Assembly (NCBI RefSeq): GCF_008329525.1
Contig: NZ_NPKQ01000001.1
Location: 620,001 to 684,000, forward strand
Length of the DNA: 64,000 nt
Reading direction: 5' to 3'
From: Tardiphaga sp. P9-11
GTDB lineage: Bacteria > Pseudomonadota > Alphaproteobacteria > Rhizobiales > Xanthobacteraceae
Of the stretch, positions 1 to 64,000 are shown one piece after another. How positions within the stretch are numbered: position 1 is the first letter of the stretch; the number at the start of each line of letters is the position of its first letter. Below the pieces are notes generated by a model. It saw only the letters and a list, made by a program, of their open reading frames with translations, was not told where the DNA came from and did no database searches. The translations under genes and the position numbers were made by a program.

Positions 1-536
1 AAACCGATCGGCGCACCGAGCTGCGGGATCATGGCGTACCAGCCCTTCTTGCCCTCCGGTGCATTCAGCGCCAGCAGTGAAGCAAGGCCGTCCCAGGTGC
101 CGCCCCAGGAAATGCCCTGGCCGATACGCGCTGCAGCCAGCAGCCAGGCTGACGCGACGCCGATGGATTCGTAACCGGGCAGGAACGCGATGGCGACAGT
201 GGCAACGCCGAGCAGGAACAGCGCGATGGTCAGCTTGGCGCCCTTGCCCTGGCTGCGGTCGATGGCGGTGAAGATCATCGTGCCGATCGGGCGGGCGATG
301 AAGGCCAGCGCAAAGATCGCGAAGGAATAGAGAGTGCCGGTCAGCGGATCGAGATAGGGGAAGACCAGCTTCGGAAACACCAGCACCGAGGCGATCGCAT
401 AGACGAAGAAGTCGAAGAACTCGGAGGTTCGGCCGATGATCACGCCGATGGCGATCTCGCCCGGGTTGACCTCGCCATGGCCGTCCGCGTGCAGAAGGCG
501 TGCGTCCCGTTCCATCGTCGATGACGTCTGCGCCAT
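1..536 (-). CDS. MFS transporter, N-terminal part (gene runs off the left edge)
   Basis: The minus strand from the ATG at 536 reads without a stop to the edge, giving about 178 residues. A polar N-terminus is followed by hydrophobic helices with FFDFFVYAIASVLVFPKLVF, then the loop IARPIGTMIFTAIDRSQGKG, which matches the conserved helix 2-3 loop of major facilitator proteins, and later AARIGQGISWGGTWDG. The pattern is that of the metabolite:H+ symporter (shikimate/proline-betaine) subfamily, so an inner-membrane proton-coupled importer of a small organic acid or similar solute is likely; the substrate is unknown. A second ATG at 514 is possible. It is divergent from cyoA with a palindrome between them. 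Confidence 0.8.
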   Translation of the reverse strand, partial: MAQTSSTMERDARLLHADGHGEVNPGEIAIGVIIGRTSEFFDFFVYAIASVLVFPKLVFPYLDPLTGTLYSFAIFALAFIARPIGTMIFTAIDRSQGKGAKLTIALFLLGVATVAIAFLPGYESIGVASAWLLAAARIGQGISWGGTWDGLASLLALNAPEGKKGWYAMIPQLGAPIG

Positions 537-635
537 ATCTTCAATCCATTTGTATCGTAGGTTGCATCTATTGCTTCCGGCATCGAGACGCGATGCTGGC
601 AGGTTGACGATTTGTCGCGAACCGCGGCTCCGGAC

Positions 636-656
636 CATTGGACAAATTGTCCAATG
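636..656. promoter_or_regulatory. Perfect inverted repeat, candidate operator between the MFS gene and cyoA
   Basis: The arms CATTGGACAA and TTGTCCAATG are perfect reverse complements around a single central A. The site lies 51 bp upstream of the chosen cyoA ATG and about 100 bp upstream of the divergent MFS start, in the only gap between the two genes. A 10-bp perfect dyad with a 1-nt centre is typical of a dimeric repressor or activator site. The regulator is not identifiable from the sequence; the spacing does not match a TTGAT-N4-ATCAA FNR/FixK box. Confidence 0.5.
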
Positions 657-706
657 TTGCCCTGCAGCAAATGCGCTTAACCGTGCGCCCGAACCGCCAC
701 TATGAA

Positions 707-1879
707 ATGGGTAACGCCTTGAGCCGCCTACGGATCCTTCTTTTGCTGCCCTTGGTTGCCTTGCTGGGCGGATGCAATTTCGTCGTGATGAATCCTGCGG
801 GTGACATCGCAGTGCAGCAACGCGATCTCGTGATCATTTCCACCGTGCTGATGTTGCTGATCATCGTGCCGGTGATGGCCCTGATCGTGTTCTTTGCGTG
901 GAAATACCGGCAGTCGAATACCGACGCCAAATATGAACCGGACTGGGATCACTCGACTCATCTCGAGCTGGTGATCTGGTCGATGCCCCTCCTTATCATC
1001 ATCTGTCTCGGCGCCGTGACCTGGTCCAGCACGCATCTGCTCGACCCCTATCGCCGGCTCGACCGGATCGCGCCCGGCAATGCTGCGACCCTCAACGAGC
1101 CGCTGCAGGTCGAAGTCGTCGCGCTCGACTGGAAGTGGCTGTTTTTCTACCCGGAATACGGCATTGCTACGGTCAATGAACTGGCTGCGCCGGTCGATCG
1201 TCCGGTACGCTTCAAGATCACCGCGTCGTCGGTCATGAACTCATTCTATATCCCCGCGCTCGCCGGCCAGATTTATGCGATGCCCGGAATGGAAACGAAG
1301 CTGCACGCCGTCATCAACAAGGCCGGCGTTTATGACGGCTTCTCGGCGAACTACAGCGGCGCCGGCTTCTCCGGCATGCGCTTCAAGTTCCACGGCGTCG
1401 ATCAGGCCGGCTTCGATGCCTGGATCGCCAAGGCCAAGGCCAGCAGCGAAACGCTGAGCCGCGAGGCCTATCTGGAGCTCGAAAAGCCGAGCGAGAATGT
1501 GCCGGTTCGTCGCTTCCGGGAAGTCGCGCCTGATCTCTACAAGGCGATCCTCAACATGTGCGCCCAGCCCGGCAAGATGTGCATGAGCGAGATGATGGCG
1601 ATGGACGCGAAGGGGGGCCTCGGCCTCGCAAGCGCCCGCAATATCCTGCCGCTGAAGTACAATATCTCGATGCTCGACGGCACCAGCGCGACGAAGAACT
1701 ACGTCGCCAGTGTCTGCACCCTCGCCGAGGCTGCACGCGAAGTGTCTGATCTTCGTTCGACGACGACCCCTCTCGACCCGACACCGGTCACCGGTGCTGG
1801 TCTCGCGCGCCCGGGTGCTGCTCCCGCGCCGTTCAATTTCACGCCAGCGCCTGCCGAGCGGCGCGCTTCCAACACCTGA
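707..1879 (+). CDS. cyoA: Cytochrome o-type ubiquinol oxidase subunit II
   Basis: Subunit II of a haem-copper quinol oxidase, a lipoprotein of about 390 residues. The N-terminus has a lipobox signal (LLPLVALLGGC), then one or two membrane helices (about residues 48-72 and 90-110), then the periplasmic cupredoxin domain. Where cytochrome c oxidases carry the CuA cysteines, this protein has GFSANYSGAGFSGMRF with no cysteines, so it is the quinol type. In-frame starts at 671 and TTG 638 exist, but 638 lies inside the palindrome and would spoil the signal peptide; 707 puts a short basic n-region before the lipobox. It is the first gene of cyoABCD and ends 14 bp before cyoB. Confidence 0.93.
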   Translation: MGNALSRLRILLLLPLVALLGGCNFVVMNPAGDIAVQQRDLVIISTVLMLLIIVPVMALIVFFAWKYRQSNTDAKYEPDWDHSTHLELVIWSMPLLIIICLGAVTWSSTHLLDPYRRLDRIAPGNAATLNEPLQVEVVALDWKWLFFYPEYGIATVNELAAPVDRPVRFKITASSVMNSFYIPALAGQIYAMPGMETKLHAVINKAGVYDGFSANYSGAGFSGMRFKFHGVDQAGFDAWIAKAKASSETLSREAYLELEKPSENVPVRRFREVAPDLYKAILNMCAQPGKMCMSEMMAMDAKGGLGLASARNILPLKYNISMLDGTSATKNYVASVCTLAEAAREVSDLRSTTTPLDPTPVTGAGLARPGAAPAPFNFTPAPAERRASNT

Positions 1880-1893
1880 TCGGGTTGATCTAA

Positions 1894-3918
1894 ATGTCTG
1901 ATACAGCCGCACTGGCAAATACCGGGCTTGCGAAGTTCATCTTCGGCCGCCTGACGCTCGAGTCGTTTCCCTATCATGAGCCGATTTTGGTCGCGACGTT
2001 CGCGATGGTCGCGCTCGGCGGCATCGTGCTGCTCGGCGCACTGACCTATTTCAAGCTCTGGGGTTATCTCTGGAAGGAATGGTTCACCAGCGTGGACCAC
2101 AAGAAAATCGGCATCATGTATATGGTGTTGGGCATCGTCATGCTGCTGCGCGGTTTTGCCGACGCCGTCATGATGCGCGCTCAGCAGGCCATGGCCTTCA
2201 ACGGCTCCGACGGCTTCCTGCCCGCCCATCACTACGATCAGGTGTTCACGGCGCATGGCGTGATCATGATATTCTTCGTGGCGATGCCGCTGGTCACCGG
2301 CCTGATGAACTATATCGTGCCGCTGCAGATCGGTGCGCGCGACGTGTCGTTCCCGTTCCTGAACAATTTCAGCTTCTGGATGACCACCGGTGGCGCCATC
2401 CTTGTCATGATGTCGCTGTTCGTCGGTGAGTTCGCCAAGACCGGCTGGCTGGCTTATCCGCCGCTATCGAACATCGGCTACAGTCCGGATGTCGGCGTCG
2501 ACTATTACATCTGGGCGCTGCAGGTGGCCGGCGTTGGTACAACGCTGTCAGGTATCAACCTGATCGCAACCATCGTGAAGATGCGTGCGCCGGGCATGAC
2601 CATGATGAAGATGCCGATCTTCACCTGGACTTCGCTCTGCACCAACGTCCTGATCGTCGCGTCCTTCCCGATTTTGACTGCCGTTCTCGCGCTGCTCTCG
2701 CTGGATCGTTACGTCGGCACCAACTTCTTCACGAACGATCTCGGCGGCAACCCGATGATGTACGTGAACCTGATCTGGATCTGGGGCCATCCGGAGGTTT
2801 ACATCCTGATCCTGCCGCTGTTCGGCGTGTTCTCGGAAGTGACCTCGACATTCTCGGGCAAGAAGCTGTTCGGCTACACCTCGATGGTCTACGCCACGCT
2901 GGTCATCACGATCCTGTCCTATCTCGTCTGGCTGCATCACTTCTTCACCATGGGCTCGGGCGCCAGCGTGAATTCCTTCTTTGGAATCACGACGATGATC
3001 ATCTCGATCCCGACAGGCGCGAAGATATTCAACTGGCTGTTCACGATGTATCGCGGTCGCATCCGGTTCGAACTGCCGATGATGTGGACGATCGCCTTCA
3101 TGCTGACCTTCGTGATCGGTGGCATGACCGGTGTTCTGCTCGCGGTGCCACCGGCCGATTTCGTGCTGCATAACAGCCTGTTTCTGATCGCTCACTTCCA
3201 CAACGTGATCATCGGCGGCGTGGTGTTCGGCATCTTCGCGGCCATCAATTTCTGGTTCCCGAAGGCCTTCGGCTTCAAGCTCGATCAGTTCTGGGGCAAG
3301 GTGTCGTTCTGGGGCTGGGTCCTCGGCTTCTACTTCGCCTTTATGCCGCTCTATGTGCTGGGCCTGATGGGCGTCACCCGCCGTCTGCGGACCTTCGACG
3401 ATCCGTCGCTGCAGATCTGGTTCATCATCGCGGCTTTCGGCGCCGTCCTGATCGCCATCGGCATTGGTGCCTTCCTTGTCCAGATCGCTGTCAGCATCTG
3501 GAATCGCGAGAAGCTGCGCGATACCACGGGCGATCCATGGAACGGACGTACGCTGGAATGGGCAACGTCGTCGCCGCCGCCAGATTACAACTTCGCCTTT
3601 ACCCCGGTCATTCACGACAATGATTCGTGGTGGGACATGAAGCGCCGCGGTTATGTTCGTCCGCTGGAAGGTTTCAAGCCGATCCACATGCCGAAGAACA
3701 CCGGTACCGGCGTGATCCTCTCGGTGCTCGCCACGACGATGGGCTTCGCCCTGATCTGGTACATCTGGTGGCTCGCAGCTCTCAGCTTCGTTGCCATCGT
3801 CGCCGTCGCGATCTTCCACACCTTCAACTACAACCGTGACTTCCACATTCCGGTGGAAGACGTCATCCGCACCGAAGGCGAACGTACAAAACTTCTCGCA
3901 GTACAGGCCGCGTCATGA
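1894..3918 (+). CDS. cyoB: Cytochrome o-type ubiquinol oxidase subunit I
   Basis: The catalytic subunit of the quinol oxidase, 674 residues with about 15 membrane helices. It holds both haems and CuB and pumps protons. The ligands are visible: H121 in [12 protein letters not shown] (low-spin haem), GHPEVY at 298-303 with the His-Tyr crosslink, the CuB pair H348-H349 in [11 protein letters not shown], and the haem ligands H434 and H436 in [12 protein letters not shown]. Length and ligand spacing match the CyoB family. The stop overlaps the cyoC start by 4 bp, so the two are translationally coupled. Confidence 0.97.
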
Positions 3919-4547
3919 GCGCACCAATCCAAACGATAAACGGCACTGAAGTTCCGGTCTTCTACGTGGTCGACGAACACGATCATCCGGCCGGTTCCAG
4001 CACCATGCTGGGTTTCTGGCTCTATTTGATGAGCGATTGCCTCATCTTCGCGATGCTGTTCGCCACCTTCGGCGTACTCGGCGGCAGCTATGCTGCGGGG
4101 CCTGGACCGAAGGATCTGTTCGACCTCAAGCTGGTTGCGCTTAACACCGCGATGCTGCTGTTCTCGTCGATCACCTACGGCTTTGCGATGCTGGAGATGA
4201 TGAAGGGCAGAGTAAAGTCGACCCAGATGTGGCTTGGCATCACTGGCCTGTTCGGCCTCGCATTCCTCTGCATCGAACTCTATGAGTTCCATCATATGAT
4301 CCATGAAGGTGCCGGCCCCTGGCGGAGCGCCTTCCTGTCGTCCTTCTTCACGCTGGTCGGGACCCACGGTCTGCACGTCACCTTCGGCATCATCTGGCTG
4401 GTCACGCTGATGGTGCAGGTCGCTCGCTTTGGCCTGATCGAGGCGAATCAGCGCCGGTTGATGTGCCTGAGCATGTTCTGGCATTTCCTCGACGTCGTCT
4501 GGATCGGCGTCTTCACCTTTGTTTATCTGCTGGGAGTGCTGCGATGA
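3915..4547 (+). CDS. cyoC: Cytochrome o-type ubiquinol oxidase subunit III
   Basis: Subunit III of the quinol oxidase, 210 residues with five membrane helices (the first near [18 protein letters not shown]), the usual length for CyoC. The signature [13 protein letters not shown] lies near residue 153. It stabilises subunit I and is not catalytic. ATGA overlaps couple it to cyoB upstream and cyoD downstream. Confidence 0.96.
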
Positions 4548-4933
4548 GCGCCGATGCACATGCCGCGCACGGACATGGTCACGATGACCACGGCCACGAT
4601 GACGGCCGCGATCATGGTTCGATGAAGTCCTATCTGATCGGCTTCTTCCTGTCGGTTGTCCTCACCGCCATTCCGTTCTGGCTGGTGATGACCAATGCGA
4701 TCGAGAACAAGAACTGGACCATCGCGATTATCGTTGCGTTCGCTGTGGTGCAGATCGTGGTTCACATGATCTACTTCCTGCACATGAACACGACGTCGGA
4801 CGCCGGCTGGACCATGATGGCGTTGATCTTCACGATCATCATCGTTGTGATCGCGCTGAGCGGTTCGCTCTGGGTGATGTATCACCTCAACGTCAACATG
4901 ATGCCGGTTCACGACATGAGGAATATGCCCTGA
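4544..4933 (+). CDS. cyoD: Cytochrome o-type ubiquinol oxidase subunit IV
   Basis: A small membrane subunit of 129 residues. A histidine-rich N-terminus (AHGHGHDDHGHDDGRDHG) precedes three membrane helices, with HMIYFLHMNTTSD between helices 2 and 3 as in CyoD. The start is the ATG overlapping the cyoC stop; a longer reading from 4463 would only translate cyoC sequence out of frame. The His/Asp-rich tail may bind metal, but CyoD tails are often charged and this is not evidence of copper delivery. Confidence 0.93.
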   Translation: MSADAHAAHGHGHDDHGHDDGRDHGSMKSYLIGFFLSVVLTAIPFWLVMTNAIENKNWTIAIIVAFAVVQIVVHMIYFLHMNTTSDAGWTMMALIFTIIIVVIALSGSLWVMYHLNVNMMPVHDMRNMP

Positions 4934-5754
4934 TGGCCATGGTGCGCGCCAACGACGGAATCGTCGTGGGCCGCCCGGCCAGTCAGGAGTCCTCCGAATC
5001 GAAAATGGAATCCGGGCGGTCGCCGCGTAGCGCGACGACGCTCACGGTGCTAGTTCTGCCGGCATTGCTCGGCATCGTGGGATTGACCGCGCTGGGTATC
5101 TGGCAGGTTAAACGCCATGCCTGGAAACTGGATCTGATCGCACGTGTCGATCAGCGCAGCCACGCCGCGCCCGAAGCTGCACCCGGGCCTGCGGCGTGGC
5201 TTGCGATCAATCGCGGTGACGATGAATATCGCCGCGTTAGCCTCACCGGACGGTTCGTGCCGGGCGCTGACGTGCTGGTTCAGGCCGTCTCGGATCTCGG
5301 CGCCGGTTTCTGGGTGCTGACACCGCTGCGCACCGAGGCCGGATACACTGTGCTGGTGAACCGGGGCTTCGTCAGCCCGGATGAACGCAAGGCCGGTAGC
5401 TTTGTGGCGCCTGCAATGCCGGTGTCGGTGACAGGCCTCTTGCGCATCACCGAGCCCAAGGGCGGGTTCCTGCGCTCCAACGATCCCGCGGCAGGACGCT
5501 GGTATTCCCGCGACGTCGCGGCCATTGCCGCGAGCCAGAAGCTGGGCGCCGTCGCGCCGTATTTCATTGATGCCAATACCGCGCTGGATGCCCCGGGTCA
5601 GCCTCATGGCGGCCTGACCGTGATCGCGTTCCCGAATAACCACGTGGTCTATGCCATCACCTGGTTCGGCCTGGCTTTGATGTTGGCCGGTGGCGCCCTG
5701 TTCGTCGCCTGTGACGAGTGGCGGATTCGGAAAAAATCACTACCTCGCGTATGA
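4933..5754 (+). CDS. SURF1-family oxidase assembly protein
   Basis: A SURF1/Shy1-type membrane protein of 273 residues. It has an N-terminal helix (LPALLGIVGLTALGIWQVKR, the conserved GxWQxxR element), a periplasmic domain with VNRGFVSPDERKAG, and a C-terminal helix near WFGLALMLAGGALF. SURF1 proteins help insert haem into oxidase subunit I. Here the partner is a quinol oxidase, like the Surf1q form described in Paracoccus. The ATG overlaps the cyoD stop by 1 bp, so it belongs to the cyo operon; a later ATG (residue 25) is also plausible. Confidence 0.9.
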   Translation: MAMVRANDGIVVGRPASQESSESKMESGRSPRSATTLTVLVLPALLGIVGLTALGIWQVKRHAWKLDLIARVDQRSHAAPEAAPGPAAWLAINRGDDEYRRVSLTGRFVPGADVLVQAVSDLGAGFWVLTPLRTEAGYTVLVNRGFVSPDERKAGSFVAPAMPVSVTGLLRITEPKGGFLRSNDPAAGRWYSRDVAAIAASQKLGAVAPYFIDANTALDAPGQPHGGLTVIAFPNNHVVYAITWFGLALMLAGGALFVACDEWRIRKKSLPRV

Positions 5755-5811
5755 CGTCATGGATGACACGCCGGTCCGATTGAGGCTGGCCGATCAAGCT
5801 GACGGGGCGAG

Positions 5812-7212
5812 ATGCCGGGTTCGGGAGCAGAGAGCAAGGTGGGCACACCAGCCGTCACGGGTGTCAGTGCGGTGGCCGCGTCGCCCATCGACGCCGCGGG
5901 AGCCACCACACCCGTTGCAATCACGGCGCTGCCGCTCGACGAGACCACCAATATCAAGAACATCAATCTGCTGATCCAGCTACGCTGGATCGCAGTGGTC
6001 GGGCAAGTCCTGACCATCGGCTTCGTGCATCTGGTGATGGGCATTTCGCTGCCGCTGATGGCCATGGTCATGGTGCTGTGCGGTTCGGTCTTCCTGAATG
6101 TCATCAGCCAGGAGTGGCTGCGCCAGCAGACCGATGCGCGCGACCGCGAACTGCTTCTGCTTCTGTTGCTCGACGTCGCTGCGCTGACCGCTCAGCTCTA
6201 TCTCAGCGGCGGCGCCACAAATCCATTCATATCGCTCTATCTTTTACAGGTGACCCTCGGCGCGATGCTGCTGAACGGCCGCTCGACCTGGATCGTGGTT
6301 GTTGTCGCCTGTCTGTGCTTCGCCGGGCTGATTGTGTTTCATCGTCCGCTCGAACTGCCGGACGCGCTGCGCGGCGATCTGTTCCAACTACACGTCATCG
6401 GCATGTTGATCTGCTTCGTGCTGGACGCGGCGTTGATCGTCGTTTTCATGACGCGCATCGCAGAAAACCTCCGCGAGCGCGACAGCGGTCTGGCAGCGCT
6501 GCGCCAACAGGCCGCAGAGGAAGATCATATCGTGCGCATGGGTCTGCTTGCCTCCGGCGCTGCGCATGAGTTGGGTACGCCGTTGGCGTCGCTGTCGGTG
6601 ATCCTGAGCGACTGGCGCCGGATGCCGGAACTTGCTGATAATTCTGGACTCATGGAAGAAATCGCGGAAATGCAGGCCGATGTGCAGCGATGTAAATCGA
6701 TCGTCACTGGCATTCTGATGTCGGCCGGCGACATGCGTGGCGAGGCGCCGGTGGTGACCACGGTCAACGGCTTCTTTGGCGAGCTGGTCGAGGACTGGCG
6801 CGCGGCGCGCTCGATCAACACGCTGGTCTACGAGAACCGGTTTGGCGAAGACATGCCGATCGTATCGGACTCGGCGTTGAAGCAGATGATCTTCAACGTG
6901 CTCGACAATGCCAACGAAGTGTCGCCGCTCTGGGTTCGCCTCGCGATCGAACGCGATGGCGATTCGCTGGTGCTGAAAGTCAGTGACATGGGGCCGGGTT
7001 TCGCCAGGGAGATGCTGGCGAATTTCGGCAAGCCCTATAATTCAAGTAAGGGCCAGTCCGGGCGTGGGCTGGGTCTGTTTCTGGTGGTCAATGCCGTCCG
7101 CAAATTGGGCGGCACGGTGGTGGCGGAGAATCGTCCCGTGGGCGGTGCCCTCGTGACGTTGTCGCTGCCGTTGTCGGCCCTCGCGATTGGAGCGCGCAAA
7201 CATGTCGGATGA
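5812..7212 (+). CDS. regB: Redox sensor histidine kinase, RegB/PrrB/ActS/RegS type
   Basis: A membrane sensor kinase of 466 residues. About six helices span residues 55-215 and contain GGATNPF (133-139), the RegB quinone-sensing loop. The phosphorylation box AAHELGTPLASL puts the histidine at 252. C294 in VQRCKSIVTGIL lies where RegB carries its redox-active cysteine. The ATP-binding domain ends with SSKGQSGRGLGLFLV. It should autophosphorylate when the quinone pool or the cysteine signals low oxygen, and pass the phosphate to the RegA-like protein encoded 11 bp inside its 3' end. It lies 57 bp after the SURF1 gene and may be cotranscribed with cyo. Confidence 0.93.
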   Translation: MPGSGAESKVGTPAVTGVSAVAASPIDAAGATTPVAITALPLDETTNIKNINLLIQLRWIAVVGQVLTIGFVHLVMGISLPLMAMVMVLCGSVFLNVISQEWLRQQTDARDRELLLLLLLDVAALTAQLYLSGGATNPFISLYLLQVTLGAMLLNGRSTWIVVVVACLCFAGLIVFHRPLELPDALRGDLFQLHVIGMLICFVLDAALIVVFMTRIAENLRERDSGLAALRQQAAEEDHIVRMGLLASGAAHELGTPLASLSVILSDWRRMPELADNSGLMEEIAEMQADVQRCKSIVTGILMSAGDMRGEAPVVTTVNGFFGELVEDWRAARSINTLVYENRFGEDMPIVSDSALKQMIFNVLDNANEVSPLWVRLAIERDGDSLVLKVSDMGPGFAREMLANFGKPYNSSKGQSGRGLGLFLVVNAVRKLGGTVVAENRPVGGALVTLSLPLSALAIGARKHVG

Positions 7213-7735
7213 ACGTCTGCTGGTCATTGTTGAGGATGACGAAGGTTTTGCGCGCACATTGAAGCGCTCGTTCGAGCGCCGGGGCTACACTGTGCTGCAC
7301 GCCGACGGCTTCGAGACGCTGACCGAGGTGCTTGGCGACAAGGTGCCGGGCTATGCGGTGGTCGATCTCAAGCTCGGCGGAGCCTCGGGCCTTGCCTGCG
7401 TCGAGGCGCTGCATGCGCTGAGCCCTGAGATGCTGATCGTGGTGCTCACCGGCTACGCCAGCATCGCCACGGCGGTGGAGGCGATCAAGCTCGGCGCGTG
7501 TCATTATCTCGCCAAGCCCTCGAATACCGACGATATCGAGGAAGCGTTCCAGAAAGCCACGGGCGACGTGCAGGTCGCGCTCACGGAACGCCCGACCTCG
7601 ATCAAGACCTTGGAATGGGAGCGTATTCACCAGACGCTGGTGGAAAGCGATTTCAATATTTCGGAGACCGCTCGCCGCCTCGGTATGCATCGCCGCACGC
7701 TGGCACGGAAGCTTGAGAAACGTCAGGTGAATTGA
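7202..7735 (+). CDS. regA: Response regulator, RegA/PrrA/ActR/RegR type
   Basis: A 177-residue regulator with a receiver domain (acidic pocket E11-D12-D13, phospho-acceptor D55 in YAVVDLKLGG, lysine in LAKPSNTDD) and a short C-terminal Fis-type helix-turn-helix (NISETARRLGMHRRTLARKL), the RegA signature. It activates or represses oxygen- and redox-controlled genes. The ATG at 7202 overlaps the end of regB by 11 bp, ensuring co-production. An upstream in-frame start at 7187 would add five unneeded residues. Confidence 0.94.
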   Translation: MSDERLLVIVEDDEGFARTLKRSFERRGYTVLHADGFETLTEVLGDKVPGYAVVDLKLGGASGLACVEALHALSPEMLIVVLTGYASIATAVEAIKLGACHYLAKPSNTDDIEEAFQKATGDVQVALTERPTSIKTLEWERIHQTLVESDFNISETARRLGMHRRTLARKLEKRQVN

Positions 7736-7756
7736 ACGGCTTCAACGCTCAACGCG

Positions 7757-9196
7757 TCAGCAACAGCCTTGTTGCTGGAACCAGCGCGACACGGCACTTT
7801 CAAACGGGGCCCAGGCCTGTTCGAACGCCTTGAACTGCGGCACGCTCTTGCGATAGAGCCCGCGCAACTCGGTTTCCATGGCCTCCAGATCGACGCCGGT
7901 TGGCTTGCCATCGCGACTGATGGTGCGTCCATTGACGACCACATCGCGGATGCAGCTCGCATTGCCGCGCGCAAACAGCATGTCGATCGGATCGACCGGT
8001 ATGATGGCATCGCGGTCGAGCTGGCCGATATCGAGGGTCACGAAATCCGCGGCTTCGCCCGCCGCGAGCGTGCCTGGTCCCGGCGCGCCGATCGACGTGC
8101 GGCCGTTGCGGATGGCGAGCGCGAGAAACTCCGACCGGCTCCACGTGCGATCGAAGCCGAGGCCGTCATGCGCCATCTGCACGAGGCGCATCTCGCGGAT
8201 CGCATCGTCGTCTTCGTCGAGCGCGACACCGTCGATGCCGACGGCAATCGGACAGCCGCGGCGATGCGCGTCGGCAATCGGAGCGAGGCCGGAATGCAGG
8301 TGCAGATTGGAGCTGAAATTCGTCACAATGGTCGCACCAGACTCGGCGATGATGTCGAGCTCGTCCGACCGGGCGTGAATGCAATGCGCCAGCGTCAACC
8401 GGTTCGACAGCAGGCCGATATCTTTCAGGAAGCGCACAACGCCGCCGGGAAAGGCGCGATCGGCCCATTGTCGCTGATAGATGGTTTCGAGCAGATGCAT
8501 GTGTACGCGCCGGCCGGTGGCGGCGGAGCGCTCGGCGATGGCTTCGAGCAGAGCAGGCGAGCACCACTGGACGCCGGCCGGACCGTACTGCACGTCGATC
8601 ATCGGACCGGCAATGGCGGCATGAATGGCCTCGACGCGATCGAGATATTCCGATGGTGCCGGGCTCGGACGAATGAACATGTCCTGGATCGTGCTGCGGT
8701 GATCGTCGGGCAGCGCGGCAAGCACGTCAGCGCTGTCGCCATAGACGATCGGATTCTGGTCGCGCACGGCGAGTGCGAATGCCAGCCTGATGCCGACATC
8801 ATCAGCGGCTTTCGCGATGGCGATCACCTCATCGAGGATCGGCATCTTCCCGCTCGGGCGGGTGTAATGAATCATCGCGCCGCCGCAGCCTGCACGCGCT
8901 GAACGGGCGAGCGAGACAGCGGCGGCGAGATAAGGATCGGGCGGCGTGCCGAAGGCCGAGCGAGCGATCCACGACTCCAGCGGCATATTCGATGCGCCGA
9001 AGGACGTCATGGACGGTCGCGCGTGGTCATGGGCATTGACCAGTGCGGGAATGATCAGATGGTTCGTCTGCGGCAAGATTTTCGCGCCGGTCGAGACGTG
9101 CGTGATCAGGCCATCCGAATGGTGGATGCTGGCCTGAGGCACGAGGCCCCGATCTGTACCGGTGAAGATATTCGTCGCAGACGCAACCTCGGTCAT
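7757..9196 (-). CDS. Amidohydrolase-superfamily deaminase/hydrolase (ATZ/TRZ-like)
   Basis: A metal-dependent hydrolase of about 479 residues. The metal motif is H56 and H58 in NAHDHARPS; further landmarks are MHLLET (HxxE), LAHCIHA and a late aspartate in GIDGVALDEDDDA. ADFVTLDI near the C-terminus belongs to the composite beta domain. Relatives include cytosine, guanine and S-adenosylhomocysteine deaminases and triazine hydrolases; the substrate cannot be read here. The ATG at 9196 lies 14 bp after the binding-protein stop; a longer start at 9235 would overlap that gene. It is the last gene of the ABC operon, so it probably acts on the imported compound. Confidence 0.85.
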   Translation of the reverse strand: MTEVASATNIFTGTDRGLVPQASIHHSDGLITHVSTGAKILPQTNHLIIPALVNAHDHARPSMTSFGASNMPLESWIARSAFGTPPDPYLAAAVSLARSARAGCGGAMIHYTRPSGKMPILDEVIAIAKAADDVGIRLAFALAVRDQNPIVYGDSADVLAALPDDHRSTIQDMFIRPSPAPSEYLDRVEAIHAAIAGPMIDVQYGPAGVQWCSPALLEAIAERSAATGRRVHMHLLETIYQRQWADRAFPGGVVRFLKDIGLLSNRLTLAHCIHARSDELDIIAESGATIVTNFSSNLHLHSGLAPIADAHRRGCPIAVGIDGVALDEDDDAIREMRLVQMAHDGLGFDRTWSRSEFLALAIRNGRTSIGAPGPGTLAAGEAADFVTLDIGQLDRDAIIPVDPIDMLFARGNASCIRDVVVNGRTISRDGKPTGVDLEAMETELRGLYRKSVPQFKAFEQAWAPFESAVSRWFQQQGCC

Positions 9197-9209
9197 GCCA
9201 TCTGCCTGC

Positions 9210-10235
9210 TTAGTTCGCCGTGTAGACCAGCTCACGGTCTGTGCGTGGCGGCAGGAATTCGCGCGAGAAGACTTCCTTGGGCGTCGGTGTACGCTTCAGG
9301 TCGTAGCCCTCGACGACCATGCCGATGGCGCGTGCCATGCGATCGTCCTTGATGTCGCCGACACCGATTTCCTTCATTTCCGGCGACACCATCAGCTTCT
9401 CGAAGGCGTATTGCATGCGGCGCTTCTCAACCGGGACATCGACCAGATTGTCGAACGCGACAACCGAGGCCATGGCTGCGTTCTGGTCCTTGGCGGTTGC
9501 GATGTTGGCCTTGTTGATGGCCCGAACCAGACCTGCAACCGCCTTCGGGTTGGATGCCAGCAGCTTCTGCGACACCATCACGCCGTTGGAATAAAGGTCG
9601 AGGCCGAACTCACCGAACGAGAACCACTTGTAGTCCTTCTCGGGATCCTGGCGGTTCAGAACGAGGTTGAAGTAGCTGGTGATGTTGAACACCAGCGCGG
9701 CATCGATATCGCCCTTGATCAGCATCGGCTCCTGGAGGTTGGGAGCCATATTGGTGACCTTGATCTTATCGCTGGCGAGGCCGTTCTTCTGGATGAAGAC
9801 AGGCAGCAAGCGGGTCGTCGGCGTGCCCTGCGCGCCACCCAGCGTATGCCCTTCGAAATCCTTGATCGTCTTGATACCGCTGGTGTTCTTAGTGACGATC
9901 GAGAAGGGTGGCTGGTTCCACATCATATAGACCATCACCGGTGCGTCCTGCGGACGCGTCGACGCATTCTGGATGATGGCGTTGACGTCGCCGAAGCCGG
10001 CATCCCAGGCGCCGGACATGATGCGGGTTACAGTTGCACCGGAGCCTTCGCCCTGATCGATGACAACGTTCAGGCCTTCTTCCTTGAAGAAGCCCTTGTC
10101 CTTCGCATAGAAGAACGCCGCGTCGCTGCCCTGGGTTTTCCAGCCGAGCGTGAACTTGATAGTCGTCTCCTGAGCGAAGGCGGAGCCTGTGAGCAGGACG
10201 CTGCCGACGGCGAGGGCGGTCAATCTCTTCAACAT
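9210..10235 (-). CDS. ABC transporter substrate-binding protein, NMT1/THI5/TauA-like
   Basis: An exported binding protein of 341 residues. A signal peptide (LTALAVGSVLLTGSAFAQ) is followed by the NMT1-like fold: FTLGWKTQGSDAAFFYAKDK, GLNVVIDQGEGSG and IMSGAWDAGFGDVNAIIQ. This family binds thiamine pyrimidine precursors, taurine, nitrate and other small polar solutes. It is the third gene of a four-gene minus-strand operon (ATPase, permease, binding protein, amidohydrolase). The nearby deaminase-like enzyme hints at a pyrimidine or amine ligand, which is inference only. Confidence 0.9.
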   Translation of the reverse strand: MLKRLTALAVGSVLLTGSAFAQETTIKFTLGWKTQGSDAAFFYAKDKGFFKEEGLNVVIDQGEGSGATVTRIMSGAWDAGFGDVNAIIQNASTRPQDAPVMVYMMWNQPPFSIVTKNTSGIKTIKDFEGHTLGGAQGTPTTRLLPVFIQKNGLASDKIKVTNMAPNLQEPMLIKGDIDAALVFNITSYFNLVLNRQDPEKDYKWFSFGEFGLDLYSNGVMVSQKLLASNPKAVAGLVRAINKANIATAKDQNAAMASVVAFDNLVDVPVEKRRMQYAFEKLMVSPEMKEIGVGDIKDDRMARAIGMVVEGYDLKRTPTPKEVFSREFLPPRTDRELVYTAN

Positions 10236-10262
10236 GACGTTCTCCTGGTTGATGTGAGTGGA

Positions 10263-11036
10263 TTAGGTCGCAACGAGATCGTTCTTGCGTGTGGCCCAGC
10301 CGGTCACGCGCGCCTCGATCAGAGAGAAAATGACGTAGAGCGCCACGCCGAGGATCGCGAGAATGAACAGGCAGGCAAACACCAGCGGGACGTTGAAGTT
10401 TGACGATGCACTCATCATCACATTGCCGATGCCGCGGTTGGACGCGACGGTCTCGGCGAGCACAGCGCCGACAAAGGCGTAGCTGACGGCGACTTTCAGC
10501 GAGGCGAAGAAGAACGGCATGGTGCGCGGCAGGCCGACATTCCAGAGAATGTCCATCTTGCTGGCGCCGAGCGCCTTCAACACGTCTTCCAGTTCTGGTT
10601 CGGTGGTCGCGAGGCCGGTCGCTATATTGACGACGATGGGGAAGAAACAGATCGAGAGTGCAGTGAGGACTGCGGGCACGGAGCCGGAGCCGAACCACAG
10701 CACGAAGATCGGCACGACGGCGACTTTCGGAATCGACGAGAAGCCGACCAGCAGCGGATAGGCGGTGTCATAGGCGACTTTCGAGACGCCGATGACCGCG
10801 CCCAGCACCACGCCGAGGCCGACGCCGAGGACGAAGCCGGCCATGGTCGTGCCGAGCGTCTGCAGAATATGCGGCCACAGGATCGGGAAGCGCGCGATCA
10901 GCGTCGCAATGATTTCCGTCGGACGCGGAAGAACCAGATCCGAGACGCCGGAGAGGGCGCAGAATAACTGCCATCCCACGAAGAATATGACGATCAGTCC
11001 GAACGACCAGAGTTTTTGACGTAGGCCTACACTCAT
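10263..11036 (-). CDS. ABC transporter permease, TauC/SsuC-like
   Basis: An inner-membrane permease of 257 residues with about six helices. The EAA loop reads DVLKALGASKMDILWNVGLP near residues 158-177, the coupling site for the ATPase. VGFSSIPKVAVVPIFVLWFG is typical of the NitT/TauT family. It lies 27 bp upstream of the binding-protein start and 3 bp downstream of the ATPase stop, in one operon. Confidence 0.92.
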   Translation of the reverse strand: MSVGLRQKLWSFGLIVIFFVGWQLFCALSGVSDLVLPRPTEIIATLIARFPILWPHILQTLGTTMAGFVLGVGLGVVLGAVIGVSKVAYDTAYPLLVGFSSIPKVAVVPIFVLWFGSGSVPAVLTALSICFFPIVVNIATGLATTEPELEDVLKALGASKMDILWNVGLPRTMPFFFASLKVAVSYAFVGAVLAETVASNRGIGNVMMSASSNFNVPLVFACLFILAILGVALYVIFSLIEARVTGWATRKNDLVAT

Positions 11037-11039
11037 GAC

Positions 11040-11894
11040 CTATGCCTCCTGCGCTTCGGGAGCGTTGCTCCGGGCGTTGACGATGAGTTCACGCAGGCGC
11101 TGATTGAGTGCGACGAAATCAGGCTCGAAAGTCATGGGGATGGTGCGCGGGCGCGGGAAGTCCACCGGGCTGTCGTCGAGGATGCGGCCCGGTCGGGCGC
11201 TCATCACGCAGATGCGGCTGGCCAGGAAGCCGGCTTCGCGGAGGTCGTGCGTGACCAGCAGCACTGTCGGTTTGTGTTGCAGCCAGAGGCTCTGCAGGAT
11301 CGACCAGAGCTCTTCCTTGGTGAACTGGTCGAGCGCACCGAACGGCTCGTCGAGCAGTAACATGCGCGGCTCATGGATCAGCGCGCGGCACAGATTGGCC
11401 CGCTGCAGCATGCCGCCGGACAACTGCCAGGGATACTTGCTGCCGAAACCCTTGAGGCCGACCTGGGCCAGCAATGCATGGGCCTTGTCGCGAAATTCGC
11501 CGTTGCGCTTCTGCCGATACTCTGACCGGAACGGCTCCACGATCTTGAGCGGGAGCATGATGTTCCGCTCGATGGTCAGCCAGGGGAGCATGGTCGGGTT
11601 CTGGAACGCCATGCCGATCCGCAACGCCTTGGCGGCGACCTCACGCCCGCCGACGATAACCACGCCGGTGGTGGGGCGGAGCAGATTGCTGACGAGCTTG
11701 AGGATTGTCGACTTGCCGCAGCCGGAGGGGCCGACAAGGGCGAGGAACTCGCCGCCGGGGATGATAAGATTGGTCTCCGCCAGCGCCGGCGTGGCGGTCG
11801 GGCCACGGCCGAACGTTACCGAGGTCGCGGACAGTTCAATGGCGGTCGGCCTGCGTTGGCCTTCGCTGGGTCCATTTTCTTGCATACTTGTCAT
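11040..11894 (-). CDS. ABC transporter ATP-binding protein, NitT/TauT family
   Basis: An ATPase subunit of about 284 residues from the ATG at 11894. Walker A is GPSGCGKS (55-62), the signature is LSGGMLQRANLCRAL, Walker B is MLLLDEPFGALD, and the switch histidine is in VLLVTHDLREA. It powers the permease encoded next to it. The start is uncertain: ATGs at 11924, 11894 and 11885 are all in frame and none has a clear ribosome-binding site. The 11924 start would place coding sequence over one of the repeated 12-bp sites, so a shorter start is preferred. Confidence 0.9.
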   Translation of the reverse strand: MTSMQENGPSEGQRRPTAIELSATSVTFGRGPTATPALAETNLIIPGGEFLALVGPSGCGKSTILKLVSNLLRPTTGVVIVGGREVAAKALRIGMAFQNPTMLPWLTIERNIMLPLKIVEPFRSEYRQKRNGEFRDKAHALLAQVGLKGFGSKYPWQLSGGMLQRANLCRALIHEPRMLLLDEPFGALDQFTKEELWSILQSLWLQHKPTVLLVTHDLREAGFLASRICVMSARPGRILDDSPVDFPRPRTIPMTFEPDFVALNQRLRELIVNARSNAPEAQEA

Positions 11895-12015
11895 AACGAT
11901 AAGTGCATGCAATTGGGATGCCACTTGAGTCTGGGATGAAACGTTGTCATTTTACGTTGGCTCGCCATTCCCTGAGGAATTATTGGGCAACCACTCTCTT
12001 CGATTGCATGCACTT
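11880..12015. promoter_or_regulatory. Repeated 12-bp sites between the ABC operon and gntR, candidate operators
   Basis: TTGCATGCACTT occurs at 12004-12015, its exact reverse complement AAGTGCATGCAA at 11901-11912, and a degenerate copy TTGCATACTTGT at 11880-11891. The two exact copies face each other about 103 bp apart, near ten helical turns. The sites sit in the control region shared by the divergent ABC operon and the GntR regulator, which makes them natural candidates for GntR binding. No clear -10/-35 was assigned. Confidence 0.5.
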
Positions 12016-12058
12016 CGGGCACGGCCTGGAATGCTCAAATCGCGACAGGTTTGATTGA

Positions 12059-12760
12059 ATGCCAGAAGCGCCGAATTCGAAAGATAAGGTCGGGATGATT
12101 TGCCGCGCGTTGCGGCGGGCGATCATCGAGCAAGCTCTGGAACCTGGCGCCAAGCTTCCCGAGGATTCCCTAGGTGAGCGCTTCGGCGTCAGCCGTACCA
12201 TCGCGCGCTACGCACTGGGGCAACTGGCGTCCGAGGGGCTTGTGGAGCTGCGACGTAACCGTATTGCCGTGGTGGTGACGCCGAGCTGGCAGGATGCGCG
12301 CGACATCTTCGACATCCGGATGGATCTCGAACGGCTGATCGTCCGCAAGATCGCCGGCAAGCTTAGCGGCAGCCAGATCGCGCGCCTCAAGGCGCATGTT
12401 GAGGCGGAGCGCGAGGCGCATGACGGGCCGAACGCCGTGTCCATTCGCTTAGCGACTGAATTCCACATCATGCTGGCGTCGATGACCAACAGCCCGGTGC
12501 TGGTCCGCTATGTCAGCGAGATCGCCTATCGCTGCTGTCTGACACTGTCGCTGTTCAGTCGCCCGCATTCGTCGGAATGCGGCATCAGCGAGCACATAGC
12601 GATCATTGAAGCGCTGCAGGATGGCGATGCCAACAAGGCGATGTCGCTGATGCATTCGCATCTGGACTCGGTCGCCAACCGCGCGCTGGTGGAGCCGACC
12701 CCGGCGCGGGGCCGGGATCTGCTCGACGTATTGGCCCCCTATGCCGAGGAAGCGACGTAG
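12059..12760 (+). CDS. GntR-family (FadR/FCD subfamily) transcriptional regulator
   Basis: A regulator of 233 residues. The N-terminal winged helix spans about residues 10-75, with PEDSLGERFGVSRTIARYAL as the helix-turn-helix, followed by an all-helical FCD effector domain (ARDIFDIRMDLERLIVRKIA onward). The FCD histidines may include those in ATEFHIML and SEHIAIIEAL. It is divergent from the ABC/amidohydrolase operon, so it probably controls that operon and itself, with the imported solute or its product as effector. Confidence 0.9.
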   Translation: MPEAPNSKDKVGMICRALRRAIIEQALEPGAKLPEDSLGERFGVSRTIARYALGQLASEGLVELRRNRIAVVVTPSWQDARDIFDIRMDLERLIVRKIAGKLSGSQIARLKAHVEAEREAHDGPNAVSIRLATEFHIMLASMTNSPVLVRYVSEIAYRCCLTLSLFSRPHSSECGISEHIAIIEALQDGDANKAMSLMHSHLDSVANRALVEPTPARGRDLLDVLAPYAEEAT

Positions 12761-12787
12761 TGGCCTCGGCAGCGTGGCTGTCTTTAC

Positions 12788-15313
<2,526 letters not shown>

Positions 15314-15456
15314 CTAGCGCAAAGTAACGCGCAGCAAGTTATTGAATAAATAGGATTTTTTGGCGCTATTTCAAGCCTGTTTAGAGCCGTTTTCACGGCC
15401 TGATTTCGCGCCTGTTTCGGGCGTCGAAAATGCCCGGCTTGCGTGCATTCCAGAGG

Positions 15457-16608
15457 CTATTTGTCGCTCAGTCCCGCAGCCGGTTTGGCGACGTTCTCCC
15501 TGAGGCCGCGCCGGGCGATCAGATGGGCGATCAGCACCACCGGCTCCAGCAGAACCATGCCGAACAGAATGCCGAACAGGCGGTCATAACCGGGCTCCAG
15601 GGCGGCATTGGCGTAGTTGTCGGGCACCAACACTACGAGGAAGGCCAAAGTGAACTGCAGGCCAGCATAACTCATGGAGGGTGGGCCATTTTCGATGTGA
15701 CGGCCGATCATGACGCCGAGCGCGAGCCCGATGGTCATCACCACAGGCGAATGGTGGCTGACCAGCAGGATCGCGCTGGCGAGCAAGCCGCCGGCGAGAC
15801 AGCCGACCAGCCGGTTCATCATGCGCGAGGAAACCGGGCTGAGCATCCCTTCCGCCAGCGACGCTGCCGGCACCAGCATGACCGCGAAAATCGTGATGCT
15901 GGATTGGCTGAGTGACGGGATGCCGAGCCACAGCCACGCCCAGGGGATCAGCGCCAGTGCAATGCCGCCGACCAAAACGTGACGCGCCACCGTGACGTGC
16001 CATTGCCGCGCCGGCTGGCCCTGCGGCTTGGCACGCAGATTGAGATCGGGATTGGGAAGTGCGCGGCGGACCGTGAAGGTCGAAATCGCACTGACAATGA
16101 CGCAAGCGGTAGTGCCGGCCAGCACTTCGAGCACGCGCGTGGAAGCAAAGCGCAGGATCGGCTCCCGCGCATGTTCCATGCCTTCGATCAGTACCATCAG
16201 GAAGGTGAGGCCGGTGAACAGCCAAGCATAGGCGCGGCGGCCGACGATGGCGAAATAGAGCGTGACGCCGCCGCCGACCAGAAGACCGAGACTCAGTAGG
16301 AGTGGCTGCCGGAGCAGCAAGGGCGCAGCGGCAAGTGCGAGTCCTGCGCCAGCAAGCGTCCCAATCACGCGGAGGATGCCGCGCGTAAAACTTTCGGCGA
16401 CATGCGAACGCATTACCATGTATCCGGAGAACGCGGCCCAGCCGACATTCTCGGCGCCGATGGCGTGCGACAAGACGATGGCCAGCAGCACCGAACAGAT
16501 GCATTCGGCCTCGTCGATCATGCGCGGCCCGGGGATCGGCAGCGAACGCATTTCGTTTCCGAACGCGCGCGCGATCCGCGACAGATGAATGGCCAAAAAT
16601 ACCAGCAT
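15457..16608 (-). CDS. FUSC-like integral membrane protein
   Basis: A membrane protein of 383 residues with about ten hydrophobic segments in two halves. The second half (after about residue 205) repeats the pattern of the first: NVGWAAFSGYMVMRSHVAES in half 1 resembles SQSSITIFAVMLVPAASLAE in half 2. This two-half arrangement is that of the fusaric acid resistance/aromatic acid exporter superfamily. The substrate is unknown. In-frame ATGs at 16608 and 16551 are both possible. It lies between gyrB and the modular exported protein on the same strand. Confidence 0.65.
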   Translation of the reverse strand: MLVFLAIHLSRIARAFGNEMRSLPIPGPRMIDEAECICSVLLAIVLSHAIGAENVGWAAFSGYMVMRSHVAESFTRGILRVIGTLAGAGLALAAAPLLLRQPLLLSLGLLVGGGVTLYFAIVGRRAYAWLFTGLTFLMVLIEGMEHAREPILRFASTRVLEVLAGTTACVIVSAISTFTVRRALPNPDLNLRAKPQGQPARQWHVTVARHVLVGGIALALIPWAWLWLGIPSLSQSSITIFAVMLVPAASLAEGMLSPVSSRMMNRLVGCLAGGLLASAILLVSHHSPVVMTIGLALGVMIGRHIENGPPSMSYAGLQFTLAFLVVLVPDNYANAALEPGYDRLFGILFGMVLLEPVVLIAHLIARRGLRENVAKPAAGLSDK

Positions 16609-16709
16609 GGCCAGATATTTCCGTCGTCGAATGCAGTCTACAACAGACGATTTTTCATGGCCCGATGCAGCGGCGGACGTGCGCGCTGGCGCGCCCGCAC
16701 GCCTTGTCC

Positions 16710-18944
16710 TCAGTAGAGTTGCAGCGGGAGGATATCCCGACCGTCAGGGCCGACCATCAGGCCCCAGCTGTCATTGGCCGCGACCTTGATCGTGCTGTCA
16801 TGTGCGGGTTTGCCAGCGGTCTTGATCGTCACTTTGTACGCGCCGGGTGGCAGTTCCATCGTCGGCCCGTTCGGATTCTGCGGTCCGCCCACGCCGGGCG
16901 CGACCCTGATCGTCTTGTTGTTGACGCTGACCGACACTTCCGCGTCGCCCATATTGCCGAACAGCAGTCGAACCTTGCCCAGTGCGGGCAGGATGCCCGC
17001 CTTCGTCGCTTCTGCGGGATGGCGCACCACCAGACTGACCGTGGTCTCGTCGTTGCGGCGTTCCAGCTTCAGCATGGCGGGACCATCGGGCGCCTTGAAG
17101 GCCAGCATGGCGTTGCCAGGTTTGATGACCGTGCTCTTCGTGTCTTCCTGCCACTGCCGTTGCGTGAGTTCGCGTCGGTAGAACGCCAGAACCGAGTCGA
17201 GTCCCGCAGGCACAGATGCACTTAGCTCATGTCTGAACGGCGCGCCGCCGGGCAGCCCTGACGTACCGAGCGATCGCAATGTCCGCTGCTTCGGCGTGGG
17301 ATAATCGGTATCGCCGTCGGATTCGAGAACCTGTTCGACGCTCTTGGCGCTGTCCGTCGTGTTTGTGTTGCTGGCAACGGCTGCGACAGGCGCGCCCTTC
17401 AGGCCCGAGCCTGTCGCCGTGACATTGACCTTCGGGCCCATCTGCATCGCCGTCAGTGACATGCTCTGCTTGGCCTTGCTGAAATTCAACACCACCATAT
17501 TGGGGTTGTTGATGACTGACGGCGTGCTCTTCCAGCCGAGCGTCTTCATTCCGCTGCGGTAAAAATCCGCCAGCGCGCTGACACTTGATGAGCTGGTGAA
17601 TGCGAGCCTGCCATCGGCGCCATCGAAATCGATCTCGCTGGCGGTCTCAGGTACGGGAATCGGTGTGCTCGAACCGTCCATTGCGCGCAATGCAGCTTCT
17701 GGCCCACGTGCGGTTTGCGCTGCGGCGCGTCTCGCATTGTCTTCGGTAATCACAGCCTGGCCAAATGAAAGTGCATCCTTCACGAAGCGGTCGTCTGCTT
17801 CCTTCTTGGCCTTGGCGCGCGCAGCGATTACCGATGGCAGAACCTGCACGTCGATTTGCACGGTGGTCAGATCGTATTTGCGGCCGATCCGCATCGTCGC
17901 AGTTTCCTCCGGGGAGGTGAATGCGAGCGAGGCGCTGTTGACGGTGACGACGGTGTCCTTGCTCTGCTCGATCCAGCCATTCTTGCCGAGTTCGCGGCGA
18001 TAGAAGGCGAGCACGGGGCCAAGCTCCGCCGGGATCAGCGCATGGGCTTCGCGCTTGATGGAATCCGCGCTGCCGGTGGTTCCTGCGGATTTGATGCGTT
18101 CCGGCCGCGGTAAGCCTATGGATTCAGGGCCCGCGGCTAGATCTTGCGGAAGCGCGAAGGGCGCGACGCGAATCTCGACGCCGGTCTTGTTATCGGTGCT
18201 CCGCTGCAAGGTCAGCATCACCGGCAACTGTCGGCTACTGCCGTCACGGGTGAAATAGACACGTATGCCGTTCGCGATCGTCTCGTCGATTTTTGCGTCC
18301 GGCCAACGGGCCTCCGCGCCACTTGCGGATAACGGCGACCAGCCCAATGCAGCGAGTTCTTTCTGAAAGAAGGCCAGCGTTGCATCGACAGTTTCAGCCG
18401 TCGTGCATCCAAGATACGGTCGCCGCTCGTCATAGACGATGTCGGTCGCGCGATCGGGGAAAGGCAGGTTCACTTCCAGGCGCTGCGCGCTGTAGCTGAC
18501 GCCCGACCGATCCGTTCGGCTGCCGTCGGTCATAAAGGATGCCGACACGCCCTGTGCACCCTTCTTGTACCAGCGGCTGCGATTCGAGGCCTCGAATGGC
18601 GGCGTGTAGGCAATCCAGCCATCGGCGGCGAGTAGTTTACCTGTGTTGGCGATGGTGTCCGCGACGCTGCCCGCGCCAAAATAGCTGGCGTTGAGATTGG
18701 GATATTTTGCATCGTCGGGCCGGGCCGTCGCGCCTTCGATATGCGGCAGCGTTCTCACATCCACCAGGCCGTCTTCCGCGCGGCAGGCCAGCGAGCCGCC
18801 GGCGATGGCCGTGCTGACCAGCAGCGCCAACAGATAGCGTCTGGCCCGGACCTGCGTCCCGCGCTTGCTCGAAAAAATCACTGAAAGTCTCCGGCGTTCG
18901 CGGGTGTGCACGAAAAGGGCGCGCCACAAGGGCCGCGACATCAT
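16710..18944 (-). CDS. Large exported protein with five related modules
   Basis: I do not recognise a named family. The 744-residue protein has a signal peptide (YLLALLVSTAIAGGSLACRA, about 37-56) and then repeated modules, each with an FYRRELxxxGW-type helix and a beta strand: residues 93-112 (SVADTIANTGKLLAADGWIA), 186-204 (VDATLAFFQKELAALGW), 308-326 (GPVLAFYRRELGKNGWIEQ), 455-473 (VSALADFYRSGMKTLGWKS) and 582-600 (LDSVLAFYRRELTQRQWQ). In modules 3 and 5 the helix is followed by a strand with LAF and then a basic MRIGRKYDLTTV or LKLERRNDETTV element. The C-terminal 90 residues look like a beta-sandwich (PPGAYKVTIKTAG). It probably acts in the periplasm. The start is uncertain; a GTG 21 codons later also leaves the signal peptide intact. 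It begins 45 bp after recF. Confidence 0.75.
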   Translation of the reverse strand: MMSRPLWRALFVHTRERRRLSVIFSSKRGTQVRARRYLLALLVSTAIAGGSLACRAEDGLVDVRTLPHIEGATARPDDAKYPNLNASYFGAGSVADTIANTGKLLAADGWIAYTPPFEASNRSRWYKKGAQGVSASFMTDGSRTDRSGVSYSAQRLEVNLPFPDRATDIVYDERRPYLGCTTAETVDATLAFFQKELAALGWSPLSASGAEARWPDAKIDETIANGIRVYFTRDGSSRQLPVMLTLQRSTDNKTGVEIRVAPFALPQDLAAGPESIGLPRPERIKSAGTTGSADSIKREAHALIPAELGPVLAFYRRELGKNGWIEQSKDTVVTVNSASLAFTSPEETATMRIGRKYDLTTVQIDVQVLPSVIAARAKAKKEADDRFVKDALSFGQAVITEDNARRAAAQTARGPEAALRAMDGSSTPIPVPETASEIDFDGADGRLAFTSSSSVSALADFYRSGMKTLGWKSTPSVINNPNMVVLNFSKAKQSMSLTAMQMGPKVNVTATGSGLKGAPVAAVASNTNTTDSAKSVEQVLESDGDTDYPTPKQRTLRSLGTSGLPGGAPFRHELSASVPAGLDSVLAFYRRELTQRQWQEDTKSTVIKPGNAMLAFKAPDGPAMLKLERRNDETTVSLVVRHPAEATKAGILPALGKVRLLFGNMGDAEVSVSVNNKTIRVAPGVGGPQNPNGPTMELPPGAYKVTIKTAGKPAHDSTIKVAANDSWGLMVGPDGRDILPLQLY

Positions 18945-18989
18945 TGGCGCGGGGCACTCAAAGTGAGTTGTGGGAGGCGCTGCTTTGGT

Positions 18990-20138
18990 TCAACCGGCCG
19001 ACTGGCGCCGCGCGATCCGTCCGCTGGCGACGTCGAAAATCTCGCCTGAGGGACCGATATCCGCGAAAGCCGCCGGGTCGGCGCCAGTCATCCAGACCTG
19101 GGCGCCGAGTTTCGACAATTCGCCGAACAGAGATTTGCGACGGTCTGGATCGAGATGGGCGACGACTTCGTCAAGCAACAGGAGCGGCGTGATGCCGGTC
19201 ATCTCGGCGACCAGCGTGGCGTGGGCGAGGATGAGTCCGATCAACAGAGCCTTCTGTTCGCCGGTGGAGGCATCGCGCGCCGGCATATTTTTCGGCGCAT
19301 AGATCACCTGCAGGTCGGTGAGATGCGGGCCGTCGAGCGTGCGGCCGGCGGCGGCATCGCGCGGGCGACCATCGCGCAAGATCTGGCGATAGCGATCCTC
19401 GACCGTTGTGGCCGGTTCATTGACCAGCGCATTCTCCATCCAGCCGTCGAGCATGATGAGGGCAGATGGGAAGGGCGAGGCTTCGCCGCGCAGACGCAGC
19501 ATCTCTGCGAGTCGCTTCGCGGTCTGGCCGCGTGTCGCGGCGACGGCGACCGCAAGTTCGGCGGTCTCGCGCTCGATGGCATCGAGCCAGTGGCCGTCGC
19601 TGTTGCGATTTTCGAGCAAACGGTTGCGTGAGCGCAGGCTGCGTTCGAGCGCGGAGACGCGGCCGGAGTGATCTTTGTCAATGGCCAGCACGAGGCGGTC
19701 GAAGAAGCGCCGGCGTTCGGAGGCGGCGCCCATGAACAGCTGGTCCATCGCTGGCGTCAGCCACACCATGCGGAGGTGATCGCCGAATGCTGCGGCAGAA
19801 CCAACCGGCTCGCGGTCGATGCGACAGCGTCGGCTGGTGGACGCACCTTCTGCGGATGGCGCGTCGATGCCGGTGCCGAGTGTGGCGAGACCGACTTCGC
19901 CTTCCACCGTGGCAGAGACGGCCCATGAGCCGTCGCCTTGAATGTCGGCGACGTCATCCAGTGTGGCTCGACGCAAGCCGCGCCCGGGTGACAGGAATGA
20001 GATCGCCTCGATGCAATTGGTCTTGCCGGCGCCGTTTGGCCCGACAAGCGCGACCATGTCGCGATCGGTCGCGAGACTTGCCGCGCGATAATTGCGGAAG
20101 TTGGTCAGCGACAGGCGGTGGATGCGGGAGGCAGTCAT
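18990..20138 (-). CDS. recF: DNA replication and repair protein RecF
   Basis: An SMC-like ATPase of 382 residues acting in recombinational gap repair and replication restart. Its N-terminus MTASRIHRLSLTNFRNYRA is the usual RecF start and is followed by Walker A GPNGAGKT (33-40). The signature region is near STGEQKALLIGLILAHA and Walker B is LLLLDEVVAHLD. A longer reading from 20249 would add 37 residues drawn from the palindromic repeat, so the ATG at 20138 is chosen. It lies downstream of dnaN in the conserved replication order. Confidence 0.96.
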   Translation of the reverse strand: MTASRIHRLSLTNFRNYRAASLATDRDMVALVGPNGAGKTNCIEAISFLSPGRGLRRATLDDVADIQGDGSWAVSATVEGEVGLATLGTGIDAPSAEGASTSRRCRIDREPVGSAAAFGDHLRMVWLTPAMDQLFMGAASERRRFFDRLVLAIDKDHSGRVSALERSLRSRNRLLENRNSDGHWLDAIERETAELAVAVAATRGQTAKRLAEMLRLRGEASPFPSALIMLDGWMENALVNEPATTVEDRYRQILRDGRPRDAAAGRTLDGPHLTDLQVIYAPKNMPARDASTGEQKALLIGLILAHATLVAEMTGITPLLLLDEVVAHLDPDRRKSLFGELSKLGAQVWMTGADPAAFADIGPSGEIFDVASGRIARRQSAG

Positions 20139-20152
20139 GGGTGAAACCCTGT

Positions 20153-20263
20153 CGTCATTCCCGACCAAGCGCGAAGCGGTGCTTCGCTGGAGGTGCCGGG
20201 CATCCACGCCTTCTTGATGTAACCCCAAAGACGTGGATGGCCGGGACAAGCCCGGCCATGACG
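20153..20263. repeat. Palindromic intergenic repeat (Bradyrhizobium/Rhodopseudomonas type)
   Basis: The outer ends CGTCATTCCCG and CGGCCATGACG are imperfect inverted repeats. Inner parts GGGCATCCACG and CGTGGATGGCC also pair, and a tight hairpin GGCCGGG/CCCGGCC forms near 20249-20257. The element fills the recF-dnaN gap. From memory, elements with GTGGATGGCCGGG...CCCGGCCATGACG are very common between genes in Bradyrhizobium relatives. It could act as a transcript end or RNA stabiliser between dnaN and recF. Confidence 0.75.
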
Positions 20264-20297
20264 CAATCTAGTGAGTGCATTCAAAAACAGAAGTGCC

Positions 20298-21416
20298 TCA
20301 CACCCGCATCGGCATCAGCACATACAGGGCACCCTTGGCGTCCTTGTCCTGCACCAGCGTCGGTGAGCCGGGATCGGCAAGGCGCAGTACGGCGACTTCG
20401 CCTTCGATCTGGGCAGCGATGTCGAGCAGATAGCGCGAATTGAAGCCGATATCGAGTGCGTCCGAGGCATATTCGACTTCAAGTTCTTCGGTGGCGCTGC
20501 CGGAATCGGGATTGGTCACCGACAGCACCAGCTTACCCGCTGATAGTGCCAGCTTCACGGCGCGGCCGCGTTCGCTGGAGATCGTCGAGACGCGGTCGAC
20601 CGCGTTCTCGAAATCCTTCTTGTCGATAATCAGTTCCTTGTCGTTGTTCTGCGGGATCACGCGGCCATAGTCGGGGAACGTGCCGTCGATCAGCTTCGAG
20701 GTCAGCACGACATTGCCGAGCGTGAAGCGGATCTTGCCCTGCGACAGTTCGATGGTGATCTCTGCTTCCAGATCTTCGATCAGACGCTGCACTTCACCGA
20801 CCGTCTTGCGCGGCACGATGACGCCCGGCATGCCGTCGGCGCCCTTGGGGAGCTTGAGGTCGATCTGTGCCAGACGATGACCGTCGGTGGCGACGGCACG
20901 CAGCGTCGCCGCGGTCGCAGTGCCGGCGGCATGCAGATAGATGCCGTTGAGATAATAGCGGGTCTCTTCGGTGGAGATCGCAAACTGCGTGCGGTCGATC
21001 AGGCGCTTGACGTCGGAGGCCGGCAGCGCAAACGAGTGCGTCATTTCGCCGGCGGCGAGATCCGGGAAATCATTCTCCGGCAGGGTCTGTAGGGTAAAAC
21101 GTGAGCGGCCGGCGCGGATCGCCATCACCGAGCGGTCGCCATCGGCTTCGAGCACGATCTGCGAGCCATCCGGCAGCTTGCGGACGATGTCGTAGAACAT
21201 ATGCGCGGGCACGGTGGTGGAACCAGCGGTGCCGACTTCGGCGGCCAGGGTTTCTGTCACTTCGAGATCGAGGTCGGTGGCCTTTAGCGACAGTCGGGCG
21301 TTTTCCGCGCGGATCAGCACGTTTCCCAGGATCGGAATCGTGTTGCGGCGCTCGACCACGCGATGCACGTGGCTCAGCGACTTCAGGAGTTGCGCGCGTT
21401 CGACGGTGACCTTCAT
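20298..21416 (-). CDS. dnaN: DNA polymerase III beta subunit (sliding clamp)
   Basis: The ring-shaped processivity clamp of 372 residues. The start MKVTVERAQLLKSLSHVHRV is the family norm, so the ATG at 21416 is preferred to one 21 bp upstream. Three clamp domains follow, with RNTIPILGNVLIRA in domain I and the conserved end DKDAKGALYVLMPMRV, where the last residues contribute to the cleft that binds client peptides. It lies between dnaA and recF. Confidence 0.97.
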   Translation of the reverse strand: MKVTVERAQLLKSLSHVHRVVERRNTIPILGNVLIRAENARLSLKATDLDLEVTETLAAEVGTAGSTTVPAHMFYDIVRKLPDGSQIVLEADGDRSVMAIRAGRSRFTLQTLPENDFPDLAAGEMTHSFALPASDVKRLIDRTQFAISTEETRYYLNGIYLHAAGTATAATLRAVATDGHRLAQIDLKLPKGADGMPGVIVPRKTVGEVQRLIEDLEAEITIELSQGKIRFTLGNVVLTSKLIDGTFPDYGRVIPQNNDKELIIDKKDFENAVDRVSTISSERGRAVKLALSAGKLVLSVTNPDSGSATEELEVEYASDALDIGFNSRYLLDIAAQIEGEVAVLRLADPGSPTLVQDKDAKGALYVLMPMRV

Positions 21417-21553
21417 AACAAAACCCGCCCGATTCAATCCGGTGTCGTGTGGAAATGCCCGGAAGCCCGAATGGGCGCCGCGGCGATGACACCCGCAAGC
21501 TCGATCAAGTGGATTTTGCTCAATCCCGCGGGGGACCGCAAGGTGGCGTGGAT

Positions 21554-21587
21554 GGCCGGGAAGCGCAAGAGAGATGCGCTTCCGGCC
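21554..21587. repeat. Strong stem-loop between dnaA and dnaN
   Basis: GGCCGGGAAGCGCA at 21554-21567 pairs with TGCGCTTCCGGCC at 21575-21587; only one G is bulged. It lies downstream of the dnaA stop in the direction of transcription and upstream of dnaN. There is no T-run, so it may be a pause, processing or attenuation element rather than a simple terminator. Confidence 0.55.
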
Positions 21588-21659
21588 CCCAATGTTTTGA
21601 CGGTTAACACCCTCGTCCTGCCCCGGCGCATGCTTTGGCGCACCGGGGGCGGGGACGCT

Positions 21660-23093
21660 TTACTCCTGCAGTTGGCGCTTCAGCGTTTCGACCTCGTCCT
21701 GCAGGGCCACGTCCTTGCCGACCAGCGCCTCGATCTTGCGTACGGCATGCAGAACCGTCGTGTGATCGCGGCCACCGAAGCGGCGACCGATTTCCGGCAG
21801 CGAGCGCAGCGTCAGGGTCTTGGCCAGATACATCGCAACCTGACGGGGGCGAACGACATTGGCGGTGCGGCGCGACGACAGGAGGTCGGACCGGCTGACA
21901 TTGTACTGACGCGCGACGACACGCTGGATGTCCTCGATCTTGATGCGCTTTGGCTCCTGCGGGCGGATCAGGTCGCGCACTTCGCGCTCGGCCATTTCCA
22001 GCGTGACCGGCGTGGCGTTCAGCTTCGAATGCGCCAGCAGGCGGTTGATTGCGCCTTCGAGGTCGCGGCCGTTATGGGTGATGGTGCGGGCCAGATAGTC
22101 CAGCACCGGCTCCGGCACCTCGAACGAGGCGTGATGTGCACGCGCGGCGGCAACGCGCGATTTCAGGATGCCCAGGCGCAGCTCTTCGCCGAGCGAGCTC
22201 ATTTCGACGACGAGACCGCCGGCCAGGCGCGAACGCACGCGTTCGTCGAGGCTTTCCAGATCCGACGGCGGACGATCAGCGGCGATCACCACCTGGCGGC
22301 CGGCATCGATCAGCGCATTCAGCGTGTGACAGAATTCGGCCTGCGTGGTCTTACCCTGCAGAAACTGCATGTCGTCGATCACCAGCACGTCGATGCCGCG
22401 TAGCGCTTCCTTGAAGGCGAGCGCCGTCTGCGTCTTCAGCGCAGCGACGAAGCCGTACATGAACTTTTCGGCAGTGAGATACAGCACCTTGCGGTCTGGG
22501 CCGGAATTGCCAGCCCAGGTCACGGCCTGCAACAGATGGGTTTTGCCGAGGCCGACGCCGGCATGGATGTAAAGCGGGTTGAACATCACCGGATCGCCGC
22601 GGCGACCTTCGGCGACCTGACGCGCGGCAGCATGGGCCAACGTGTTGGCGCGGCCGAGCACGAAGCTCGCAAAAGTCAGGCGCGGATCGAGCGGCGAGCC
22701 GCCAAGTGCTTCATGGCTTGCGGACACCGGCGCGGTGGCTGTGGCGCGGAGTTCGGGCGCGTGACGGTTGTTGGACGTCTCGGTGCGGCGCGCTTCGGCC
22801 GGCGCTGCGGCTTCCTTGTTGGCGGGCGCCACGTTGCGCATTGCGGAGCGCACGGTGAGGTCGACGCGATGAACTTGCGGCATCTCGGCCTGCCACGCGT
22901 TCAGCACGCGCTCGGCATAGTGGGCCTGGATCCAGCTCTTCAGGAATCGGGTGGGTACCGAAAGATGGACGCTGTCGTCCTGCACGCTTTCGAGATCCAT
23001 CCGCGCGAACCAGCTGGAGTAAACGTCTTCGCCAACCGTCGACCGTAGCCGACCTTTCACGCGAGACCAGTGATCCTGTTCCATATTAGCCAT
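21660..23093 (-). CDS. dnaA: Chromosomal replication initiator protein DnaA
   Basis: The AAA+ initiator that opens the replication origin, 477 residues. Domain I begins [21 protein letters not shown] variable Ala-rich linker (about 85-130) follows. The AAA+ domain has Walker A GVGLGKTH (about 179-186) and Walker [14 protein letters not shown]. Domain IV ends with the DnaA-box-binding signature [16 protein letters not shown]. The ATG at 23093 (or 23084) matches the usual start; the reading upstream to 23219 lacks family similarity. Confidence 0.97.
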
Positions 23094-23678
23094 TGTCAGA
23101 GAACTTTTCAGATAGAGTGGATGTCCGGCACAGCGCCGTTGATTGAATGTCCGCGTATGGAGACGCGGCGCGACCTCGTGTGACGCGTCGTCTTCGGGCA
23201 CAGCTCCGCCAACGGCCATCCTGCCGAGGTCAGATCAGTGATGTCGAAGAGGACCTCGTCGCGAGGTCAGCGCGTACTGGAGGGTCTGTCGGGCGCGTGG
23301 GCGGAGGAGCGGCTCGCCGCATGTACCGCCATATCTGAACGAGACGCAGATCGCAGTTGCTCGATTACTGTCGTGGTCGATTTGCGCATAAAGCCTCCCC
23401 CGCTTGCCACGGTCGCTCGCGGCAAGGTGTCAGTTCACATGTGGTTCAAAGTCAGTTGCAACGCTGAATACTGAAACTCGTTCAGGGTTACATCCGGTAT
23501 GGTCGTCTTGCCCGCTCGTCTGCCCGCTTACTTCCGCACCGTCAGCTTTGCTGGTTGCGATTGGCCGGTGCGCATTTCTTTTCAAAGCATCCGAATGGAT
23601 ACCCGAGAAATTTCGACACAGAACAACCCTTCCCATATTGCTATGGGCTGCGATCCGATCAAAGCTTGGAAGGTGTCA

Positions 23679-23732
23679 CTAACCTGAAGACAGTCGCTAA
23701 CCTGAAGACCGTCGCTGATCCTAAGGTCCGTC
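23679..23732. repeat. Three tandem 18-bp repeats upstream of dnaA
   Basis: CTAACCTGAAGACAGTCG (23679-23696) is followed directly by CTAACCTGAAGACCGTCG (23697-23714) and a degenerate third copy starting CTGATCCTAAGG (23715-23732). The first two differ at one base. Unit length and tandem placement resemble iterons or a regulator array, but no known box is matched. Confidence 0.55.
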
Positions 23733-23816
23733 CTGGTTCTTAAATCGCTCTGATCTCAAGAACCGCGGGCGCCGCGAATGATTAAAGAAATACAGCACGC
23801 CCCGTTTCTCGCAACG

Positions 23817-24134
23817 GAATCATTTTTCAGGTGCCCCGTAAAAGCCTCACTTGAGCAGCCCGGATCGTATCGTGATTTTTTTGGCGATACGTCAAGGTTT
23901 TGAATCAACGCGCTGAATCGCAATGTGACAGTGCCGTTGCAAATTCGAGCGGGCGAAAAAAGAAATTCATAATTCATTTACGAATGAAGGCGCCGAGTCT
24001 GCGTTTTCAAACTGGTCCGCTTCGCTATGCCGATAAGTGATTAGAGCCGCGCGTTTTTTTCTGTGCGTTGAGTCAGGGTAACCCTAGACATCGGACTCGC
24101 GGTGGCGGCGTAACGCTGTTGCTTTTTCAGAATC
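23817..24134. promoter_or_regulatory. Cluster of seven GANTC (CcrM methylation) sites
   Basis: GANTC occurs at 23817, 23902, 23915, 23995, 24070, 24094 and 24130. About one is expected in a stretch this size, and I saw none in the roughly 720 bp between this cluster and dnaA. In alphaproteobacteria CcrM methylates GANTC and the methylation state controls cell-cycle genes including dnaA. The cluster sits between dnaA and rpsT and is a candidate for methylation-linked control of dnaA or of an origin. Confidence 0.5.
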
Positions 24135-24297
24135 ACGCTGACGCAAGCGATAACGCGGATTGGCACCCGGTGTGATGCGTTGTGCGTTCCGGCTGTGCCG
24201 TTGAAGAGACATGGCGAGACGCGCATCGCGCAAGCGCGCGGCAGTCTTTGCGCTTCATCAGAATTTGTAACGCGATAGCGCGCACGCATTGCGGCAT

Positions 24298-24328
24298 AAA
24301 AAAAGCCCGGCGCGAAGCCGGGCTTTTT
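24298..24328 (-). terminator. Rho-independent terminator of rpsT
   Basis: GCCCGGC (24305-24311) and GCCGGGC (24317-24323) form a 7-bp GC stem with a 5-nt loop, flanked by A-runs on one side and T-runs on the other, so it could work in both directions. It lies 22 bp past the rpsT stop. Confidence 0.85.
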
Positions 24329-24349
24329 AGAAAGAATGTTGTCGTCAGA

Positions 24350-24616
24350 TTACTGCGCGAGCTTCGCGATCTGATGGACGAGACGCGAGACCTTGCGGCT
24401 TGCGAGATTCTTGTGAACGAGGTTGCGCTGAGCAGCCTTCATCAGTTCGGGCTCGGCGAGCTTCATCGCCTTCAGCGCCGCTTCGCGGTCGCCGCTCTTG
24501 ATCGCCGCCTCGACGGTGCGGACTGCACCGCGCATCTGGGTGCGGCGGGACTTGTTGACGATGGTGCGGCGGGCAATCTTGCGCGTCGCCTTCTTGGCGG
24601 AGGTCGTATTGGCCAT
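24350..24616 (-). CDS. rpsT: 30S ribosomal protein S20
   Basis: A small basic helical protein of 88 residues. [39 protein letters not shown] and the C-terminal [19 protein letters not shown] are S20 signatures. It binds 16S rRNA during 30S assembly. It has its own sigma-70-like promoter far upstream and a terminator just downstream, so it is a single-gene unit. Confidence 0.97.
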
Positions 24617-24822
24617 ATCTCACTATCCTTCAGCAGCGTCCCGTCTCGGGCGCCGGGCTGATTGACGTCTGCCGCTCGACTGCGGCCAACGCTGATCTGT
24701 TTCCGGGGTGTTCCTGAAAATGCTATCCCCGGAGCGGCAAAGCGCACACGCTTTGAAACTCACGAGAGCGCGCCGCTCAAAGAACAGCGGCGGCGGGATT
24801 TCGCCCACCGCCATTGGCGCTC

Positions 24823-24851
24823 CTTATAGAGGGCTCAATTTCCACCGTCAA
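24823..24851 (-). promoter_or_regulatory. Sigma-70-type promoter, probably for rpsT
   Basis: On the minus strand TTGACG (24846-24851) and TATAAG (24823-24828) are separated by exactly 17 bp. Transcription from here would give rpsT a leader of roughly 200 nt, which includes a GC-rich stem CGCCGCT/AGCGGCG near 24773-24794. The rest of the gap from 24617 to 24971 shows no gene. Confidence 0.6.
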
Positions 24852-24971
24852 CGCTTTCTGGCTGTGTCTTTAGATGGAAAACCGTCGCAAGGCCGCGGTT
24901 AAGTTGCTGAAGAGGTTGAATTTCTGGCTCCGGGGCGGTATTGCCGGGGGCAGAGCGATGAGGGGATTCGG

Positions 24972-25286
24972 ATGATCCGCGGGTTTTTCCGCCTGATAGG
25001 GCTGTTGTTGCTGGCCGGCGGGTTTGTGTTCCTGGTCTATGACGGGGCGCGCTCGATTGCCGATCAGGCGCTGCGGCTGACCCGGCTCGGGGAGTTCTGG
25101 AACGACATCAACCAGGTCAGCCAGCGCTCCTTCCAGGCACTGATCGATGCCCATGCGCCGTTCCTCAGCGGGTTTTTGAACCTGCTGCTCAATCAGCCGG
25201 CCTGGGCCGTTATGGGCGTGCTCGGCATCGTGCTGATGCTGCTGTTCCGGCCAAGCAAGCCTCTGATCGGTTATTCGCGGAATTGA
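24972..25286 (+). CDS. Small two-helix membrane protein, function unknown
   Basis: A 104-residue protein with an N-terminal membrane helix (IGLLLLAGGFVFLVYDGA), a central soluble stretch (LTRLGEFWNDINQVSQRSFQ) and a C-terminal helix (AVMGVLGIVLMLLFRPSKP). I recognise no catalytic motif. It lies alone between rpsT and msrA on the opposite strand to rpsT. The even coding pattern and membrane topology support a real gene; function is not assignable. Confidence 0.7.
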   Translation: MIRGFFRLIGLLLLAGGFVFLVYDGARSIADQALRLTRLGEFWNDINQVSQRSFQALIDAHAPFLSGFLNLLLNQPAWAVMGVLGIVLMLLFRPSKPLIGYSRN

Positions 25287-25473
25287 ACGGCGCACCAAGC
25301 GGCGTAACAGACCTGCCGTTTCCGTCGTAGATACCTATATTGCCATTCGAGATACGCGCCGTGCGGCGGGAGTGAACCCGGTTCTGTCGTTACGCGTTGT
25401 TGGCCCTCAGATGCGTGCGTTCGTCCAGCGAACCGGAGTCCACTTCGTTCGCGAACGCGCAGGGAGATGATCC

Positions 25474-26130
25474 ATGCTGTTCATGCGTAAAACCACTGCA
25501 TTGCCGACCGCTGCCGAAGCACTGCCCGGTCGCGATACGCCGATCCCCACCGCCAAGCATCACTTCGTTAATGGCAGCAACATCCAGCCGCCTTACCCGG
25601 AAGGGCTTGAGCAGGCGGTGTTCGGGCTTGGTTGCTTCTGGGGGGCTGAGCGCAAGTTCTGGGAGCTGGGCGACGGCATCTATACGACGGCGGTTGGTTA
25701 CGCCGGCGGCTTCACGCCGAACCCGACCTATGAAGAGACCTGTTCGGGCCGCACCGGTCATACCGAAGCGGTGCTGGTGGTCTTCGATCCGAAGAGGATC
25801 TCTTACGAGCAGCTCCTGAAGACGTTCTGGGAAAGCCACGATCCGACCCAGGGTATGCGTCAGGGCAACGATATCGGATCGCAATACCGCTCGGCGATCT
25901 ACACCTTCAGCGATGCGCAGCTCGATACGGTCGCAGCCTCGAAGGCTGCGTATCAGAAGGCGCTGTCGGCGAAGGGCCTCGGCACCATCACCACCGAGAT
26001 CGCGCCGGCCGGGAAGTTCTACTTTGCCGAGGACTATCACCAGCAGTATCTGGCGAAGAATCCTGGCGGCTATTGCGGTCTCGGGGGCACCGGCGTGTCC
26101 TGCCCGATCGGGGTCGGCGTCACGGCCTGA
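25474..26130 (+). CDS. msrA: Peptide methionine (S)-S-oxide reductase
   Basis: Repairs oxidised methionine in proteins, with thioredoxin as reductant. The 218-residue protein carries the catalytic cysteine C54 in [13 protein letters not shown], the substrate-pocket segment [20 protein letters not shown], and a C-terminal cysteine in TGVSCPIG that can act in resolving the sulfenic acid. [14 protein letters not shown] is a further family signature. The N-terminal 45 residues are an extension common in rhizobial MsrA. It is monocistronic with its own terminator. Confidence 0.96.
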
Positions 26131-26163
26131 GCCGACCACGGCTAAGTGTAGATAAACAACGTC

Positions 26164-26201
26164 AAAAGCCCGCTTTCGGAGCTCCCGAAGGCGGGCTTTT
26201 T
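26164..26201 (+). terminator. Rho-independent terminator of msrA
   Basis: AAAAGCCCGC and GCGGGCTTTT form the main stem, extended by TTCGG/CCGAA, followed by a T-run. It lies 34 bp after the msrA stop. Confidence 0.9.
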
Positions 26202-26283
26202 GCTTCCTGATGGAAGGCTATGACAACGGAATTTTAACCATAAGAGGCCAAAACCGAAGCTGCCTCTATGAGGGATATGTCCA

Positions 26284-26940
26284 GTGTCGTTTGCCCGCGC
26301 GTTTCGTCTGCCCATGATTGTCGCGGTTGCCGCGCTGGCTCTTTCCGGCTGCATGCGCAGACCGGGCCCTGTCGCAGTGGTCGCGCCGGCTGCAGATCTC
26401 GATACGCTTGCTTACGGCCGCCCGGGTTACGGTCCGGCACCAGTCCCGGTCGCTTATGCTCCCCCCGTCTCGACTTATGATGCGCAGTACAAGCTCGATG
26501 CTGGCGACAAGCTGCGCGTCGTGGTTTACGGCCAGGAAGGTCTTACCAATTCCTACGCCATCGATGCTGGTGGCGCGATCACTATGCCGCTGATCGGCCG
26601 CGTGCCGGCGCGCGGCATGACGCCCGCTGCCTTGGCCGCGAGCATTACCGGCCGCCTGCGCAATGGCTTCATTCGTGAACCGTCGGTGGCTGTCGAAATC
26701 GAAGCCTACCGTCCGTTCTTCATTCTCGGTGAAGTCGCCGCTCCCGGACAGTATCCATACGTGCCCAATATGAGCGTCGAGAGCGCGATCGCCATTGCCG
26801 GCGGTTTCTCGCCGCGCGCCAAGCGTGATGAAGTCACGCTGACCCATACCGCCGTTGAGGGCTCGTATCGCGCCGTAGTGCCGCTGGGCACGCCGATCAG
26901 TCCCGGTGATACAGTGCTGGTCAGCGAGCGCTGGTTCTGA
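26284..26940 (+). CDS. Polysaccharide export (Wza-like) outer-membrane lipoprotein
   Basis: A 218-residue lipoprotein with the lipobox ALALSGC near residue 22 and a Pro/Ala-rich stretch. The poly_export domain follows (YKLDAGDKLRVVVYGQEGLT, then GAITMPLIGRVPARGMTP), then an SLBB-like domain (FFILGEVAAPGQYPYVPNMS). Such proteins form or gate the outer-membrane channel for capsule or exopolysaccharide. The start is GTG at 26284; an ATG ten codons later would shorten the signal n-region. It is shorter than Wza (about 380) and has no polysaccharide genes beside it. Confidence 0.88.
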   Translation: MSFARAFRLPMIVAVAALALSGCMRRPGPVAVVAPAADLDTLAYGRPGYGPAPVPVAYAPPVSTYDAQYKLDAGDKLRVVVYGQEGLTNSYAIDAGGAITMPLIGRVPARGMTPAALAASITGRLRNGFIREPSVAVEIEAYRPFFILGEVAAPGQYPYVPNMSVESAIAIAGGFSPRAKRDEVTLTHTAVEGSYRAVVPLGTPISPGDTVLVSERWF

Positions 26941-27165
26941 TCGCGCGCATCAAGTGCCGTCGTCACCCCAAGCGTGACTTTCTCCGCTTTGCGGAATAGG
27001 TCGGCGTACTCCCGATCGTTAAAGGCTGCGATGTATCGGCGCATTGGCGTCAGGATACGCGTTGCGCCGTATCAGAATCGTCTCCCGCACTGTAAGCCAT
27101 GATCAAGCGAGGCCAACTCGCCGGAGCGCCGCCATGTCGGCGCAACCAGATTTCAGGGGGAATAG

Positions 27166-28164
27166 ATGAAGACGAGTCCGTCGATCAAGGCCATGCGCGG
27201 TGTCGCTCTGGCAGCTATCGTGGCGCTGGGAGCGGTATCGTCGCAAGCTTCTGCCCAGACGGCGCAATCCTATCCCGATCGACGCATCACCTTCGTCGTG
27301 CCCTATGCGCCCGGTGGTGCCACTGACGTCGCCGCGCGCTTGCTGGGGCAGAAGCTGCAAGAATCCTGGAAGCAGACCGTCACCGTTGAGAACAAGCCGG
27401 GAGCCGGCGGTGTGATCGGCAACGACTTCGCCGCCAAGGCTCCGGGTGATGGCTACACGGTGCTTATTGCCATCACGCAGATTATCCAGGCACCAAGCCT
27501 GATGTCGAAACTGCCCTACGACGTGTTCAAGGATCTCGCCCCGGTGACACAGGTCGCGATCTCGCCGATCGTGCTCGTCGTCCCTGAAGCGCAGCCGATC
27601 AAGTCCGTGAAGGAACTGGTCGATCTCGCCAAGGCGGGCTCCGGAAAATATCCGTACGGCACTTTCGGTAATGCCACCACGTCGCATCTCTATGGCGAGC
27701 TCCTGAAGAAAAACACCGGCATCGACATGACGCATGTGCCCTATCGCGGCGCCGCGCCGCTCTTGAACGACCTGCTCGGCAATCAGGTTACTGCCGCATT
27801 CCTTGACTTCACCACGGCCGGACCGCAGCTCGAAGCCGGCAAGATCCGTCCGCTCGCAGTGGGCGGTGAAAAGCGCAAGCCCAAGCTGCCGAACGTCCAG
27901 ACCATGGCCGAACTCGGCTATCCCGGCTTTGAGGCTGAAGGCTGGGTCGGCGTCTTCGTGCCGGCTTCGACGCCGAAGGACATCGTCAACAAATTGTCCG
28001 CTGAGCTTGGTCGCATCATCAATTCGCCGGAAGGGACGGCCGGCCTGCAAGCGGTCAATCTCGTTCCCGTCGGTGACAGCCCCGAATCCTTCGAGAAAAA
28101 CCTGCGCCGCGACTTCGATCGCTGGGCGACGGTGGCAAAGACCGCGGGCGTCAAAGGCGAGTAA
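27166..28164 (+). CDS. Tripartite tricarboxylate transporter-type binding protein (TctC/Bug family)
   Basis: An exported solute-binding protein of 332 residues with a signal peptide (VALAAIVALGAVSSQASAQT). The Bug-fold landmarks are PYAPGGATDVAARLLGQKL, VENKPGAGGVIGNDF and HVPYRGAAPLLNDLLGNQV. The family binds citrate, other carboxylates and varied aromatics for TctAB membrane partners. No tctA or tctB lies nearby, as is common for the expanded Bug families. GGGGGA precedes the ATG. Confidence 0.9.
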   Translation: MKTSPSIKAMRGVALAAIVALGAVSSQASAQTAQSYPDRRITFVVPYAPGGATDVAARLLGQKLQESWKQTVTVENKPGAGGVIGNDFAAKAPGDGYTVLIAITQIIQAPSLMSKLPYDVFKDLAPVTQVAISPIVLVVPEAQPIKSVKELVDLAKAGSGKYPYGTFGNATTSHLYGELLKKNTGIDMTHVPYRGAAPLLNDLLGNQVTAAFLDFTTAGPQLEAGKIRPLAVGGEKRKPKLPNVQTMAELGYPGFEAEGWVGVFVPASTPKDIVNKLSAELGRIINSPEGTAGLQAVNLVPVGDSPESFEKNLRRDFDRWATVAKTAGVKGE

Positions 28165-28201
28165 GTTGGCGCGGACTAGCGCGGGCCGGTCTCGGCTGTC
28201 G

Positions 28202-28337
28202 CCACCCGCGTAAGCGGGTGGTCCGGTAAACACGGAGTTCCGTGATTAGCCCGTGGTGACAACCTATATGTGATCGCCCGGCCAGGCTGGGCAATCACAC
28301 CGAGAGTGTGATGAGGAGAGACGCTCCCGCGTCTCTC
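28202..28337. repeat. Array of five consecutive stem-loops between convergent genes
   Basis: In order: CCACCCGC-GTAA-GCGGGTGG (28202-28221); CACGG-AGTT-CCGTG (28231-28244); GCCC/GGGC extended by TGAT/ATCA (28271-28297); ATCACAC-CGAGA-GTGTGAT (28294-28312); and GAGAGACGC-TCCC-GCGTCTCTC (28316-28337). Stems 3 and 4 share ATCA and are mutually exclusive in full length. The last arm overlaps the stop codon of the dienelactone hydrolase gene. No T-run follows. It may terminate or stabilise both convergent transcripts, or be a compound palindromic repeat. Confidence 0.6.
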
Positions 28338-29022
28338 ACTTCACCAGATGCTTGGCAAGAAAGTTCAGGCTGCGCTCCCTGGCGAGGTCGGCACTCGCCT
28401 TGTTGTAGCTGGCGCGCTGGTCGCAATTGAAGCCGTGCTCGGCACCGTCATAGACGAAGATCTCCACATCCGGCCGTTTGGCACGGATGGTCTCGACATC
28501 CGACAGCGGAATGCCGTGATCCTTCTCGCCGAAATGCAGCTGTGTCGGCACGGTCGGCTTCTCGTCGGCAAAGCGCACCACGGCGCCACCGTAATAGCCA
28601 ATGGCGGCGCTCAGGCCAGTCAGTTTCGTCGCGGCGGCGAAGGCGACACTGCCACCGAGGCAAAAGCCGATGATGCCGACATTGCCGACATCTTTCACTG
28701 AATCGATCGCGGCCTGGGTGTCGCGCAGCATCGCGGGCCAATCCGGATTGGCTACGAACTTGCGCGCGATGGCGATTTCCTCGGGCGAATAGCCGGACTG
28801 GAAGTTGGGCTCGGTGCGATCGAAGATCGACGGTGCGACCGCCACATAGCCTTGCACGGCGAAACGATCGCAGACCGTGCGGATGTGGTTGTTTACGCCG
28901 AAGATTTCCTGAATCACCACCACGGCACCCTTGGGCTTGCCCTCAGGCTGGGTGTGGTAGGCGCCGAGCTTGAAGCCGTCAGATGCAGTCAGCGTGATGT
29001 CTTGTCCCACGAGGTATTCCAT
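28336..29022 (-). CDS. Dienelactone hydrolase family protein
   Basis: A cytoplasmic alpha/beta hydrolase of 228 residues. The triad is visible: C121 in GFCLGGSVAFAA, D168 in FGEKDHGI and H196 in GAEHGFNC, the Cys-Asp-His set of carboxymethylenebutenolidases. The oxyanion-region element EIFGVN is at 39-44. The family opens dienelactones in chlorocatechol-type pathways, but many members act on other esters and no ring-cleavage genes lie here, so the substrate is open. Confidence 0.9.
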   Translation of the reverse strand: MEYLVGQDITLTASDGFKLGAYHTQPEGKPKGAVVVIQEIFGVNNHIRTVCDRFAVQGYVAVAPSIFDRTEPNFQSGYSPEEIAIARKFVANPDWPAMLRDTQAAIDSVKDVGNVGIIGFCLGGSVAFAAATKLTGLSAAIGYYGGAVVRFADEKPTVPTQLHFGEKDHGIPLSDVETIRAKRPDVEIFVYDGAEHGFNCDQRASYNKASADLARERSLNFLAKHLVK

Positions 29023-29085
29023 ATCGTTGTTGAGGGGTGCAGTCTGTTTGGCGCGGACGGCAGCACTGGTCCACTCACAAAGCGG

Positions 29086-29427
29086 CTACCGCCACATCCA
29101 GTTCCGGCCCCAGTCGCCCTTCCAGCCGGTCAGGCGTCCCTTGCGAAACTGGAGATAGAGGCGGTCGCCGCGGTCGAAGAAGCCGCTGCCGCCGAAGCTA
29201 CGGATCGCCAGATAAATCTCATGCCCCGGCCGGCCGCTGATATAGGCCAGCGGGGTGCCCAAAGCGCGGGCGGCATCATCCGTGGCCATGCCGAAAGCGA
29301 GCGGCGTTGCATTCGACAGAGTTGCCGTGAATGGCAGATCGGGCGCCGTCCCGATGGGCTGCCCATGGGCGGGAACCATAACGGCGAGCACGCTCTCGAA
29401 GCCAAGGATGAATACCGAAATCTTCAT
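29086..29427 (-). CDS. Small secreted protein, function unknown
   Basis: A 113-residue protein with a signal peptide (VFILGFESVLAVMVPAHGQ) and a mature part of about 90 residues rich in Gly and aromatic residues, ending LTGWKGDWGRNWMWR. The segment DDAARALGTPLAYISGRPG resembles small BamE/SmpA-like folds, a weak similarity. It lies 63 bp downstream of the hydrolase start on the same strand and is divergent from the HD-GYP gene. No function is assigned. Confidence 0.65.
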   Translation of the reverse strand: MKISVFILGFESVLAVMVPAHGQPIGTAPDLPFTATLSNATPLAFGMATDDAARALGTPLAYISGRPGHEIYLAIRSFGGSGFFDRGDRLYLQFRKGRLTGWKGDWGRNWMWR

Positions 29428-29641
29428 GGCGCGATTGTTTTCCGGATCGGGTACCGGCGCAAGGCGGCATTGCTTAAAGTTTTCACGAAGGCCCTAACCG
29501 ACTGATAGTGCTGCCCGCCGGAATGAAACCTTCCGCGGACCTATCAGGAAGCATTAACAATACCCATTAAGCTTCAGGAACCCAGTTCCAAGGTATGTAT
29601 GTCCTGCTTGCGGTCCGTTCGCCGCAATAGATCGAGGGCAT

Positions 29642-30736
29642 ATGACCACTTCAGTCAAACCATCGCCGGCGCGCCGCCGACTGCTGCTGGCATCGGACCG
29701 TAGCGATAGCAGCAATGAACTCCTCGACATCCTGCAGAAGGTCGGCGAGGTCGATGTTGTCCCAACGTCAGCCATTCCGGAGATGCCGCCCAGTGAACTG
29801 TCGGGCATTGTGGTCGATATCAATCTGCGTTCGGCAGAGGCCGTGCAGCGCGTGCGCCACAAACTGCGCCACAAATCCTATGAAGCGATACCGCGTCTGT
29901 TCGTGCTGGCCGATGCGCTGCATCACGGATCGATGCAGGCCTGGGCGCTCGGCGCCACCGATACGATCGCGCGGCCGTTCGATGCGCGTGGCGTCATGCA
30001 GCGCATCCGCGCCGCATTCCCGAATCCACATGACGAGGACTTCTCCACCCGCGGCAAGGCGCTGAATCGCGGCGTCGAGGCGGCGCATGCGGTCATGGTC
30101 AAGATTTTCGAGAAGCTGCCCGCCGGCGTGCCGCTCACCTTCAACGATGTGATGCAGGCTGAGAACCAAATTCTGAAGGCCATCAAGCGCACGTCGCTGC
30201 GCGAGTGGCTGGCCGCCGTCGGCCGTCATCATAATCACAGTTATCGTCACTGCTTGTTCGTGACGGGTTTCGCGGTGGCCTTTGCGCAGCATCTCGGCAT
30301 GCGCGACGAAGATCAGCGCCGTCTCACGCGCGCAGCCCTCGTCCATGATGTGGGCAAGGCGTTTATCCCGGTCGCGATCCTGGACAAGCCGGGCAAGCTC
30401 ACCGAGGAAGAGACGCTCGAAATCCGCAAACATCCGCGTCTCGGCTTCGAAGCGCTGGTGGCGCAGGGCAGCTTCCCGCGCGAGATGCTCGACGTGGTGT
30501 TGCATCACCACGAATTCCTGGATGGCAGCGGTTACCCCGATGCGTTGGCCGGCGATCAGATCAGCGACATTGTCCGCCTGATGACCATCGTCGATATCCA
30601 CGCAGCTCTGGTCGAACGGCGCGCCTATCGCATGGCTTTCACGCATGCGAAGGCGTTCGAGATCATGGAGCAGATGGGCGACAAGATCGACCAGCAACTC
30701 CTGCAGGTATTCCGTCCGGTGGCGCTCGGCGCATAA
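29642..30736 (+). CDS. Receiver-like plus HD-GYP domain protein (putative c-di-GMP phosphodiesterase)
   Basis: A 364-residue protein. Residues 10-125 have a receiver fold with an aspartate (D59 in GIVVDINL) at the acceptor position, but the usual lysine is replaced (TDTIARPF) and the switch Thr/Ser is Ala (FVLADAL). The HD-GYP domain follows: HHNHSYRHCLFVTGF, HD at 235-236 in LVHDVGK, HHHEFLDGSGYP with GYP at 297-299, and MTIVDIHAALVERRAY. HD-GYP enzymes hydrolyse cyclic di-GMP. It stands alone, divergent from the small secreted protein. Confidence 0.9.
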   Translation: MTTSVKPSPARRRLLLASDRSDSSNELLDILQKVGEVDVVPTSAIPEMPPSELSGIVVDINLRSAEAVQRVRHKLRHKSYEAIPRLFVLADALHHGSMQAWALGATDTIARPFDARGVMQRIRAAFPNPHDEDFSTRGKALNRGVEAAHAVMVKIFEKLPAGVPLTFNDVMQAENQILKAIKRTSLREWLAAVGRHHNHSYRHCLFVTGFAVAFAQHLGMRDEDQRRLTRAALVHDVGKAFIPVAILDKPGKLTEEETLEIRKHPRLGFEALVAQGSFPREMLDVVLHHHEFLDGSGYPDALAGDQISDIVRLMTIVDIHAALVERRAYRMAFTHAKAFEIMEQMGDKIDQQLLQVFRPVALGA

Positions 30737-30749
30737 ACGCCCGTTCGCC

Positions 30750-32342
30750 TCAGGCCAGCAGCTTACGCAGCTCGGCCTTGGCGATTTTTTCAAGCGTCGA
30801 GCGTGGCATCTCGTCCACGAAGTGGATTTCGCGCGGCACCTTGAAATCCGCCAGCCCGCTCTTGCAGGCCGCCATGACATTGTCATGCAGCGCCGGTGGC
30901 GCCTGCGCGACGCCGGCGTGCGGGATGATGAAAACCACGGGCACCTCATCCAGCATGGAATGTTTTTTGCCGACGACGGCAGCTTCGCGCACGCCAGGCA
31001 CGGTGATGACCACCTGCTCGATCTCGGAAGCCGCGACATTCTCGCCGCCGACCTTCAACATGTCCTTGGCGCGGTCACCAAACTTAATATAGCCGCGCTC
31101 GAGCAGCGTGACGCGGTCGCCGGTGATGAAGAAGCCGTTGGTGTCGAAACTGTCTGAGGTCGCGGCTTCGTTGTGCAGATACTCCTTGAACAGCGACAGG
31201 CCGGGAATGCCCTTGATCGTGAGATTGCCGGTCTCGCCCACGGCGGTCGGCGTGCCGTCGTCATTGGTGACGCGGATGCCGTATTCGGTTGCGGTGCGGC
31301 CGATGGACATGGGCGTGTTGGGCTGATCGACCTCGCCGATGATGCCGTGGGTGATGGTCTCGGTCATGCCCCACCAGCCGATGATCTTGACGCCGAATTT
31401 GGCGAAGGCCGGCGGATCGCAGAACGACGCACCCCACATTCGGAAATGATGCTTCGGCACCTCATATTCGAGCAGCGCCTTCATGCAGAACGGGATGGTC
31501 GAAAGCCATGTCGCGCGATGTTCGATGGCGACGGACCAGAACCGGCGCGCGGAGAAGCGCGGTTGGAGCACGATGGAGGCGCCGCCCCACAGCGTCGCCA
31601 ACATCGAATAGGCCAGTGCATTGGTATGGAATAGCGGCAGATAGGTCATATGTGTATCGAACGCATGCAGGTCTTGATGCGCAGCATTCACCTTGCCGCC
31701 CCATAGCGCATTGGCATGGGTCCACAGCACGGCCTTGGGCCGGGACGTAGTGCCCGACGTATATTGCACGCTGCAATGCGCCCAGGGATCGACCGGGCGG
31801 CGCGGGCGGTCGGTACTGTCGGCGAATAGCGCATCAAAACGCTCGGCCTTGCCGACCGCGTAGCCATCGGCCAGCGCGCCGGCATTGTGCGAGGTCACGG
31901 CGATCCAGCGCAGTTTCCGGCAATTAGCGGCGACGAGCTCGGCATAGGATGGTTGCGTGATCGCCGCGACCGCGCCGCAGTGATCCGCAAAATATTCGAT
32001 CTCCGCGGCTGACGAGCGGGTATTCGTGGTGACGGCGATGGCGCCGAGTTCGACGCAGGCGAACCAGGCCAGCAGCATCTCGACGCAGTTGTCGAGATGG
32101 ATCAACACATAGTCGCCCTTGACGATGCCGCGTCTGGCGAGGCCTGCGGAAAGTGCGCCGACGCGATCGTAGAATTCGCCATAAGTCCATGGCCGCGCCG
32201 GTGCGTCGAATGGCGACCAGATGATGAAGGGGTGATCGCGCCGCGTTTCCGCACGCATGCGCAGTAGCCATGGCACGTCCATGCCGTCAAACGGGCTGAT
32301 CGAGCCGGGAATCATGACGGGATTCGTGGCGGGCTGGGGCAT
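30750..32342 (-). CDS. AMP-dependent acyl-CoA synthetase/ligase
   Basis: An adenylate-forming enzyme of 530 residues. Motifs in order are the P-loop YTSGTTSRPKAVLWTH, the acyl-AMP site GWWGMTETITHG, the ATP site FFITGDRVTLLERGYIKFGD, the hinge RAKDMLKVGGENVAASEIE, and the C-terminal lysine in STLEKIAKAEL. It would activate a carboxylic acid as the CoA thioester; the closest flavour is crotonobetaine/aromatic acid ligases, but the acid is unknown. GGAGG precedes the ATG by 4 bp. It lies downstream of the VOC gene on the same strand. Confidence 0.9.
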   Translation of the reverse strand: MPQPATNPVMIPGSISPFDGMDVPWLLRMRAETRRDHPFIIWSPFDAPARPWTYGEFYDRVGALSAGLARRGIVKGDYVLIHLDNCVEMLLAWFACVELGAIAVTTNTRSSAAEIEYFADHCGAVAAITQPSYAELVAANCRKLRWIAVTSHNAGALADGYAVGKAERFDALFADSTDRPRRPVDPWAHCSVQYTSGTTSRPKAVLWTHANALWGGKVNAAHQDLHAFDTHMTYLPLFHTNALAYSMLATLWGGASIVLQPRFSARRFWSVAIEHRATWLSTIPFCMKALLEYEVPKHHFRMWGASFCDPPAFAKFGVKIIGWWGMTETITHGIIGEVDQPNTPMSIGRTATEYGIRVTNDDGTPTAVGETGNLTIKGIPGLSLFKEYLHNEAATSDSFDTNGFFITGDRVTLLERGYIKFGDRAKDMLKVGGENVAASEIEQVVITVPGVREAAVVGKKHSMLDEVPVVFIIPHAGVAQAPPALHDNVMAACKSGLADFKVPREIHFVDEMPRSTLEKIAKAELRKLLA

Positions 32343-32463
32343 GTATCCTCCAATGGAAGCCGCTCAAGGCCCGCCTGTGCGGTGCGGCTTTCTTATTATT
32401 GTTTTTGCTGAGGATGTTGTGCCATCGGCGGCGGGGCGGCGCAAACCGCGGCCGCGTGCAGGA

Positions 32464-32877
32464 TCAACCTATTTCGTAAGATGAAATTTCGATCAGGCTG
32501 CCATCGGGATCCCGGCAATAGATCGAGCGCAAGGTACCGCGCGCGCCCTGTTTGGCGACCGGGCCTTCCTCGATGGCGACGCCGCAAGCGTCGAGATGCG
32601 CGACCACGGCGTCAGGCGGCGATGCCGTGAGAAAACAGAGGTCATCGCTGCCGGCCATTTCATGATCCGCCGTGAACCACTCGACCTTATGGGCGCTGAT
32701 TGGCCGCAGATTGATCTTTTGCGCGCCAAAACTCACCGATGTACGCGGCAACTTGTCTGGACCGGGATCGAACACCTTCACCTCCATGCCCAGGACGCGT
32801 TGATACCAGGTGGCGGAACGCTGGACATCAGTGACATTCAGGACGAGATGATCGAGGGCCGTGACGGTGAGGGACAT
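32464..32877 (-). CDS. VOC-family (glyoxalase/bleomycin resistance/dioxygenase) protein
   Basis: A single-domain VOC protein of 137 residues from the ATG at 32877. It begins TALDHLVLNVTDVQRSATWY with a metal-ligand histidine (H10), continues VLGMEVKVF, and ends with YCRDPDGSLIEISSY, whose E is the usual last metal ligand. A central histidine may lie in FTADHEM. The upstream extension to 32979 has no family similarity. It is cotranscribed with the acyl-CoA ligase gene or nearly so, which suggests a catabolic isomerase or dioxygenase; the reaction is unknown. Confidence 0.85.
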   Translation of the reverse strand: MSLTVTALDHLVLNVTDVQRSATWYQRVLGMEVKVFDPGPDKLPRTSVSFGAQKINLRPISAHKVEWFTADHEMAGSDDLCFLTASPPDAVVAHLDACGVAIEEGPVAKQGARGTLRSIYCRDPDGSLIEISSYEIG

Positions 32878-33031
32878 GAAATGGTCCTTGGCTTTCTCTT
32901 GACGCTTCTTTGGGCTGGTGCCGCAGTAGTGTCGCACTGGTCGATAGTTGAATTGTTTGGTAGATACGGCCGTTGTCAATTCAACACACGCTGACCGCGC
33001 GCAAAGTTTCGGCAGCCGGAGGGAATAAAAT

Positions 33032-34021
33032 ATGACGTCACGTCGTGCCGCGATCGGTCTGATTGCGCTTGGCTTTTCTGTTTTTGCTGCGACCGCTCTC
33101 GTTCCTGTCAGCTCGGCGCTGGCCGTGGATTATCCGACGCGGCCGGTTCGCTTTGTCGTCGGCTACCCCGCCGGCGGTGCAACAGATATTCTGGCCCGCC
33201 TGATCGGGCAAAAGCTATCCGAGCGAACCGGTCAGCAATTTGTCGTCGAGAACAAGCCGGGCGCCGGCAACAATATCGGTACTGAATCCGTCGTGAATGC
33301 AGAGCCCGATGGCTACACTATCCTCTTGGTCAATCCGGCGAACTACATCAATGCGACGTTGTATGGGAAGCTGAACTTCAATTTCGTGCGCGACATCGCG
33401 CCTGTCGCCGCCTTCCATCGCACTGCCAATGTGATGACCGTCAACAAGGATATTACGGCGAAGACCGTCGGGGAATTCATCGCCTATGTGAAGGCCAATC
33501 CGGGCAAGGTGAATATGGCGTCGTCGGGCAACGGCACCTCGGTGCATTTGTCCGGCGAGATGTTCATGATGCTGTCGGGCGCCAAGATGCAGCATGTGCC
33601 CTATCGCGGCGCCGCACCGGCGATCACCGATATGCTCGGCGGTCAGGTCCAGGTGATCTTCGACAACATGCCGTCAATCATCCAGCACATCCGCTCGGGC
33701 AGCCTGCGTGCGCTGGCGGTGACGACCACCGAGAAATCATCGCTGTTACCCGATGTGCCGACCGTCGCCGAAACCGTACCGGGTTATGAGGCCAGCGCCT
33801 TGTTCGGCATGGGTGCGCCGAAGAAGACTCCGCCGGAGATCATCGCCAAGCTCAACGCCGACGTAAATGCGGTGCTGGCCGATCCGGCAGTCAAGGCCAA
33901 GCTGATCGATCTCGGCGGCGAGCCGCTGATCGGGCCGCCGGAAGCCTTCGGCAAGATGATCGTCGCGGAGACCGAGAAATGGGAAAAAGTGGTCAAGGCG
34001 GCGGGCCTTAAGGTCGAATGA
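33032..34021 (+). CDS. Tripartite tricarboxylate transporter-type binding protein (TctC/Bug family)
   Basis: A second Bug-family binding protein, 329 residues, with a signal peptide (LVPVSSALAVDYPTRP) and FVVGYPAGGATDILARLIGQ, VENKPGAGNNIGTES and QHVPYRGAAPAITDMLGGQV. It is clearly related to the protein at 27166 but not a recent copy. It is divergent from the VOC/acyl-CoA ligase pair, so its ligand may be the acid that the ligase activates, which is inference from context. Confidence 0.9.
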   Translation: MTSRRAAIGLIALGFSVFAATALVPVSSALAVDYPTRPVRFVVGYPAGGATDILARLIGQKLSERTGQQFVVENKPGAGNNIGTESVVNAEPDGYTILLVNPANYINATLYGKLNFNFVRDIAPVAAFHRTANVMTVNKDITAKTVGEFIAYVKANPGKVNMASSGNGTSVHLSGEMFMMLSGAKMQHVPYRGAAPAITDMLGGQVQVIFDNMPSIIQHIRSGSLRALAVTTTEKSSLLPDVPTVAETVPGYEASALFGMGAPKKTPPEIIAKLNADVNAVLADPAVKAKLIDLGGEPLIGPPEAFGKMIVAETEKWEKVVKAAGLKVE

Positions 34022-34098
34022 ACCCATGCGGCACTACGGTATCTAATCCTCGTGATTGCGCCAGCATAAGCGCGTGATCACGAGACTGGGATGTACCG

Positions 34099-34135
34099 GA
34101 GCCTGCGGGAACGTTCATCCGCAGGCTCTGTTGCT
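34099..34135 (+). terminator. Stem-loop with self-complementary loop after the second TctC gene
   Basis: GAGCCTGCGG (34099-34108) and CCGCAGGCTC (34119-34128) are a perfect 10-bp stem. The 10-nt loop contains GAACGTTC, itself a palindrome. A moderately T-rich tail (TGTTGCTTTCC) follows. It probably terminates the binding-protein transcript. Confidence 0.6.
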
Positions 34136-34177
34136 TTCCGAAGACATCACAGGACCGCTGCCCGCGGAGGAGAAGAC

Positions 34178-34438
34178 ATGATGCGTAATCTGATGCTGGC
34201 CGTGCTGGCTGTTGGTGGTATTTCAGCCATGTCTTCTGGCTCTGCAACTGCCGCCCCGGCCTATCCCTATTGCATCCAGTCGCAGGCCTTCGGGACTGAT
34301 TGTTCCTATCCGAGCTATGAAGCGTGCCGAGCAACTGCATCAGGCCGTGGTGTCGATTGCATCGTTAATCCGAGCCTGGCGTTCAGCCCGCAGCCTTACG
34401 GCGAACCACGCCGCAGCCGACGTTCCGCTGCGTACTAA
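34178..34438 (+). CDS. DUF3551-like small secreted protein
   Basis: An 86-residue protein with a strong ribosome-binding site (GGAGGAGA) and a signal peptide (LMLAVLAVGGISAMSSGSAT). The mature part has the three-cysteine pattern YPYCIQSQ, TDCSYPSYEACRATASGRG and VDCIVNP, which I associate from memory with DUF3551 proteins abundant in Bradyrhizobium. Function is unknown. The longer reading from 34091 overlaps the upstream stem-loop and is less likely. Confidence 0.75.
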   Translation: MMRNLMLAVLAVGGISAMSSGSATAAPAYPYCIQSQAFGTDCSYPSYEACRATASGRGVDCIVNPSLAFSPQPYGEPRRSRRSAAY

Positions 34439-34462
34439 AGCGAAACGGCAGGACGGCGGATG

Positions 34463-35143
34463 CTAAGGCTTCGGTTTCTTCGCCAGCCAGATCACATGAC
34501 GGGCGCCGCCGCGTGTGCCGGTTGCGCGAATCTTGATCTCTTCCGCGTTGAAACCTGCTTTGCCTAAGAGAGCGGTGAATTTGTCGTATGGAAATGACGA
34601 CCATACCGCGAGCACGCCGCCGGGACTGAGCGCAGCGTGAGATGCGCGTAACCCGTTCAGATCATAGAGAGCATCGTTCGATTTTCGCGTCAGGCCTTCC
34701 GGTCCGTTGTCGACGTCGAGGAGGATCGCATCATATTTGCCGCGCGCGCTGGCGATGGCCTTGACTACATCGCCTTCAATAATTTCTACGCGTGGATCAC
34801 TCAGGCTGTCGCCGGACAGCTCGGCCATTGGGCCACGTGCCCAAGCGACGATTGCGGGCACCAGCTCGACCACGCTGATCTTCGCCGTCGGTCCCAGCAC
34901 CTTTAGCGCAGCGCGTAATGTAAAGCCCATGCCATAGCCACCGATCAAAAGCCGCGGCGCTTGCATGTCCTTGAGACGGAAACAGGTAAGCGTAGCCAGC
35001 GCTTCCTCGGAGCCGAACAGCCGACTGCTCATCAGTTCGTTCTGGCCGAGCTTAATGGTGAATTCGTGCCCGCGCTGCATCAGGCGCAGCGGCACGCCGC
35101 CGCCGGGTACTTCGGTCGTATCGATCAGTTTCCAGGGAAGCAC
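34463..35143 (-). CDS. Spermidine synthase-like methyltransferase-fold protein
   Basis: A 226-residue protein with a Rossmann methyltransferase fold. RLLIGGYGMGFTLRAALKVL is the nucleotide-binding loop, VVELVPAIVAWARGPM carries the ribose-binding glutamate, IIEGDVVKAI follows, and YDAILLDVDNGPEG is the motif that in spermidine synthases holds the catalytic aspartate. Polyamine synthases usually have a longer N-terminal beta domain (family about 290 residues), so it is probably a relative of unknown substrate. Confidence 0.8.
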   Translation of the reverse strand: MLPWKLIDTTEVPGGGVPLRLMQRGHEFTIKLGQNELMSSRLFGSEEALATLTCFRLKDMQAPRLLIGGYGMGFTLRAALKVLGPTAKISVVELVPAIVAWARGPMAELSGDSLSDPRVEIIEGDVVKAIASARGKYDAILLDVDNGPEGLTRKSNDALYDLNGLRASHAALSPGGVLAVWSSFPYDKFTALLGKAGFNAEEIKIRATGTRGGARHVIWLAKKPKP

Positions 35144-35201
35144 GGGTATCTTTCGTCAAGCGATTGCACGCGGCCGGTGGTAGCGCGAGAACCGGGCTCC
35201 A

Positions 35202-35288
35202 TGCAACTCGGTTGGCGCGGTCCTTATGGTGGCTGCCGCTATACACCATACTACGGCCCGTTCCCGGGCGACGGGTGGAAGCCGTAAG
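35202..35288 (+). pseudogene. C-terminal remnant of a small Gly/Tyr-rich secreted protein
   Basis: The frame reads [19 protein letters not shown] and ends FPGDGWKP. It resembles the ends of small GPYGxCRxTPYxG proteins common in Bradyrhizobium relatives (recollection). No signal peptide or first half is present: upstream the frame runs into the antisense of the spermidine synthase-like gene. A terminator 51 bp after the stop on the same strand supports a gene once having ended here. A real 28-residue peptide is the alternative. Confidence 0.35.
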
Positions 35289-35338
35289 CCAAACGTGACG
35301 CTGCGTCGCACGTCGCACCATCTGAATGTCGATCAGCT

Positions 35339-35366
35339 GAAAGGCCAGCCTCAAAGCTGGCCTTTC
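35339..35366 (+). terminator. Strong stem-loop upstream of hutH
   Basis: GAAAGGCCAGC and GCTGGCCTTTC form a perfect 11-bp stem with a 6-nt loop; the arm ends in TTTC and is followed by TGTTG. No full plus-strand gene lies directly upstream, only the short remnant ending at 35288. It could also act as a leader structure for hutH, whose ATG is 76 bp downstream. Confidence 0.65.
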
Positions 35367-35441
35367 TGTTGCGCAAACATTGAAGCGCAGTGTTTAATGT
35401 GTTGCCTTGGTCCATCTATCGATGGCCTGGAGATACCTTTT

Positions 35442-36968
35442 ATGACGATGCGGTTCACACCGGGTGCGGTGACGCTGGCAGACTGGCGGTCGATCTATCG
35501 GGGGGTTGTACCAGTTCTCGATCAGAGGTGTATTCCCCGCATTAATGCCAGTGTTGCGGCAGTTACCCGGATCGTCGCCAAGGGCGAGCCCGTCTATGGC
35601 ATCAATACAGGCTTCGGAAAACTTGCTCATGTCGGCATAGAAGCCGAAAGCATCACGACCCTGCAGAAAAACATCGTGCTGTCGCATTGCGTTGGCGTCG
35701 GTGACCCGGCGCCAGCACCAGTGGTGCGGCTGATGATGTGTCTCAAGCTTGCGAGTCTGGCGCAGGGTTTCTCTGGTGTCCGCATGGAGACGGTCCAGTT
35801 GCTTAGCGCCATGATCGCGCATGACATCACGCCCATCGTGCCGGCGCAGGGATCGGTTGGCGCCTCGGGCGATCTGGCCCCGCTCGCGCATATGGCGTCG
35901 GTCATGATCGGTGTCGGCGAGGCGCTGACGACGTCCGGTCGATTGCCGGCGATGGAGGCGCTCGCCAGTGCTGGTCTGCAGCCGATTGAATTGCAAGCCA
36001 AGGAAGGACTGGCGCTGCTCAATGGCACGCAGTTTTCGACGGCCTATGCGCTTGCGGGATTGTTCGAGGCCGAAATCCTGTTCAAGACCGCCATTGTCAG
36101 TGGGGCGCTCTCGACCGATGCCGCGCGGGGGTCCGACACGCCGTTCGATCCACGCATCCATCAACTGCGCAAGCATGAAGGGCAGATCGTTTCGGCCCAG
36201 GCATTGAAGGAACTTCTCGCCGGCAGCGCGATTCGCGAGTCACACCGCACCGGTGATGTGCGTGTTCAGGATCCTTATTGCCTCCGCTGTCAGCCTCAGG
36301 TGATGGGCGCCGCGCTGGATGTTTTGCGGCAGGTGGCCACCACGCTTCTCACTGAAGCGAATGGCGTCTCTGACAACCCTCTGATCTTTGCCGACGACGA
36401 TATCGCGATCTCCGGTGGCAACTTCCATGCGGCGCCGGTTGCCTTTGCTGCGGATATGATGGCGCTTGCGATCTGTGAGATTGGGTCGATCTCTGAGCGC
36501 CGGATCGCCATGCTGGTGGATCCGGCACTCTCCGGTGTGCCCGCATTCCTGACACCGAAGCCAGGGCTCAATTCGGGCTTCATGATCGCTCAGGTCACTG
36601 CCGCAGCGCTGGTTTCGGAGAACAAGCAGCGCGCCTATCCGGCCAGTGTTGATTCGATTCCGACATCGGCCAATCAGGAAGATCACGTCTCGATGGCTGC
36701 CCATGCAGCACGTCGGCTGCTGCCGATGATCGAGAATGCGATGGCCGTCATTGCCATCGAGTTGCTAGCGGGTGCGCAAGGCTGTGATTTTCATGCGCCG
36801 CTCAAGTCCAGCGATCGCCTTGAAGGGGTTCGTGAACGTATCCGGGCCGACGTCGCCCATCTCGACGACGACCGATATTTCCATGACGACATTCAGAAAT
36901 CGATCGGTCTCGTACGATCCGGAGCAATCGTCGCGGCGGCAAATCTCGAATCGATTCCGGGTGTCTAG
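35442..36968 (+). CDS. hutH: Histidine ammonia-lyase
   Basis: Converts L-histidine to urocanate and ammonia, 508 residues. The cofactor (MIO) triad A141-S142-G143 lies in [27 protein letters not shown] is the substrate loop, and SH at 81-82 in [12 protein letters not shown] matches the histidine-selective enzymes rather than phenylalanine lyases. [16 protein letters not shown] is a further signature. GGAG lies 9 bp before the ATG; the reading upstream to 35226 covers the terminator and is rejected. No hutU, hutI or hutC lies near it. It converges on fliI. Confidence 0.93.
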
Positions 36969-36983
36969 AGCGCGGGAGAGCGA

Positions 36984-38315
36984 TCACCCGATCGCAGTCT
37001 TGATCACACTCAGCAATTCCTGGAACGGCTCCGCGCAGGACGGGTCGGTCGGGTGCTGTTGCAGTACGTCGTAGATCTTGGGCACGAGTTGAACGGCCTG
37101 GTCGAGTTCGCTGTCCCGACCGGGCTGATAGCCGCCCATCAGGCGAAGGTCGCGTGTGTCTTCGAAACGCGCGATCATGGCGCGCAGCTTGCGCACCAAA
37201 TTGGCTTCTTCCGGCGACCACACATGCTGGCCGAGGCGCGACACCGATGACAGCACATTGACCGCGGGATAGCGGCCCTGATCGGCGACGTCGCGGTCCA
37301 GCATGATGTGTCCGTCCAGCGTACCGCGCACCGTATCTGCAACGGGTTCGTTGTGATCGTCACCGTCGATCAGTACGGCAAAGACGCCGGTAATGGAGCC
37401 TTGGCCTTCAAGGCCCGGTCCCGAACGCTCCAGCAGTCGCGGAAGCTCGCTGAACACGCTTGGCGCATAGCCGCGTGCGATCGCCGGCTCGCCGGTGGCG
37501 AGTGCGACTTCGCGTGATGCATGGGCGAAGCGCGTTACCGAATCGACGATCAACAGCACCGATTCGCCGCGATCGCGGAAATATTCGGCGATGGTCATCG
37601 CCGTCTTCGGTGCCAGCCGCCGCATCATCGGGCTTTCGTCGCTGGTCGAGACGACTGTGATCGCGCGGGTCTTGTGATGGATCAGCGATTCCTCGAGAAA
37701 TTCACGCACTTCGCGGCCACGCTCACCGACAAGTGCCGTGACGACGGTGTCGAAGCCGGAACCGCGCGCGAGCATCGAGAGCAGGGTGGTCTTGCCGACG
37801 CCGGAACCGGCGAAAACGCCGATGCGTTGGCCGATGCAAAGCGGTGTGAAGAGATCGACCACACGGACGCCGGTACGCAGCGGCTTGCTCACGCGCGAAC
37901 GGTTCATTGCGGGCGGAGGATTGGCGTCGGTCTGCATTTCACGCTCGCCGACCGGCATGTCGCCGGCACCATCCAGCGGCTCACCGAGCGCATTGATGAC
38001 ACGGCCTTTCCACGCCGGGTGCGGCGACAGCGTCTTGGGTGGCATCCGGAAGGCGGGAACCCCGAGACCCGCCGCGAAGTGCGAATCAAACGGCTTGGCC
38101 GTGACGCCGTCATTATCGATTCGCACGACTTCGCCGAGATGGAGTTGCTTATCAATCTCCAATCCGATCAGCTCGCCGAGTTTGACGTAGCGCGAGAGGC
38201 CCGAGACACGAAAATGCGTCGGCGTCACCTCGGACACCATCCCGCCAACACGCACCGTCGGCACATCCCGGCGTAGCGTTGCGATGGTCGATTCGAGTTT
38301 CTCAAGCGCGTTCAT
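36984..38315 (-). CDS. fliI: Flagellum-specific ATPase FliI
   Basis: The hexameric ATPase of the flagellar type III export apparatus, 443 residues. Walker A is GSGVGKT (170-176 in GVFAGSGVGKTTLLSML), Walker B is VLLIVDSVTRFAHA, and the family stretch GRYPAVNVLSSVSRLG follows. It energises delivery of export substrates together with FliH. It lies 28 bp downstream of flgF in a two-gene minus-strand unit. Confidence 0.96.
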   Translation of the reverse strand: MNALEKLESTIATLRRDVPTVRVGGMVSEVTPTHFRVSGLSRYVKLGELIGLEIDKQLHLGEVVRIDNDGVTAKPFDSHFAAGLGVPAFRMPPKTLSPHPAWKGRVINALGEPLDGAGDMPVGEREMQTDANPPPAMNRSRVSKPLRTGVRVVDLFTPLCIGQRIGVFAGSGVGKTTLLSMLARGSGFDTVVTALVGERGREVREFLEESLIHHKTRAITVVSTSDESPMMRRLAPKTAMTIAEYFRDRGESVLLIVDSVTRFAHASREVALATGEPAIARGYAPSVFSELPRLLERSGPGLEGQGSITGVFAVLIDGDDHNEPVADTVRGTLDGHIMLDRDVADQGRYPAVNVLSSVSRLGQHVWSPEEANLVRKLRAMIARFEDTRDLRLMGGYQPGRDSELDQAVQLVPKIYDVLQQHPTDPSCAEPFQELLSVIKTAIG

Positions 38316-38343
38316 CAGGCTCTCCCGCCGTTCACGTCAGGCA

Positions 38344-39114
38344 TCAGGCCTTTGGATCGCCCAAGGTCCGAATGGCGCCCTGCATGGTGCTTTCGGAATT
38401 GTCGATCAATGAGCTGACACTCTGAAAGGTGCGCTGGGCGGTCATCATCTGCGTGAGTTCAGTCAGAGGATCGACATTCGATCCTTCCACATAGCCCTGC
38501 TGAAAGCCGACTGTGACGAAATCGAGCGCGGTGGTCGCTGGCTTGCTCGGAATCACGCCCGACGTTCCGAAACGTTCCAGCTTTGCGTCCGGTGCGATAT
38601 CGAACAAGCCGAGCTGACCGACCTGGATGCGGCCCTGCGAAATCGTCCCATCGCGCACGATCGTTAGCGGGCCGGCATCTGGATCGACGATGATCGGCGT
38701 GCCGCCTGAGTCGAGCACCGGATAGCCGGTCAGTGTCTGAAGCTGGCCGTTGATATCGATCTGCATACGGCCGTCGCGCGTATAGACGGGGCCGTTCGGG
38801 CCAGCAAACGCCATCCATGTCGTGTTGCCGGGATCCGGGCCGCCGGGATACGCGGCCATGCTGTTTCCTGTCACCGCCACGTCAAGGGTATTGCCGGTCT
38901 GGGTGATAGCGCCTTCCTTGCGCGAGATGAAATTTTCGCCAGGCGAGGAGAACGCGACTGCCTGCGTTGCTGCGCGCGACATCGCAGTCTCGAATTTCAC
39001 GGCATCGGCGCGAAACGCCGCCGTTTTCATATTGGCCATATTATTGGCGATGGTTTCAAGTCGCTTCTCGAGCGAGACTTGGGCCGAGAGGCTGACATAG
39101 AGTGCTGATTGCAT
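38344..39114 (-). CDS. flgF: Flagellar basal-body rod protein FlgF
   Basis: A proximal rod subunit of 256 residues. It has the N-terminal rod signature (LEKRLETIANNMANMKTAAF), a central Flg-bb domain (VYTRDGRMQIDINGQLQT) and the C-terminal heptad region ending LTQMMTAQRTFQSVSSLIDN. It is exported without a cleaved signal and assembles on the MS ring between FliE/FlgB/FlgC and FlgG. It is divergent from motA across a shared control region. Confidence 0.93.
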   Translation of the reverse strand: MQSALYVSLSAQVSLEKRLETIANNMANMKTAAFRADAVKFETAMSRAATQAVAFSSPGENFISRKEGAITQTGNTLDVAVTGNSMAAYPGGPDPGNTTWMAFAGPNGPVYTRDGRMQIDINGQLQTLTGYPVLDSGGTPIIVDPDAGPLTIVRDGTISQGRIQVGQLGLFDIAPDAKLERFGTSGVIPSKPATTALDFVTVGFQQGYVEGSNVDPLTELTQMMTAQRTFQSVSSLIDNSESTMQGAIRTLGDPKA

Positions 39115-39252
39115 TTTATCGTCCGAGTTTCAGGTTCTGCAGGGTGGCCAGCAAGTCTGTGCTCAGGCCCATTGATAACTTGCGATTGTCGAGACCATCG
39201 GCAGGGAATTCCCAGTCTGCGGGTGCACGGGAGCGAGATTGGCCTCAAACTC

Positions 39253-39272
39253 CCCGGACAAGCTTGTGCGGG
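39253..39272. promoter_or_regulatory. Back-to-back flagellar motif between flgF and motA
   Basis: CCCGGACAAG (39253-39262, plus strand) and CTTGTGCGGG (39263-39272, the reverse complement of CCCGCACAAG) abut exactly, giving one motif copy per strand and a near-palindrome. On the minus strand the copy extends to CCAGCCCCGCACAAG, matching the flgB and flgE sites. The divergent genes start 91 bp (motA) and about 140 bp (flgF) away. Confidence 0.55.
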
Positions 39273-39353
39273 GCTGGCCGCCGCAGACACATGTCAGCCT
39301 CGTGCAAGCATCGTTGCCTAAGTGAATTGCATCCTCAATTTGGAGCGGTGCGC

Positions 39354-40259
39354 TTGAGCATTCTCTTTGGTGTCATAATCACACTCGCCAGTCTGATCGG
39401 GGGCTTCACCGCGATGGGCGGGCATCTCAGCGTGATATGGCAGCCTTGGGAGTTCGTCATTATTATGGGGATGTCGCTGGGCACCTATGTGATCGCGAAC
39501 CCCTGGAAGACTGTCGTCGATACCGGCCGCGCCACCGTGCAGGCCCTGACTGTCGCAGTGCCGAAGCAGCGTCATTACCTCGATCTACTCGGGCTTTTGC
39601 ATTCGCTGATGCGTGAAGTGCGGAATAAGGGCCGCAACGAGGTGGAGGCCCATATCGATGACCCGACGTCATCTGAAATCTTCACCGCCTTCCCGACGGT
39701 GCTCGCCAACGAGCCTCTTCTGCACTTCATCTGTGACTATTTTCGCCTGATCATCATGGGCAGTGCGCGGCCGCATGAGATCGAAGCGTTGATGGACGAA
39801 GAGATCGAGACCATCATCCGCAGCAAGATGAAGCCATACGGCTCGTTGATGATGGTCGCTGAAGGCCTGCCGGCCCTCGGCATCGTCGCCGCAGTGCTCG
39901 GTGTCATCAAGGCGATGGGTGCGCTTGATCAGTCTCCGAAATTGCTCGGTGGCTTCATCGGAGCGGCTCTGGTCGGCACCTTTGCGGGCATCTTTCTGTC
40001 CTACGGACTCGTTGCGCCGCTCGCGCACAAGATCAAGCTGGTGCGCGAGCAGCGCGCCCGGATGTATGTGATTGTCAAGCAGTCGCTGCTGGCCTTCATG
40101 AATGGGGCTTTGCCACAGATCGCGATCGAGCATGGTCGCAAGATGATCGGCCCCGGTGAACGCCCGTCGATTGATGTCGTCGAAAGCGAAACTATCTCCG
40201 GCGGTCCTGCGAAGGCGTCACCAGCTGAACCCTCGGCGAAAGCGGGAGCACGGGCCTGA
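39354..40259 (+). CDS. motA: Flagellar motor stator protein MotA
   Basis: A proton-channel stator subunit of 301 residues with four membrane helices: ILFGVIITLASLIGGFTAMG, WEFVIIMGMSLGTYVIA, then MVAEGLPALGIVAAVLGVIK and IGAALVGTFAGIFLSYGLV. The cytoplasmic loop between helices 2 and 3 carries charged residues (MREVRNKGRNEVE) that push on FliG. The start is TTG at 39354, with GGAG 8 bp upstream; the long reading from 39102 would cross the regulatory motif. The stop overlaps the fliM start by 1 bp. Confidence 0.94.
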   Translation: MSILFGVIITLASLIGGFTAMGGHLSVIWQPWEFVIIMGMSLGTYVIANPWKTVVDTGRATVQALTVAVPKQRHYLDLLGLLHSLMREVRNKGRNEVEAHIDDPTSSEIFTAFPTVLANEPLLHFICDYFRLIIMGSARPHEIEALMDEEIETIIRSKMKPYGSLMMVAEGLPALGIVAAVLGVIKAMGALDQSPKLLGGFIGAALVGTFAGIFLSYGLVAPLAHKIKLVREQRARMYVIVKQSLLAFMNGALPQIAIEHGRKMIGPGERPSIDVVESETISGGPAKASPAEPSAKAGARA

Positions 40260-41194
40260 TGTCAGAAGTGAAGTCAGGCCGCGTGGATCAAGGATCGGAT
40301 CAACTTCTAGGAGCCGCCGGAATTTCCGTCGAACGCATGCCCATGCTGCATGTGATTTTCGACCAGATGACGAATCTCTGCGCCGAAAGCCTACGATCTA
40401 TGTCGCCGTCGCAGTCGTATTTCTCGTTGAGCAGCGTGGGCAGCGATCGTCTCTCCGATATCCTCGATCGCTATGAAGGCGAAGCCATTGCCGCGGTGTT
40501 CTATGCGCAAGCATGGGATGCGCGCATCCTGATCGGTTTCGATCGCGATTTCGTCTATACGATGATCGAGCTCCTATTCGGCGCCGATGGTGCGGAGCCG
40601 CCGCTGGATATGCCCCGGGTGTTTTCGAATGTGGAACTGCATGTCGCGCAGTCGCTGTTCGAGCGCTTCGGTAAGGCACTGCAGGCATCATTCGATCGCG
40701 CTTCCGACGTGACGTTCAATCTGGAACGCGTCGAAACGCGCATGGATTACCTCGCGATCGGTCGCCTTAACAACATGGCTGTTTGCGCGAAGATCCTGTT
40801 GCAGGGTCTCGATCGCGGCGGCGAGATGTTCATCGTCATTCCGCATGCCGCGCTTAATCCAATCCGGCAGGCGCTGTCACAGATCGTATCCGGTGAATCG
40901 GCTTCCACCGATCCGAACTGGAGCCGCCAGCTCCATAGCGAAATCAAGCGAACCGAAGTCGTGCTGAAGGCGGTTCTCGAAGAGCGACAGTTTACCCTCG
41001 GCGAGGTCGCAAAGTTTCACGTCGGCCAGGTACTCAAGCTCAACGCCACACCGGACACCATGGTTCGCCTCGAATGCAATGATCAACGCCTGTTCTGGTG
41101 TCAGCTCGGCCAGATGAACGGCGTCTACTCACTGCAGGTCAAGGAATCGGCCGACCAAAAACGGGAATTTATCGATGGTATCCTCGCTCGTTGA
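40259..41194 (+). CDS. fliM: Flagellar motor switch protein FliM
   Basis: The middle part of the switch complex, 311 residues, somewhat shorter than the usual 330. The central CheC-like domain runs from about residue 35 to 225 (NLCAESLRSMSPSQSYFSL, EVVLKAVLEERQFTLGEVA) and the C-terminal SpoA/FliN-like domain from about 240 (AKFHVGQVLKLNATPDTMVR). The N-terminus MSEVKSGRVDQGSDQLLGAA lacks a clear EIDALL-type CheY-P-binding motif, keeping at most a degenerate DQLL. It is followed by an overlapping 94-residue gene and fliN. Confidence 0.92.
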   Translation: MSEVKSGRVDQGSDQLLGAAGISVERMPMLHVIFDQMTNLCAESLRSMSPSQSYFSLSSVGSDRLSDILDRYEGEAIAAVFYAQAWDARILIGFDRDFVYTMIELLFGADGAEPPLDMPRVFSNVELHVAQSLFERFGKALQASFDRASDVTFNLERVETRMDYLAIGRLNNMAVCAKILLQGLDRGGEMFIVIPHAALNPIRQALSQIVSGESASTDPNWSRQLHSEIKRTEVVLKAVLEERQFTLGEVAKFHVGQVLKLNATPDTMVRLECNDQRLFWCQLGQMNGVYSLQVKESADQKREFIDGILAR

Positions 41195-41459
41195 CATCAT
41201 CCTTTTCGCAGCCCTGCTCTTCACGAGCATTCGCGTCACCAAGATGCATCGCGAGCTCGTCAAGTTGCGTGCCCATCAGGGCGAGTTCACCGCCGTGGTC
41301 GGCAAGACCAATGAGACGGTGGACGACATGGTGTTGATGGTGCGCGAATTCAGCTCGGACGGGCGGCAAATGGTCCAGGCGCTCGGTGACAAGATCGACG
41401 AGGCGCGCAAGGCCATCGTGGAAATCGATACTCGCACTGCGGCGCAAAATCCGGCTTAG
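41175..41459 (+). CDS. Small membrane-anchored coiled-coil protein between fliM and fliN
   Basis: A 94-residue protein with one N-terminal membrane helix (LVDIILFAALLFTSIRVTKM) and a long predicted helix of heptad character (ELVKLRAHQGEFTAVVGKTN through MVQALGDKIDEARKAIVEID). It overlaps fliM by 20 bp and precedes fliN by 33 bp, so it belongs to the motA-fliG operon. I recall a gene at a similar place in other rhizobia but no defined role. A motor accessory or local assembly factor is possible. Confidence 0.75.
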   Translation: MVSSLVDIILFAALLFTSIRVTKMHRELVKLRAHQGEFTAVVGKTNETVDDMVLMVREFSSDGRQMVQALGDKIDEARKAIVEIDTRTAAQNPA

Positions 41460-41492
41460 GCCAAGATCTGAGATTTCAAGAAGGCAGGGGAC

Positions 41493-41885
41493 ATGAAGCA
41501 ACCATTCGATATCGATCCAGTAAGCGCGGCACCCGCCACCGATCCGCTCAAGGCTGACGGCGCGTCGTTTGGCAAACTGGCTGATCTCGCGGCGCGCGCT
41601 GCCGAGGAGACGAGCCGGCTGACGAATCTCGAGCCGATCCTGCGCATCCCGGTCACGGTGCAGGTGCTGCTCGGCTCCGCGACTATGCCGGTTGCGGATC
41701 TGATGAAACTCGGCCGTGGCGCTGTGATCCCGCTCGACCACCGTGTGGGTGAGCCTGTCGAGGTCGTCGTCAACGGACGCATCGTCGCGCGTGGCGCGGT
41801 AGTCGTCGTGGAAGATGAAAATTCGCGTTTTGGTGTATCGCTGACGGAAATCGTCGGAGGAGCGGCCGGGGATTCGGACGCTTAA
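41493..41885 (+). CDS. fliN: Flagellar motor switch protein FliN
   Basis: The C-ring base protein, 130 residues. The SpoA fold covers the second half: RIPVTVQVLLGSATMPVADL, LGRGAVIPLDHRVGEPVEV and VNGRIVARGAVVVVEDENSR. The first 45 residues are a variable Ala-rich lead. It binds FliM and FliH during export and rotation. It lies between the 94-residue gene and fliG. Confidence 0.94.
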   Translation: MKQPFDIDPVSAAPATDPLKADGASFGKLADLAARAAEETSRLTNLEPILRIPVTVQVLLGSATMPVADLMKLGRGAVIPLDHRVGEPVEVVVNGRIVARGAVVVVEDENSRFGVSLTEIVGGAAGDSDA

Positions 41886-41912
41886 AGAGATTTTCCCAAA
41901 GAGATATTCCTT

Positions 41913-42950
41913 ATGGCATTCAATGCACCTGCCAAACGCGCCGGCACCAGCGTCAAACCGTTGGGTGGCACCGAGAAAGCGGCAGCTCTTCTGTTGGCCA
42001 TGGGGCGTGAGCTCTCGGGCGGCCTGCTTCGAGAGTTCGATCCCGAAGAGATCAAACTGGTCACGCGCGCTGCGGCCGAGCTCAAGCCCATCTCAGGGCC
42101 TGAACTTGAGGCGATCATCGAGGAGTTCGCACAGAATTTCTCGGAAGGTCCGAATATCTTCGGCACTGTCGGTGAGCTGGAGAAGCTGTTGAATGGTGTG
42201 CTGCCGCCGGAACAGATTACTGACATCATTTCCGAAGTTCTGGGCAACAAGACGAAATCGGTGTGGGAGCGCATCTCGCTCGTCTCGGAAAGTCTGCTCG
42301 CCAACTATCTTCTCAAAGAGCATCCGCAAACTGCCGCGCTCATTCTCTCGCGGGTAAAGCCGGCCTGCGCTGCCCGCGTGATGAGCCATCTGCCACCGGA
42401 TATCCGTCACGACCTGATGCGACGTATGCTCAGCCTCAAGCCTGTTGTCGAGGATGCCATGAGCATTATCGAGAAAACGATGCATGAAGACTTCATGATC
42501 AACTTCGCTCGCAACCTGGCATCCGACACCTATCCGCGCATGGCTGACATCATCAACAAGATGGAGCGGACGCAGATGGAGGAATCGCTGAAGAACCTCA
42601 CCGAATCGCGACCGAAGTCGGCCGAGATTCTGAAGGGTATGCTGTTCACCTTCGACGACATCGTCAACCTTACGGCCAAAGCGCGCATGCTGATCTTCGA
42701 TCAGGTGCCAACCGACCGCGTGGTGATGGCGCTCAAGGGATCGGATACGACATTCCGCGAGCTCATTCTGTCGTCGTTGGCGTCGCGCACCCGTCGTCTG
42801 GTGGACCACGAACTGGCTAACGGCATCCCCGCAAATCAGCGCGAGATCCTGGACGCGCGGCGCGCCATTACCGACCTTGCGCTCGATATGGCCGGGCGCG
42901 GCGAAATTGAACTCAATCCCGATCAAGAAGACCAGCCGGTATTCACCTGA
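41913..42950 (+). CDS. fliG: Flagellar motor switch protein FliG
   Basis: The torque-generating rotor protein, 345 residues. The N-domain (GGTEKAAALLLAMGRELSG) attaches to FliF; the middle domain has the EHPQ motif (KEHPQTAALILSRVKP); the C-domain has the charged torque helix (GMLFTFDDIVNLTAKARMLI through RVVMALKGSDTTFRELILSS). The length fits the family. It lies 13 bp upstream of flhB. Confidence 0.95.
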   Translation: MAFNAPAKRAGTSVKPLGGTEKAAALLLAMGRELSGGLLREFDPEEIKLVTRAAAELKPISGPELEAIIEEFAQNFSEGPNIFGTVGELEKLLNGVLPPEQITDIISEVLGNKTKSVWERISLVSESLLANYLLKEHPQTAALILSRVKPACAARVMSHLPPDIRHDLMRRMLSLKPVVEDAMSIIEKTMHEDFMINFARNLASDTYPRMADIINKMERTQMEESLKNLTESRPKSAEILKGMLFTFDDIVNLTAKARMLIFDQVPTDRVVMALKGSDTTFRELILSSLASRTRRLVDHELANGIPANQREILDARRAITDLALDMAGRGEIELNPDQEDQPVFT

Positions 42951-42962
42951 AGATAGAGCATT

Positions 42963-44039
42963 GTGTCTGACGAACCCGACAAGGACAGTAAAACCGAAGA
43001 GGCGACAGAGAAGAAGGTTCGTGATTCCGTTGAGAAGGGTCAAATCCCGGTCTCGCGCGAAGCGCCGATTTTCGCCTCTATGCTCGCGCTATTGATTATT
43101 CAAAGCTTCTTGACCACCGACAACGTCAGAAGGCTGACATTCACTTTAGCCCGATTGATCGACGATCCGTCGGGCATCCGCATCCGTAATGGAACGGATG
43201 CTATTGGGTTGCTCTCCGCGGTCGGTATGAGTGCGGCGGGACTGGTTATTCCGATTGTTATCGTCCTGATGCTGGCCGGGCTGGCGTCATCTTTCCTGCA
43301 GAACGCGCCGCGAATTGTGTTCGATCGCATCCAGCCGGAACTTTCGCGCATTTCGATTGCGAAGGGATGGGGCAGAATCTTCGGCGCGCAGGGACGTGTG
43401 GAATTCGGAAAATCGGTCTTCAAGTTCGTCGCTATCAGTCTGGTTGTGATGATCGTCTTGCGGGCTGAGGAGGCCGTGGCCGTGAATGCATTGTTTAGCG
43501 ATCCGGCGGCTGTTCCGGAATTGGTGCTGACCACAGCAATGCGGCTTGTATCCGCCATCAGCATTGCGACCATTGTCCTGGTGTCGCTCGACCTCGTCTG
43601 GGCACGCTTCCATTGGCGCCGTGAACTGCGGATGACGAAGCAGGAAATCAAGGATGAATTCAAGCAGGCCGAAGGCGATCCGATCGTTAAATCGCGGCTA
43701 CGCTCGCTGGCACGTGACCGCGCCCGCAAGTCGATGCTGGCGGCCGTGCCGCGCGCCACGCTGGTGATCGCGAATCCCACGCATTACGCGATTGCGCTGA
43801 AGTACAAGCAGGGCGAAGACGCTGCGCCGACGGTACTTGCAAAGGGACAGGATCTGGTTGCGCTGAAGATAAGGGAAATCGCCGAGAAGAACGGCGTACC
43901 CGTGGTGGAAGACAAAATGCTGGCGCGCTCGATGTATGATGTTGCATACATCGACAAAATGATCCCGTCAGAGTTCTTTCGCCCTGTTGCAGAAATCATC
44001 TACTTCCTGCATTCGCGCAAACAGAAGACAAACGCGTAA
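42963..44039 (+). CDS. flhB: Flagellar export gate protein FlhB
   Basis: A membrane protein of the type III export gate, 358 residues. A charged N-terminus (MSDEPDKDSKTEEATEKKVR) precedes four membrane helices and a cytoplasmic autocleavage domain with the NPTH motif at 271-274 (VIANPTHYAIALKY). Self-cleavage after the Asn switches export from rod/hook to filament substrates. The start is GTG at 42963. It ends the motA operon and is followed by the flgB promoter region. Confidence 0.95.
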   Translation: MSDEPDKDSKTEEATEKKVRDSVEKGQIPVSREAPIFASMLALLIIQSFLTTDNVRRLTFTLARLIDDPSGIRIRNGTDAIGLLSAVGMSAAGLVIPIVIVLMLAGLASSFLQNAPRIVFDRIQPELSRISIAKGWGRIFGAQGRVEFGKSVFKFVAISLVVMIVLRAEEAVAVNALFSDPAAVPELVLTTAMRLVSAISIATIVLVSLDLVWARFHWRRELRMTKQEIKDEFKQAEGDPIVKSRLRSLARDRARKSMLAAVPRATLVIANPTHYAIALKYKQGEDAAPTVLAKGQDLVALKIREIAEKNGVPVVEDKMLARSMYDVAYIDKMIPSEFFRPVAEIIYFLHSRKQKTNA

Positions 44040-44068
44040 GTGCTCTGCGCATGTCGTGATGCGCATCT

Positions 44069-44083
44069 CCAGCCTCGGACAAG
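44069..44083 (+). promoter_or_regulatory. Flagellar upstream motif before flgB
   Basis: CCAGCCTCGGACAAG lies 49 bp upstream of the flgB GTG. It matches the copy before flgE at 14 of 15 positions and the minus-strand copy before flgF at 13. A TATAC-like stretch follows at 44094-44098. This gap separates the flhB end from the flgB-fliP operon. Confidence 0.55.
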
Positions 44084-44132
44084 TTTCCATTTGTATACCA
44101 TGACGAAGGAATCATGTTCGCCTGGGGGATAA

Positions 44133-44510
44133 GTGGGACCCGTCTATCTCTTCGACGTCGCCTCATCGCATGAGCGATGGCTGTCGCTGCGACAGTCCGC
44201 AATCTCGGCGAATGTCGCCAATGCGAACACGCCCGGCTATCGCGCGCAGGACATTGAGCCGTTCAACAAGATCCTCGATTCGAAAGTCGTGCCTGTAACG
44301 GTGACGTCGCCGGCGCATATCACGACCGGCTCATCGGTTGAGGCCCAAGGCATGCGCAAGGAAAAGAGCTGGGAGACCGTTCACTCCGGTAACTCCGTCA
44401 GCCTTGAGCAGGAGATGCTGAAGGCCGGCGATATCAATCGTGACTACTCGCTGAATACGGCGATCGTCAAATCGTTTCATCGCATGTTCATGACAAGCAT
44501 GAAGACCTGA
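44133..44510 (+). CDS. flgB: Flagellar basal-body rod protein FlgB
   Basis: A proximal rod subunit of 125 residues. The start is GTG at 44133 with GGGGGAT just upstream. The rod signature is RQSAISANVANANTPGYRAQ near residues 20-39, and the C-terminus INRDYSLNTAIVKSFHRMFM is the matching heptad region. It is first in the operon flgB-flgC-fliE-flgG-flgA-flgI-motE-flgH-fliL-fliP, the same order as in Sinorhizobium. Confidence 0.94.
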   Translation: MGPVYLFDVASSHERWLSLRQSAISANVANANTPGYRAQDIEPFNKILDSKVVPVTVTSPAHITTGSSVEAQGMRKEKSWETVHSGNSVSLEQEMLKAGDINRDYSLNTAIVKSFHRMFMTSMKT

Positions 44511-44521
44511 GGGAGTTGACA

Positions 44522-44938
44522 ATGATTGACCCATTACAGGCATCCGTTCAGATCGCAAGTTCTGGCCTCGAGGCGCAATCAACTCGCCTGCGTGTGGTTT
44601 CGGAGAATCTTGCCAATGCCAATTCGACTGGACGTACGCCCGGCTCCGACCCCTATCGTCGAAAGACGACGACCTTCACGGCAGAAATGGATCGTGCCGC
44701 CGGCGTGCGCATGGTCAAGGTCAAAGATATCGGAACCGATCAGGCGCCGTTCCGCGTGGATTACGAGCCAGGCCATCCGGCGGCCGATGCAACCGGCTAT
44801 GTGAGGCTGCCCAATGTTAACTCGCTAATCGAAATGGGGGACATGCGGGAAACCAATCGGTCCTTCGAAGCGAATCTTCAGGTCATCAAACAGGTGAGGT
44901 CCATGGTTTCGATGACCATCGATCTCTTGAGGAGCTAA
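44522..44938 (+). CDS. flgC: Flagellar basal-body rod protein FlgC
   Basis: A rod subunit of 138 residues starting MIDPLQASVQIASSGLEAQS. The rod signature is LRVVSENLANANSTGRTPGS, and VRLPNVNSLIEMGDMRETNR precedes the C-terminal heptads. The ATG at 44522 has GAGGGAG upstream; a TTG two codons earlier is less likely. It assembles with FlgB and FlgF. Confidence 0.95.
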   Translation: MIDPLQASVQIASSGLEAQSTRLRVVSENLANANSTGRTPGSDPYRRKTTTFTAEMDRAAGVRMVKVKDIGTDQAPFRVDYEPGHPAADATGYVRLPNVNSLIEMGDMRETNRSFEANLQVIKQVRSMVSMTIDLLRS

Positions 44939-44940
44939 CA

Positions 44941-45261
44941 ATGCTTGAAGCGGTATCCTCAGTCATCAGCAGTGCTGGCGAGCTCGCGAAAGCCAGCGAA
45001 GTCATAAATGCTGCTACGCCCGCGGTGCAGCCGGGCGCATCCACCGTTGGCTTCAACAACGTCCTCGAACAGGTCGCCGCCGATGCCATCGGTTCGATCA
45101 AGGCCGGCGAAGCCGCGTCGATCCAGTCTATTCACGGCAAGCTCTCGGCACAGAAGGTGGTCGAAGCAGTCATGTCTGCTGAACGGTCGTTGCAGATGGC
45201 TGTCGCCGTCCGCGACAAGGTCGTTGCGGCGTATCAAGAAGTCAGCCGAATGGCGATTTGA
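44941..45261 (+). CDS. fliE: Flagellar hook-basal body complex protein FliE
   Basis: The rod-MS ring junction protein, 106 residues. The N-terminal half is a variable Ala-rich stretch; the conserved C-terminal half reads SIQSIHGKLSAQKVVEAVMS and LQMAVAVRDKVVAAYQEVSR. It is exported first and joins FliF to the rod. It lies 2 bp after flgC. Confidence 0.93.
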   Translation: MLEAVSSVISSAGELAKASEVINAATPAVQPGASTVGFNNVLEQVAADAIGSIKAGEAASIQSIHGKLSAQKVVEAVMSAERSLQMAVAVRDKVVAAYQEVSRMAI

Positions 45262-45270
45262 GGTTCAATC

Positions 45271-46059
45271 ATGAGAGCTCTGGCCATCGCTGCCACCGGT
45301 ATGGGCGCGCAGCAACTTAATGTCGAAGTGATCGCGAACAATATCGCGAACATCAATACGACCTCGTACAAGCGATCCCGCGCGGAATTCACCGATCTGT
45401 TCTATCAGATCGATCGTGCGCAGGGTGTGCCCAACCGAAGTGGTGAAGGCGCGGTGCCGGAGGGCGCGAAACTCGGTCTCGGCGTGCGTTCCGCGGCCGT
45501 GCGCAAACTGCATCTGCAGGGCGCCATGGCGCAAACCGGCAATACCTACGATCTCGCCATCAATGGTCGCGGCTGGTTCCAGATCGCCGGTCCCAACGGT
45601 GAGACGCTCTACACGCGCGCGGGCGCGTTCAACCTGAATGAAAATCGCCAGCTTGTGACGGCAGATGGCTATCTGGTGACGCCAGCGATCGTCGTTCCGC
45701 AAAATGCCGTGGACGTGATCGTCAACGAGTCCGGCCAGGTGTTTGCGAAGGTTGATGGCAACGTCGCGCCCGTTCAGCTCGGCCAGCTCTCGCTCGCGAA
45801 CTTCTCCAATGAAGCCGGTCTGGATCCACTGGGCGGAAATCTCTATCGCGAGACAGTGTCATCCGGCGTGCCGGTTGTCGGCTTCGCGGGTGATATCGGC
45901 TATGGCAAGCTGCATCAGAACTACCTTGAGAGCTCGAATGTCGATCCGGTGAAGGAAATCACCGAGCTGATCTCGGCGCAGCGTTCCTATGAAATGAACT
46001 CCAAGGTCATCCAGGCGGCTGACGAGATGGCGTCGACCATCTCGAAGGGCATGCGGTAA
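45271..46059 (+). CDS. flgG: Flagellar distal rod protein FlgG
   Basis: The distal rod protein, 262 residues, the family norm. [20 protein letters not shown] and [20 protein letters not shown] form the start, [20 protein letters not shown] is in the middle, and the end is [20 protein letters not shown] and [16 protein letters not shown]. The distal rod crosses the peptidoglycan and passes through the P and L rings encoded downstream. Confidence 0.97.
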
Positions 46060-46084
46060 ATCCACAGAACGGGATCTCGGCCTG

Positions 46085-46561
46085 ATGCGCGCAGTCACTA
46101 TCGTCACCCGCTGGCTCGCGAGCTTCGTGCTCGCGGCTAGCATCGCAGGCGTCGCGAATGCGGCGGAAGATGCCGTCCGCTATCCCGTGCCAGCCACGGC
46201 TATCTATCCCGGCGACGTCATCCGGGATGAGATGATCATGGATCGCAACTTTGCGCCCAATATTCAGGGCGCAAGCGCATTCATCAACGACCGTGCGTCC
46301 CTCGTTGGTCGTATCGCTCGTCGTACGCTGTTGGCGGGGCACTTGATCCCGATCAACGGACTCGAAGATCTGAAGGCCGTCACCCGCGGGGCTGTGGTGA
46401 AGGTGCTCGTCGAGGATGATGGGCTGATCATCGTCACCTACGCGACATCCCTGCAGTCGGGCAGCGCTGGCATGATGGTGCAGCTTCGCAATCTCGATAC
46501 CGGCGTCACCATCCGGGGCATCGTCCAGCAGGACGGATCAGTACGGATTCAGAACGGATGA
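46085..46561 (+). CDS. flgA: P-ring assembly chaperone FlgA
   Basis: A periplasmic chaperone of 158 residues with a signal peptide (WLASFVLAASIAGVANAAED). The SAF-like domain includes ARRTLLAGHLIPINGLEDLK and RGAVVKVLVEDDGLIIVTYA, ending VQQDGSVRIQNG. It helps FlgI polymerise into the P ring. The stop overlaps the flgI start, and the two products act together. Confidence 0.92.
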   Translation: MRAVTIVTRWLASFVLAASIAGVANAAEDAVRYPVPATAIYPGDVIRDEMIMDRNFAPNIQGASAFINDRASLVGRIARRTLLAGHLIPINGLEDLKAVTRGAVVKVLVEDDGLIIVTYATSLQSGSAGMMVQLRNLDTGVTIRGIVQQDGSVRIQNG

Positions 46562-47661
46562 TGCTGCGTCTCCTTTGTGGTCTCCTGCTTTCGCTTTCGA
46601 TCTCAACGGCGGATGCCGCCGTGCGTGTGAAGGACATCGCCAATCTCAAGGGCGTGCGCGAGAATCAGATCCTCGGCTATGGCCTTGTGATCGGCCTCAA
46701 GGGCACCGGTGACACGCTGCGCAACGCGCCGTTCACTGAACAGTCGTTGCAATCGATGCTCGACAATATGGGCATCAATATCCGTGGCACCTCATTGCGT
46801 ACGCGCAACGTTGCCGCCGTCGTTGTGACGGCCGATCTGCCGCCGTTTGTCGCGGGCGGTTCGCGAATTGACGTCGCGATTTCGTCGCTGGGCGACGCCT
46901 CATCCCTGCTTGGTGGAACGTTGGTGATGACGCAATTGCGCGGCGCCGATGGCGAAACCTATGCCGTCGCGCAAGGCGCTATCGCTGTAGGCGGCTACAA
47001 CGTCGAAGGCGCTGCACAAACGCTTAGCCAGGGGGTGGCCACGGCTGGCCGCATTCCCAACGGCGCGCTGATCGAGCGTGAAGTGAAGGGACGCTTCAGC
47101 GAGATGGAATCGCTTATTCTAGAATTGAAGAATCCTGACTTTGTGACCGCGACGCGCATCATGGATGCGATCAACGCTCACGGTAATGGACGTTACCAGA
47201 AGGTCGTGGCCTTTGAGCGCGATTATCGGACGATCGTGCTGTCGCGCCCACGCGGTACGTCGCCGGTGCGGTTCATCGCCGAGATCGAAGAATTACTGGT
47301 CGAGCCGGATACACCCGCGCGGGTGGTTGTCGACGAGCGCACCGGGACGGTGGTGATCGGCCGCAACGTGCAGATCTCGACCGTCGCCGTGACGCATGGA
47401 AATCTGTCGGTGCGGATCACCGAAGCGCCGATCGTGTCGCAGCCGTCACCATTTGCCCGTCGTGGCGAGACTGTGGTGGTGCCGCAGACCTTCATCGAAG
47501 CGAATGAGCCTGGCGCAAAGATCGCTATTCTGCGCGGCGCCGATCTGCAGCGACTGGTGCGCGGCCTTAATCAGATCGGTCTGAAGCCGCAGGGGATCAT
47601 CGCGATCCTGCAGGCGATCAAATCGGCTGGCGCGCTGCAGGCAGAACTCGTCATCCAGTAG
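46558..47661 (+). CDS. flgI: Flagellar P-ring protein FlgI
   Basis: The peptidoglycan ring subunit, 367 residues, with a signal peptide ending near STADAAVRVKDIANLKGVRE. NQILGYGLVIGLKGTGDT and TLRNAPFTEQSLQSMLDNMG are strong FlgI landmarks, and QIGLKPQGIIAILQAIKSAG is the conserved end. It overlaps flgA by 4 bp. Confidence 0.97.
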   Translation: MMLRLLCGLLLSLSISTADAAVRVKDIANLKGVRENQILGYGLVIGLKGTGDTLRNAPFTEQSLQSMLDNMGINIRGTSLRTRNVAAVVVTADLPPFVAGGSRIDVAISSLGDASSLLGGTLVMTQLRGADGETYAVAQGAIAVGGYNVEGAAQTLSQGVATAGRIPNGALIEREVKGRFSEMESLILELKNPDFVTATRIMDAINAHGNGRYQKVVAFERDYRTIVLSRPRGTSPVRFIAEIEELLVEPDTPARVVVDERTGTVVIGRNVQISTVAVTHGNLSVRITEAPIVSQPSPFARRGETVVVPQTFIEANEPGAKIAILRGADLQRLVRGLNQIGLKPQGIIAILQAIKSAGALQAELVIQ

Positions 47662-47726
47662 ACCCGGGTCAGCGTCACGCAAGCCAAAGCGTGCAAGGCT
47701 CGCTCAGCTGAATCACGAGAACACTA

Positions 47727-48383
47727 ATGGTGCGCGCCGGAAATCGATCGATCAAGTCTCTTCTGCTGATCGGCATGGTGATGTCGACGTCGGCATTTGC
47801 CGAGCCCGAGCAGAAGCTCTCGAAGCCGCTCAACCTTGGTGAATTTGCGAAGACGCCGCAGGTTGCACGCCCCCGCCCGGCCGCAAACAAGCAAGACCTT
47901 GTGGCGCGTTCGCTTGCTGATTCGGCGCTGATCACGGGCGCAATCGACAAGAAGGATAGCGCGGTCGCTAACTCGCAGGAATCCGACGTCGCCCGCTTTT
48001 GCAGTAACATCGCAGACCAGGCGCTCGATGCCCGTGTGGCGTGGCAGCAGAAAGAGCTGGAAGCCACCGAATCCAAGCTGAAGCTACGTATCGCCGAACT
48101 TGAGGCCAAGCGCGCCGAATATGAGGAATGGCTGAAGCTGCGCGAAGAATTCCTCAAAAAGGCGGAAGACAGCGTCGTCGAAATCTATTCGCGCATGAAT
48201 CCGGAAGCTGCGGCACAGCAGATCGCCAGCATGGCTGACGATACGGCAGCTGCCGTGCTTGCCAAGCTGAGAGTCCGCGTTGCCAGCGCGATCCTCAATG
48301 AGATGGAGCCGGCACGGGGTGCACATCTCGCCGATACGCTCGCTGGTATGCGTCGCACAGACGACGGGAAAGCCAAGAAATGA
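47727..48383 (+). CDS. motE: MotE-like periplasmic chaperone (MgtE-N-like domain)
   Basis: A 218-residue exported protein with a signal peptide (SLLLIGMVMSTSAFAEPEQ), a long central coiled coil (about 95-150; KELEATESKLKLRIAELEAK) and a C-terminal helical domain (YSRMNPEAAAQQIASMADD, MEPARGAHLADTLAGM) like the N-domain of MgtE. In Sinorhizobium MotE folds and stabilises MotC, and its gene also lies between flgI and flgH. The stop overlaps flgH by 4 bp. Confidence 0.88.
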   Translation: MVRAGNRSIKSLLLIGMVMSTSAFAEPEQKLSKPLNLGEFAKTPQVARPRPAANKQDLVARSLADSALITGAIDKKDSAVANSQESDVARFCSNIADQALDARVAWQQKELEATESKLKLRIAELEAKRAEYEEWLKLREEFLKKAEDSVVEIYSRMNPEAAAQQIASMADDTAAAVLAKLRVRVASAILNEMEPARGAHLADTLAGMRRTDDGKAKK

Positions 48384-49084
48384 CGTGGTTGAGAGTGGTT
48401 CTGATCCCGGTCGCCCTTTCCTGCCTAACGGGATGCGCCAGCAATCTCGCCGAGGTTGGCCAGGCACCCTACATGTCGCCGATCGGCAACGGTATGCAGA
48501 TCGATGCGCGCGCAATTCCAATCGAGAGACGCGCCTACCGCGGCGCGGGCCCTCAGTCGATCTGGAATGATCGTAAGGACCTTTATCGCGATTCGCGCGC
48601 TATGCGCGTCGGCGATCTCCTGACCGTCAATATCCTGATGAACGACAAGGCAATCCTCGACAACAAGACGGATCGGTCGCGTGACTCGCAGATCAAGGTG
48701 GAATCCGACTACTCGGCCAATATCGCTAAGTGGCTTTCTGCCGGAAATTTCGACACCAACGTCAAATCTCAATCGTCGAACAAAGGCGCCGGCAAGATCG
48801 ATCGTAATGAAGAAGTGCGTTTCTCGGTTGCTGCCGTCGTTGTCGATGTGCTCCCGAACGGCAATCTCCTGGTCAGCGGCTCGCAGGAGATGCGGGTCAA
48901 TTATGAGATGCGCATTGTCAATGTCGGCGGCATCGTGCGCCCGATCGATATCAGCCGAAACAATACTATTGCCTACGAGAAAGTCGCCGAAGCGCGCATT
49001 TCGTATGGCGGCCGCGGTCGTTCGATGGAAGTGCAACAACCGAACTGGGGTCAGCAGGTTTACGACCAGGTCGCGCCGTTCTGA
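48380..49084 (+). CDS. flgH: Flagellar L-ring protein FlgH
   Basis: An outer-membrane ring lipoprotein of 234 residues with the lipobox LSCLTGC near residue 20. GPQSIWNDRKDLYRDSRAMR, VGDLLTVNILMNDKAILDNK and GIVRPIDISRNNTIAYEKVA are FlgH signatures. The L ring is the bushing in the outer membrane for the distal rod. The ATG overlaps the motE stop. Confidence 0.95.
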   Translation: MTWLRVVLIPVALSCLTGCASNLAEVGQAPYMSPIGNGMQIDARAIPIERRAYRGAGPQSIWNDRKDLYRDSRAMRVGDLLTVNILMNDKAILDNKTDRSRDSQIKVESDYSANIAKWLSAGNFDTNVKSQSSNKGAGKIDRNEEVRFSVAAVVVDVLPNGNLLVSGSQEMRVNYEMRIVNVGGIVRPIDISRNNTIAYEKVAEARISYGGRGRSMEVQQPNWGQQVYDQVAPF

Positions 49085-49096
49085 TGGGAAACGATC

Positions 49097-49582
49097 ATGG
49101 CTGATAATGTCGCGAATGATGGTCAACGCCCCGGTTTCATGCAGTGGCTTGGCGCCCTGCTGCTCGTCACCGCGCTCTCGGTGGGGGCAGGAGCTCTCGC
49201 AAGCGTTCAGTTGATGTCGACGTTCCAGCGCATCAGTGAGAACCAGAAGGAGGCGCCCGAAAAGCCGATCCTGTCCGCCTTCAATGCCAATGATCGCCTG
49301 CGCAGGATCACACCGGTCGTGACCAATCTAGCAGCGCCGCCGAACGCCTGGATCCGCATGGAAGCATCGATCGTGACCGACAAATTGACTGAAGAGGAGG
49401 CGAGTATCGTGGTCGCTCGCATCGGCGAAGACCTCGTTGCCTATCTGCGCACGCTGACGCCCGCGCAAATCGAGGGCGCCCGTGGCCTGCAATATCTACG
49501 CGAAGATCTGAACGAGCGCGCACTCACGCGTTCGAGCGGCAAGGTGCGTGAGCTGATTATCGAAACCCTGGTGGTGCAATGA
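49097..49582 (+). CDS. fliL: Flagellar basal body-associated protein FliL
   Basis: An inner-membrane protein of 161 residues with one N-terminal helix (WLGALLLVTALSVGAGALAS) and a periplasmic stomatin-like domain ending LYLREDLNERALTR-like sequence and RELIIETLVVQ. FliL surrounds or stabilises stators. It overlaps fliP by 4 bp. Confidence 0.92.
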   Translation: MADNVANDGQRPGFMQWLGALLLVTALSVGAGALASVQLMSTFQRISENQKEAPEKPILSAFNANDRLRRITPVVTNLAAPPNAWIRMEASIVTDKLTEEEASIVVARIGEDLVAYLRTLTPAQIEGARGLQYLREDLNERALTRSSGKVRELIIETLVVQ

Positions 49583-50313
49583 AGCGTCTCATTCCGATCC
49601 TGCTTCTGATGCTACTGCCGACTGCCGCAGTGGCGCAGGTGCCGGATCTGTCGACCCTGCTTCCGCAGGGTGAAGGCAGCGCCAGCGGCCGCATCATCCA
49701 GATGGTCGCGCTGCTGACGGTGCTGTCACTGGCGCCGGGCTTGCTGATCATGGTGACGAGTTTCACGAGATTCGTCGTTGCGCTCTCGTTCCTGCGTACC
49801 GGTCTCGGTCTGCAGACGACGCCGGCCAACATCGTGATGATCAGCCTCGCACTGTTCCTCACGTTTTATGTGATGGCGCCGACCTTCGATCGCGCGTGGG
49901 TGAACGGCCTTCAGCCGCTGATGAAGAACGAGATCACCGAGCAGGAAGCCTATTCGCGGGTCACAGATCCGTTCCGGGATTTCATGCTGCAGCATGTGCG
50001 TGAGAAGGATCTGCAGACCTTCGAGAACCTCGCTGCCGAGAGCATGAAGATCAAACTCGAAGGTCAGCGGGTCGATCTGCGAATCATCATTCCAGCATTC
50101 ATGGTATCGGAGCTCCGCCGCGCATTCGAGATCGGCTTTCTTGTCGTCATGCCGTTCCTGGTGATCGACATGATCGTCGCAACGCTGACGATGTCGATGG
50201 GCATGATGATGATGCCGCCAACGGTGTTCGCGCTACCGTTCAAGGTACTATTCTTCGTGTTGATCGACGGCTGGAATTTGCTCGCCGTTGGTCTTGTGAA
50301 GTCGTTTCTATAG
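49579..50313 (+). CDS. fliP: Flagellar export gate protein FliP
   Basis: A core export-gate subunit of 244 residues with a cleaved signal (LIPILLLMLLPTAAVAQVPD). IIQMVALLTVLSLAPGLLIM, TSFTRFVVALSFLRTGLGLQ and PFLVIDMIVATLTMSMGMMM are FliP landmarks. It forms the pore with FliQ, encoded at the right edge, and with FliR, not in this window. It is last in the flgB operon; a near-perfect hairpin follows its stop. Confidence 0.96.
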   Translation: MKRLIPILLLMLLPTAAVAQVPDLSTLLPQGEGSASGRIIQMVALLTVLSLAPGLLIMVTSFTRFVVALSFLRTGLGLQTTPANIVMISLALFLTFYVMAPTFDRAWVNGLQPLMKNEITEQEAYSRVTDPFRDFMLQHVREKDLQTFENLAAESMKIKLEGQRVDLRIIIPAFMVSELRRAFEIGFLVVMPFLVIDMIVATLTMSMGMMMMPPTVFALPFKVLFFVLIDGWNLLAVGLVKSFL

Positions 50314-50355
50314 ATCATTTGATTCATCACGATGTAAGTGACGAATCAAATGATC
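50313..50355. terminator. Near-perfect 18-bp inverted repeat after fliP
   Basis: GATCATTTGATTCATCAC (50313-50330) and GTGACGAATCAAATGATC (50338-50355) pair with one mismatch around a 7-nt loop. The left arm starts on the last base of the fliP stop. There is no T-run and the stem is unusually AT-rich for a terminator, but it cleanly separates the fliP operon from the flagellin gene. Confidence 0.6.
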
Positions 50356-50475
50356 GCTGTTAACTATACGAGCCGCCGCCGCCTTCAGCTTTGGGTAAGG
50401 TTTGGCGGCTAGCTTGCAATTCACGACAGGTTGGGTCGATCAGATCGACATTCCAAAGGCATGATGCCGCCCTCT

Positions 50476-50532
50476 CGTACCGGTGAAAGTCCGGTATGTC
50501 CCCAGCAAATCAATCAAATTAAAGGGACATAC
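50476..50532 (+). promoter_or_regulatory. Flagellin mRNA leader with two mutually exclusive hairpins
   Basis: Hairpin A pairs 50476-50483 (CGTACCGG) with 50491-50498 (CCGGTATG), 7-nt loop, one G-U pair. Hairpin B pairs GTATGTCCC (50494-50502) with GGGACATAC (50524-50532), 9 perfect pairs and a 21-nt loop, and so buries the Shine-Dalgarno AGGGA directly before the ATG at 50534. A and B share 50494-50498 and cannot form together. This looks like a translational switch and is a natural target for FlbT-type control. Confidence 0.6.
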
Positions 50533-50533
50533 G

Positions 50534-51787
50534 ATGTCTAGCTTGATGACCAATACATCCGCCATGACCGCACTCCAGACCCTGCGGTCGGTCACGGATA
50601 GCCTTGCAACCACCCAGAACCGCATCTCCACGGGCTATCGCGTGTCGACCGCTTCGGACAACGCCGCTTACTGGTCGATCGCCACCACGATGCGTTCGGA
50701 CGTTCAGGCTCTGGGTGCCGTGCAGGACGCCCTCGGCCTCGGCGCCGCGACCATCGACACCATGTATACCGGCCTGAGCGCCACGGTCGACGTCGTGTCG
50801 TCAATCAAGGCCAAGCTGGTTGCTGCCCGTACGCCGGGCGTCGATCGCGCGAAGATCCAGAGCGAAATCACCGAGCTGCAGAAGCAGCTGAAGAACACCG
50901 CCGACAGTGCGGTTTTCAACGGTGAAAACTGGATCTCGGGTGATTCGAGCAGCGCCAGCTACAACGCGACCAAGAGCGTCGTGTCGTCGTTCTCCCGCGC
51001 CGGTGGCGCAGTCAAGATCGATACGCTCTCGGTCGATCTCGCCGCCATCAAGCTCTATGACGCGAATGTCGACACAGCTTACAATGCCCAGACGTTCCCG
51101 ACGGGCACCACCACGGCCTATGCTGCTGCCACCGACGTCGGTGGCAATATCACGGTGACAGTCGGTAGCGCTGCGGCGGTCAATGTCTCGATCGCCAAGG
51201 GCTCGTCACGTGAAGACGTTGCCGCGGCGATCAATTCGCTCGGCATCGACGGTCTGACGGTCGGCGTGGGAACCAACGGCACCACGCTCGAATTCAAGAG
51301 CCGCAACGCCGCCAACGTCGTGATCGATGCCAGCGTTGCCGGCCTTGGCGGCGCTGTCACGCTGACCGCGCTTGCCGCGCCCGTCACTTCTCAGAAGGGC
51401 GTTCTCGACGGCACCATGGACGCCTATAACGGCACTGCCTGGGAAACCTTCAGTGTTTCGTCGATGGACATCTCGAAGCTTACGGATAACGCCGCTGACC
51501 TCGCCAAGCTTGAGACCTACATCGCGGGCACCGATCAAGCGCTGGCCAAGATCACCGACTCGGCCACCAACCTCGGCGCCATCAAGAACCGCATCGGCCT
51601 GCAGCAGAACTTCGTCAAGACCCTGACCGACTCGCTCGATCGCGGTATTGGCCAGCTCGTCGACGCGGACATGAACGCCGAATCGACCCGCCTCCAGGCT
51701 CTGCAGGTTCAGCAGCAGCTCGGCATCCAGGCGCTGTCGATCGCGAACTCGGGCAGCCAGAGCATCCTGTCGCTGTTCCGCGGCTAA
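50534..51787 (+). CDS. Flagellin
   Basis: The filament subunit, 417 residues, the only flagellin gene in the window. The conserved D0/D1 N-terminus reads MTNTSAMTALQTLRSVTDSL and NRISTGYRVSTASDNAAYWS; the C-terminus reads NRIGLQQNFVKTLTDSLDRG and QLGIQALSIANSGSQSILSL. The central surface domain (about 180-310) is rich in Ala, Thr, Gly and Val. The ATG at 50534 has AAAGGG 7 bp upstream; the reading from 50483 would translate the leader. It has its own leader and terminator. Confidence 0.97.
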   Translation: MSSLMTNTSAMTALQTLRSVTDSLATTQNRISTGYRVSTASDNAAYWSIATTMRSDVQALGAVQDALGLGAATIDTMYTGLSATVDVVSSIKAKLVAARTPGVDRAKIQSEITELQKQLKNTADSAVFNGENWISGDSSSASYNATKSVVSSFSRAGGAVKIDTLSVDLAAIKLYDANVDTAYNAQTFPTGTTTAYAAATDVGGNITVTVGSAAAVNVSIAKGSSREDVAAAINSLGIDGLTVGVGTNGTTLEFKSRNAANVVIDASVAGLGGAVTLTALAAPVTSQKGVLDGTMDAYNGTAWETFSVSSMDISKLTDNAADLAKLETYIAGTDQALAKITDSATNLGAIKNRIGLQQNFVKTLTDSLDRGIGQLVDADMNAESTRLQALQVQQQLGIQALSIANSGSQSILSLFRG

Positions 51788-51810
51788 TCGCTCTCGCATC
51801 GTGAACAGGA

Positions 51811-51848
51811 ATGGCCGCGACCGTCATGGTCGCGGCCATTTCGTTTTC
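51811..51848 (+). terminator. Rho-independent terminator of the flagellin gene
   Basis: ATGGCCGCGACC and GGTCGCGGCCAT form a perfect 12-bp stem with a 5-nt loop, followed by TTCGTTTTC. It lies 23 bp past the flagellin stop. Confidence 0.88.
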
Positions 51849-51863
51849 TAGCTCTCCGTAACC

Positions 51864-51873
51864 CTCGGACAAG
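51864..51873 (+). promoter_or_regulatory. Flagellar upstream motif before fliF
   Basis: CTCGGACAAG is identical to the core of the flgB copy; the flank (GTAACC) differs from CCAGCC. It lies 42 bp upstream of the fliF ATG and 16 bp after the flagellin terminator, so it would serve the fliF-fliK operon. Confidence 0.5.
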
Positions 51874-51915
51874 CTTCACAATCGATGATCGATTCGGAAG
51901 TGGGCAGAGGTATTT

Positions 51916-53559
51916 ATGGTCAATCGCGAGCACGCGCAGAAGCTCTGGAACAATTTGCTTGAGCTGGGTACGAAGCGTCTCATTCTGCTTGCGGTAGTTG
52001 GCCTCGCCGTATTCGGCGGTGTTGGCGGCGGCGCCTATTATATCAGCCGCCCGGAATACAACGTTCTCTATTCAGGCCTGAGCCGCGAAGACGTCACGCG
52101 TGTCAGTTCGGTGCTGCGCGATGCGAATATCGCTTTCGATCTGAATACGGCGGGGGATACCGTCTATGTTCGTCCCGGACAGACGGCGCAGGCGCGTACG
52201 TTGCTAGCCGACAAGGGTCTGCCCAGCACCACCGGCGGCGGTTATGAGCTGTTCGACAAGATTGGCTCTCTCGGCCTGACGTCATTCATGCAGGAAATCA
52301 CGCGCGTGCGTGCGCTTGAGGGCGAGATCGCGCGGACGATCCAGGTTCTCAAAGGAGTCAAGGCGGCGCGCGTCCATATCGTGATGCCTGCGCGCGGCTC
52401 GTTCCGGCGCGAGCAGTCGCCGCCGTCGGCTTCGGTCGTATTGCGAACGGATGGTCCGGCGGATGCACGCACGGCACGCTCCGTGCGTCATCTCGTAGCC
52501 GCGGCCGTGCCGGGAATGACCGCGGACAAGGTCACCGTGCTCGACAGTGACGGTTCGCTGCTTTCGGACGATGACGGCAGCGGCAGCGTCGGGGCAACGC
52601 CGACCACGATGGCCAATTTGCAGAAGGTCGTCAGCCGCTCGATCCAAGAGAATGTGAGTCGGGCACTGACACCCTATCTGGGGCTCGATAATTTCGAGGT
52701 CAGTGTTGCGACCCAGCTGTCGACTGACAAGAAACAGACCAACGAGACGGTCTACGATCCGGATTCGCGGGTGCAGCGCTCTGTGCGCGCTGTGCGCGAG
52801 AAGGAAACGTCACAGAGCCTCGATCGCCAGCAGCCGACGACGGTTCAACAAAACCTGCCTGACCAGCAGGTCAATGCGACCGGTGCCAAGAATCAGAATG
52901 ATGAGAAGCAACGCCGCGAAGACATCACCAATTACGAAGTGTCGTCGAAGACGGTGACGACCACGAGCGATGGTTTCGTGGTGAACAAGATGTTTCTCGC
53001 CGTTCTGGTCAACCGGCCGCGTCTCATTGCGAGCCTTGGCGACAAGGTGAGCGATGCTGCGATCGAAGCCAAGGTCGCGGAGATCTCGCAGATTGCTGCG
53101 ACCGCAGCTGGCATCGATCGCCCGCGCGGCGACCAGATTCAGGTTTCGGCGGTTGAATTCATAGAAGGTGCGCGCGATCTCGCGCCGGTGCCGTCGATCA
53201 CCTTCACCGAGGTGATGATGCGTCAGGCAGGCAGTCTCGTGAGTGCCATCACCATCCTGGCCGTGGCCGGCATGCTGATCTGGTTCGGTTTGCGCCCGGC
53301 AATCAATACGATTCTGGCGAGCGCGAAGACCGACGAGACAACGCAGTTCCAGGCGGAGACGAATGCGCTGCTCAGTGGCGGCAGCACGATGGCGACCGCG
53401 GCTCTGTCAGGAGGCGAGGCTCCGCCCAATCTTATCCAGGATGTCTCGAGTAGTATGCAGAATACACCGCAGAAGCGGTTGGAACAGATTATCCAGCTCG
53501 ATGAGAAGCAGGCGGCAGCGATTCTGAAACAATGGATCAGACAAGAGGAAGCGGTATGA
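51916..53559 (+). CDS. fliF: Flagellar MS-ring protein FliF
   Basis: The membrane ring on which the basal body is built, 547 residues. It has an N-terminal helix (LILLAVVGLAVFGGVGGGAY), periplasmic ring-building motifs (YNVLYSGLSREDVTRV, LEGEIARTIQVLKGVKAARV) and a C-terminal helix near SAITILAVAGMLIWFGLRP, then a FliG-binding tail (MQNTPQKRLEQIIQLDEKQA). ATGA overlaps the next gene. Confidence 0.96.
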   Translation: MVNREHAQKLWNNLLELGTKRLILLAVVGLAVFGGVGGGAYYISRPEYNVLYSGLSREDVTRVSSVLRDANIAFDLNTAGDTVYVRPGQTAQARTLLADKGLPSTTGGGYELFDKIGSLGLTSFMQEITRVRALEGEIARTIQVLKGVKAARVHIVMPARGSFRREQSPPSASVVLRTDGPADARTARSVRHLVAAAVPGMTADKVTVLDSDGSLLSDDDGSGSVGATPTTMANLQKVVSRSIQENVSRALTPYLGLDNFEVSVATQLSTDKKQTNETVYDPDSRVQRSVRAVREKETSQSLDRQQPTTVQQNLPDQQVNATGAKNQNDEKQRREDITNYEVSSKTVTTTSDGFVVNKMFLAVLVNRPRLIASLGDKVSDAAIEAKVAEISQIAATAAGIDRPRGDQIQVSAVEFIEGARDLAPVPSITFTEVMMRQAGSLVSAITILAVAGMLIWFGLRPAINTILASAKTDETTQFQAETNALLSGGSTMATAALSGGEAPPNLIQDVSSSMQNTPQKRLEQIIQLDEKQAAAILKQWIRQEEAV

Positions 53560-54251
53560 GCGCAGAGCAAGTCGCACGTCTGATCGCCGATTTCGATCGA
53601 CCGGAGCTGGCAAAGACACGCAGCCGTGTCGTTCCGTTCGATCATCTGCATCACTCCAGCGTGCAGCCGCAACATCAGCCGCTTCTGCAGAAGGCAAAAC
53701 AGCAACCGTCGTTTCAGCCGCAGCCGCAGACGCAACCAAAGCCACTCCCCGTGCAGGAGGATGATGGCTATGAGCGCGGTCGCGCCGAAGGCTATGCGAG
53801 TGCGCTCGCCGAGTTCGAGCGACGCCTGGAGCACGAGAAGCAGGCACTTGCGGCACAGGCCGCCGAGGAACGGCAGCAACTGCTCAACGAGACTGCAGCC
53901 AAGCTCGCCGGCGACATTGCCGAAATGGGTGACCAGTTACAGAGAAGAATCGCCGGCGTAGCCGCCCGACTTCTCGAACCGCTCATTAGTAACGCTGTGC
54001 AGAAACAGGCAGTTACGTCATTCATCGAGCATCTGTCGTCGATTACGACCGATAGCCGCCGCCCGGTCCTGCGCATCACTGGCCCATCGGAACTGCTCGA
54101 CCTGATCCGCAGCAAGCTCGGTGTACGCGCCATTGCATCGGAACTGCGTGCGGGCCCCGAAGCGGAAGCGTCGATTGTCGTTGATCAGATCGTGCTTGAG
54201 ACTCAGCTCAAGGTCTGGACCGAGCGATTGAAGATGGCGGTCCAAAGCTGA
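53556..54251 (+). CDS. fliH: FliH-like export regulator
   Basis: A cytoplasmic protein of 231 residues. A Gln/Pro-rich linker (about 35-75) is followed by the FliH-type element YERGRAEGYASALAEFERRL, a coiled coil (HEKQALAAQAAEERQQLLNE) and a globular C-terminus (VLRITGPSELLDLIRSKL, EASIVVDQIVLETQLKVWTE) like FliH/HrpE. FliH binds FliI and FliN. The ATG overlaps the fliF stop; an ATG at 53532 would add eight residues. Similarity is weak, so the assignment rests on architecture and position. Confidence 0.72.
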   Translation: MSAEQVARLIADFDRPELAKTRSRVVPFDHLHHSSVQPQHQPLLQKAKQQPSFQPQPQTQPKPLPVQEDDGYERGRAEGYASALAEFERRLEHEKQALAAQAAEERQQLLNETAAKLAGDIAEMGDQLQRRIAGVAARLLEPLISNAVQKQAVTSFIEHLSSITTDSRRPVLRITGPSELLDLIRSKLGVRAIASELRAGPEAEASIVVDQIVLETQLKVWTERLKMAVQS

Positions 54252-54252
54252 G

Positions 54253-55587
54253 ATGGCCGATCCGCTTCCAACCGAAATAGTGATTATCCGCCGCCGGAGT
54301 TCTCTCGAGAGCGGCGAGACGAAGAACAGTGTCTGGAAAATCGCCTACGCCGACTTCATGACGGCGATGATGGCGTTCTTCCTGGTGATGTGGCTGATCA
54401 ATGCCACCAATCAGGAAACGCGTGAGAGCGTTGCCACCTATTTCAATCCGATCAAGCTGACGGACTCAACCCCGGATCGTAAAGGCATCAACGATGCCCG
54501 GCGGGTTGACCCTGGCAAGGCCGTAGAAGGCGAGAGCAAGTGGCCGCATCCGGAGCCAGGTCAGCCGACGGATGCGCTTGCGCGTCCGCAACCTCCGCAG
54601 CCTCGCTATGGCGAGGCGAGCTTGTTTCGCGATCCTTATGCGGTGCTGTCGGAAATCGCCGGTGGTCCCCCGCGTCCCGGGCAGACCAGCGCAGCGCTCG
54701 ATCCAAGCCGCAAAGAAGGGCTGAAGGGCGGAGAGGCCTATCGCGATCCGTTCGACCCGATCAACTGGCCGATGGCGTCGATCTCGTCGCTTGAGAAGAA
54801 GCTGTCGGGGCGCAAGGATGCCGGCAGCCTTCCATTCGGTGAGGATGTTGCTGCTGCAGCGAGCGAAGGACAGGAGCCACGTCCGCTCGATGCCAAGCCT
54901 GATGCCACCGGGTCTCCGGGTCAGGAAATGTCCGGATCGAATTCAACTCCTGCGAAATCCGACAAGCAGGAGGCGCCGAAGCCCGCCGGGTTGTTTGCAG
55001 ACGACGGCGACAAGTCCAACCCGGCAGCGGGCCGCCCGCAACCGGCGCAGGCAGACAGGGCGGCGGCGGCTGACAAATCCCAAACGCAGCCTGACAAGGC
55101 GCCCGCCCAGGCAGAAAAAGCCCAGCCGATGGACGCTGCCAAGCTCCAGGCCGCAATCTCGGCGGCACTGGCCGCCATTGGACCGGCCCGTCCCGTGGCC
55201 GAAGTGAGGGAAACGCCCGAAGGACTCCTGATCAATCTGACGGATGACGTGAATTACGGAATGTTTGCAAGCGGCTCGGCGGAGCCCACGCCCGGTCTCG
55301 TTCGCGCACTCGACAAGATCACACCGATGATCGCGCAGAACCGCGGTCAGGTCATTGTGCGCGGTCACACCGATAGCCGCGTCTATCGCACGTCGGAATA
55401 TGACAACTGGCGACTCTCGACCGCGCGTGCGCATATGGCATATCACATGCTGGTGCGCGGCGGCCTCGATGCCGGGCGAGTCGAACGCATCGAGGGCTAT
55501 GCAGACCGCCGGCCGAAAATTCAGAATGATCCGCTCGCCGCGCAGAATCGGCGGATCGAGCTTCTGATCCGTGCTCCCGTGCTATGA
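54253..55587 (+). CDS. motB: Flagellar motor stator protein MotB
   Basis: A stator subunit of 444 residues. The single membrane helix IAYADFMTAMMAFFLVMWLI contains the proton-binding Asp; a long Pro/Ala/Lys-rich linker (about 75-300) follows, and the C-terminal OmpA-like peptidoglycan domain has RGHTDSRVYRTSEYDNWRLS and RRIELLIRAP. The linker is much longer than in enteric MotB (about 308 residues total), as in rhizobia. It overlaps motC by 4 bp. Confidence 0.95.
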   Translation: MADPLPTEIVIIRRRSSLESGETKNSVWKIAYADFMTAMMAFFLVMWLINATNQETRESVATYFNPIKLTDSTPDRKGINDARRVDPGKAVEGESKWPHPEPGQPTDALARPQPPQPRYGEASLFRDPYAVLSEIAGGPPRPGQTSAALDPSRKEGLKGGEAYRDPFDPINWPMASISSLEKKLSGRKDAGSLPFGEDVAAAASEGQEPRPLDAKPDATGSPGQEMSGSNSTPAKSDKQEAPKPAGLFADDGDKSNPAAGRPQPAQADRAAAADKSQTQPDKAPAQAEKAQPMDAAKLQAAISAALAAIGPARPVAEVRETPEGLLINLTDDVNYGMFASGSAEPTPGLVRALDKITPMIAQNRGQVIVRGHTDSRVYRTSEYDNWRLSTARAHMAYHMLVRGGLDAGRVERIEGYADRRPKIQNDPLAAQNRRIELLIRAPVL

Positions 55588-56771
55588 CCAGCACCAGGAT
55601 CATTGCAGCAACGCTTCTAGCCTGTCTTGGCAGCGCACATGCGCAGCCGGCCGACGACCAAATGCGCGAGCCGTATCAGATGGTTCGTTCATTGCAGATG
55701 CTGCAAGATCAGATTGCGCGCGGTGATCTCGACGCGCACAATTCCCAACCCGCCCTGCTGAAGCGCCTGGGTGAGAGCTTCCTGAAAGCCGATGCTGCCG
55801 TCTGGAAGGAGCCGCGCAATTCGCGTGCAGCTGTCACCTTTCTCCTGAGTGGTGGGTCGCCGCAAGTGGTTGCGAGCCTCCGCTCCCGCAACGTATTGAA
55901 TATTGACGAGGCGATTGTCGATGGCGCCATCGCCTATGTCGAAGGGCGTACGGACGAAGCGAAATCAAAGCTCGCCAATATCAAGCCACGCAGTCTGCCT
56001 GCGGCACTCGGTGCCGAGATTGCGCTGGTTCAATCGGCACTGGTTGCACAGGACGATCTGAAGGTCGCGATCGCGTTGCTCGACGAAGTGCGGTTGATGA
56101 TGCCGGGCACGCTGGTCGAGGAAGCGGCACTGCGTCGAGAGATTTTCATCGTCGGGCAGGACGACGACTTCGACAAGTTTGAAGCCCTCGCGGTGCGTTA
56201 CTTTCGCCGATATCGGCATTCTATCTATGCAGGAAATTTCCGCCAGCGCTTCGCGCTCTCTGTTGCACGCTTCAGCTTCGTGCAACGTCCCGATCGTTTC
56301 CCGCGCCTCGTCGCCGTACTCGATCACCTCGATCGGGCGAGCCAGCGTGCACTCTATCTTCTGATTGCGAGAACGGCATTGGTTCGTGGCAAGACTGAAA
56401 TGACAGTACTCGCTGCCGACCGTGTATTCGCATTGTCCGATGACGACAGCGCCGAGCGCGTGCGCGCGCGCCTGTATCGTGCCGCGGCACGCGTTGCCAC
56501 ATCTGCACACAGTACTGCAATTGCCGAGCTTGAGCAGATCGACAAGGCAAAACTGTCCGAACGAGATGTCGAACTGCAAACTGCGGCGCTCGCTATTGGA
56601 CTGAATGTTCGAAAGGCGCTGCCGGAGGCTAAGGCCAAGAGCGACGGAAGCAGCGAAGCGAAGACGGCCATGCGGCCGCGCATTGATTTCAGCCGCTCTC
56701 TTGCCGCCGTCGATCGCGCGCAAAAGCTGCTCGATGCATCGCAAGAGCAATTAAAGGAGAAAACCCGATGA
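55584..56771 (+). CDS. motC: Periplasmic motor protein MotC (rhizobial)
   Basis: A periplasmic protein of 395 residues with a signal peptide (IIAATLLACLGSAHAQPADD) and a mostly helical mature part (MVRSLQMLQDQIARGDL, RLGESFLKADAAVWKEPRN, FLLSGGSPQVVASLR). In Sinorhizobium MotC binds MotB and is needed for motor function. Here it sits between motB and fliK, with its chaperone MotE encoded 7 kb upstream. Confidence 0.92.
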   Translation: MTSTRIIAATLLACLGSAHAQPADDQMREPYQMVRSLQMLQDQIARGDLDAHNSQPALLKRLGESFLKADAAVWKEPRNSRAAVTFLLSGGSPQVVASLRSRNVLNIDEAIVDGAIAYVEGRTDEAKSKLANIKPRSLPAALGAEIALVQSALVAQDDLKVAIALLDEVRLMMPGTLVEEAALRREIFIVGQDDDFDKFEALAVRYFRRYRHSIYAGNFRQRFALSVARFSFVQRPDRFPRLVAVLDHLDRASQRALYLLIARTALVRGKTEMTVLAADRVFALSDDDSAERVRARLYRAAARVATSAHSTAIAELEQIDKAKLSERDVELQTAALAIGLNVRKALPEAKAKSDGSSEAKTAMRPRIDFSRSLAAVDRAQKLLDASQEQLKEKTR

Positions 56772-57991
56772 ACAATGCCGATCTCCTGATGGCAGCGCTT
56801 CGCCAGACAGCGGCCGGAAAGGCCGGGGCGAAAGGCGGATTGAATGGCGGTGCCCATGCCAAGGACGGCAAGGAGAAGGCCGATCATTTTCGCGAGCAGC
56901 TCCGCCTGGTCTCAAAGGAGACCAAAACAGTCACGCCGCGTGCGGCCAAGACAGTTGATGACGCGAAAATCGTTGATGCAAAGCCGATGCTCGACGCGGC
57001 ATCCGTTCTTGCGGAACTGACGAGTGAAGTCGCGCAAAAACCGAATGTCAGCGACGATCAAACCGATGATGACGATTCAAAGGCCACGAAGGGCGACGAG
57101 AGCGCGACAAAATCTGCACCCTGGCGCGGGCCGGATCCCGCGCTCAGCGCGGTAATGGCCAAACTCGATCACGCACACTCACCTTTGCCAAGCGATGACA
57201 AGGCGGCGTCCCGCATCTCGGTGCCGGACGTGAAGGCAGATGATGCTTCGCTCGATCCCACAAAGCTCATTCATGCCGCAAAAGCTGATGAGCCTGATGC
57301 TGATACGGCTGCCACGCAACGCTTCACGCTGACGGTCGAGACGACGGATACCAAGCCGCTTCCAGCTGCCAAGGCGGTCGTTCGTGAACAAGAGACGCAT
57401 TTCGAGCCCGTGCAGCAGGTTACGACGTTGCAAAAGATCGTCGATCGGATGGCGACCGATCTCGCGGCGGTCGCATCACCTGAAGGCGCTCGCGCGGCTG
57501 ACGCGCCGGGGCCCGAAGCGCACAAGGTTGCGGATAGCCGGCCGGTGCGCATGATGACGCTCGAACTCGATCCGCCGAATCTCGGTTCTGTCACCGTGAA
57601 GATGCGACTTGCCGGCGATTCCGTGGAGATTCACCTCACCGCGGATCGCTACGAGACCACGCAGATGCTGCGGCAGGAGCGCGGAGCGCTCACCGACGCC
57701 ATGCAGTCGGCTGGCTATACCTTCGACATCGCGGCGATCGATCATACCCAAACCCCCGACGCAAATCTGAACAACGGTCAGCAGCAACAGCAAGCGCCGT
57801 CCGATCAACGTTCTTCGCTGCCATCGTCAGGCGGATCGCAGGCGGACGGCGGTTCTTCGGGCCGGTCGTCCGGCGATGCGCAGAGCGGCGCACGGCATAA
57901 CAGGCAGGATCATGAGCAATCGCCAAGGTCGTCAGAGCGGCAGCAGGACCAGGCTAACAATCGGGTTCGTAGCAGCACTGTTTATATCTAG
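56768..57991 (+). CDS. fliK: Hook-length control protein FliK (rhizobial MotD)
   Basis: The export substrate that measures hook length and triggers the FlhB switch, 407 residues. The first 230 residues are Ala/Lys/Asp-rich and poorly conserved. The C-terminal Flg_hook domain is clear: MMTLELDPPNLGSVTVKMRL, AGDSVEIHLTADRYETTQML and ALTDAMQSAGYTFDIAAI. The last 60 residues are low-complexity Gln/Ser/Gly. The gene was called motD in Sinorhizobium. It overlaps motC by 4 bp and the next gene by 80 bp. Confidence 0.92.
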   Translation: MNNADLLMAALRQTAAGKAGAKGGLNGGAHAKDGKEKADHFREQLRLVSKETKTVTPRAAKTVDDAKIVDAKPMLDAASVLAELTSEVAQKPNVSDDQTDDDDSKATKGDESATKSAPWRGPDPALSAVMAKLDHAHSPLPSDDKAASRISVPDVKADDASLDPTKLIHAAKADEPDADTAATQRFTLTVETTDTKPLPAAKAVVREQETHFEPVQQVTTLQKIVDRMATDLAAVASPEGARAADAPGPEAHKVADSRPVRMMTLELDPPNLGSVTVKMRLAGDSVEIHLTADRYETTQMLRQERGALTDAMQSAGYTFDIAAIDHTQTPDANLNNGQQQQQAPSDQRSSLPSSGGSQADGGSSGRSSGDAQSGARHNRQDHEQSPRSSERQQDQANNRVRSSTVYI

Positions 57992-58520
57992 CGCTGCGAC
58001 TGACGCTCGGGCCGAAGGCCCATGCGAACGGGAGATGGCACGCGCGGCACGCCGCCACAATGTGCCACTCGGCGTGCTGTTTGCTGTCGGGCTCAGCGAG
58101 ACCGGACGCAAGGGCGTGCTGAATCCTTATGCGCTCAATGTCGATGGCAGGACAGTGCTGGCCACCGATCTGCGCAATGCCGTTGCGCGCTTTACAGAAG
58201 AAAAGAGCAAGGGCGCCAAGCTGGTCGATCTCGGCTGCATGCAGATCAATCATCGCTATCACGGCGAGAAATTCCCCAACGTGGAGGCGATGTTCGATGC
58301 CGCACGCAATGTCGATTATGCCGCGCGATTCCTGAAAGATCTGCGGGAACGCGAGGGAAACTGGACGATGGCTGTCGCGCGCTACAATGCCGGGCCGACC
58401 AATGTCGTCGGCCAGAAACGCTACATCTGCAGCGTTATCGGCAGTCTTGTCGCAAGCGGTTTCGGGTCATGGACGAGCAAGGCACGCGACTTCTGCGCGG
58501 AACGCACTGCGTCACGATGA
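57912..58520 (+). CDS. Lytic transglycosylase SLT-domain protein
   Basis: An exported peptidoglycan lyase of about 202 residues with a signal peptide (TIGFVAALFISSAATDARAE). The catalytic Glu is in VGLSETGRKGVLNPYALNV; GCMQINHRYHGEKF, DAARNVDYAARFL and MAVARYNAGPTNV are SLT-fold motifs. The family is usually longer, so this is a minimal domain. It lies between fliK and flgE and probably opens peptidoglycan for the rod or hook. The best ATG lies 80 bp inside fliK; later starts would cut the signal. Confidence 0.85.
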   Translation: MSNRQGRQSGSRTRLTIGFVAALFISSAATDARAEGPCEREMARAARRHNVPLGVLFAVGLSETGRKGVLNPYALNVDGRTVLATDLRNAVARFTEEKSKGAKLVDLGCMQINHRYHGEKFPNVEAMFDAARNVDYAARFLKDLREREGNWTMAVARYNAGPTNVVGQKRYICSVIGSLVASGFGSWTSKARDFCAERTASR

Positions 58521-58535
58521 CCCTGTGGATAACCG

Positions 58536-58550
58536 CCAGCCTCGCACAAG
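58536..58550 (+). promoter_or_regulatory. Flagellar upstream motif before flgE
   Basis: CCAGCCTCGCACAAG lies 44 bp upstream of the flgE ATG, with a TAATAC stretch at 58563-58568. It differs from the flgB copy at one base. It would drive flgE-flgK-flgL-flaF-flbT-flgD-fliQ. A good ribosome-binding site (GGAGGA) precedes flgE. Confidence 0.55.
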
Positions 58551-58594
58551 CAACTTCAATTCTAATACTTCACACGTGAAACGGAGGATAATCG

Positions 58595-59845
58595 ATGAGT
58601 CTGTATGGGGTGATGCGCACAGGCGGCTCCGGCATGAACGCGCAGTCGAACAAACTGGCGACGGTCGCGGATAATATCGCCAACGTGAATACCACGGGCT
58701 ACAAGCGCGCCTCGACGGAATTCTCCTCTCTTATCCTTCGCAGCGGAACAGGAAACTACAATTCCGGCAGCGTTGAGACGCAGGTTAGGTACGCCATTTC
58801 AGATCCTGGAACGCTGAACTATACGACATCAGCGACCGATCTGGCGATCCAGGGCAACGGATTTTTCGTCGTCAGCGACGCAGGAGGCACGCCTTACCTC
58901 ACGCGCGCTGGCTCTTTCGTTCCGGATGGCCAGGGCAATCTCTACAATACCGGTGGCTACTATCTGATGGGCTACAACATCAAGAATGGCGCCCAGCCGA
59001 ACGTCGTTGCCAATGGCCTCGGCAATCTCGAGGTCGTAAACATCGCGCAGCAGTCCTTGCTGGGAAATCCGACGACCCAGGCAGGCATCAGTAGCGCCAA
59101 CCTGGATTCCAATGCTGCGATCAGCGCCGGACCGCCGAACTTTACGTCGAAAACGTCGGTCATCACCTACGATAATATTGGAAATCCGGTGAAACTTGAC
59201 ATGTACATGTTCAAGACAGCCGCCAATACATGGGATGTGCAGATCTACAACAGCGCAGGCGCGGCAGCAGGCGGAGGCTTCCCCTATGCAGCCGGGTCGC
59301 AGCTGGGCACCACCCAGACATTTACCTTCGACGTCAGCGCCACCGGCAAGGGTCGCCTCGCTGCCGCGAGCCCGACTTCCATAAACTTCACAATCCCGGG
59401 CGGCTCGCCCTTCACTTTCGATATGTCGAGTATGACGCAGGTAGCGGACGAGTTCCAGTTCAAGGCCACGACCAACGGCAACGCGCCGAGCGCGCTCGAC
59501 CGTGTGGAGGTGAGCTCGGACGGCACCATGTATTCGATCTTCGACGACGGCACGCGAATCGCGAGCTACAAGATCCCGCTAGCGACGGTACCGAGTCCCG
59601 ACAATCTCTCGCCCGAAGTCGGGAACGTCTATTCGATCAGCACCAACTCCGGCAATATCCAGGTCGATTTCGCGGGCAATAGCGGCCTCGGTACCATCAA
59701 GCCGGAAGCGCTCGAAGCATCCAACGTCGATCTGGCCAACGAGCTCACCGCGATGATTGAGTCGCAACGCAGCTACACCGCGAATTCCAAGGTGTTCCAG
59801 ACCGGCGCAGATCTGCTCGACGTGCTCGTCAACCTGAAGCGCTAA
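58595..59845 (+). CDS. flgE: Flagellar hook protein FlgE
   Basis: The hook subunit, 416 residues. MSLYGVMRTGGSGMNAQSNK and VADNIANVNTTGYKRASTEF form the N-terminal signature; LAIQGNGFFVVSDAGGTPYL follows; the end is LEASNVDLANELTAMIESQR and YTANSKVFQTGADLLDVLVN. The central Ser/Gly/Ala-rich domain is the hook surface. It is first in its operon. Confidence 0.96.
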   Translation: MSLYGVMRTGGSGMNAQSNKLATVADNIANVNTTGYKRASTEFSSLILRSGTGNYNSGSVETQVRYAISDPGTLNYTTSATDLAIQGNGFFVVSDAGGTPYLTRAGSFVPDGQGNLYNTGGYYLMGYNIKNGAQPNVVANGLGNLEVVNIAQQSLLGNPTTQAGISSANLDSNAAISAGPPNFTSKTSVITYDNIGNPVKLDMYMFKTAANTWDVQIYNSAGAAAGGGFPYAAGSQLGTTQTFTFDVSATGKGRLAAASPTSINFTIPGGSPFTFDMSSMTQVADEFQFKATTNGNAPSALDRVEVSSDGTMYSIFDDGTRIASYKIPLATVPSPDNLSPEVGNVYSISTNSGNIQVDFAGNSGLGTIKPEALEASNVDLANELTAMIESQRSYTANSKVFQTGADLLDVLVNLKR

Positions 59846-59877
59846 CGCACAGCGCGGATCACTGACGGGAGTTCCCA

Positions 59878-61347
59878 ATGTCACTTACGGTCGCACTCAA
59901 TTCGGCCCGCTCGTCGCTTATGGCGTCGGGCGTGCAGTCTTCCGTCATCTCGCGCAACGTCGCGGGCCTGCATCAGGACGGTTACTCGCGCAAGAATGCT
60001 CTGATCGTTTCCCAGCCGGGCAGCGGTGTCTATGTCAGCGGCATTCAGCGTGCCGCCAGCGCCGGCCTGTTCAACAATGTTGTCAAGGCGGTGTCGACCA
60101 CGGCGCAGCAGGACGCGCTCTATAACGGTCTGCAGAAAGTCGCGGCTGTCACCATTGACGATCCGGAGCTTGACCAGTCCGCTGCGGCGCAGTTGGCAAA
60201 ACTGAAAAGCGCCCTGCAGCAATATGCCTCGGCACCCGACAACGTGACATTCGCCAATTCTGCCGTGACGGCGGCCAAAAATGTCGCGGCCTCATTGAAC
60301 GAATCGACCAATACCGTACAAACGGTCCGCGCTGATGCCGATGCCGAAATGGCAACATCGGTCCAGAACATCAACCAGCTTCTGGCACAGTTCGAGACGG
60401 TCAATACGGCTGTCATCAAGGGGACTATCGCTGGATCTGACGTCACCGACTATCTCGACACGCGCGACAGCATCCTGTCGAAGTTGTCGCAGGAGGTCGG
60501 GATCACCTTCGCCACCCGGGCGAATAACGACATGGTGATCTACACGGATTCCGGCGTGACGATGTTCGAACGCACCGCCCGGTCCGTCACTTTCGATGCG
60601 ACGAACTCCTACACGCCAGGCACCACGGGGAATGCCGTCGTCATCGACGGCGTCCCGGTGACGGGCCCAACCGCGGTGATGCCGCTCAATTCCGGAAAGC
60701 TTGTCGGTCTCGCGACGCTCCGCGACGACAAGATGGTGACCTATCAGAACCAGCTCGACGAGGTCGCGCGCTCTGTCATCGAGATATTTGCCGAGAAGGA
60801 TCAAACCGGCGGTGTTGGCCCTGACCGCACCGGCCTCTTCACCTATGCGGGTGGGCCGGGATTGCCGACCACGGGCTTGATCAATACCGGGCTCGCCGGC
60901 ACAATCAAGGTCACCGATCTGGTCGATCAGACGCTTGGTGGTAATCCCAGCTTGATCCGCGACGGTGGGATCAATGGCGTCAATTACGTCTACAATACCG
61001 GCGGCGAAGCTGGATTCTTCACCCGCATCCAGGGCGTCGTTGACGGCATGGCCGCATCCCGGACCTACGACCCGGCCGCTCTCGGCAAGCCAAGCGGCAG
61101 CCTCATCGATTTCGCCGGCTCATCGGTGAGCTGGCTGGAATCGCAGCGCAAGAGCGTGGGCGACGACGCTACCTATAGCCAGACGCTTCTGGAGCGCAGC
61201 GCCGACGCGCTGTCGAACGTCAATGGTGTCAACATGGATGACGAGATGACCTTCATGTTGCAGGTCGAACGGACCTTCTCTGCATCGTCGAAGCTGATCT
61301 CAACGATCGACGATATGCTGAAAGAACTTCTGATGGCGGTGGGGTAA
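59878..61347 (+). CDS. flgK: Hook-filament junction protein FlgK
   Basis: The first hook-associated protein, 489 residues. The N-terminus LTVALNSARSSLMASGVQSS and ISRNVAGLHQDGYSRKNALI are typical of alphaproteobacterial FlgK; the end reads LSNVNGVNMDDEMTFMLQVE and ASSKLISTIDDMLKELLMAV. It caps the hook and seats FlgL. It lies 32 bp after flgE. Confidence 0.94.
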   Translation: MSLTVALNSARSSLMASGVQSSVISRNVAGLHQDGYSRKNALIVSQPGSGVYVSGIQRAASAGLFNNVVKAVSTTAQQDALYNGLQKVAAVTIDDPELDQSAAAQLAKLKSALQQYASAPDNVTFANSAVTAAKNVAASLNESTNTVQTVRADADAEMATSVQNINQLLAQFETVNTAVIKGTIAGSDVTDYLDTRDSILSKLSQEVGITFATRANNDMVIYTDSGVTMFERTARSVTFDATNSYTPGTTGNAVVIDGVPVTGPTAVMPLNSGKLVGLATLRDDKMVTYQNQLDEVARSVIEIFAEKDQTGGVGPDRTGLFTYAGGPGLPTTGLINTGLAGTIKVTDLVDQTLGGNPSLIRDGGINGVNYVYNTGGEAGFFTRIQGVVDGMAASRTYDPAALGKPSGSLIDFAGSSVSWLESQRKSVGDDATYSQTLLERSADALSNVNGVNMDDEMTFMLQVERTFSASSKLISTIDDMLKELLMAVG

Positions 61348-61352
61348 TCGGT

Positions 61353-62396
61353 ATGGCTACAAATTTCATTTCGTCGAACTCGATTTCGACCACCCTGCGC
61401 ATCTCCGCGTCGAAAAGCCAGGTAGCGATCTCCAAGGCTGTCAAGGAGGCGACGACCGGTCGGCTGGCCGACGTGGGCGGACAGCTTGGCGCACTGGCCG
61501 GCCGCGACGTGACGCTACGTGCCGAGCTTCTCGACATGGGGAAAATCGTTGACACCAACTCGCTCGTAGGCGGCCGTCTGGATGTCGCACAGGAGCGCAT
61601 CTCGCAATTGATTGGAACTGCGGAGTCCTTCCAGAAAGATCTTCTGGCAGCCCGCAATTCAGCAAATGGCGGCGGAATCATCGGGCAGTCGGCGTCGTCC
61701 AATCTTCAGTCGCTTCTCACGACGCTCAATGTCGCGATGGACGGACAGTATCTGTTCGGCGGCATCAATACCGCGCAACAGCCGATGACGCCGTATGAAG
61801 CAGGTTCGCCCAGCAAGACGGCGATCGATGCGGCCTTTACCGCCACTTTCGGCTTTCCACCGGGAGATGTGGCCGCCGTCAATATCACCCCCGCTGCCAT
61901 GGAAAACTTTCTCGACAATGCATTTGCGACCGAGTTCGCCGATCCGGCCTGGGGAACGAACTGGTCCTCGGCATCTGATCAGGTCATGCGCAGTCGTATC
62001 TCGACGACACAAACCGTCGACTCGTCCGTCAGTGCTAATGACAAGGCGTTCCGGAAGCTGACGATGACCTACACGATGCTTAGTGGGCTCGATCTGCAAA
62101 GCTTGAATCAGGGCACGTTTCAGGCAGTCACCGACAAGGCGCTGCTGCTGGTCGCCGACTCGATCTCGGATCTGGCGAGCGTGGGTGCTCGTCTCGGCAC
62201 CTCGCAGGAGCAGACGACGAATGCGACCAGCCGTCTCAAGGTCCAGATCGATATCGTCAACAAGCAGGTCAATGCGATGGAAGTCGTCGATCCGGAGGAA
62301 GCGTCCGTCCGGGTTACGTCCCTGAGAAACCAGTTGGAGATGTCGCATGCGCTGACGGCGCAGATTCAGAACCTCAGTATCCTCAACTATCTCTGA
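61353..62396 (+). CDS. flgL: Hook-filament junction protein FlgL
   Basis: The second hook-associated protein, 347 residues, flagellin-like at both ends: SISTTLRISASKSQVAISKA near the start, and ATSRLKVQIDIVNKQVNAME and LTAQIQNLSILNYL at the end. It joins FlgK to the filament. It begins 5 bp after the flgK stop. Confidence 0.94.
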   Translation: MATNFISSNSISTTLRISASKSQVAISKAVKEATTGRLADVGGQLGALAGRDVTLRAELLDMGKIVDTNSLVGGRLDVAQERISQLIGTAESFQKDLLAARNSANGGGIIGQSASSNLQSLLTTLNVAMDGQYLFGGINTAQQPMTPYEAGSPSKTAIDAAFTATFGFPPGDVAAVNITPAAMENFLDNAFATEFADPAWGTNWSSASDQVMRSRISTTQTVDSSVSANDKAFRKLTMTYTMLSGLDLQSLNQGTFQAVTDKALLLVADSISDLASVGARLGTSQEQTTNATSRLKVQIDIVNKQVNAMEVVDPEEASVRVTSLRNQLEMSHALTAQIQNLSILNYL

Positions 62397-62436
62397 TCGG
62401 CGGCTTATTTTATGACGCAACAGGTTGTTGATTGAA

Positions 62437-62784
62437 ATGACACTGGCAAGTTACGACGCGGAAATTGAGGATAGCGGCCGCGAGGCGCGATCCCGCGAGC
62501 AGCAGGCGCTCAATCATGGCATTGCGCTGCTCCAGAAGATCCAGAGCGGTGTCCTCGAGCCATCGGAAGAGGCCGACGCCTTGCTCTATATCCGAAATCT
62601 CTGGACCTTCTTTATTCAGGATCTGTCGAGCCCGCGAAACGGGCTGCCGGAGCAATTGCGGGTTCAGCTGATCTCGATTGGTCTTTGGGTGATCAAGGAA
62701 GCCGAGCGCCTCCGGGACGCGCAACTGTCCGATGTGTCTGATCTCGTTGCCATCAATATCGTTATTCGGGACTCGCTGGCATGA
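62437..62784 (+). CDS. flaF: Flagellin biosynthesis regulator FlaF
   Basis: A helical protein of 115 residues: MTLASYDAEIEDSGREARSR, LNHGIALLQKIQSGVLEPSE, LWTFFIQDLSSPRNGLPEQL. FlaF is needed for flagellin production or secretion in Caulobacter and rhizobia and works opposite to FlbT. The ATG at 62437 matches the family start better than the TTG at 62425. It overlaps flbT by 4 bp. Confidence 0.92.
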   Translation: MTLASYDAEIEDSGREARSREQQALNHGIALLQKIQSGVLEPSEEADALLYIRNLWTFFIQDLSSPRNGLPEQLRVQLISIGLWVIKEAERLRDAQLSDVSDLVAINIVIRDSLA

Positions 62785-63200
62785 AGAAGCCGATGTGCAT
62801 ATCGCTGCGGTCAGGCGAGAAGATCTATATTAATGGCGCGGTGTTGCGGGTCGATCGCAAGGTGACGCTTGAATTGATTAACGACGTGACTTTCATGCTG
62901 GAAAGTCAGGTCATGCAGGTCGCCGACGCGACCACGCCGCTTCGGCAGCTCTACTTCGTTGTGCAGCTGATGTTGATGAGCCCGAGCGATGTCGAGCAGG
63001 CGCGTGCCGTCTTCGGGCATCAGCGCTGCGCGATCTACGCGGCGGCCGACAATAAGGAGCTCTTGCAAGGCCTCGATGCGATCGAGGAGCTGGTCGAAGC
63101 GAAGCGCTATTACGAAGCGCTACGGAAAATCCGGACCCTGTTCGAGATCGAGCAGGCGATCCTGGGCAGCGCCGATATGCTGCTGCCGGTCGTGGCCTGA
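62781..63200 (+). CDS. flbT: Flagellin mRNA regulator FlbT
   Basis: A post-transcriptional regulator of 139 residues: LRSGEKIYINGAVLRVDRKV, LELINDVTFMLESQVMQVAD, LYFVVQLMLMSPSDVEQARA. In Caulobacter FlbT binds the flagellin 5' leader and lowers translation until the hook is complete; in some rhizobia and Brucella it acts positively. The flagellin leader in this window has a switch-like fold that could be its target. Confidence 0.94.
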   Translation: MKKPMCISLRSGEKIYINGAVLRVDRKVTLELINDVTFMLESQVMQVADATTPLRQLYFVVQLMLMSPSDVEQARAVFGHQRCAIYAAADNKELLQGLDAIEELVEAKRYYEALRKIRTLFEIEQAILGSADMLLPVVA

Positions 63201-63216
63201 ACTTAAGGAGAACGAG

Positions 63217-63630
63217 ATGATCGTCAACGGCGTAGATACCGCGAAATCCGCGACCAACACGACGTCGGGCACGTCGTCGCAGTCGACCAACATGATCGAC
63301 TATAACGGGTTCCTGCAGCTCCTAATTGCGCAGATGCGTAATCAGGATCCGACCAATCCGACCGATTCAACTGAATATATGAGCCAACTTGCACAACTGT
63401 CGTCGGTCGAGCAGGCGGTTCAGACCAATGCAAAGCTCGATACGCTGTTGTCGACCAGCGCGATGTCCCAGGCTGAAGGGTTGATCGGGCGTACTGCGTC
63501 GTTCACGGACGAATCCGGTACGAGCACGACTGGCAAGATCAAGGAAGTCTATATCATCCAGGGCGGTGCGGTCGCGACGCTCGAGAACGGGGTTAAGGTT
63601 TCTCTCGGACCTGGCATCACGATCAGCTGA
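63217..63630 (+). CDS. flgD: Flagellar hook-cap assembly protein FlgD
   Basis: A hook scaffolding protein of 137 residues, short as in other rhizobia. NMIDYNGFLQLLIAQMRNQD and PTNPTDSTEYMSQLAQLSSV are the N-terminal signature; the rest is a small beta domain ending GVKVSLGPGITIS, without the longer FlgD tail of enterics. AAGGAG lies 6 bp before the ATG at 63217; the longer reading from 62989 is out of context. Confidence 0.93.
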   Translation: MIVNGVDTAKSATNTTSGTSSQSTNMIDYNGFLQLLIAQMRNQDPTNPTDSTEYMSQLAQLSSVEQAVQTNAKLDTLLSTSAMSQAEGLIGRTASFTDESGTSTTGKIKEVYIIQGGAVATLENGVKVSLGPGITIS

Positions 63631-63633
63631 ACC

Positions 63634-63900
63634 ATGAACGAGCGCGACGCCCTTGATATCGCCCAACAGGCGATCTGGACCATCATCGTTGCCGCCGGCC
63701 CGGCGGTCGGTGCCGCGATGTTCGTCGGCATCGTCATCGCCCTCCTGCAGGCGCTGACCCAGGTGCAGGAAATGACGCTGACCTTCATCCCCAAGATCGT
63801 GGTGATGCTGATCGTGGTCGCCGTCACCGGCTCCTTCATGGGAGCCCATATCTTCGCCTTCACCGAAGTGCTCTACGGCCGGATTGAGCGCGGCTTCTAG
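63634..63900 (+). CDS. fliQ: Flagellar export gate protein FliQ
   Basis: A small export-gate subunit of 88 residues with two membrane helices (IIVAAGPAVGAAMFVGIVIA and VVMLIVVAVTGSFMGAHIF) around LLQALTQVQEMTLTFIPKI, the FliQ signature. It assembles with FliP and FliR. It starts 3 bp after flgD. Confidence 0.96.
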   Translation: MNERDALDIAQQAIWTIIVAAGPAVGAAMFVGIVIALLQALTQVQEMTLTFIPKIVVMLIVVAVTGSFMGAHIFAFTEVLYGRIERGF

Positions 63901-63975
63901 CCGTCAGCGCCTCCACCATCTTCACGCAAGGTCGGCGCTGCACAGTATGGCCATGATATTCGCGCGAGAATTTCC

Positions 63976-64000
63976 ATGGCCGACGTAATGATTTCAGCCC
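63976..64000 (+). CDS. Possible start of flhA (cut by the right edge)
   Basis: An ATG opens the frame MADVMISA with eight codons before the edge. FlhA follows fliQ in rhizobial clusters, and the start of an export-gate gene is expected here. The 75-bp gap after fliQ has no gene. Too little sequence is present to recognise the product. Confidence 0.35.

Follow-up and report, generated by a model that had tools for sequence, protein, structure and literature searches.

A tandem direct repeat upstream of lateral flagellar operons in Tardiphaga and other Hyphomicrobiales, a predicted operator of the orphan regulator LafR

Which signal do the lateral flagellar operons of Tardiphaga sp. P9-11 have in common, and which protein would read it? 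We analysed a 64,000-nucleotide stretch of this genome (the window), in which an earlier note had pointed to a 10-mer, CYCGSACAAG, before five flagellar transcription units, and had suggested that it might be the site of an FtcR/Rem/LafR-type activator or part of a dedicated promoter. In rhizobia and their relatives, Rem, FtcR and LafR are already known to act as master regulators of the flagellum, and activation of lateral or class II flagellar genes by LafR and Rem is reported in the available portions of two articles (PMC8429497, PMC9812332).

Results

The 10-mer is part of a larger element

As the earlier note had claimed, the window contains five copies of the 10-mer and no more, at 39253 (plus strand), 39263-39272 (minus strand), 44074, 51864 and 58541. 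This exceeds chance (0.59 copies expected), and none of 100 dinucleotide shuffles contained five. Its 15-base extension, CCAGCCYCGSACAAG, has mismatch-free copies at 44069, 58536 and 39263-39277 (minus strand), and by coordinates the 10-mer stands 49, 44 and 42 bases from the start codons of flgB, flgE and fliF, respectively. Alone, the 10-mer is unspecific: the genome (6.16 Mb) holds 68 copies, close to the ~57 obtained by scaling the chance rate, and we rejected it as a genome-wide marker in view of the 63 that fall outside the window. The five copies are real, but they are fragments of a larger element.

An unsupervised, unseeded motif search in 171 Hyphomicrobiales upstream regions returned a tandem direct repeat of the form 8+3+8, CAGCCTCG-nnn-AAGCTTCG, with a period of 11 bp (the matrix built from one family, f1, has the consensus CAGCCTCG-CGC-AAGCTTCG). 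Lag 11 was the best lag; 24 of 20000 permutations of the columns equalled or exceeded its score, and 86 of 20000 did so when the best of lags 8-12 was taken. The core scored 0.918 as a direct repeat, against 0.764 for the best inverted arrangement. After the repeat comes a TAnnnT -10 hexamer (T 0.65, A 0.88 and T 0.76 in 109 sites); the box covers about -36 to -18 ahead of it, and its distances from the -10-like hexamer and from the start codon are nearly fixed. No TTGACA-like -35 element is conserved at these promoters. The arrangement, two direct half-sites with a period of about 10-11 bp, is that of an OmpR/PhoB-type operator. Promoters of sigma-28 and sigma-54 have the consensus sequences TAAA-N15-GCCGATAA and TGGCACG-N4-TTGCW, and inspection of the unsupervised motif revealed neither, nor the CtrA box TTAA-N7-TTAA, but the repeat and TAnnnT instead; the two sigma factors had been set aside in the earlier note as well.

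Boxes in and near the window

A matrix scan found seven strong boxes in the window, on the flgF side and before motA, flgB, flagellin, fliF, flgE and flhA. The box on the flgF-fliI side (39251-39276, minus strand) scores 24.4 bits, and 21.2-25.5 bits in 8/8 members of the genus; in Tardiphaga robiniae it is followed by a DUF1217 gene and then flgF. It includes the 39263-39272 copy of the 10-mer and, because its half-site AAGCTT is a palindrome, also takes in part of the 39253 copy. The latter had been taken for the motA element, an assignment that proved wrong: the true motA box lies at 39295-39320 (plus strand), 59 bp from the start codon, with a -10-like TAAGTG at 39319-39324, and scores 24.4 bits here and 22.4-24.4 bits in all eight genus members scored. 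Together with its upstream half, the 39253 copy gives 9.0 bits; five genus members give 9.0-10.6 bits at this copy, and three others -0.3, 0.6 and 0.4 bits. We rejected the copy as the motA element on these low and inconsistent scores. The near-palindrome formed by the two copies is explained by half-site 2 (AAGCTT), which is a palindrome in its own right; being a by-product of the flgF-side box that is not conserved across the genus, it was rejected as a functional unit.

The other strong boxes are all on the plus strand. That of the flgB operon (44070-44095, 22.6 bits) lies 63 bp from the start codon and has a -10-like TATACC at 44094-44099, and that of fliF (51860-51885, 21.8 bits) lies 56 bp from its start codon. 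For the flgE-flgK-flgL-flaF-flbT-flgD unit the box is at 58537-58562 (18.0 bits, 58 bp), with the -10-like hexamer displaced by 2 bp, and for flhA at 63917-63942 (21.6 bits, 59 bp). The flagellin box (50386-50411, 20.6 bits) stands 148 bp from the start codon, with a -10-like TAGCTT at 50410-50415. Adjoining this box, and outside it, is a conserved flagellin leader (50424-50533, plus strand), in which UGUCCC is able to pair with GGGACA at the ribosome-binding site and for which we found no Rfam family at E <= 1. The leader starts with CGACAGGTT (50424-50432), which had been described as a weaker relative of the 10-mer; we rejected that relationship, since these bases are the 5' part of the leader.

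A weak box (47670-47695, plus strand, 13.3 bits) is found 57 bp before an ORF at 47727-48383, whose product gives near-cut-off Pfam matches to MgtE_N and FliG_M and may be read as MotE-like. This box scores 13.3-15.9 bits in 8/8 genus members, and its counterpart after flgI scores 15.5-19.1 bits in 5/5 Bradyrhizobium-type clusters (locus L270 was used in this comparison). A further box lies beyond the window, at G000:C12:691380. The original set had missed the boxes at 39295 (motA), 63917 (flhA), 50386 (flagellin), 47670 (weak) and G000:C12:691380. In the source genome as a whole, 7 of 14 profile matches at E <= 5 fall outside the flagellar cluster; the profile (R1) does not have the length needed for strong E-values across a genome, and 150 candidates were scored per genome in each scan.

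LafR is the best candidate to read the box

At its end, 4.9 kb outside the window, this lateral-flagellum cluster carries a gene for a LafR/Rem/FtcR-type regulator (G000:C12:688855-689565, minus strand; L080:8855-9565). Its product, one of 19 OmpR-type matches in the source genome, is 99% identical to that of Tardiphaga robiniae, 53-82% to those of loci named Bradyrhizobium and 50-59% to those of other genera. Pfam detects only Trans_reg_C in it. By sequence, the LafR alignment has matches among PDB chains of BasR and KdpE. Judged by eye, at least 90% of 27 sequences have Ala in the receiver column that is aligned with the BasR aspartate. A LafR orthologue (E < 1e-60) was present in 10/10 tested genomes with this type of FlgE and in 0/7 without it; conversely, 3 of 10 LafR-bearing genomes had no FlgE match at E <= 1e-20.

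We infer that the box is the operator of LafR, an orphan, aspartate-less activator of the OmpR/PhoB type that would replace the -35 contact, and give this reading a probability of about 0.78. Two published results count against it. The first is that lafA2 of Bradyrhizobium diazoefficiens is described, in the accessible part of PMC10888616, as LafR-independent; in the Bradyrhizobium genomes that we examined, the strongest flagellin box (up to 29.4 bits) belongs to the gene at the lafA2 position, and that at the lafA1 position has a box of only 8.8-13.8 bits (four genomes) or none above 13 bits (five genomes). The second is that ChIP-seq of Brucella FtcR, in the text available from PMC9456535, yielded a different motif, TGTGGGCA, and autoregulation. 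This motif was found in 0/171 upstream regions and 0/342 controls, and it was rejected as a shared element on the former count. Autoregulation of lafR through the box was also rejected, because no box above 14 bits precedes lafR/rem (0/80 in the named loci, 0/53 in a second count). Further points that weigh against LafR are the LafR-bearing genomes with no match to this FlgE, the few sites above 14 bits at other genes of the named loci, and the profile matches outside the cluster in the source genome, whose 18 other OmpR-type proteins may also be binders.

The strong boxes at lafA2-position flagellins, set beside the reported LafR independence of lafA2, would suit a dedicated alternative sigma factor that reads the element as an extended -35/spacer plus -10, with LafR acting indirectly, and so would the near-fixed spacing to the hexamer and the start codon. 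We consider this unlikely, as TAnnnT is the -10 expected for a housekeeping sigma factor and conservation runs through -36 to -18 as two repeats 11 bp apart, not as a -35 block followed by a free spacer. The same report on lafA2 could be explained if the box were bound by a different regulator through which LafR acts, such as VisN/VisR or any of the other 18 OmpR-type proteins. This seems improbable to a similar degree. LuxR-type regulators usually have inverted repeats as their sites, whereas the direct arrangement is the better one here. Moreover, according to the available text of PMC8429497, B. diazoefficiens and A. caulinodans lack VisNR, yet the box occurs in Bradyrhizobium.

The box is conserved across Hyphomicrobiales

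In the training set, scores above 9 bits were obtained before motA in 20/20 cases, flgB in 28/28, flgE in 23/25, fliF in 23/27 and flhA in 17/25, and less often before flgF (7/21) and flagellin (7/25); no control upstream region (operon-internal gene starts, 0/342) scored as high. Near-duplicates (G001, G016, G009, G004, G008, G013 and G334) were excluded from the motif search, from these counts and from the cross-family test, and gene starts were skipped if more than 25 residues were missing from the tblastn match or if the start itself was too close to an end. In the cross-family test, with the matrix built from family f1 only, the best of 253 held-out controls reached 11.1 bits. All of them were exceeded by 14/14 motA, 20/21 flgB, 14/18 flgE, 16/21 fliF and 12/18 flhA regions, but by only 2/15 for flgF and 4/19 for flagellin. 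Seven of seven further flgE loci have the box at 15.8-23.7 bits, the next best score anywhere in these loci being 7.7.

In a collection of named loci, sites above 14 bits precede flhA (58/65), flgE (25/26), fliF (19/19), flgB (4/4) and motA (2/2), and more rarely flgC (1/4), flgG (1/5), flgD (2/37) and flaF (1/67). Loci L275, L276 and L320 are common to this collection and the other genome set, and identical 100-bp contexts recur there for three flhA sites, one flgE site and one fliF site. The named-loci count keeps most Bradyrhizobium-type loci (L282-L312 except L288, L314) as well as L275 and L276; the 276-site collection omits all of these, and 4/276 of its sites are still exact repeats.

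The element also co-occurs with the regulator: at E <= 0.05 the profile gave 31 matches in 16 LafR-bearing genomes (some of them training sites) and 3 in 15 genomes without LafR. We examined 18 places outside the flagellar cluster, plus L271, which ends 100 bp after its site. Such places stand before chemoreceptors, a flagellin or DUF1217 in 6/13 cases in LafR-bearing genomes and in 0/6 in the others, where one place lay so close to a contig end that it could not be classified. A coincidence due to chance or to the composition of a GC-rich 10-mer, which the 63 further genomic matches might suggest, is practically dismissed, since the element is conserved across families at similar positions upstream of the same operons and is lacking at the control gene starts.

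Discussion

The repeat that precedes the main lateral-flagellum gene groups, here and in many relatives, is most likely where one master protein would turn these genes on, a prediction made from the sequences. A site for an FtcR/Rem/LafR-type activator, one of the two possibilities named in the earlier note, that is also part of the promoter is the best-supported reading because of the 11-bp tandem repeat, its placement at -36 to -18 before TAnnnT and its occurrence in regulator-carrying genomes; the motA copy, the palindrome and the flagellin relative on which that note had also drawn did not hold.

Two LafR monomers would sit head-to-tail on the two 8-bp half-sites, with an 11-bp period, from about -36 to -18. 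We propose that LafR substitutes for the -35 contact, because no TTGACA-like element is conserved there, and that it would bring housekeeping RNA polymerase to TAnnnT at -12 to -7. The predicted transcription start then lies about 37 bp downstream of the box's first base and, for most genes, some 20-25 nt ahead of the start codon. A single regulator could in this way switch on the flgF-fliI, motA, flgB, flagellin, fliF, flgE and flhA units, and probably the MotE-like gene; in other genera its regulon may take in chemoreceptors, DUF1217 genes and further flagellins.

It is fairly probable that LafR, Rem and FtcR throughout Hyphomicrobiales share the 8+3+8 repeat with TAnnnT as their operator-promoter and that this element defines a regulon of basal body, hook, motor, export gate, flagellin, DUF1217 and chemoreceptor genes, in which case the published FtcR motif would not be the primary site. 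A well-defined operator would make the regulon predictable in many genomes, with transcription starts predicted to within a few bases, and would link uncharacterised genes (DUF1217 and the gene for a 300-aa protein) to it. It would also make the two conflicting reports, the FtcR ChIP motif and LafR-independent lafA2, directly testable.

Among known systems, the PhoB and PmrA boxes are tandem direct repeats near -35. Operators of the PhoB/PmrA(BasR)/KdpE type resemble the box in that a pair of direct repeats, 11 bp in period, lies near the -35 region of an activator-dependent promoter; they differ from it in half-site sequence, and the box reaches nearer to the -10 than the pho box does, to about -18. 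CtrA-dependent flagellar promoters of other Alphaproteobacteria likewise use an OmpR-family activator and are often divergent, while their TTAA-N7-TTAA site, as given in the available part of PMC6180460, bears no resemblance to the box. In the literature searched, which covers the primary work on Rem (Rotter 2006) and LafR (Mongiardini 2017) through accounts in other papers, we found no operator for Rem or LafR. For Brucella FtcR, the accessible text of PMC9456535 differs from our results both in its motif and in autoregulation, as lafR has no box before it. The regulons of Rem in Sinorhizobium meliloti and Rhizobium, FtcR in Brucella and LafR in Bradyrhizobium share with the system described here an orthologous OmpR-like regulator, a receiver without the usual aspartate and overlapping class II operons.

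Results

The genome of Tardiphaga sp. P9-11 (6.16 Mb) carries a lateral, Rhizobium-type flagellar cluster at 37-67 kb of the window (G000:C12:620001-684000), whose genes were named from sequence reading, Pfam and orthologue order; another contig, C16, carries additional FlgE-like matches. PMC6406911 reports a lateral system in every Tardiphaga species that it covered.

We took 170 bp upstream of the motA, flgB, flgE, fliF, flhA, flgF and flagellin starts in relatives sharing the flagellar type, dropped the listed near-duplicates to leave 171 regions, and fitted an unseeded mixture model whose target was the commonest 26-mer among them. The model returned [CA]AGCYTCG-nnn-AAGSTTSG-N5-TA, a box of two 8-bp half-sites with a 3-bp gap, followed by a -10-like TAnnnT. 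On these training data, its matrix exceeded 9 bits in none of 342 control regions, taken upstream of operon-internal flagellar genes, and did so for motA in 20/20, flgB 28/28, flgE 23/25, fliF 23/27, flhA 17/25, flgF 7/21 and flagellin 7/25, the last count being low in part because many flagellin boxes are 150-209 bp upstream, on or beyond the region edge. Since these scores come from training data, we made a cross-family test, in which a matrix trained on one family (45 regions) was applied to 33 entries of other families. The top score among 253 controls was 11.1 bits, a value exceeded for motA in 14/14, flgB 20/21, flgE 14/18, fliF 16/21, flhA 12/18, flgF 2/15 and flagellin 4/19. A further test used 10 regulator-bearing genomes, in six of which few or no flagellar genes had been seen beforehand near the regulator; FlgE matches were found in seven, with the box upstream of flgE in 7/7.

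A matrix scan of the window gave seven boxes of 18.0 bits or more, at 39251 (minus strand), 39295, 44070, 50386, 51860, 58537 and 63917; a first-order Markov model predicts 0.1 sites above 18 bits per 80 kb. An eighth box (22.8 bits), outside the window at 71380 in its numbering, on the minus strand, precedes a 300-aa ORF, and a weaker one (13.3 bits), retained in 8/8 genus members, lies 57 bp upstream of an ORF that we read as MotE-like. The earlier note had pointed to a 10-mer, CYCGSACAAG, before flgB, flgE, fliF, motA and flgF, and all five copies are there, exact (5 against 0.59 expected; none of 100 shuffles reached five). Its motA copy, though, is not the motA box, and the 10-mer, which matches 68 times across the genome, is not long enough to serve as a genome-wide marker of a regulon.

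The 300-aa protein (L080:10458-11360, beyond the window's end; 70458-71360 in window numbering) has an apparent membrane segment and a coiled coil, and matched no Pfam family above the cut-off; its family sits behind a box in seven genomes. In Tardiphaga robiniae the flgF-side box precedes a DUF1217 gene (L082:16218-17030), itself upstream of flgF; at window 39115-39250 an internal deletion has left two DUF1217 gene ends in different frames, with the box retained.

The box has a 19-bp core built as a direct repeat, with a similarity maximum at lag 11 (0.918; runner-up lag 10, 0.80) and inverted-repeat scores of at most 0.764. Of 20000 column permutations, 24 matched the lag-11 value, and 86 did so when any lag from 8 to 12 was allowed. 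Across 109 sites the consensus of columns 25-30 is TAnnnT (first T 0.65, A 0.88, last T 0.76), a predicted -10 hexamer of the housekeeping type. On that assignment transcription would begin near column 37, with one half-site covering about -36 to -29 and the other about -25 to -18. The half-site region of the aligned sites shows no conserved TTGACA-like element, and the layout of box and -10 is that of a putative activator-dependent promoter.

In 2.76 Mb of DNA, mostly flagellar clusters, 276 sites passed a cut-off of 17 bits, including four exact repeats, and for 270 of them an ORF of at least 90 aa begins within 230 bp. By best match to window genes, the next ORFs were flgE (39), fliF (37), flhA (36), flgB (25), motA (18), flagellin (16) and flgF (6); other families were FlgJ-like (15), DUF1217-like (9), MotE-like (7) and CheY-like (5), these names coming from a single sequence read in each, and the 300-aa ORF family (7).

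Two or three lateral flagellin copies are found in the Bradyrhizobium-type clusters L363, L364, L365, L366 and L270, with a strong box on the later copies and a weak box on the first. In named Bradyrhizobium and Bradyrhizobium-like genomes the strong box belongs to the flagellin at the lafA2 position and the weak one to that at the lafA1 position, as placed from locus numbers and gene order.

The flagellin leader (window 50424-50536) is strongly conserved across many genomes of the order Hyphomicrobiales, its conserved parts being CCAAAGGCATGATGCCGCC...ACCGGTGAAAGTCCGGTATGTCCC...AAGGGACAT-ATG, and its UGUCCC strand could pair with the ribosome-binding site. RNAalifold on 21 sequences gave 11 pairs, in two of which both partners change. 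The window copy beats its shuffles in folding by only 1.67 sd, and the case for a structure therefore rests mainly on conservation. The leader matched no Rfam family at E <= 1; we take it to be a likely target of FlbT.

At the cluster end stands an OmpR-type gene (G000:C12:688855-689565) whose product is 99% identical to LafR of T. robiniae Vaf-07; the genome has 19 OmpR-type matches, this gene included. Pfam recovers its DNA-binding domain only, and the alignment, judged by eye, has Ala in the column of the usual aspartate. Of 397 genomes sampled from the order, 122 have a match to LafR at E <= 1e-25. Orthologues (E < 1e-60) are present in 10 of 17 genomes, those having the cluster's FlgE type, and the remaining seven have remote paralogues only. 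Profile matches to the box at E <= 0.05 numbered 31, some of them training sites, in 16 genomes with LafR against 3 in 15 genomes without it. Among places examined away from the flagellar cluster, 6 of 13 in genomes with LafR precede chemoreceptors, a flagellin or DUF1217 genes, as do 0 of 6 in genomes without it, where one lies too close to a contig end to judge. Upstream of lafR, a genus-conserved block at L080:9566-9725 (AGTAACTGTTGTGTTGCGTCT...CAAGACAAAAATGGGGCGA) is distinct from the box.

Discussion

Judged from its sequence, the box is a real, conserved operator-promoter, and its putative binder is most likely the LafR/Rem/FtcR regulator. Three observations lower this reading, yet none is fatal to it: lafA2, which has a strong box, is the sole lateral gene reported outside LafR control in PMC10888616; the published FtcR motif is absent from the upstream regions scanned; and 3 of 10 genomes with LafR have no match to the cluster's FlgE type. 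Some of the box finding may already be in print in the primary Rem and LafR papers, and the box is not a new kind of system.
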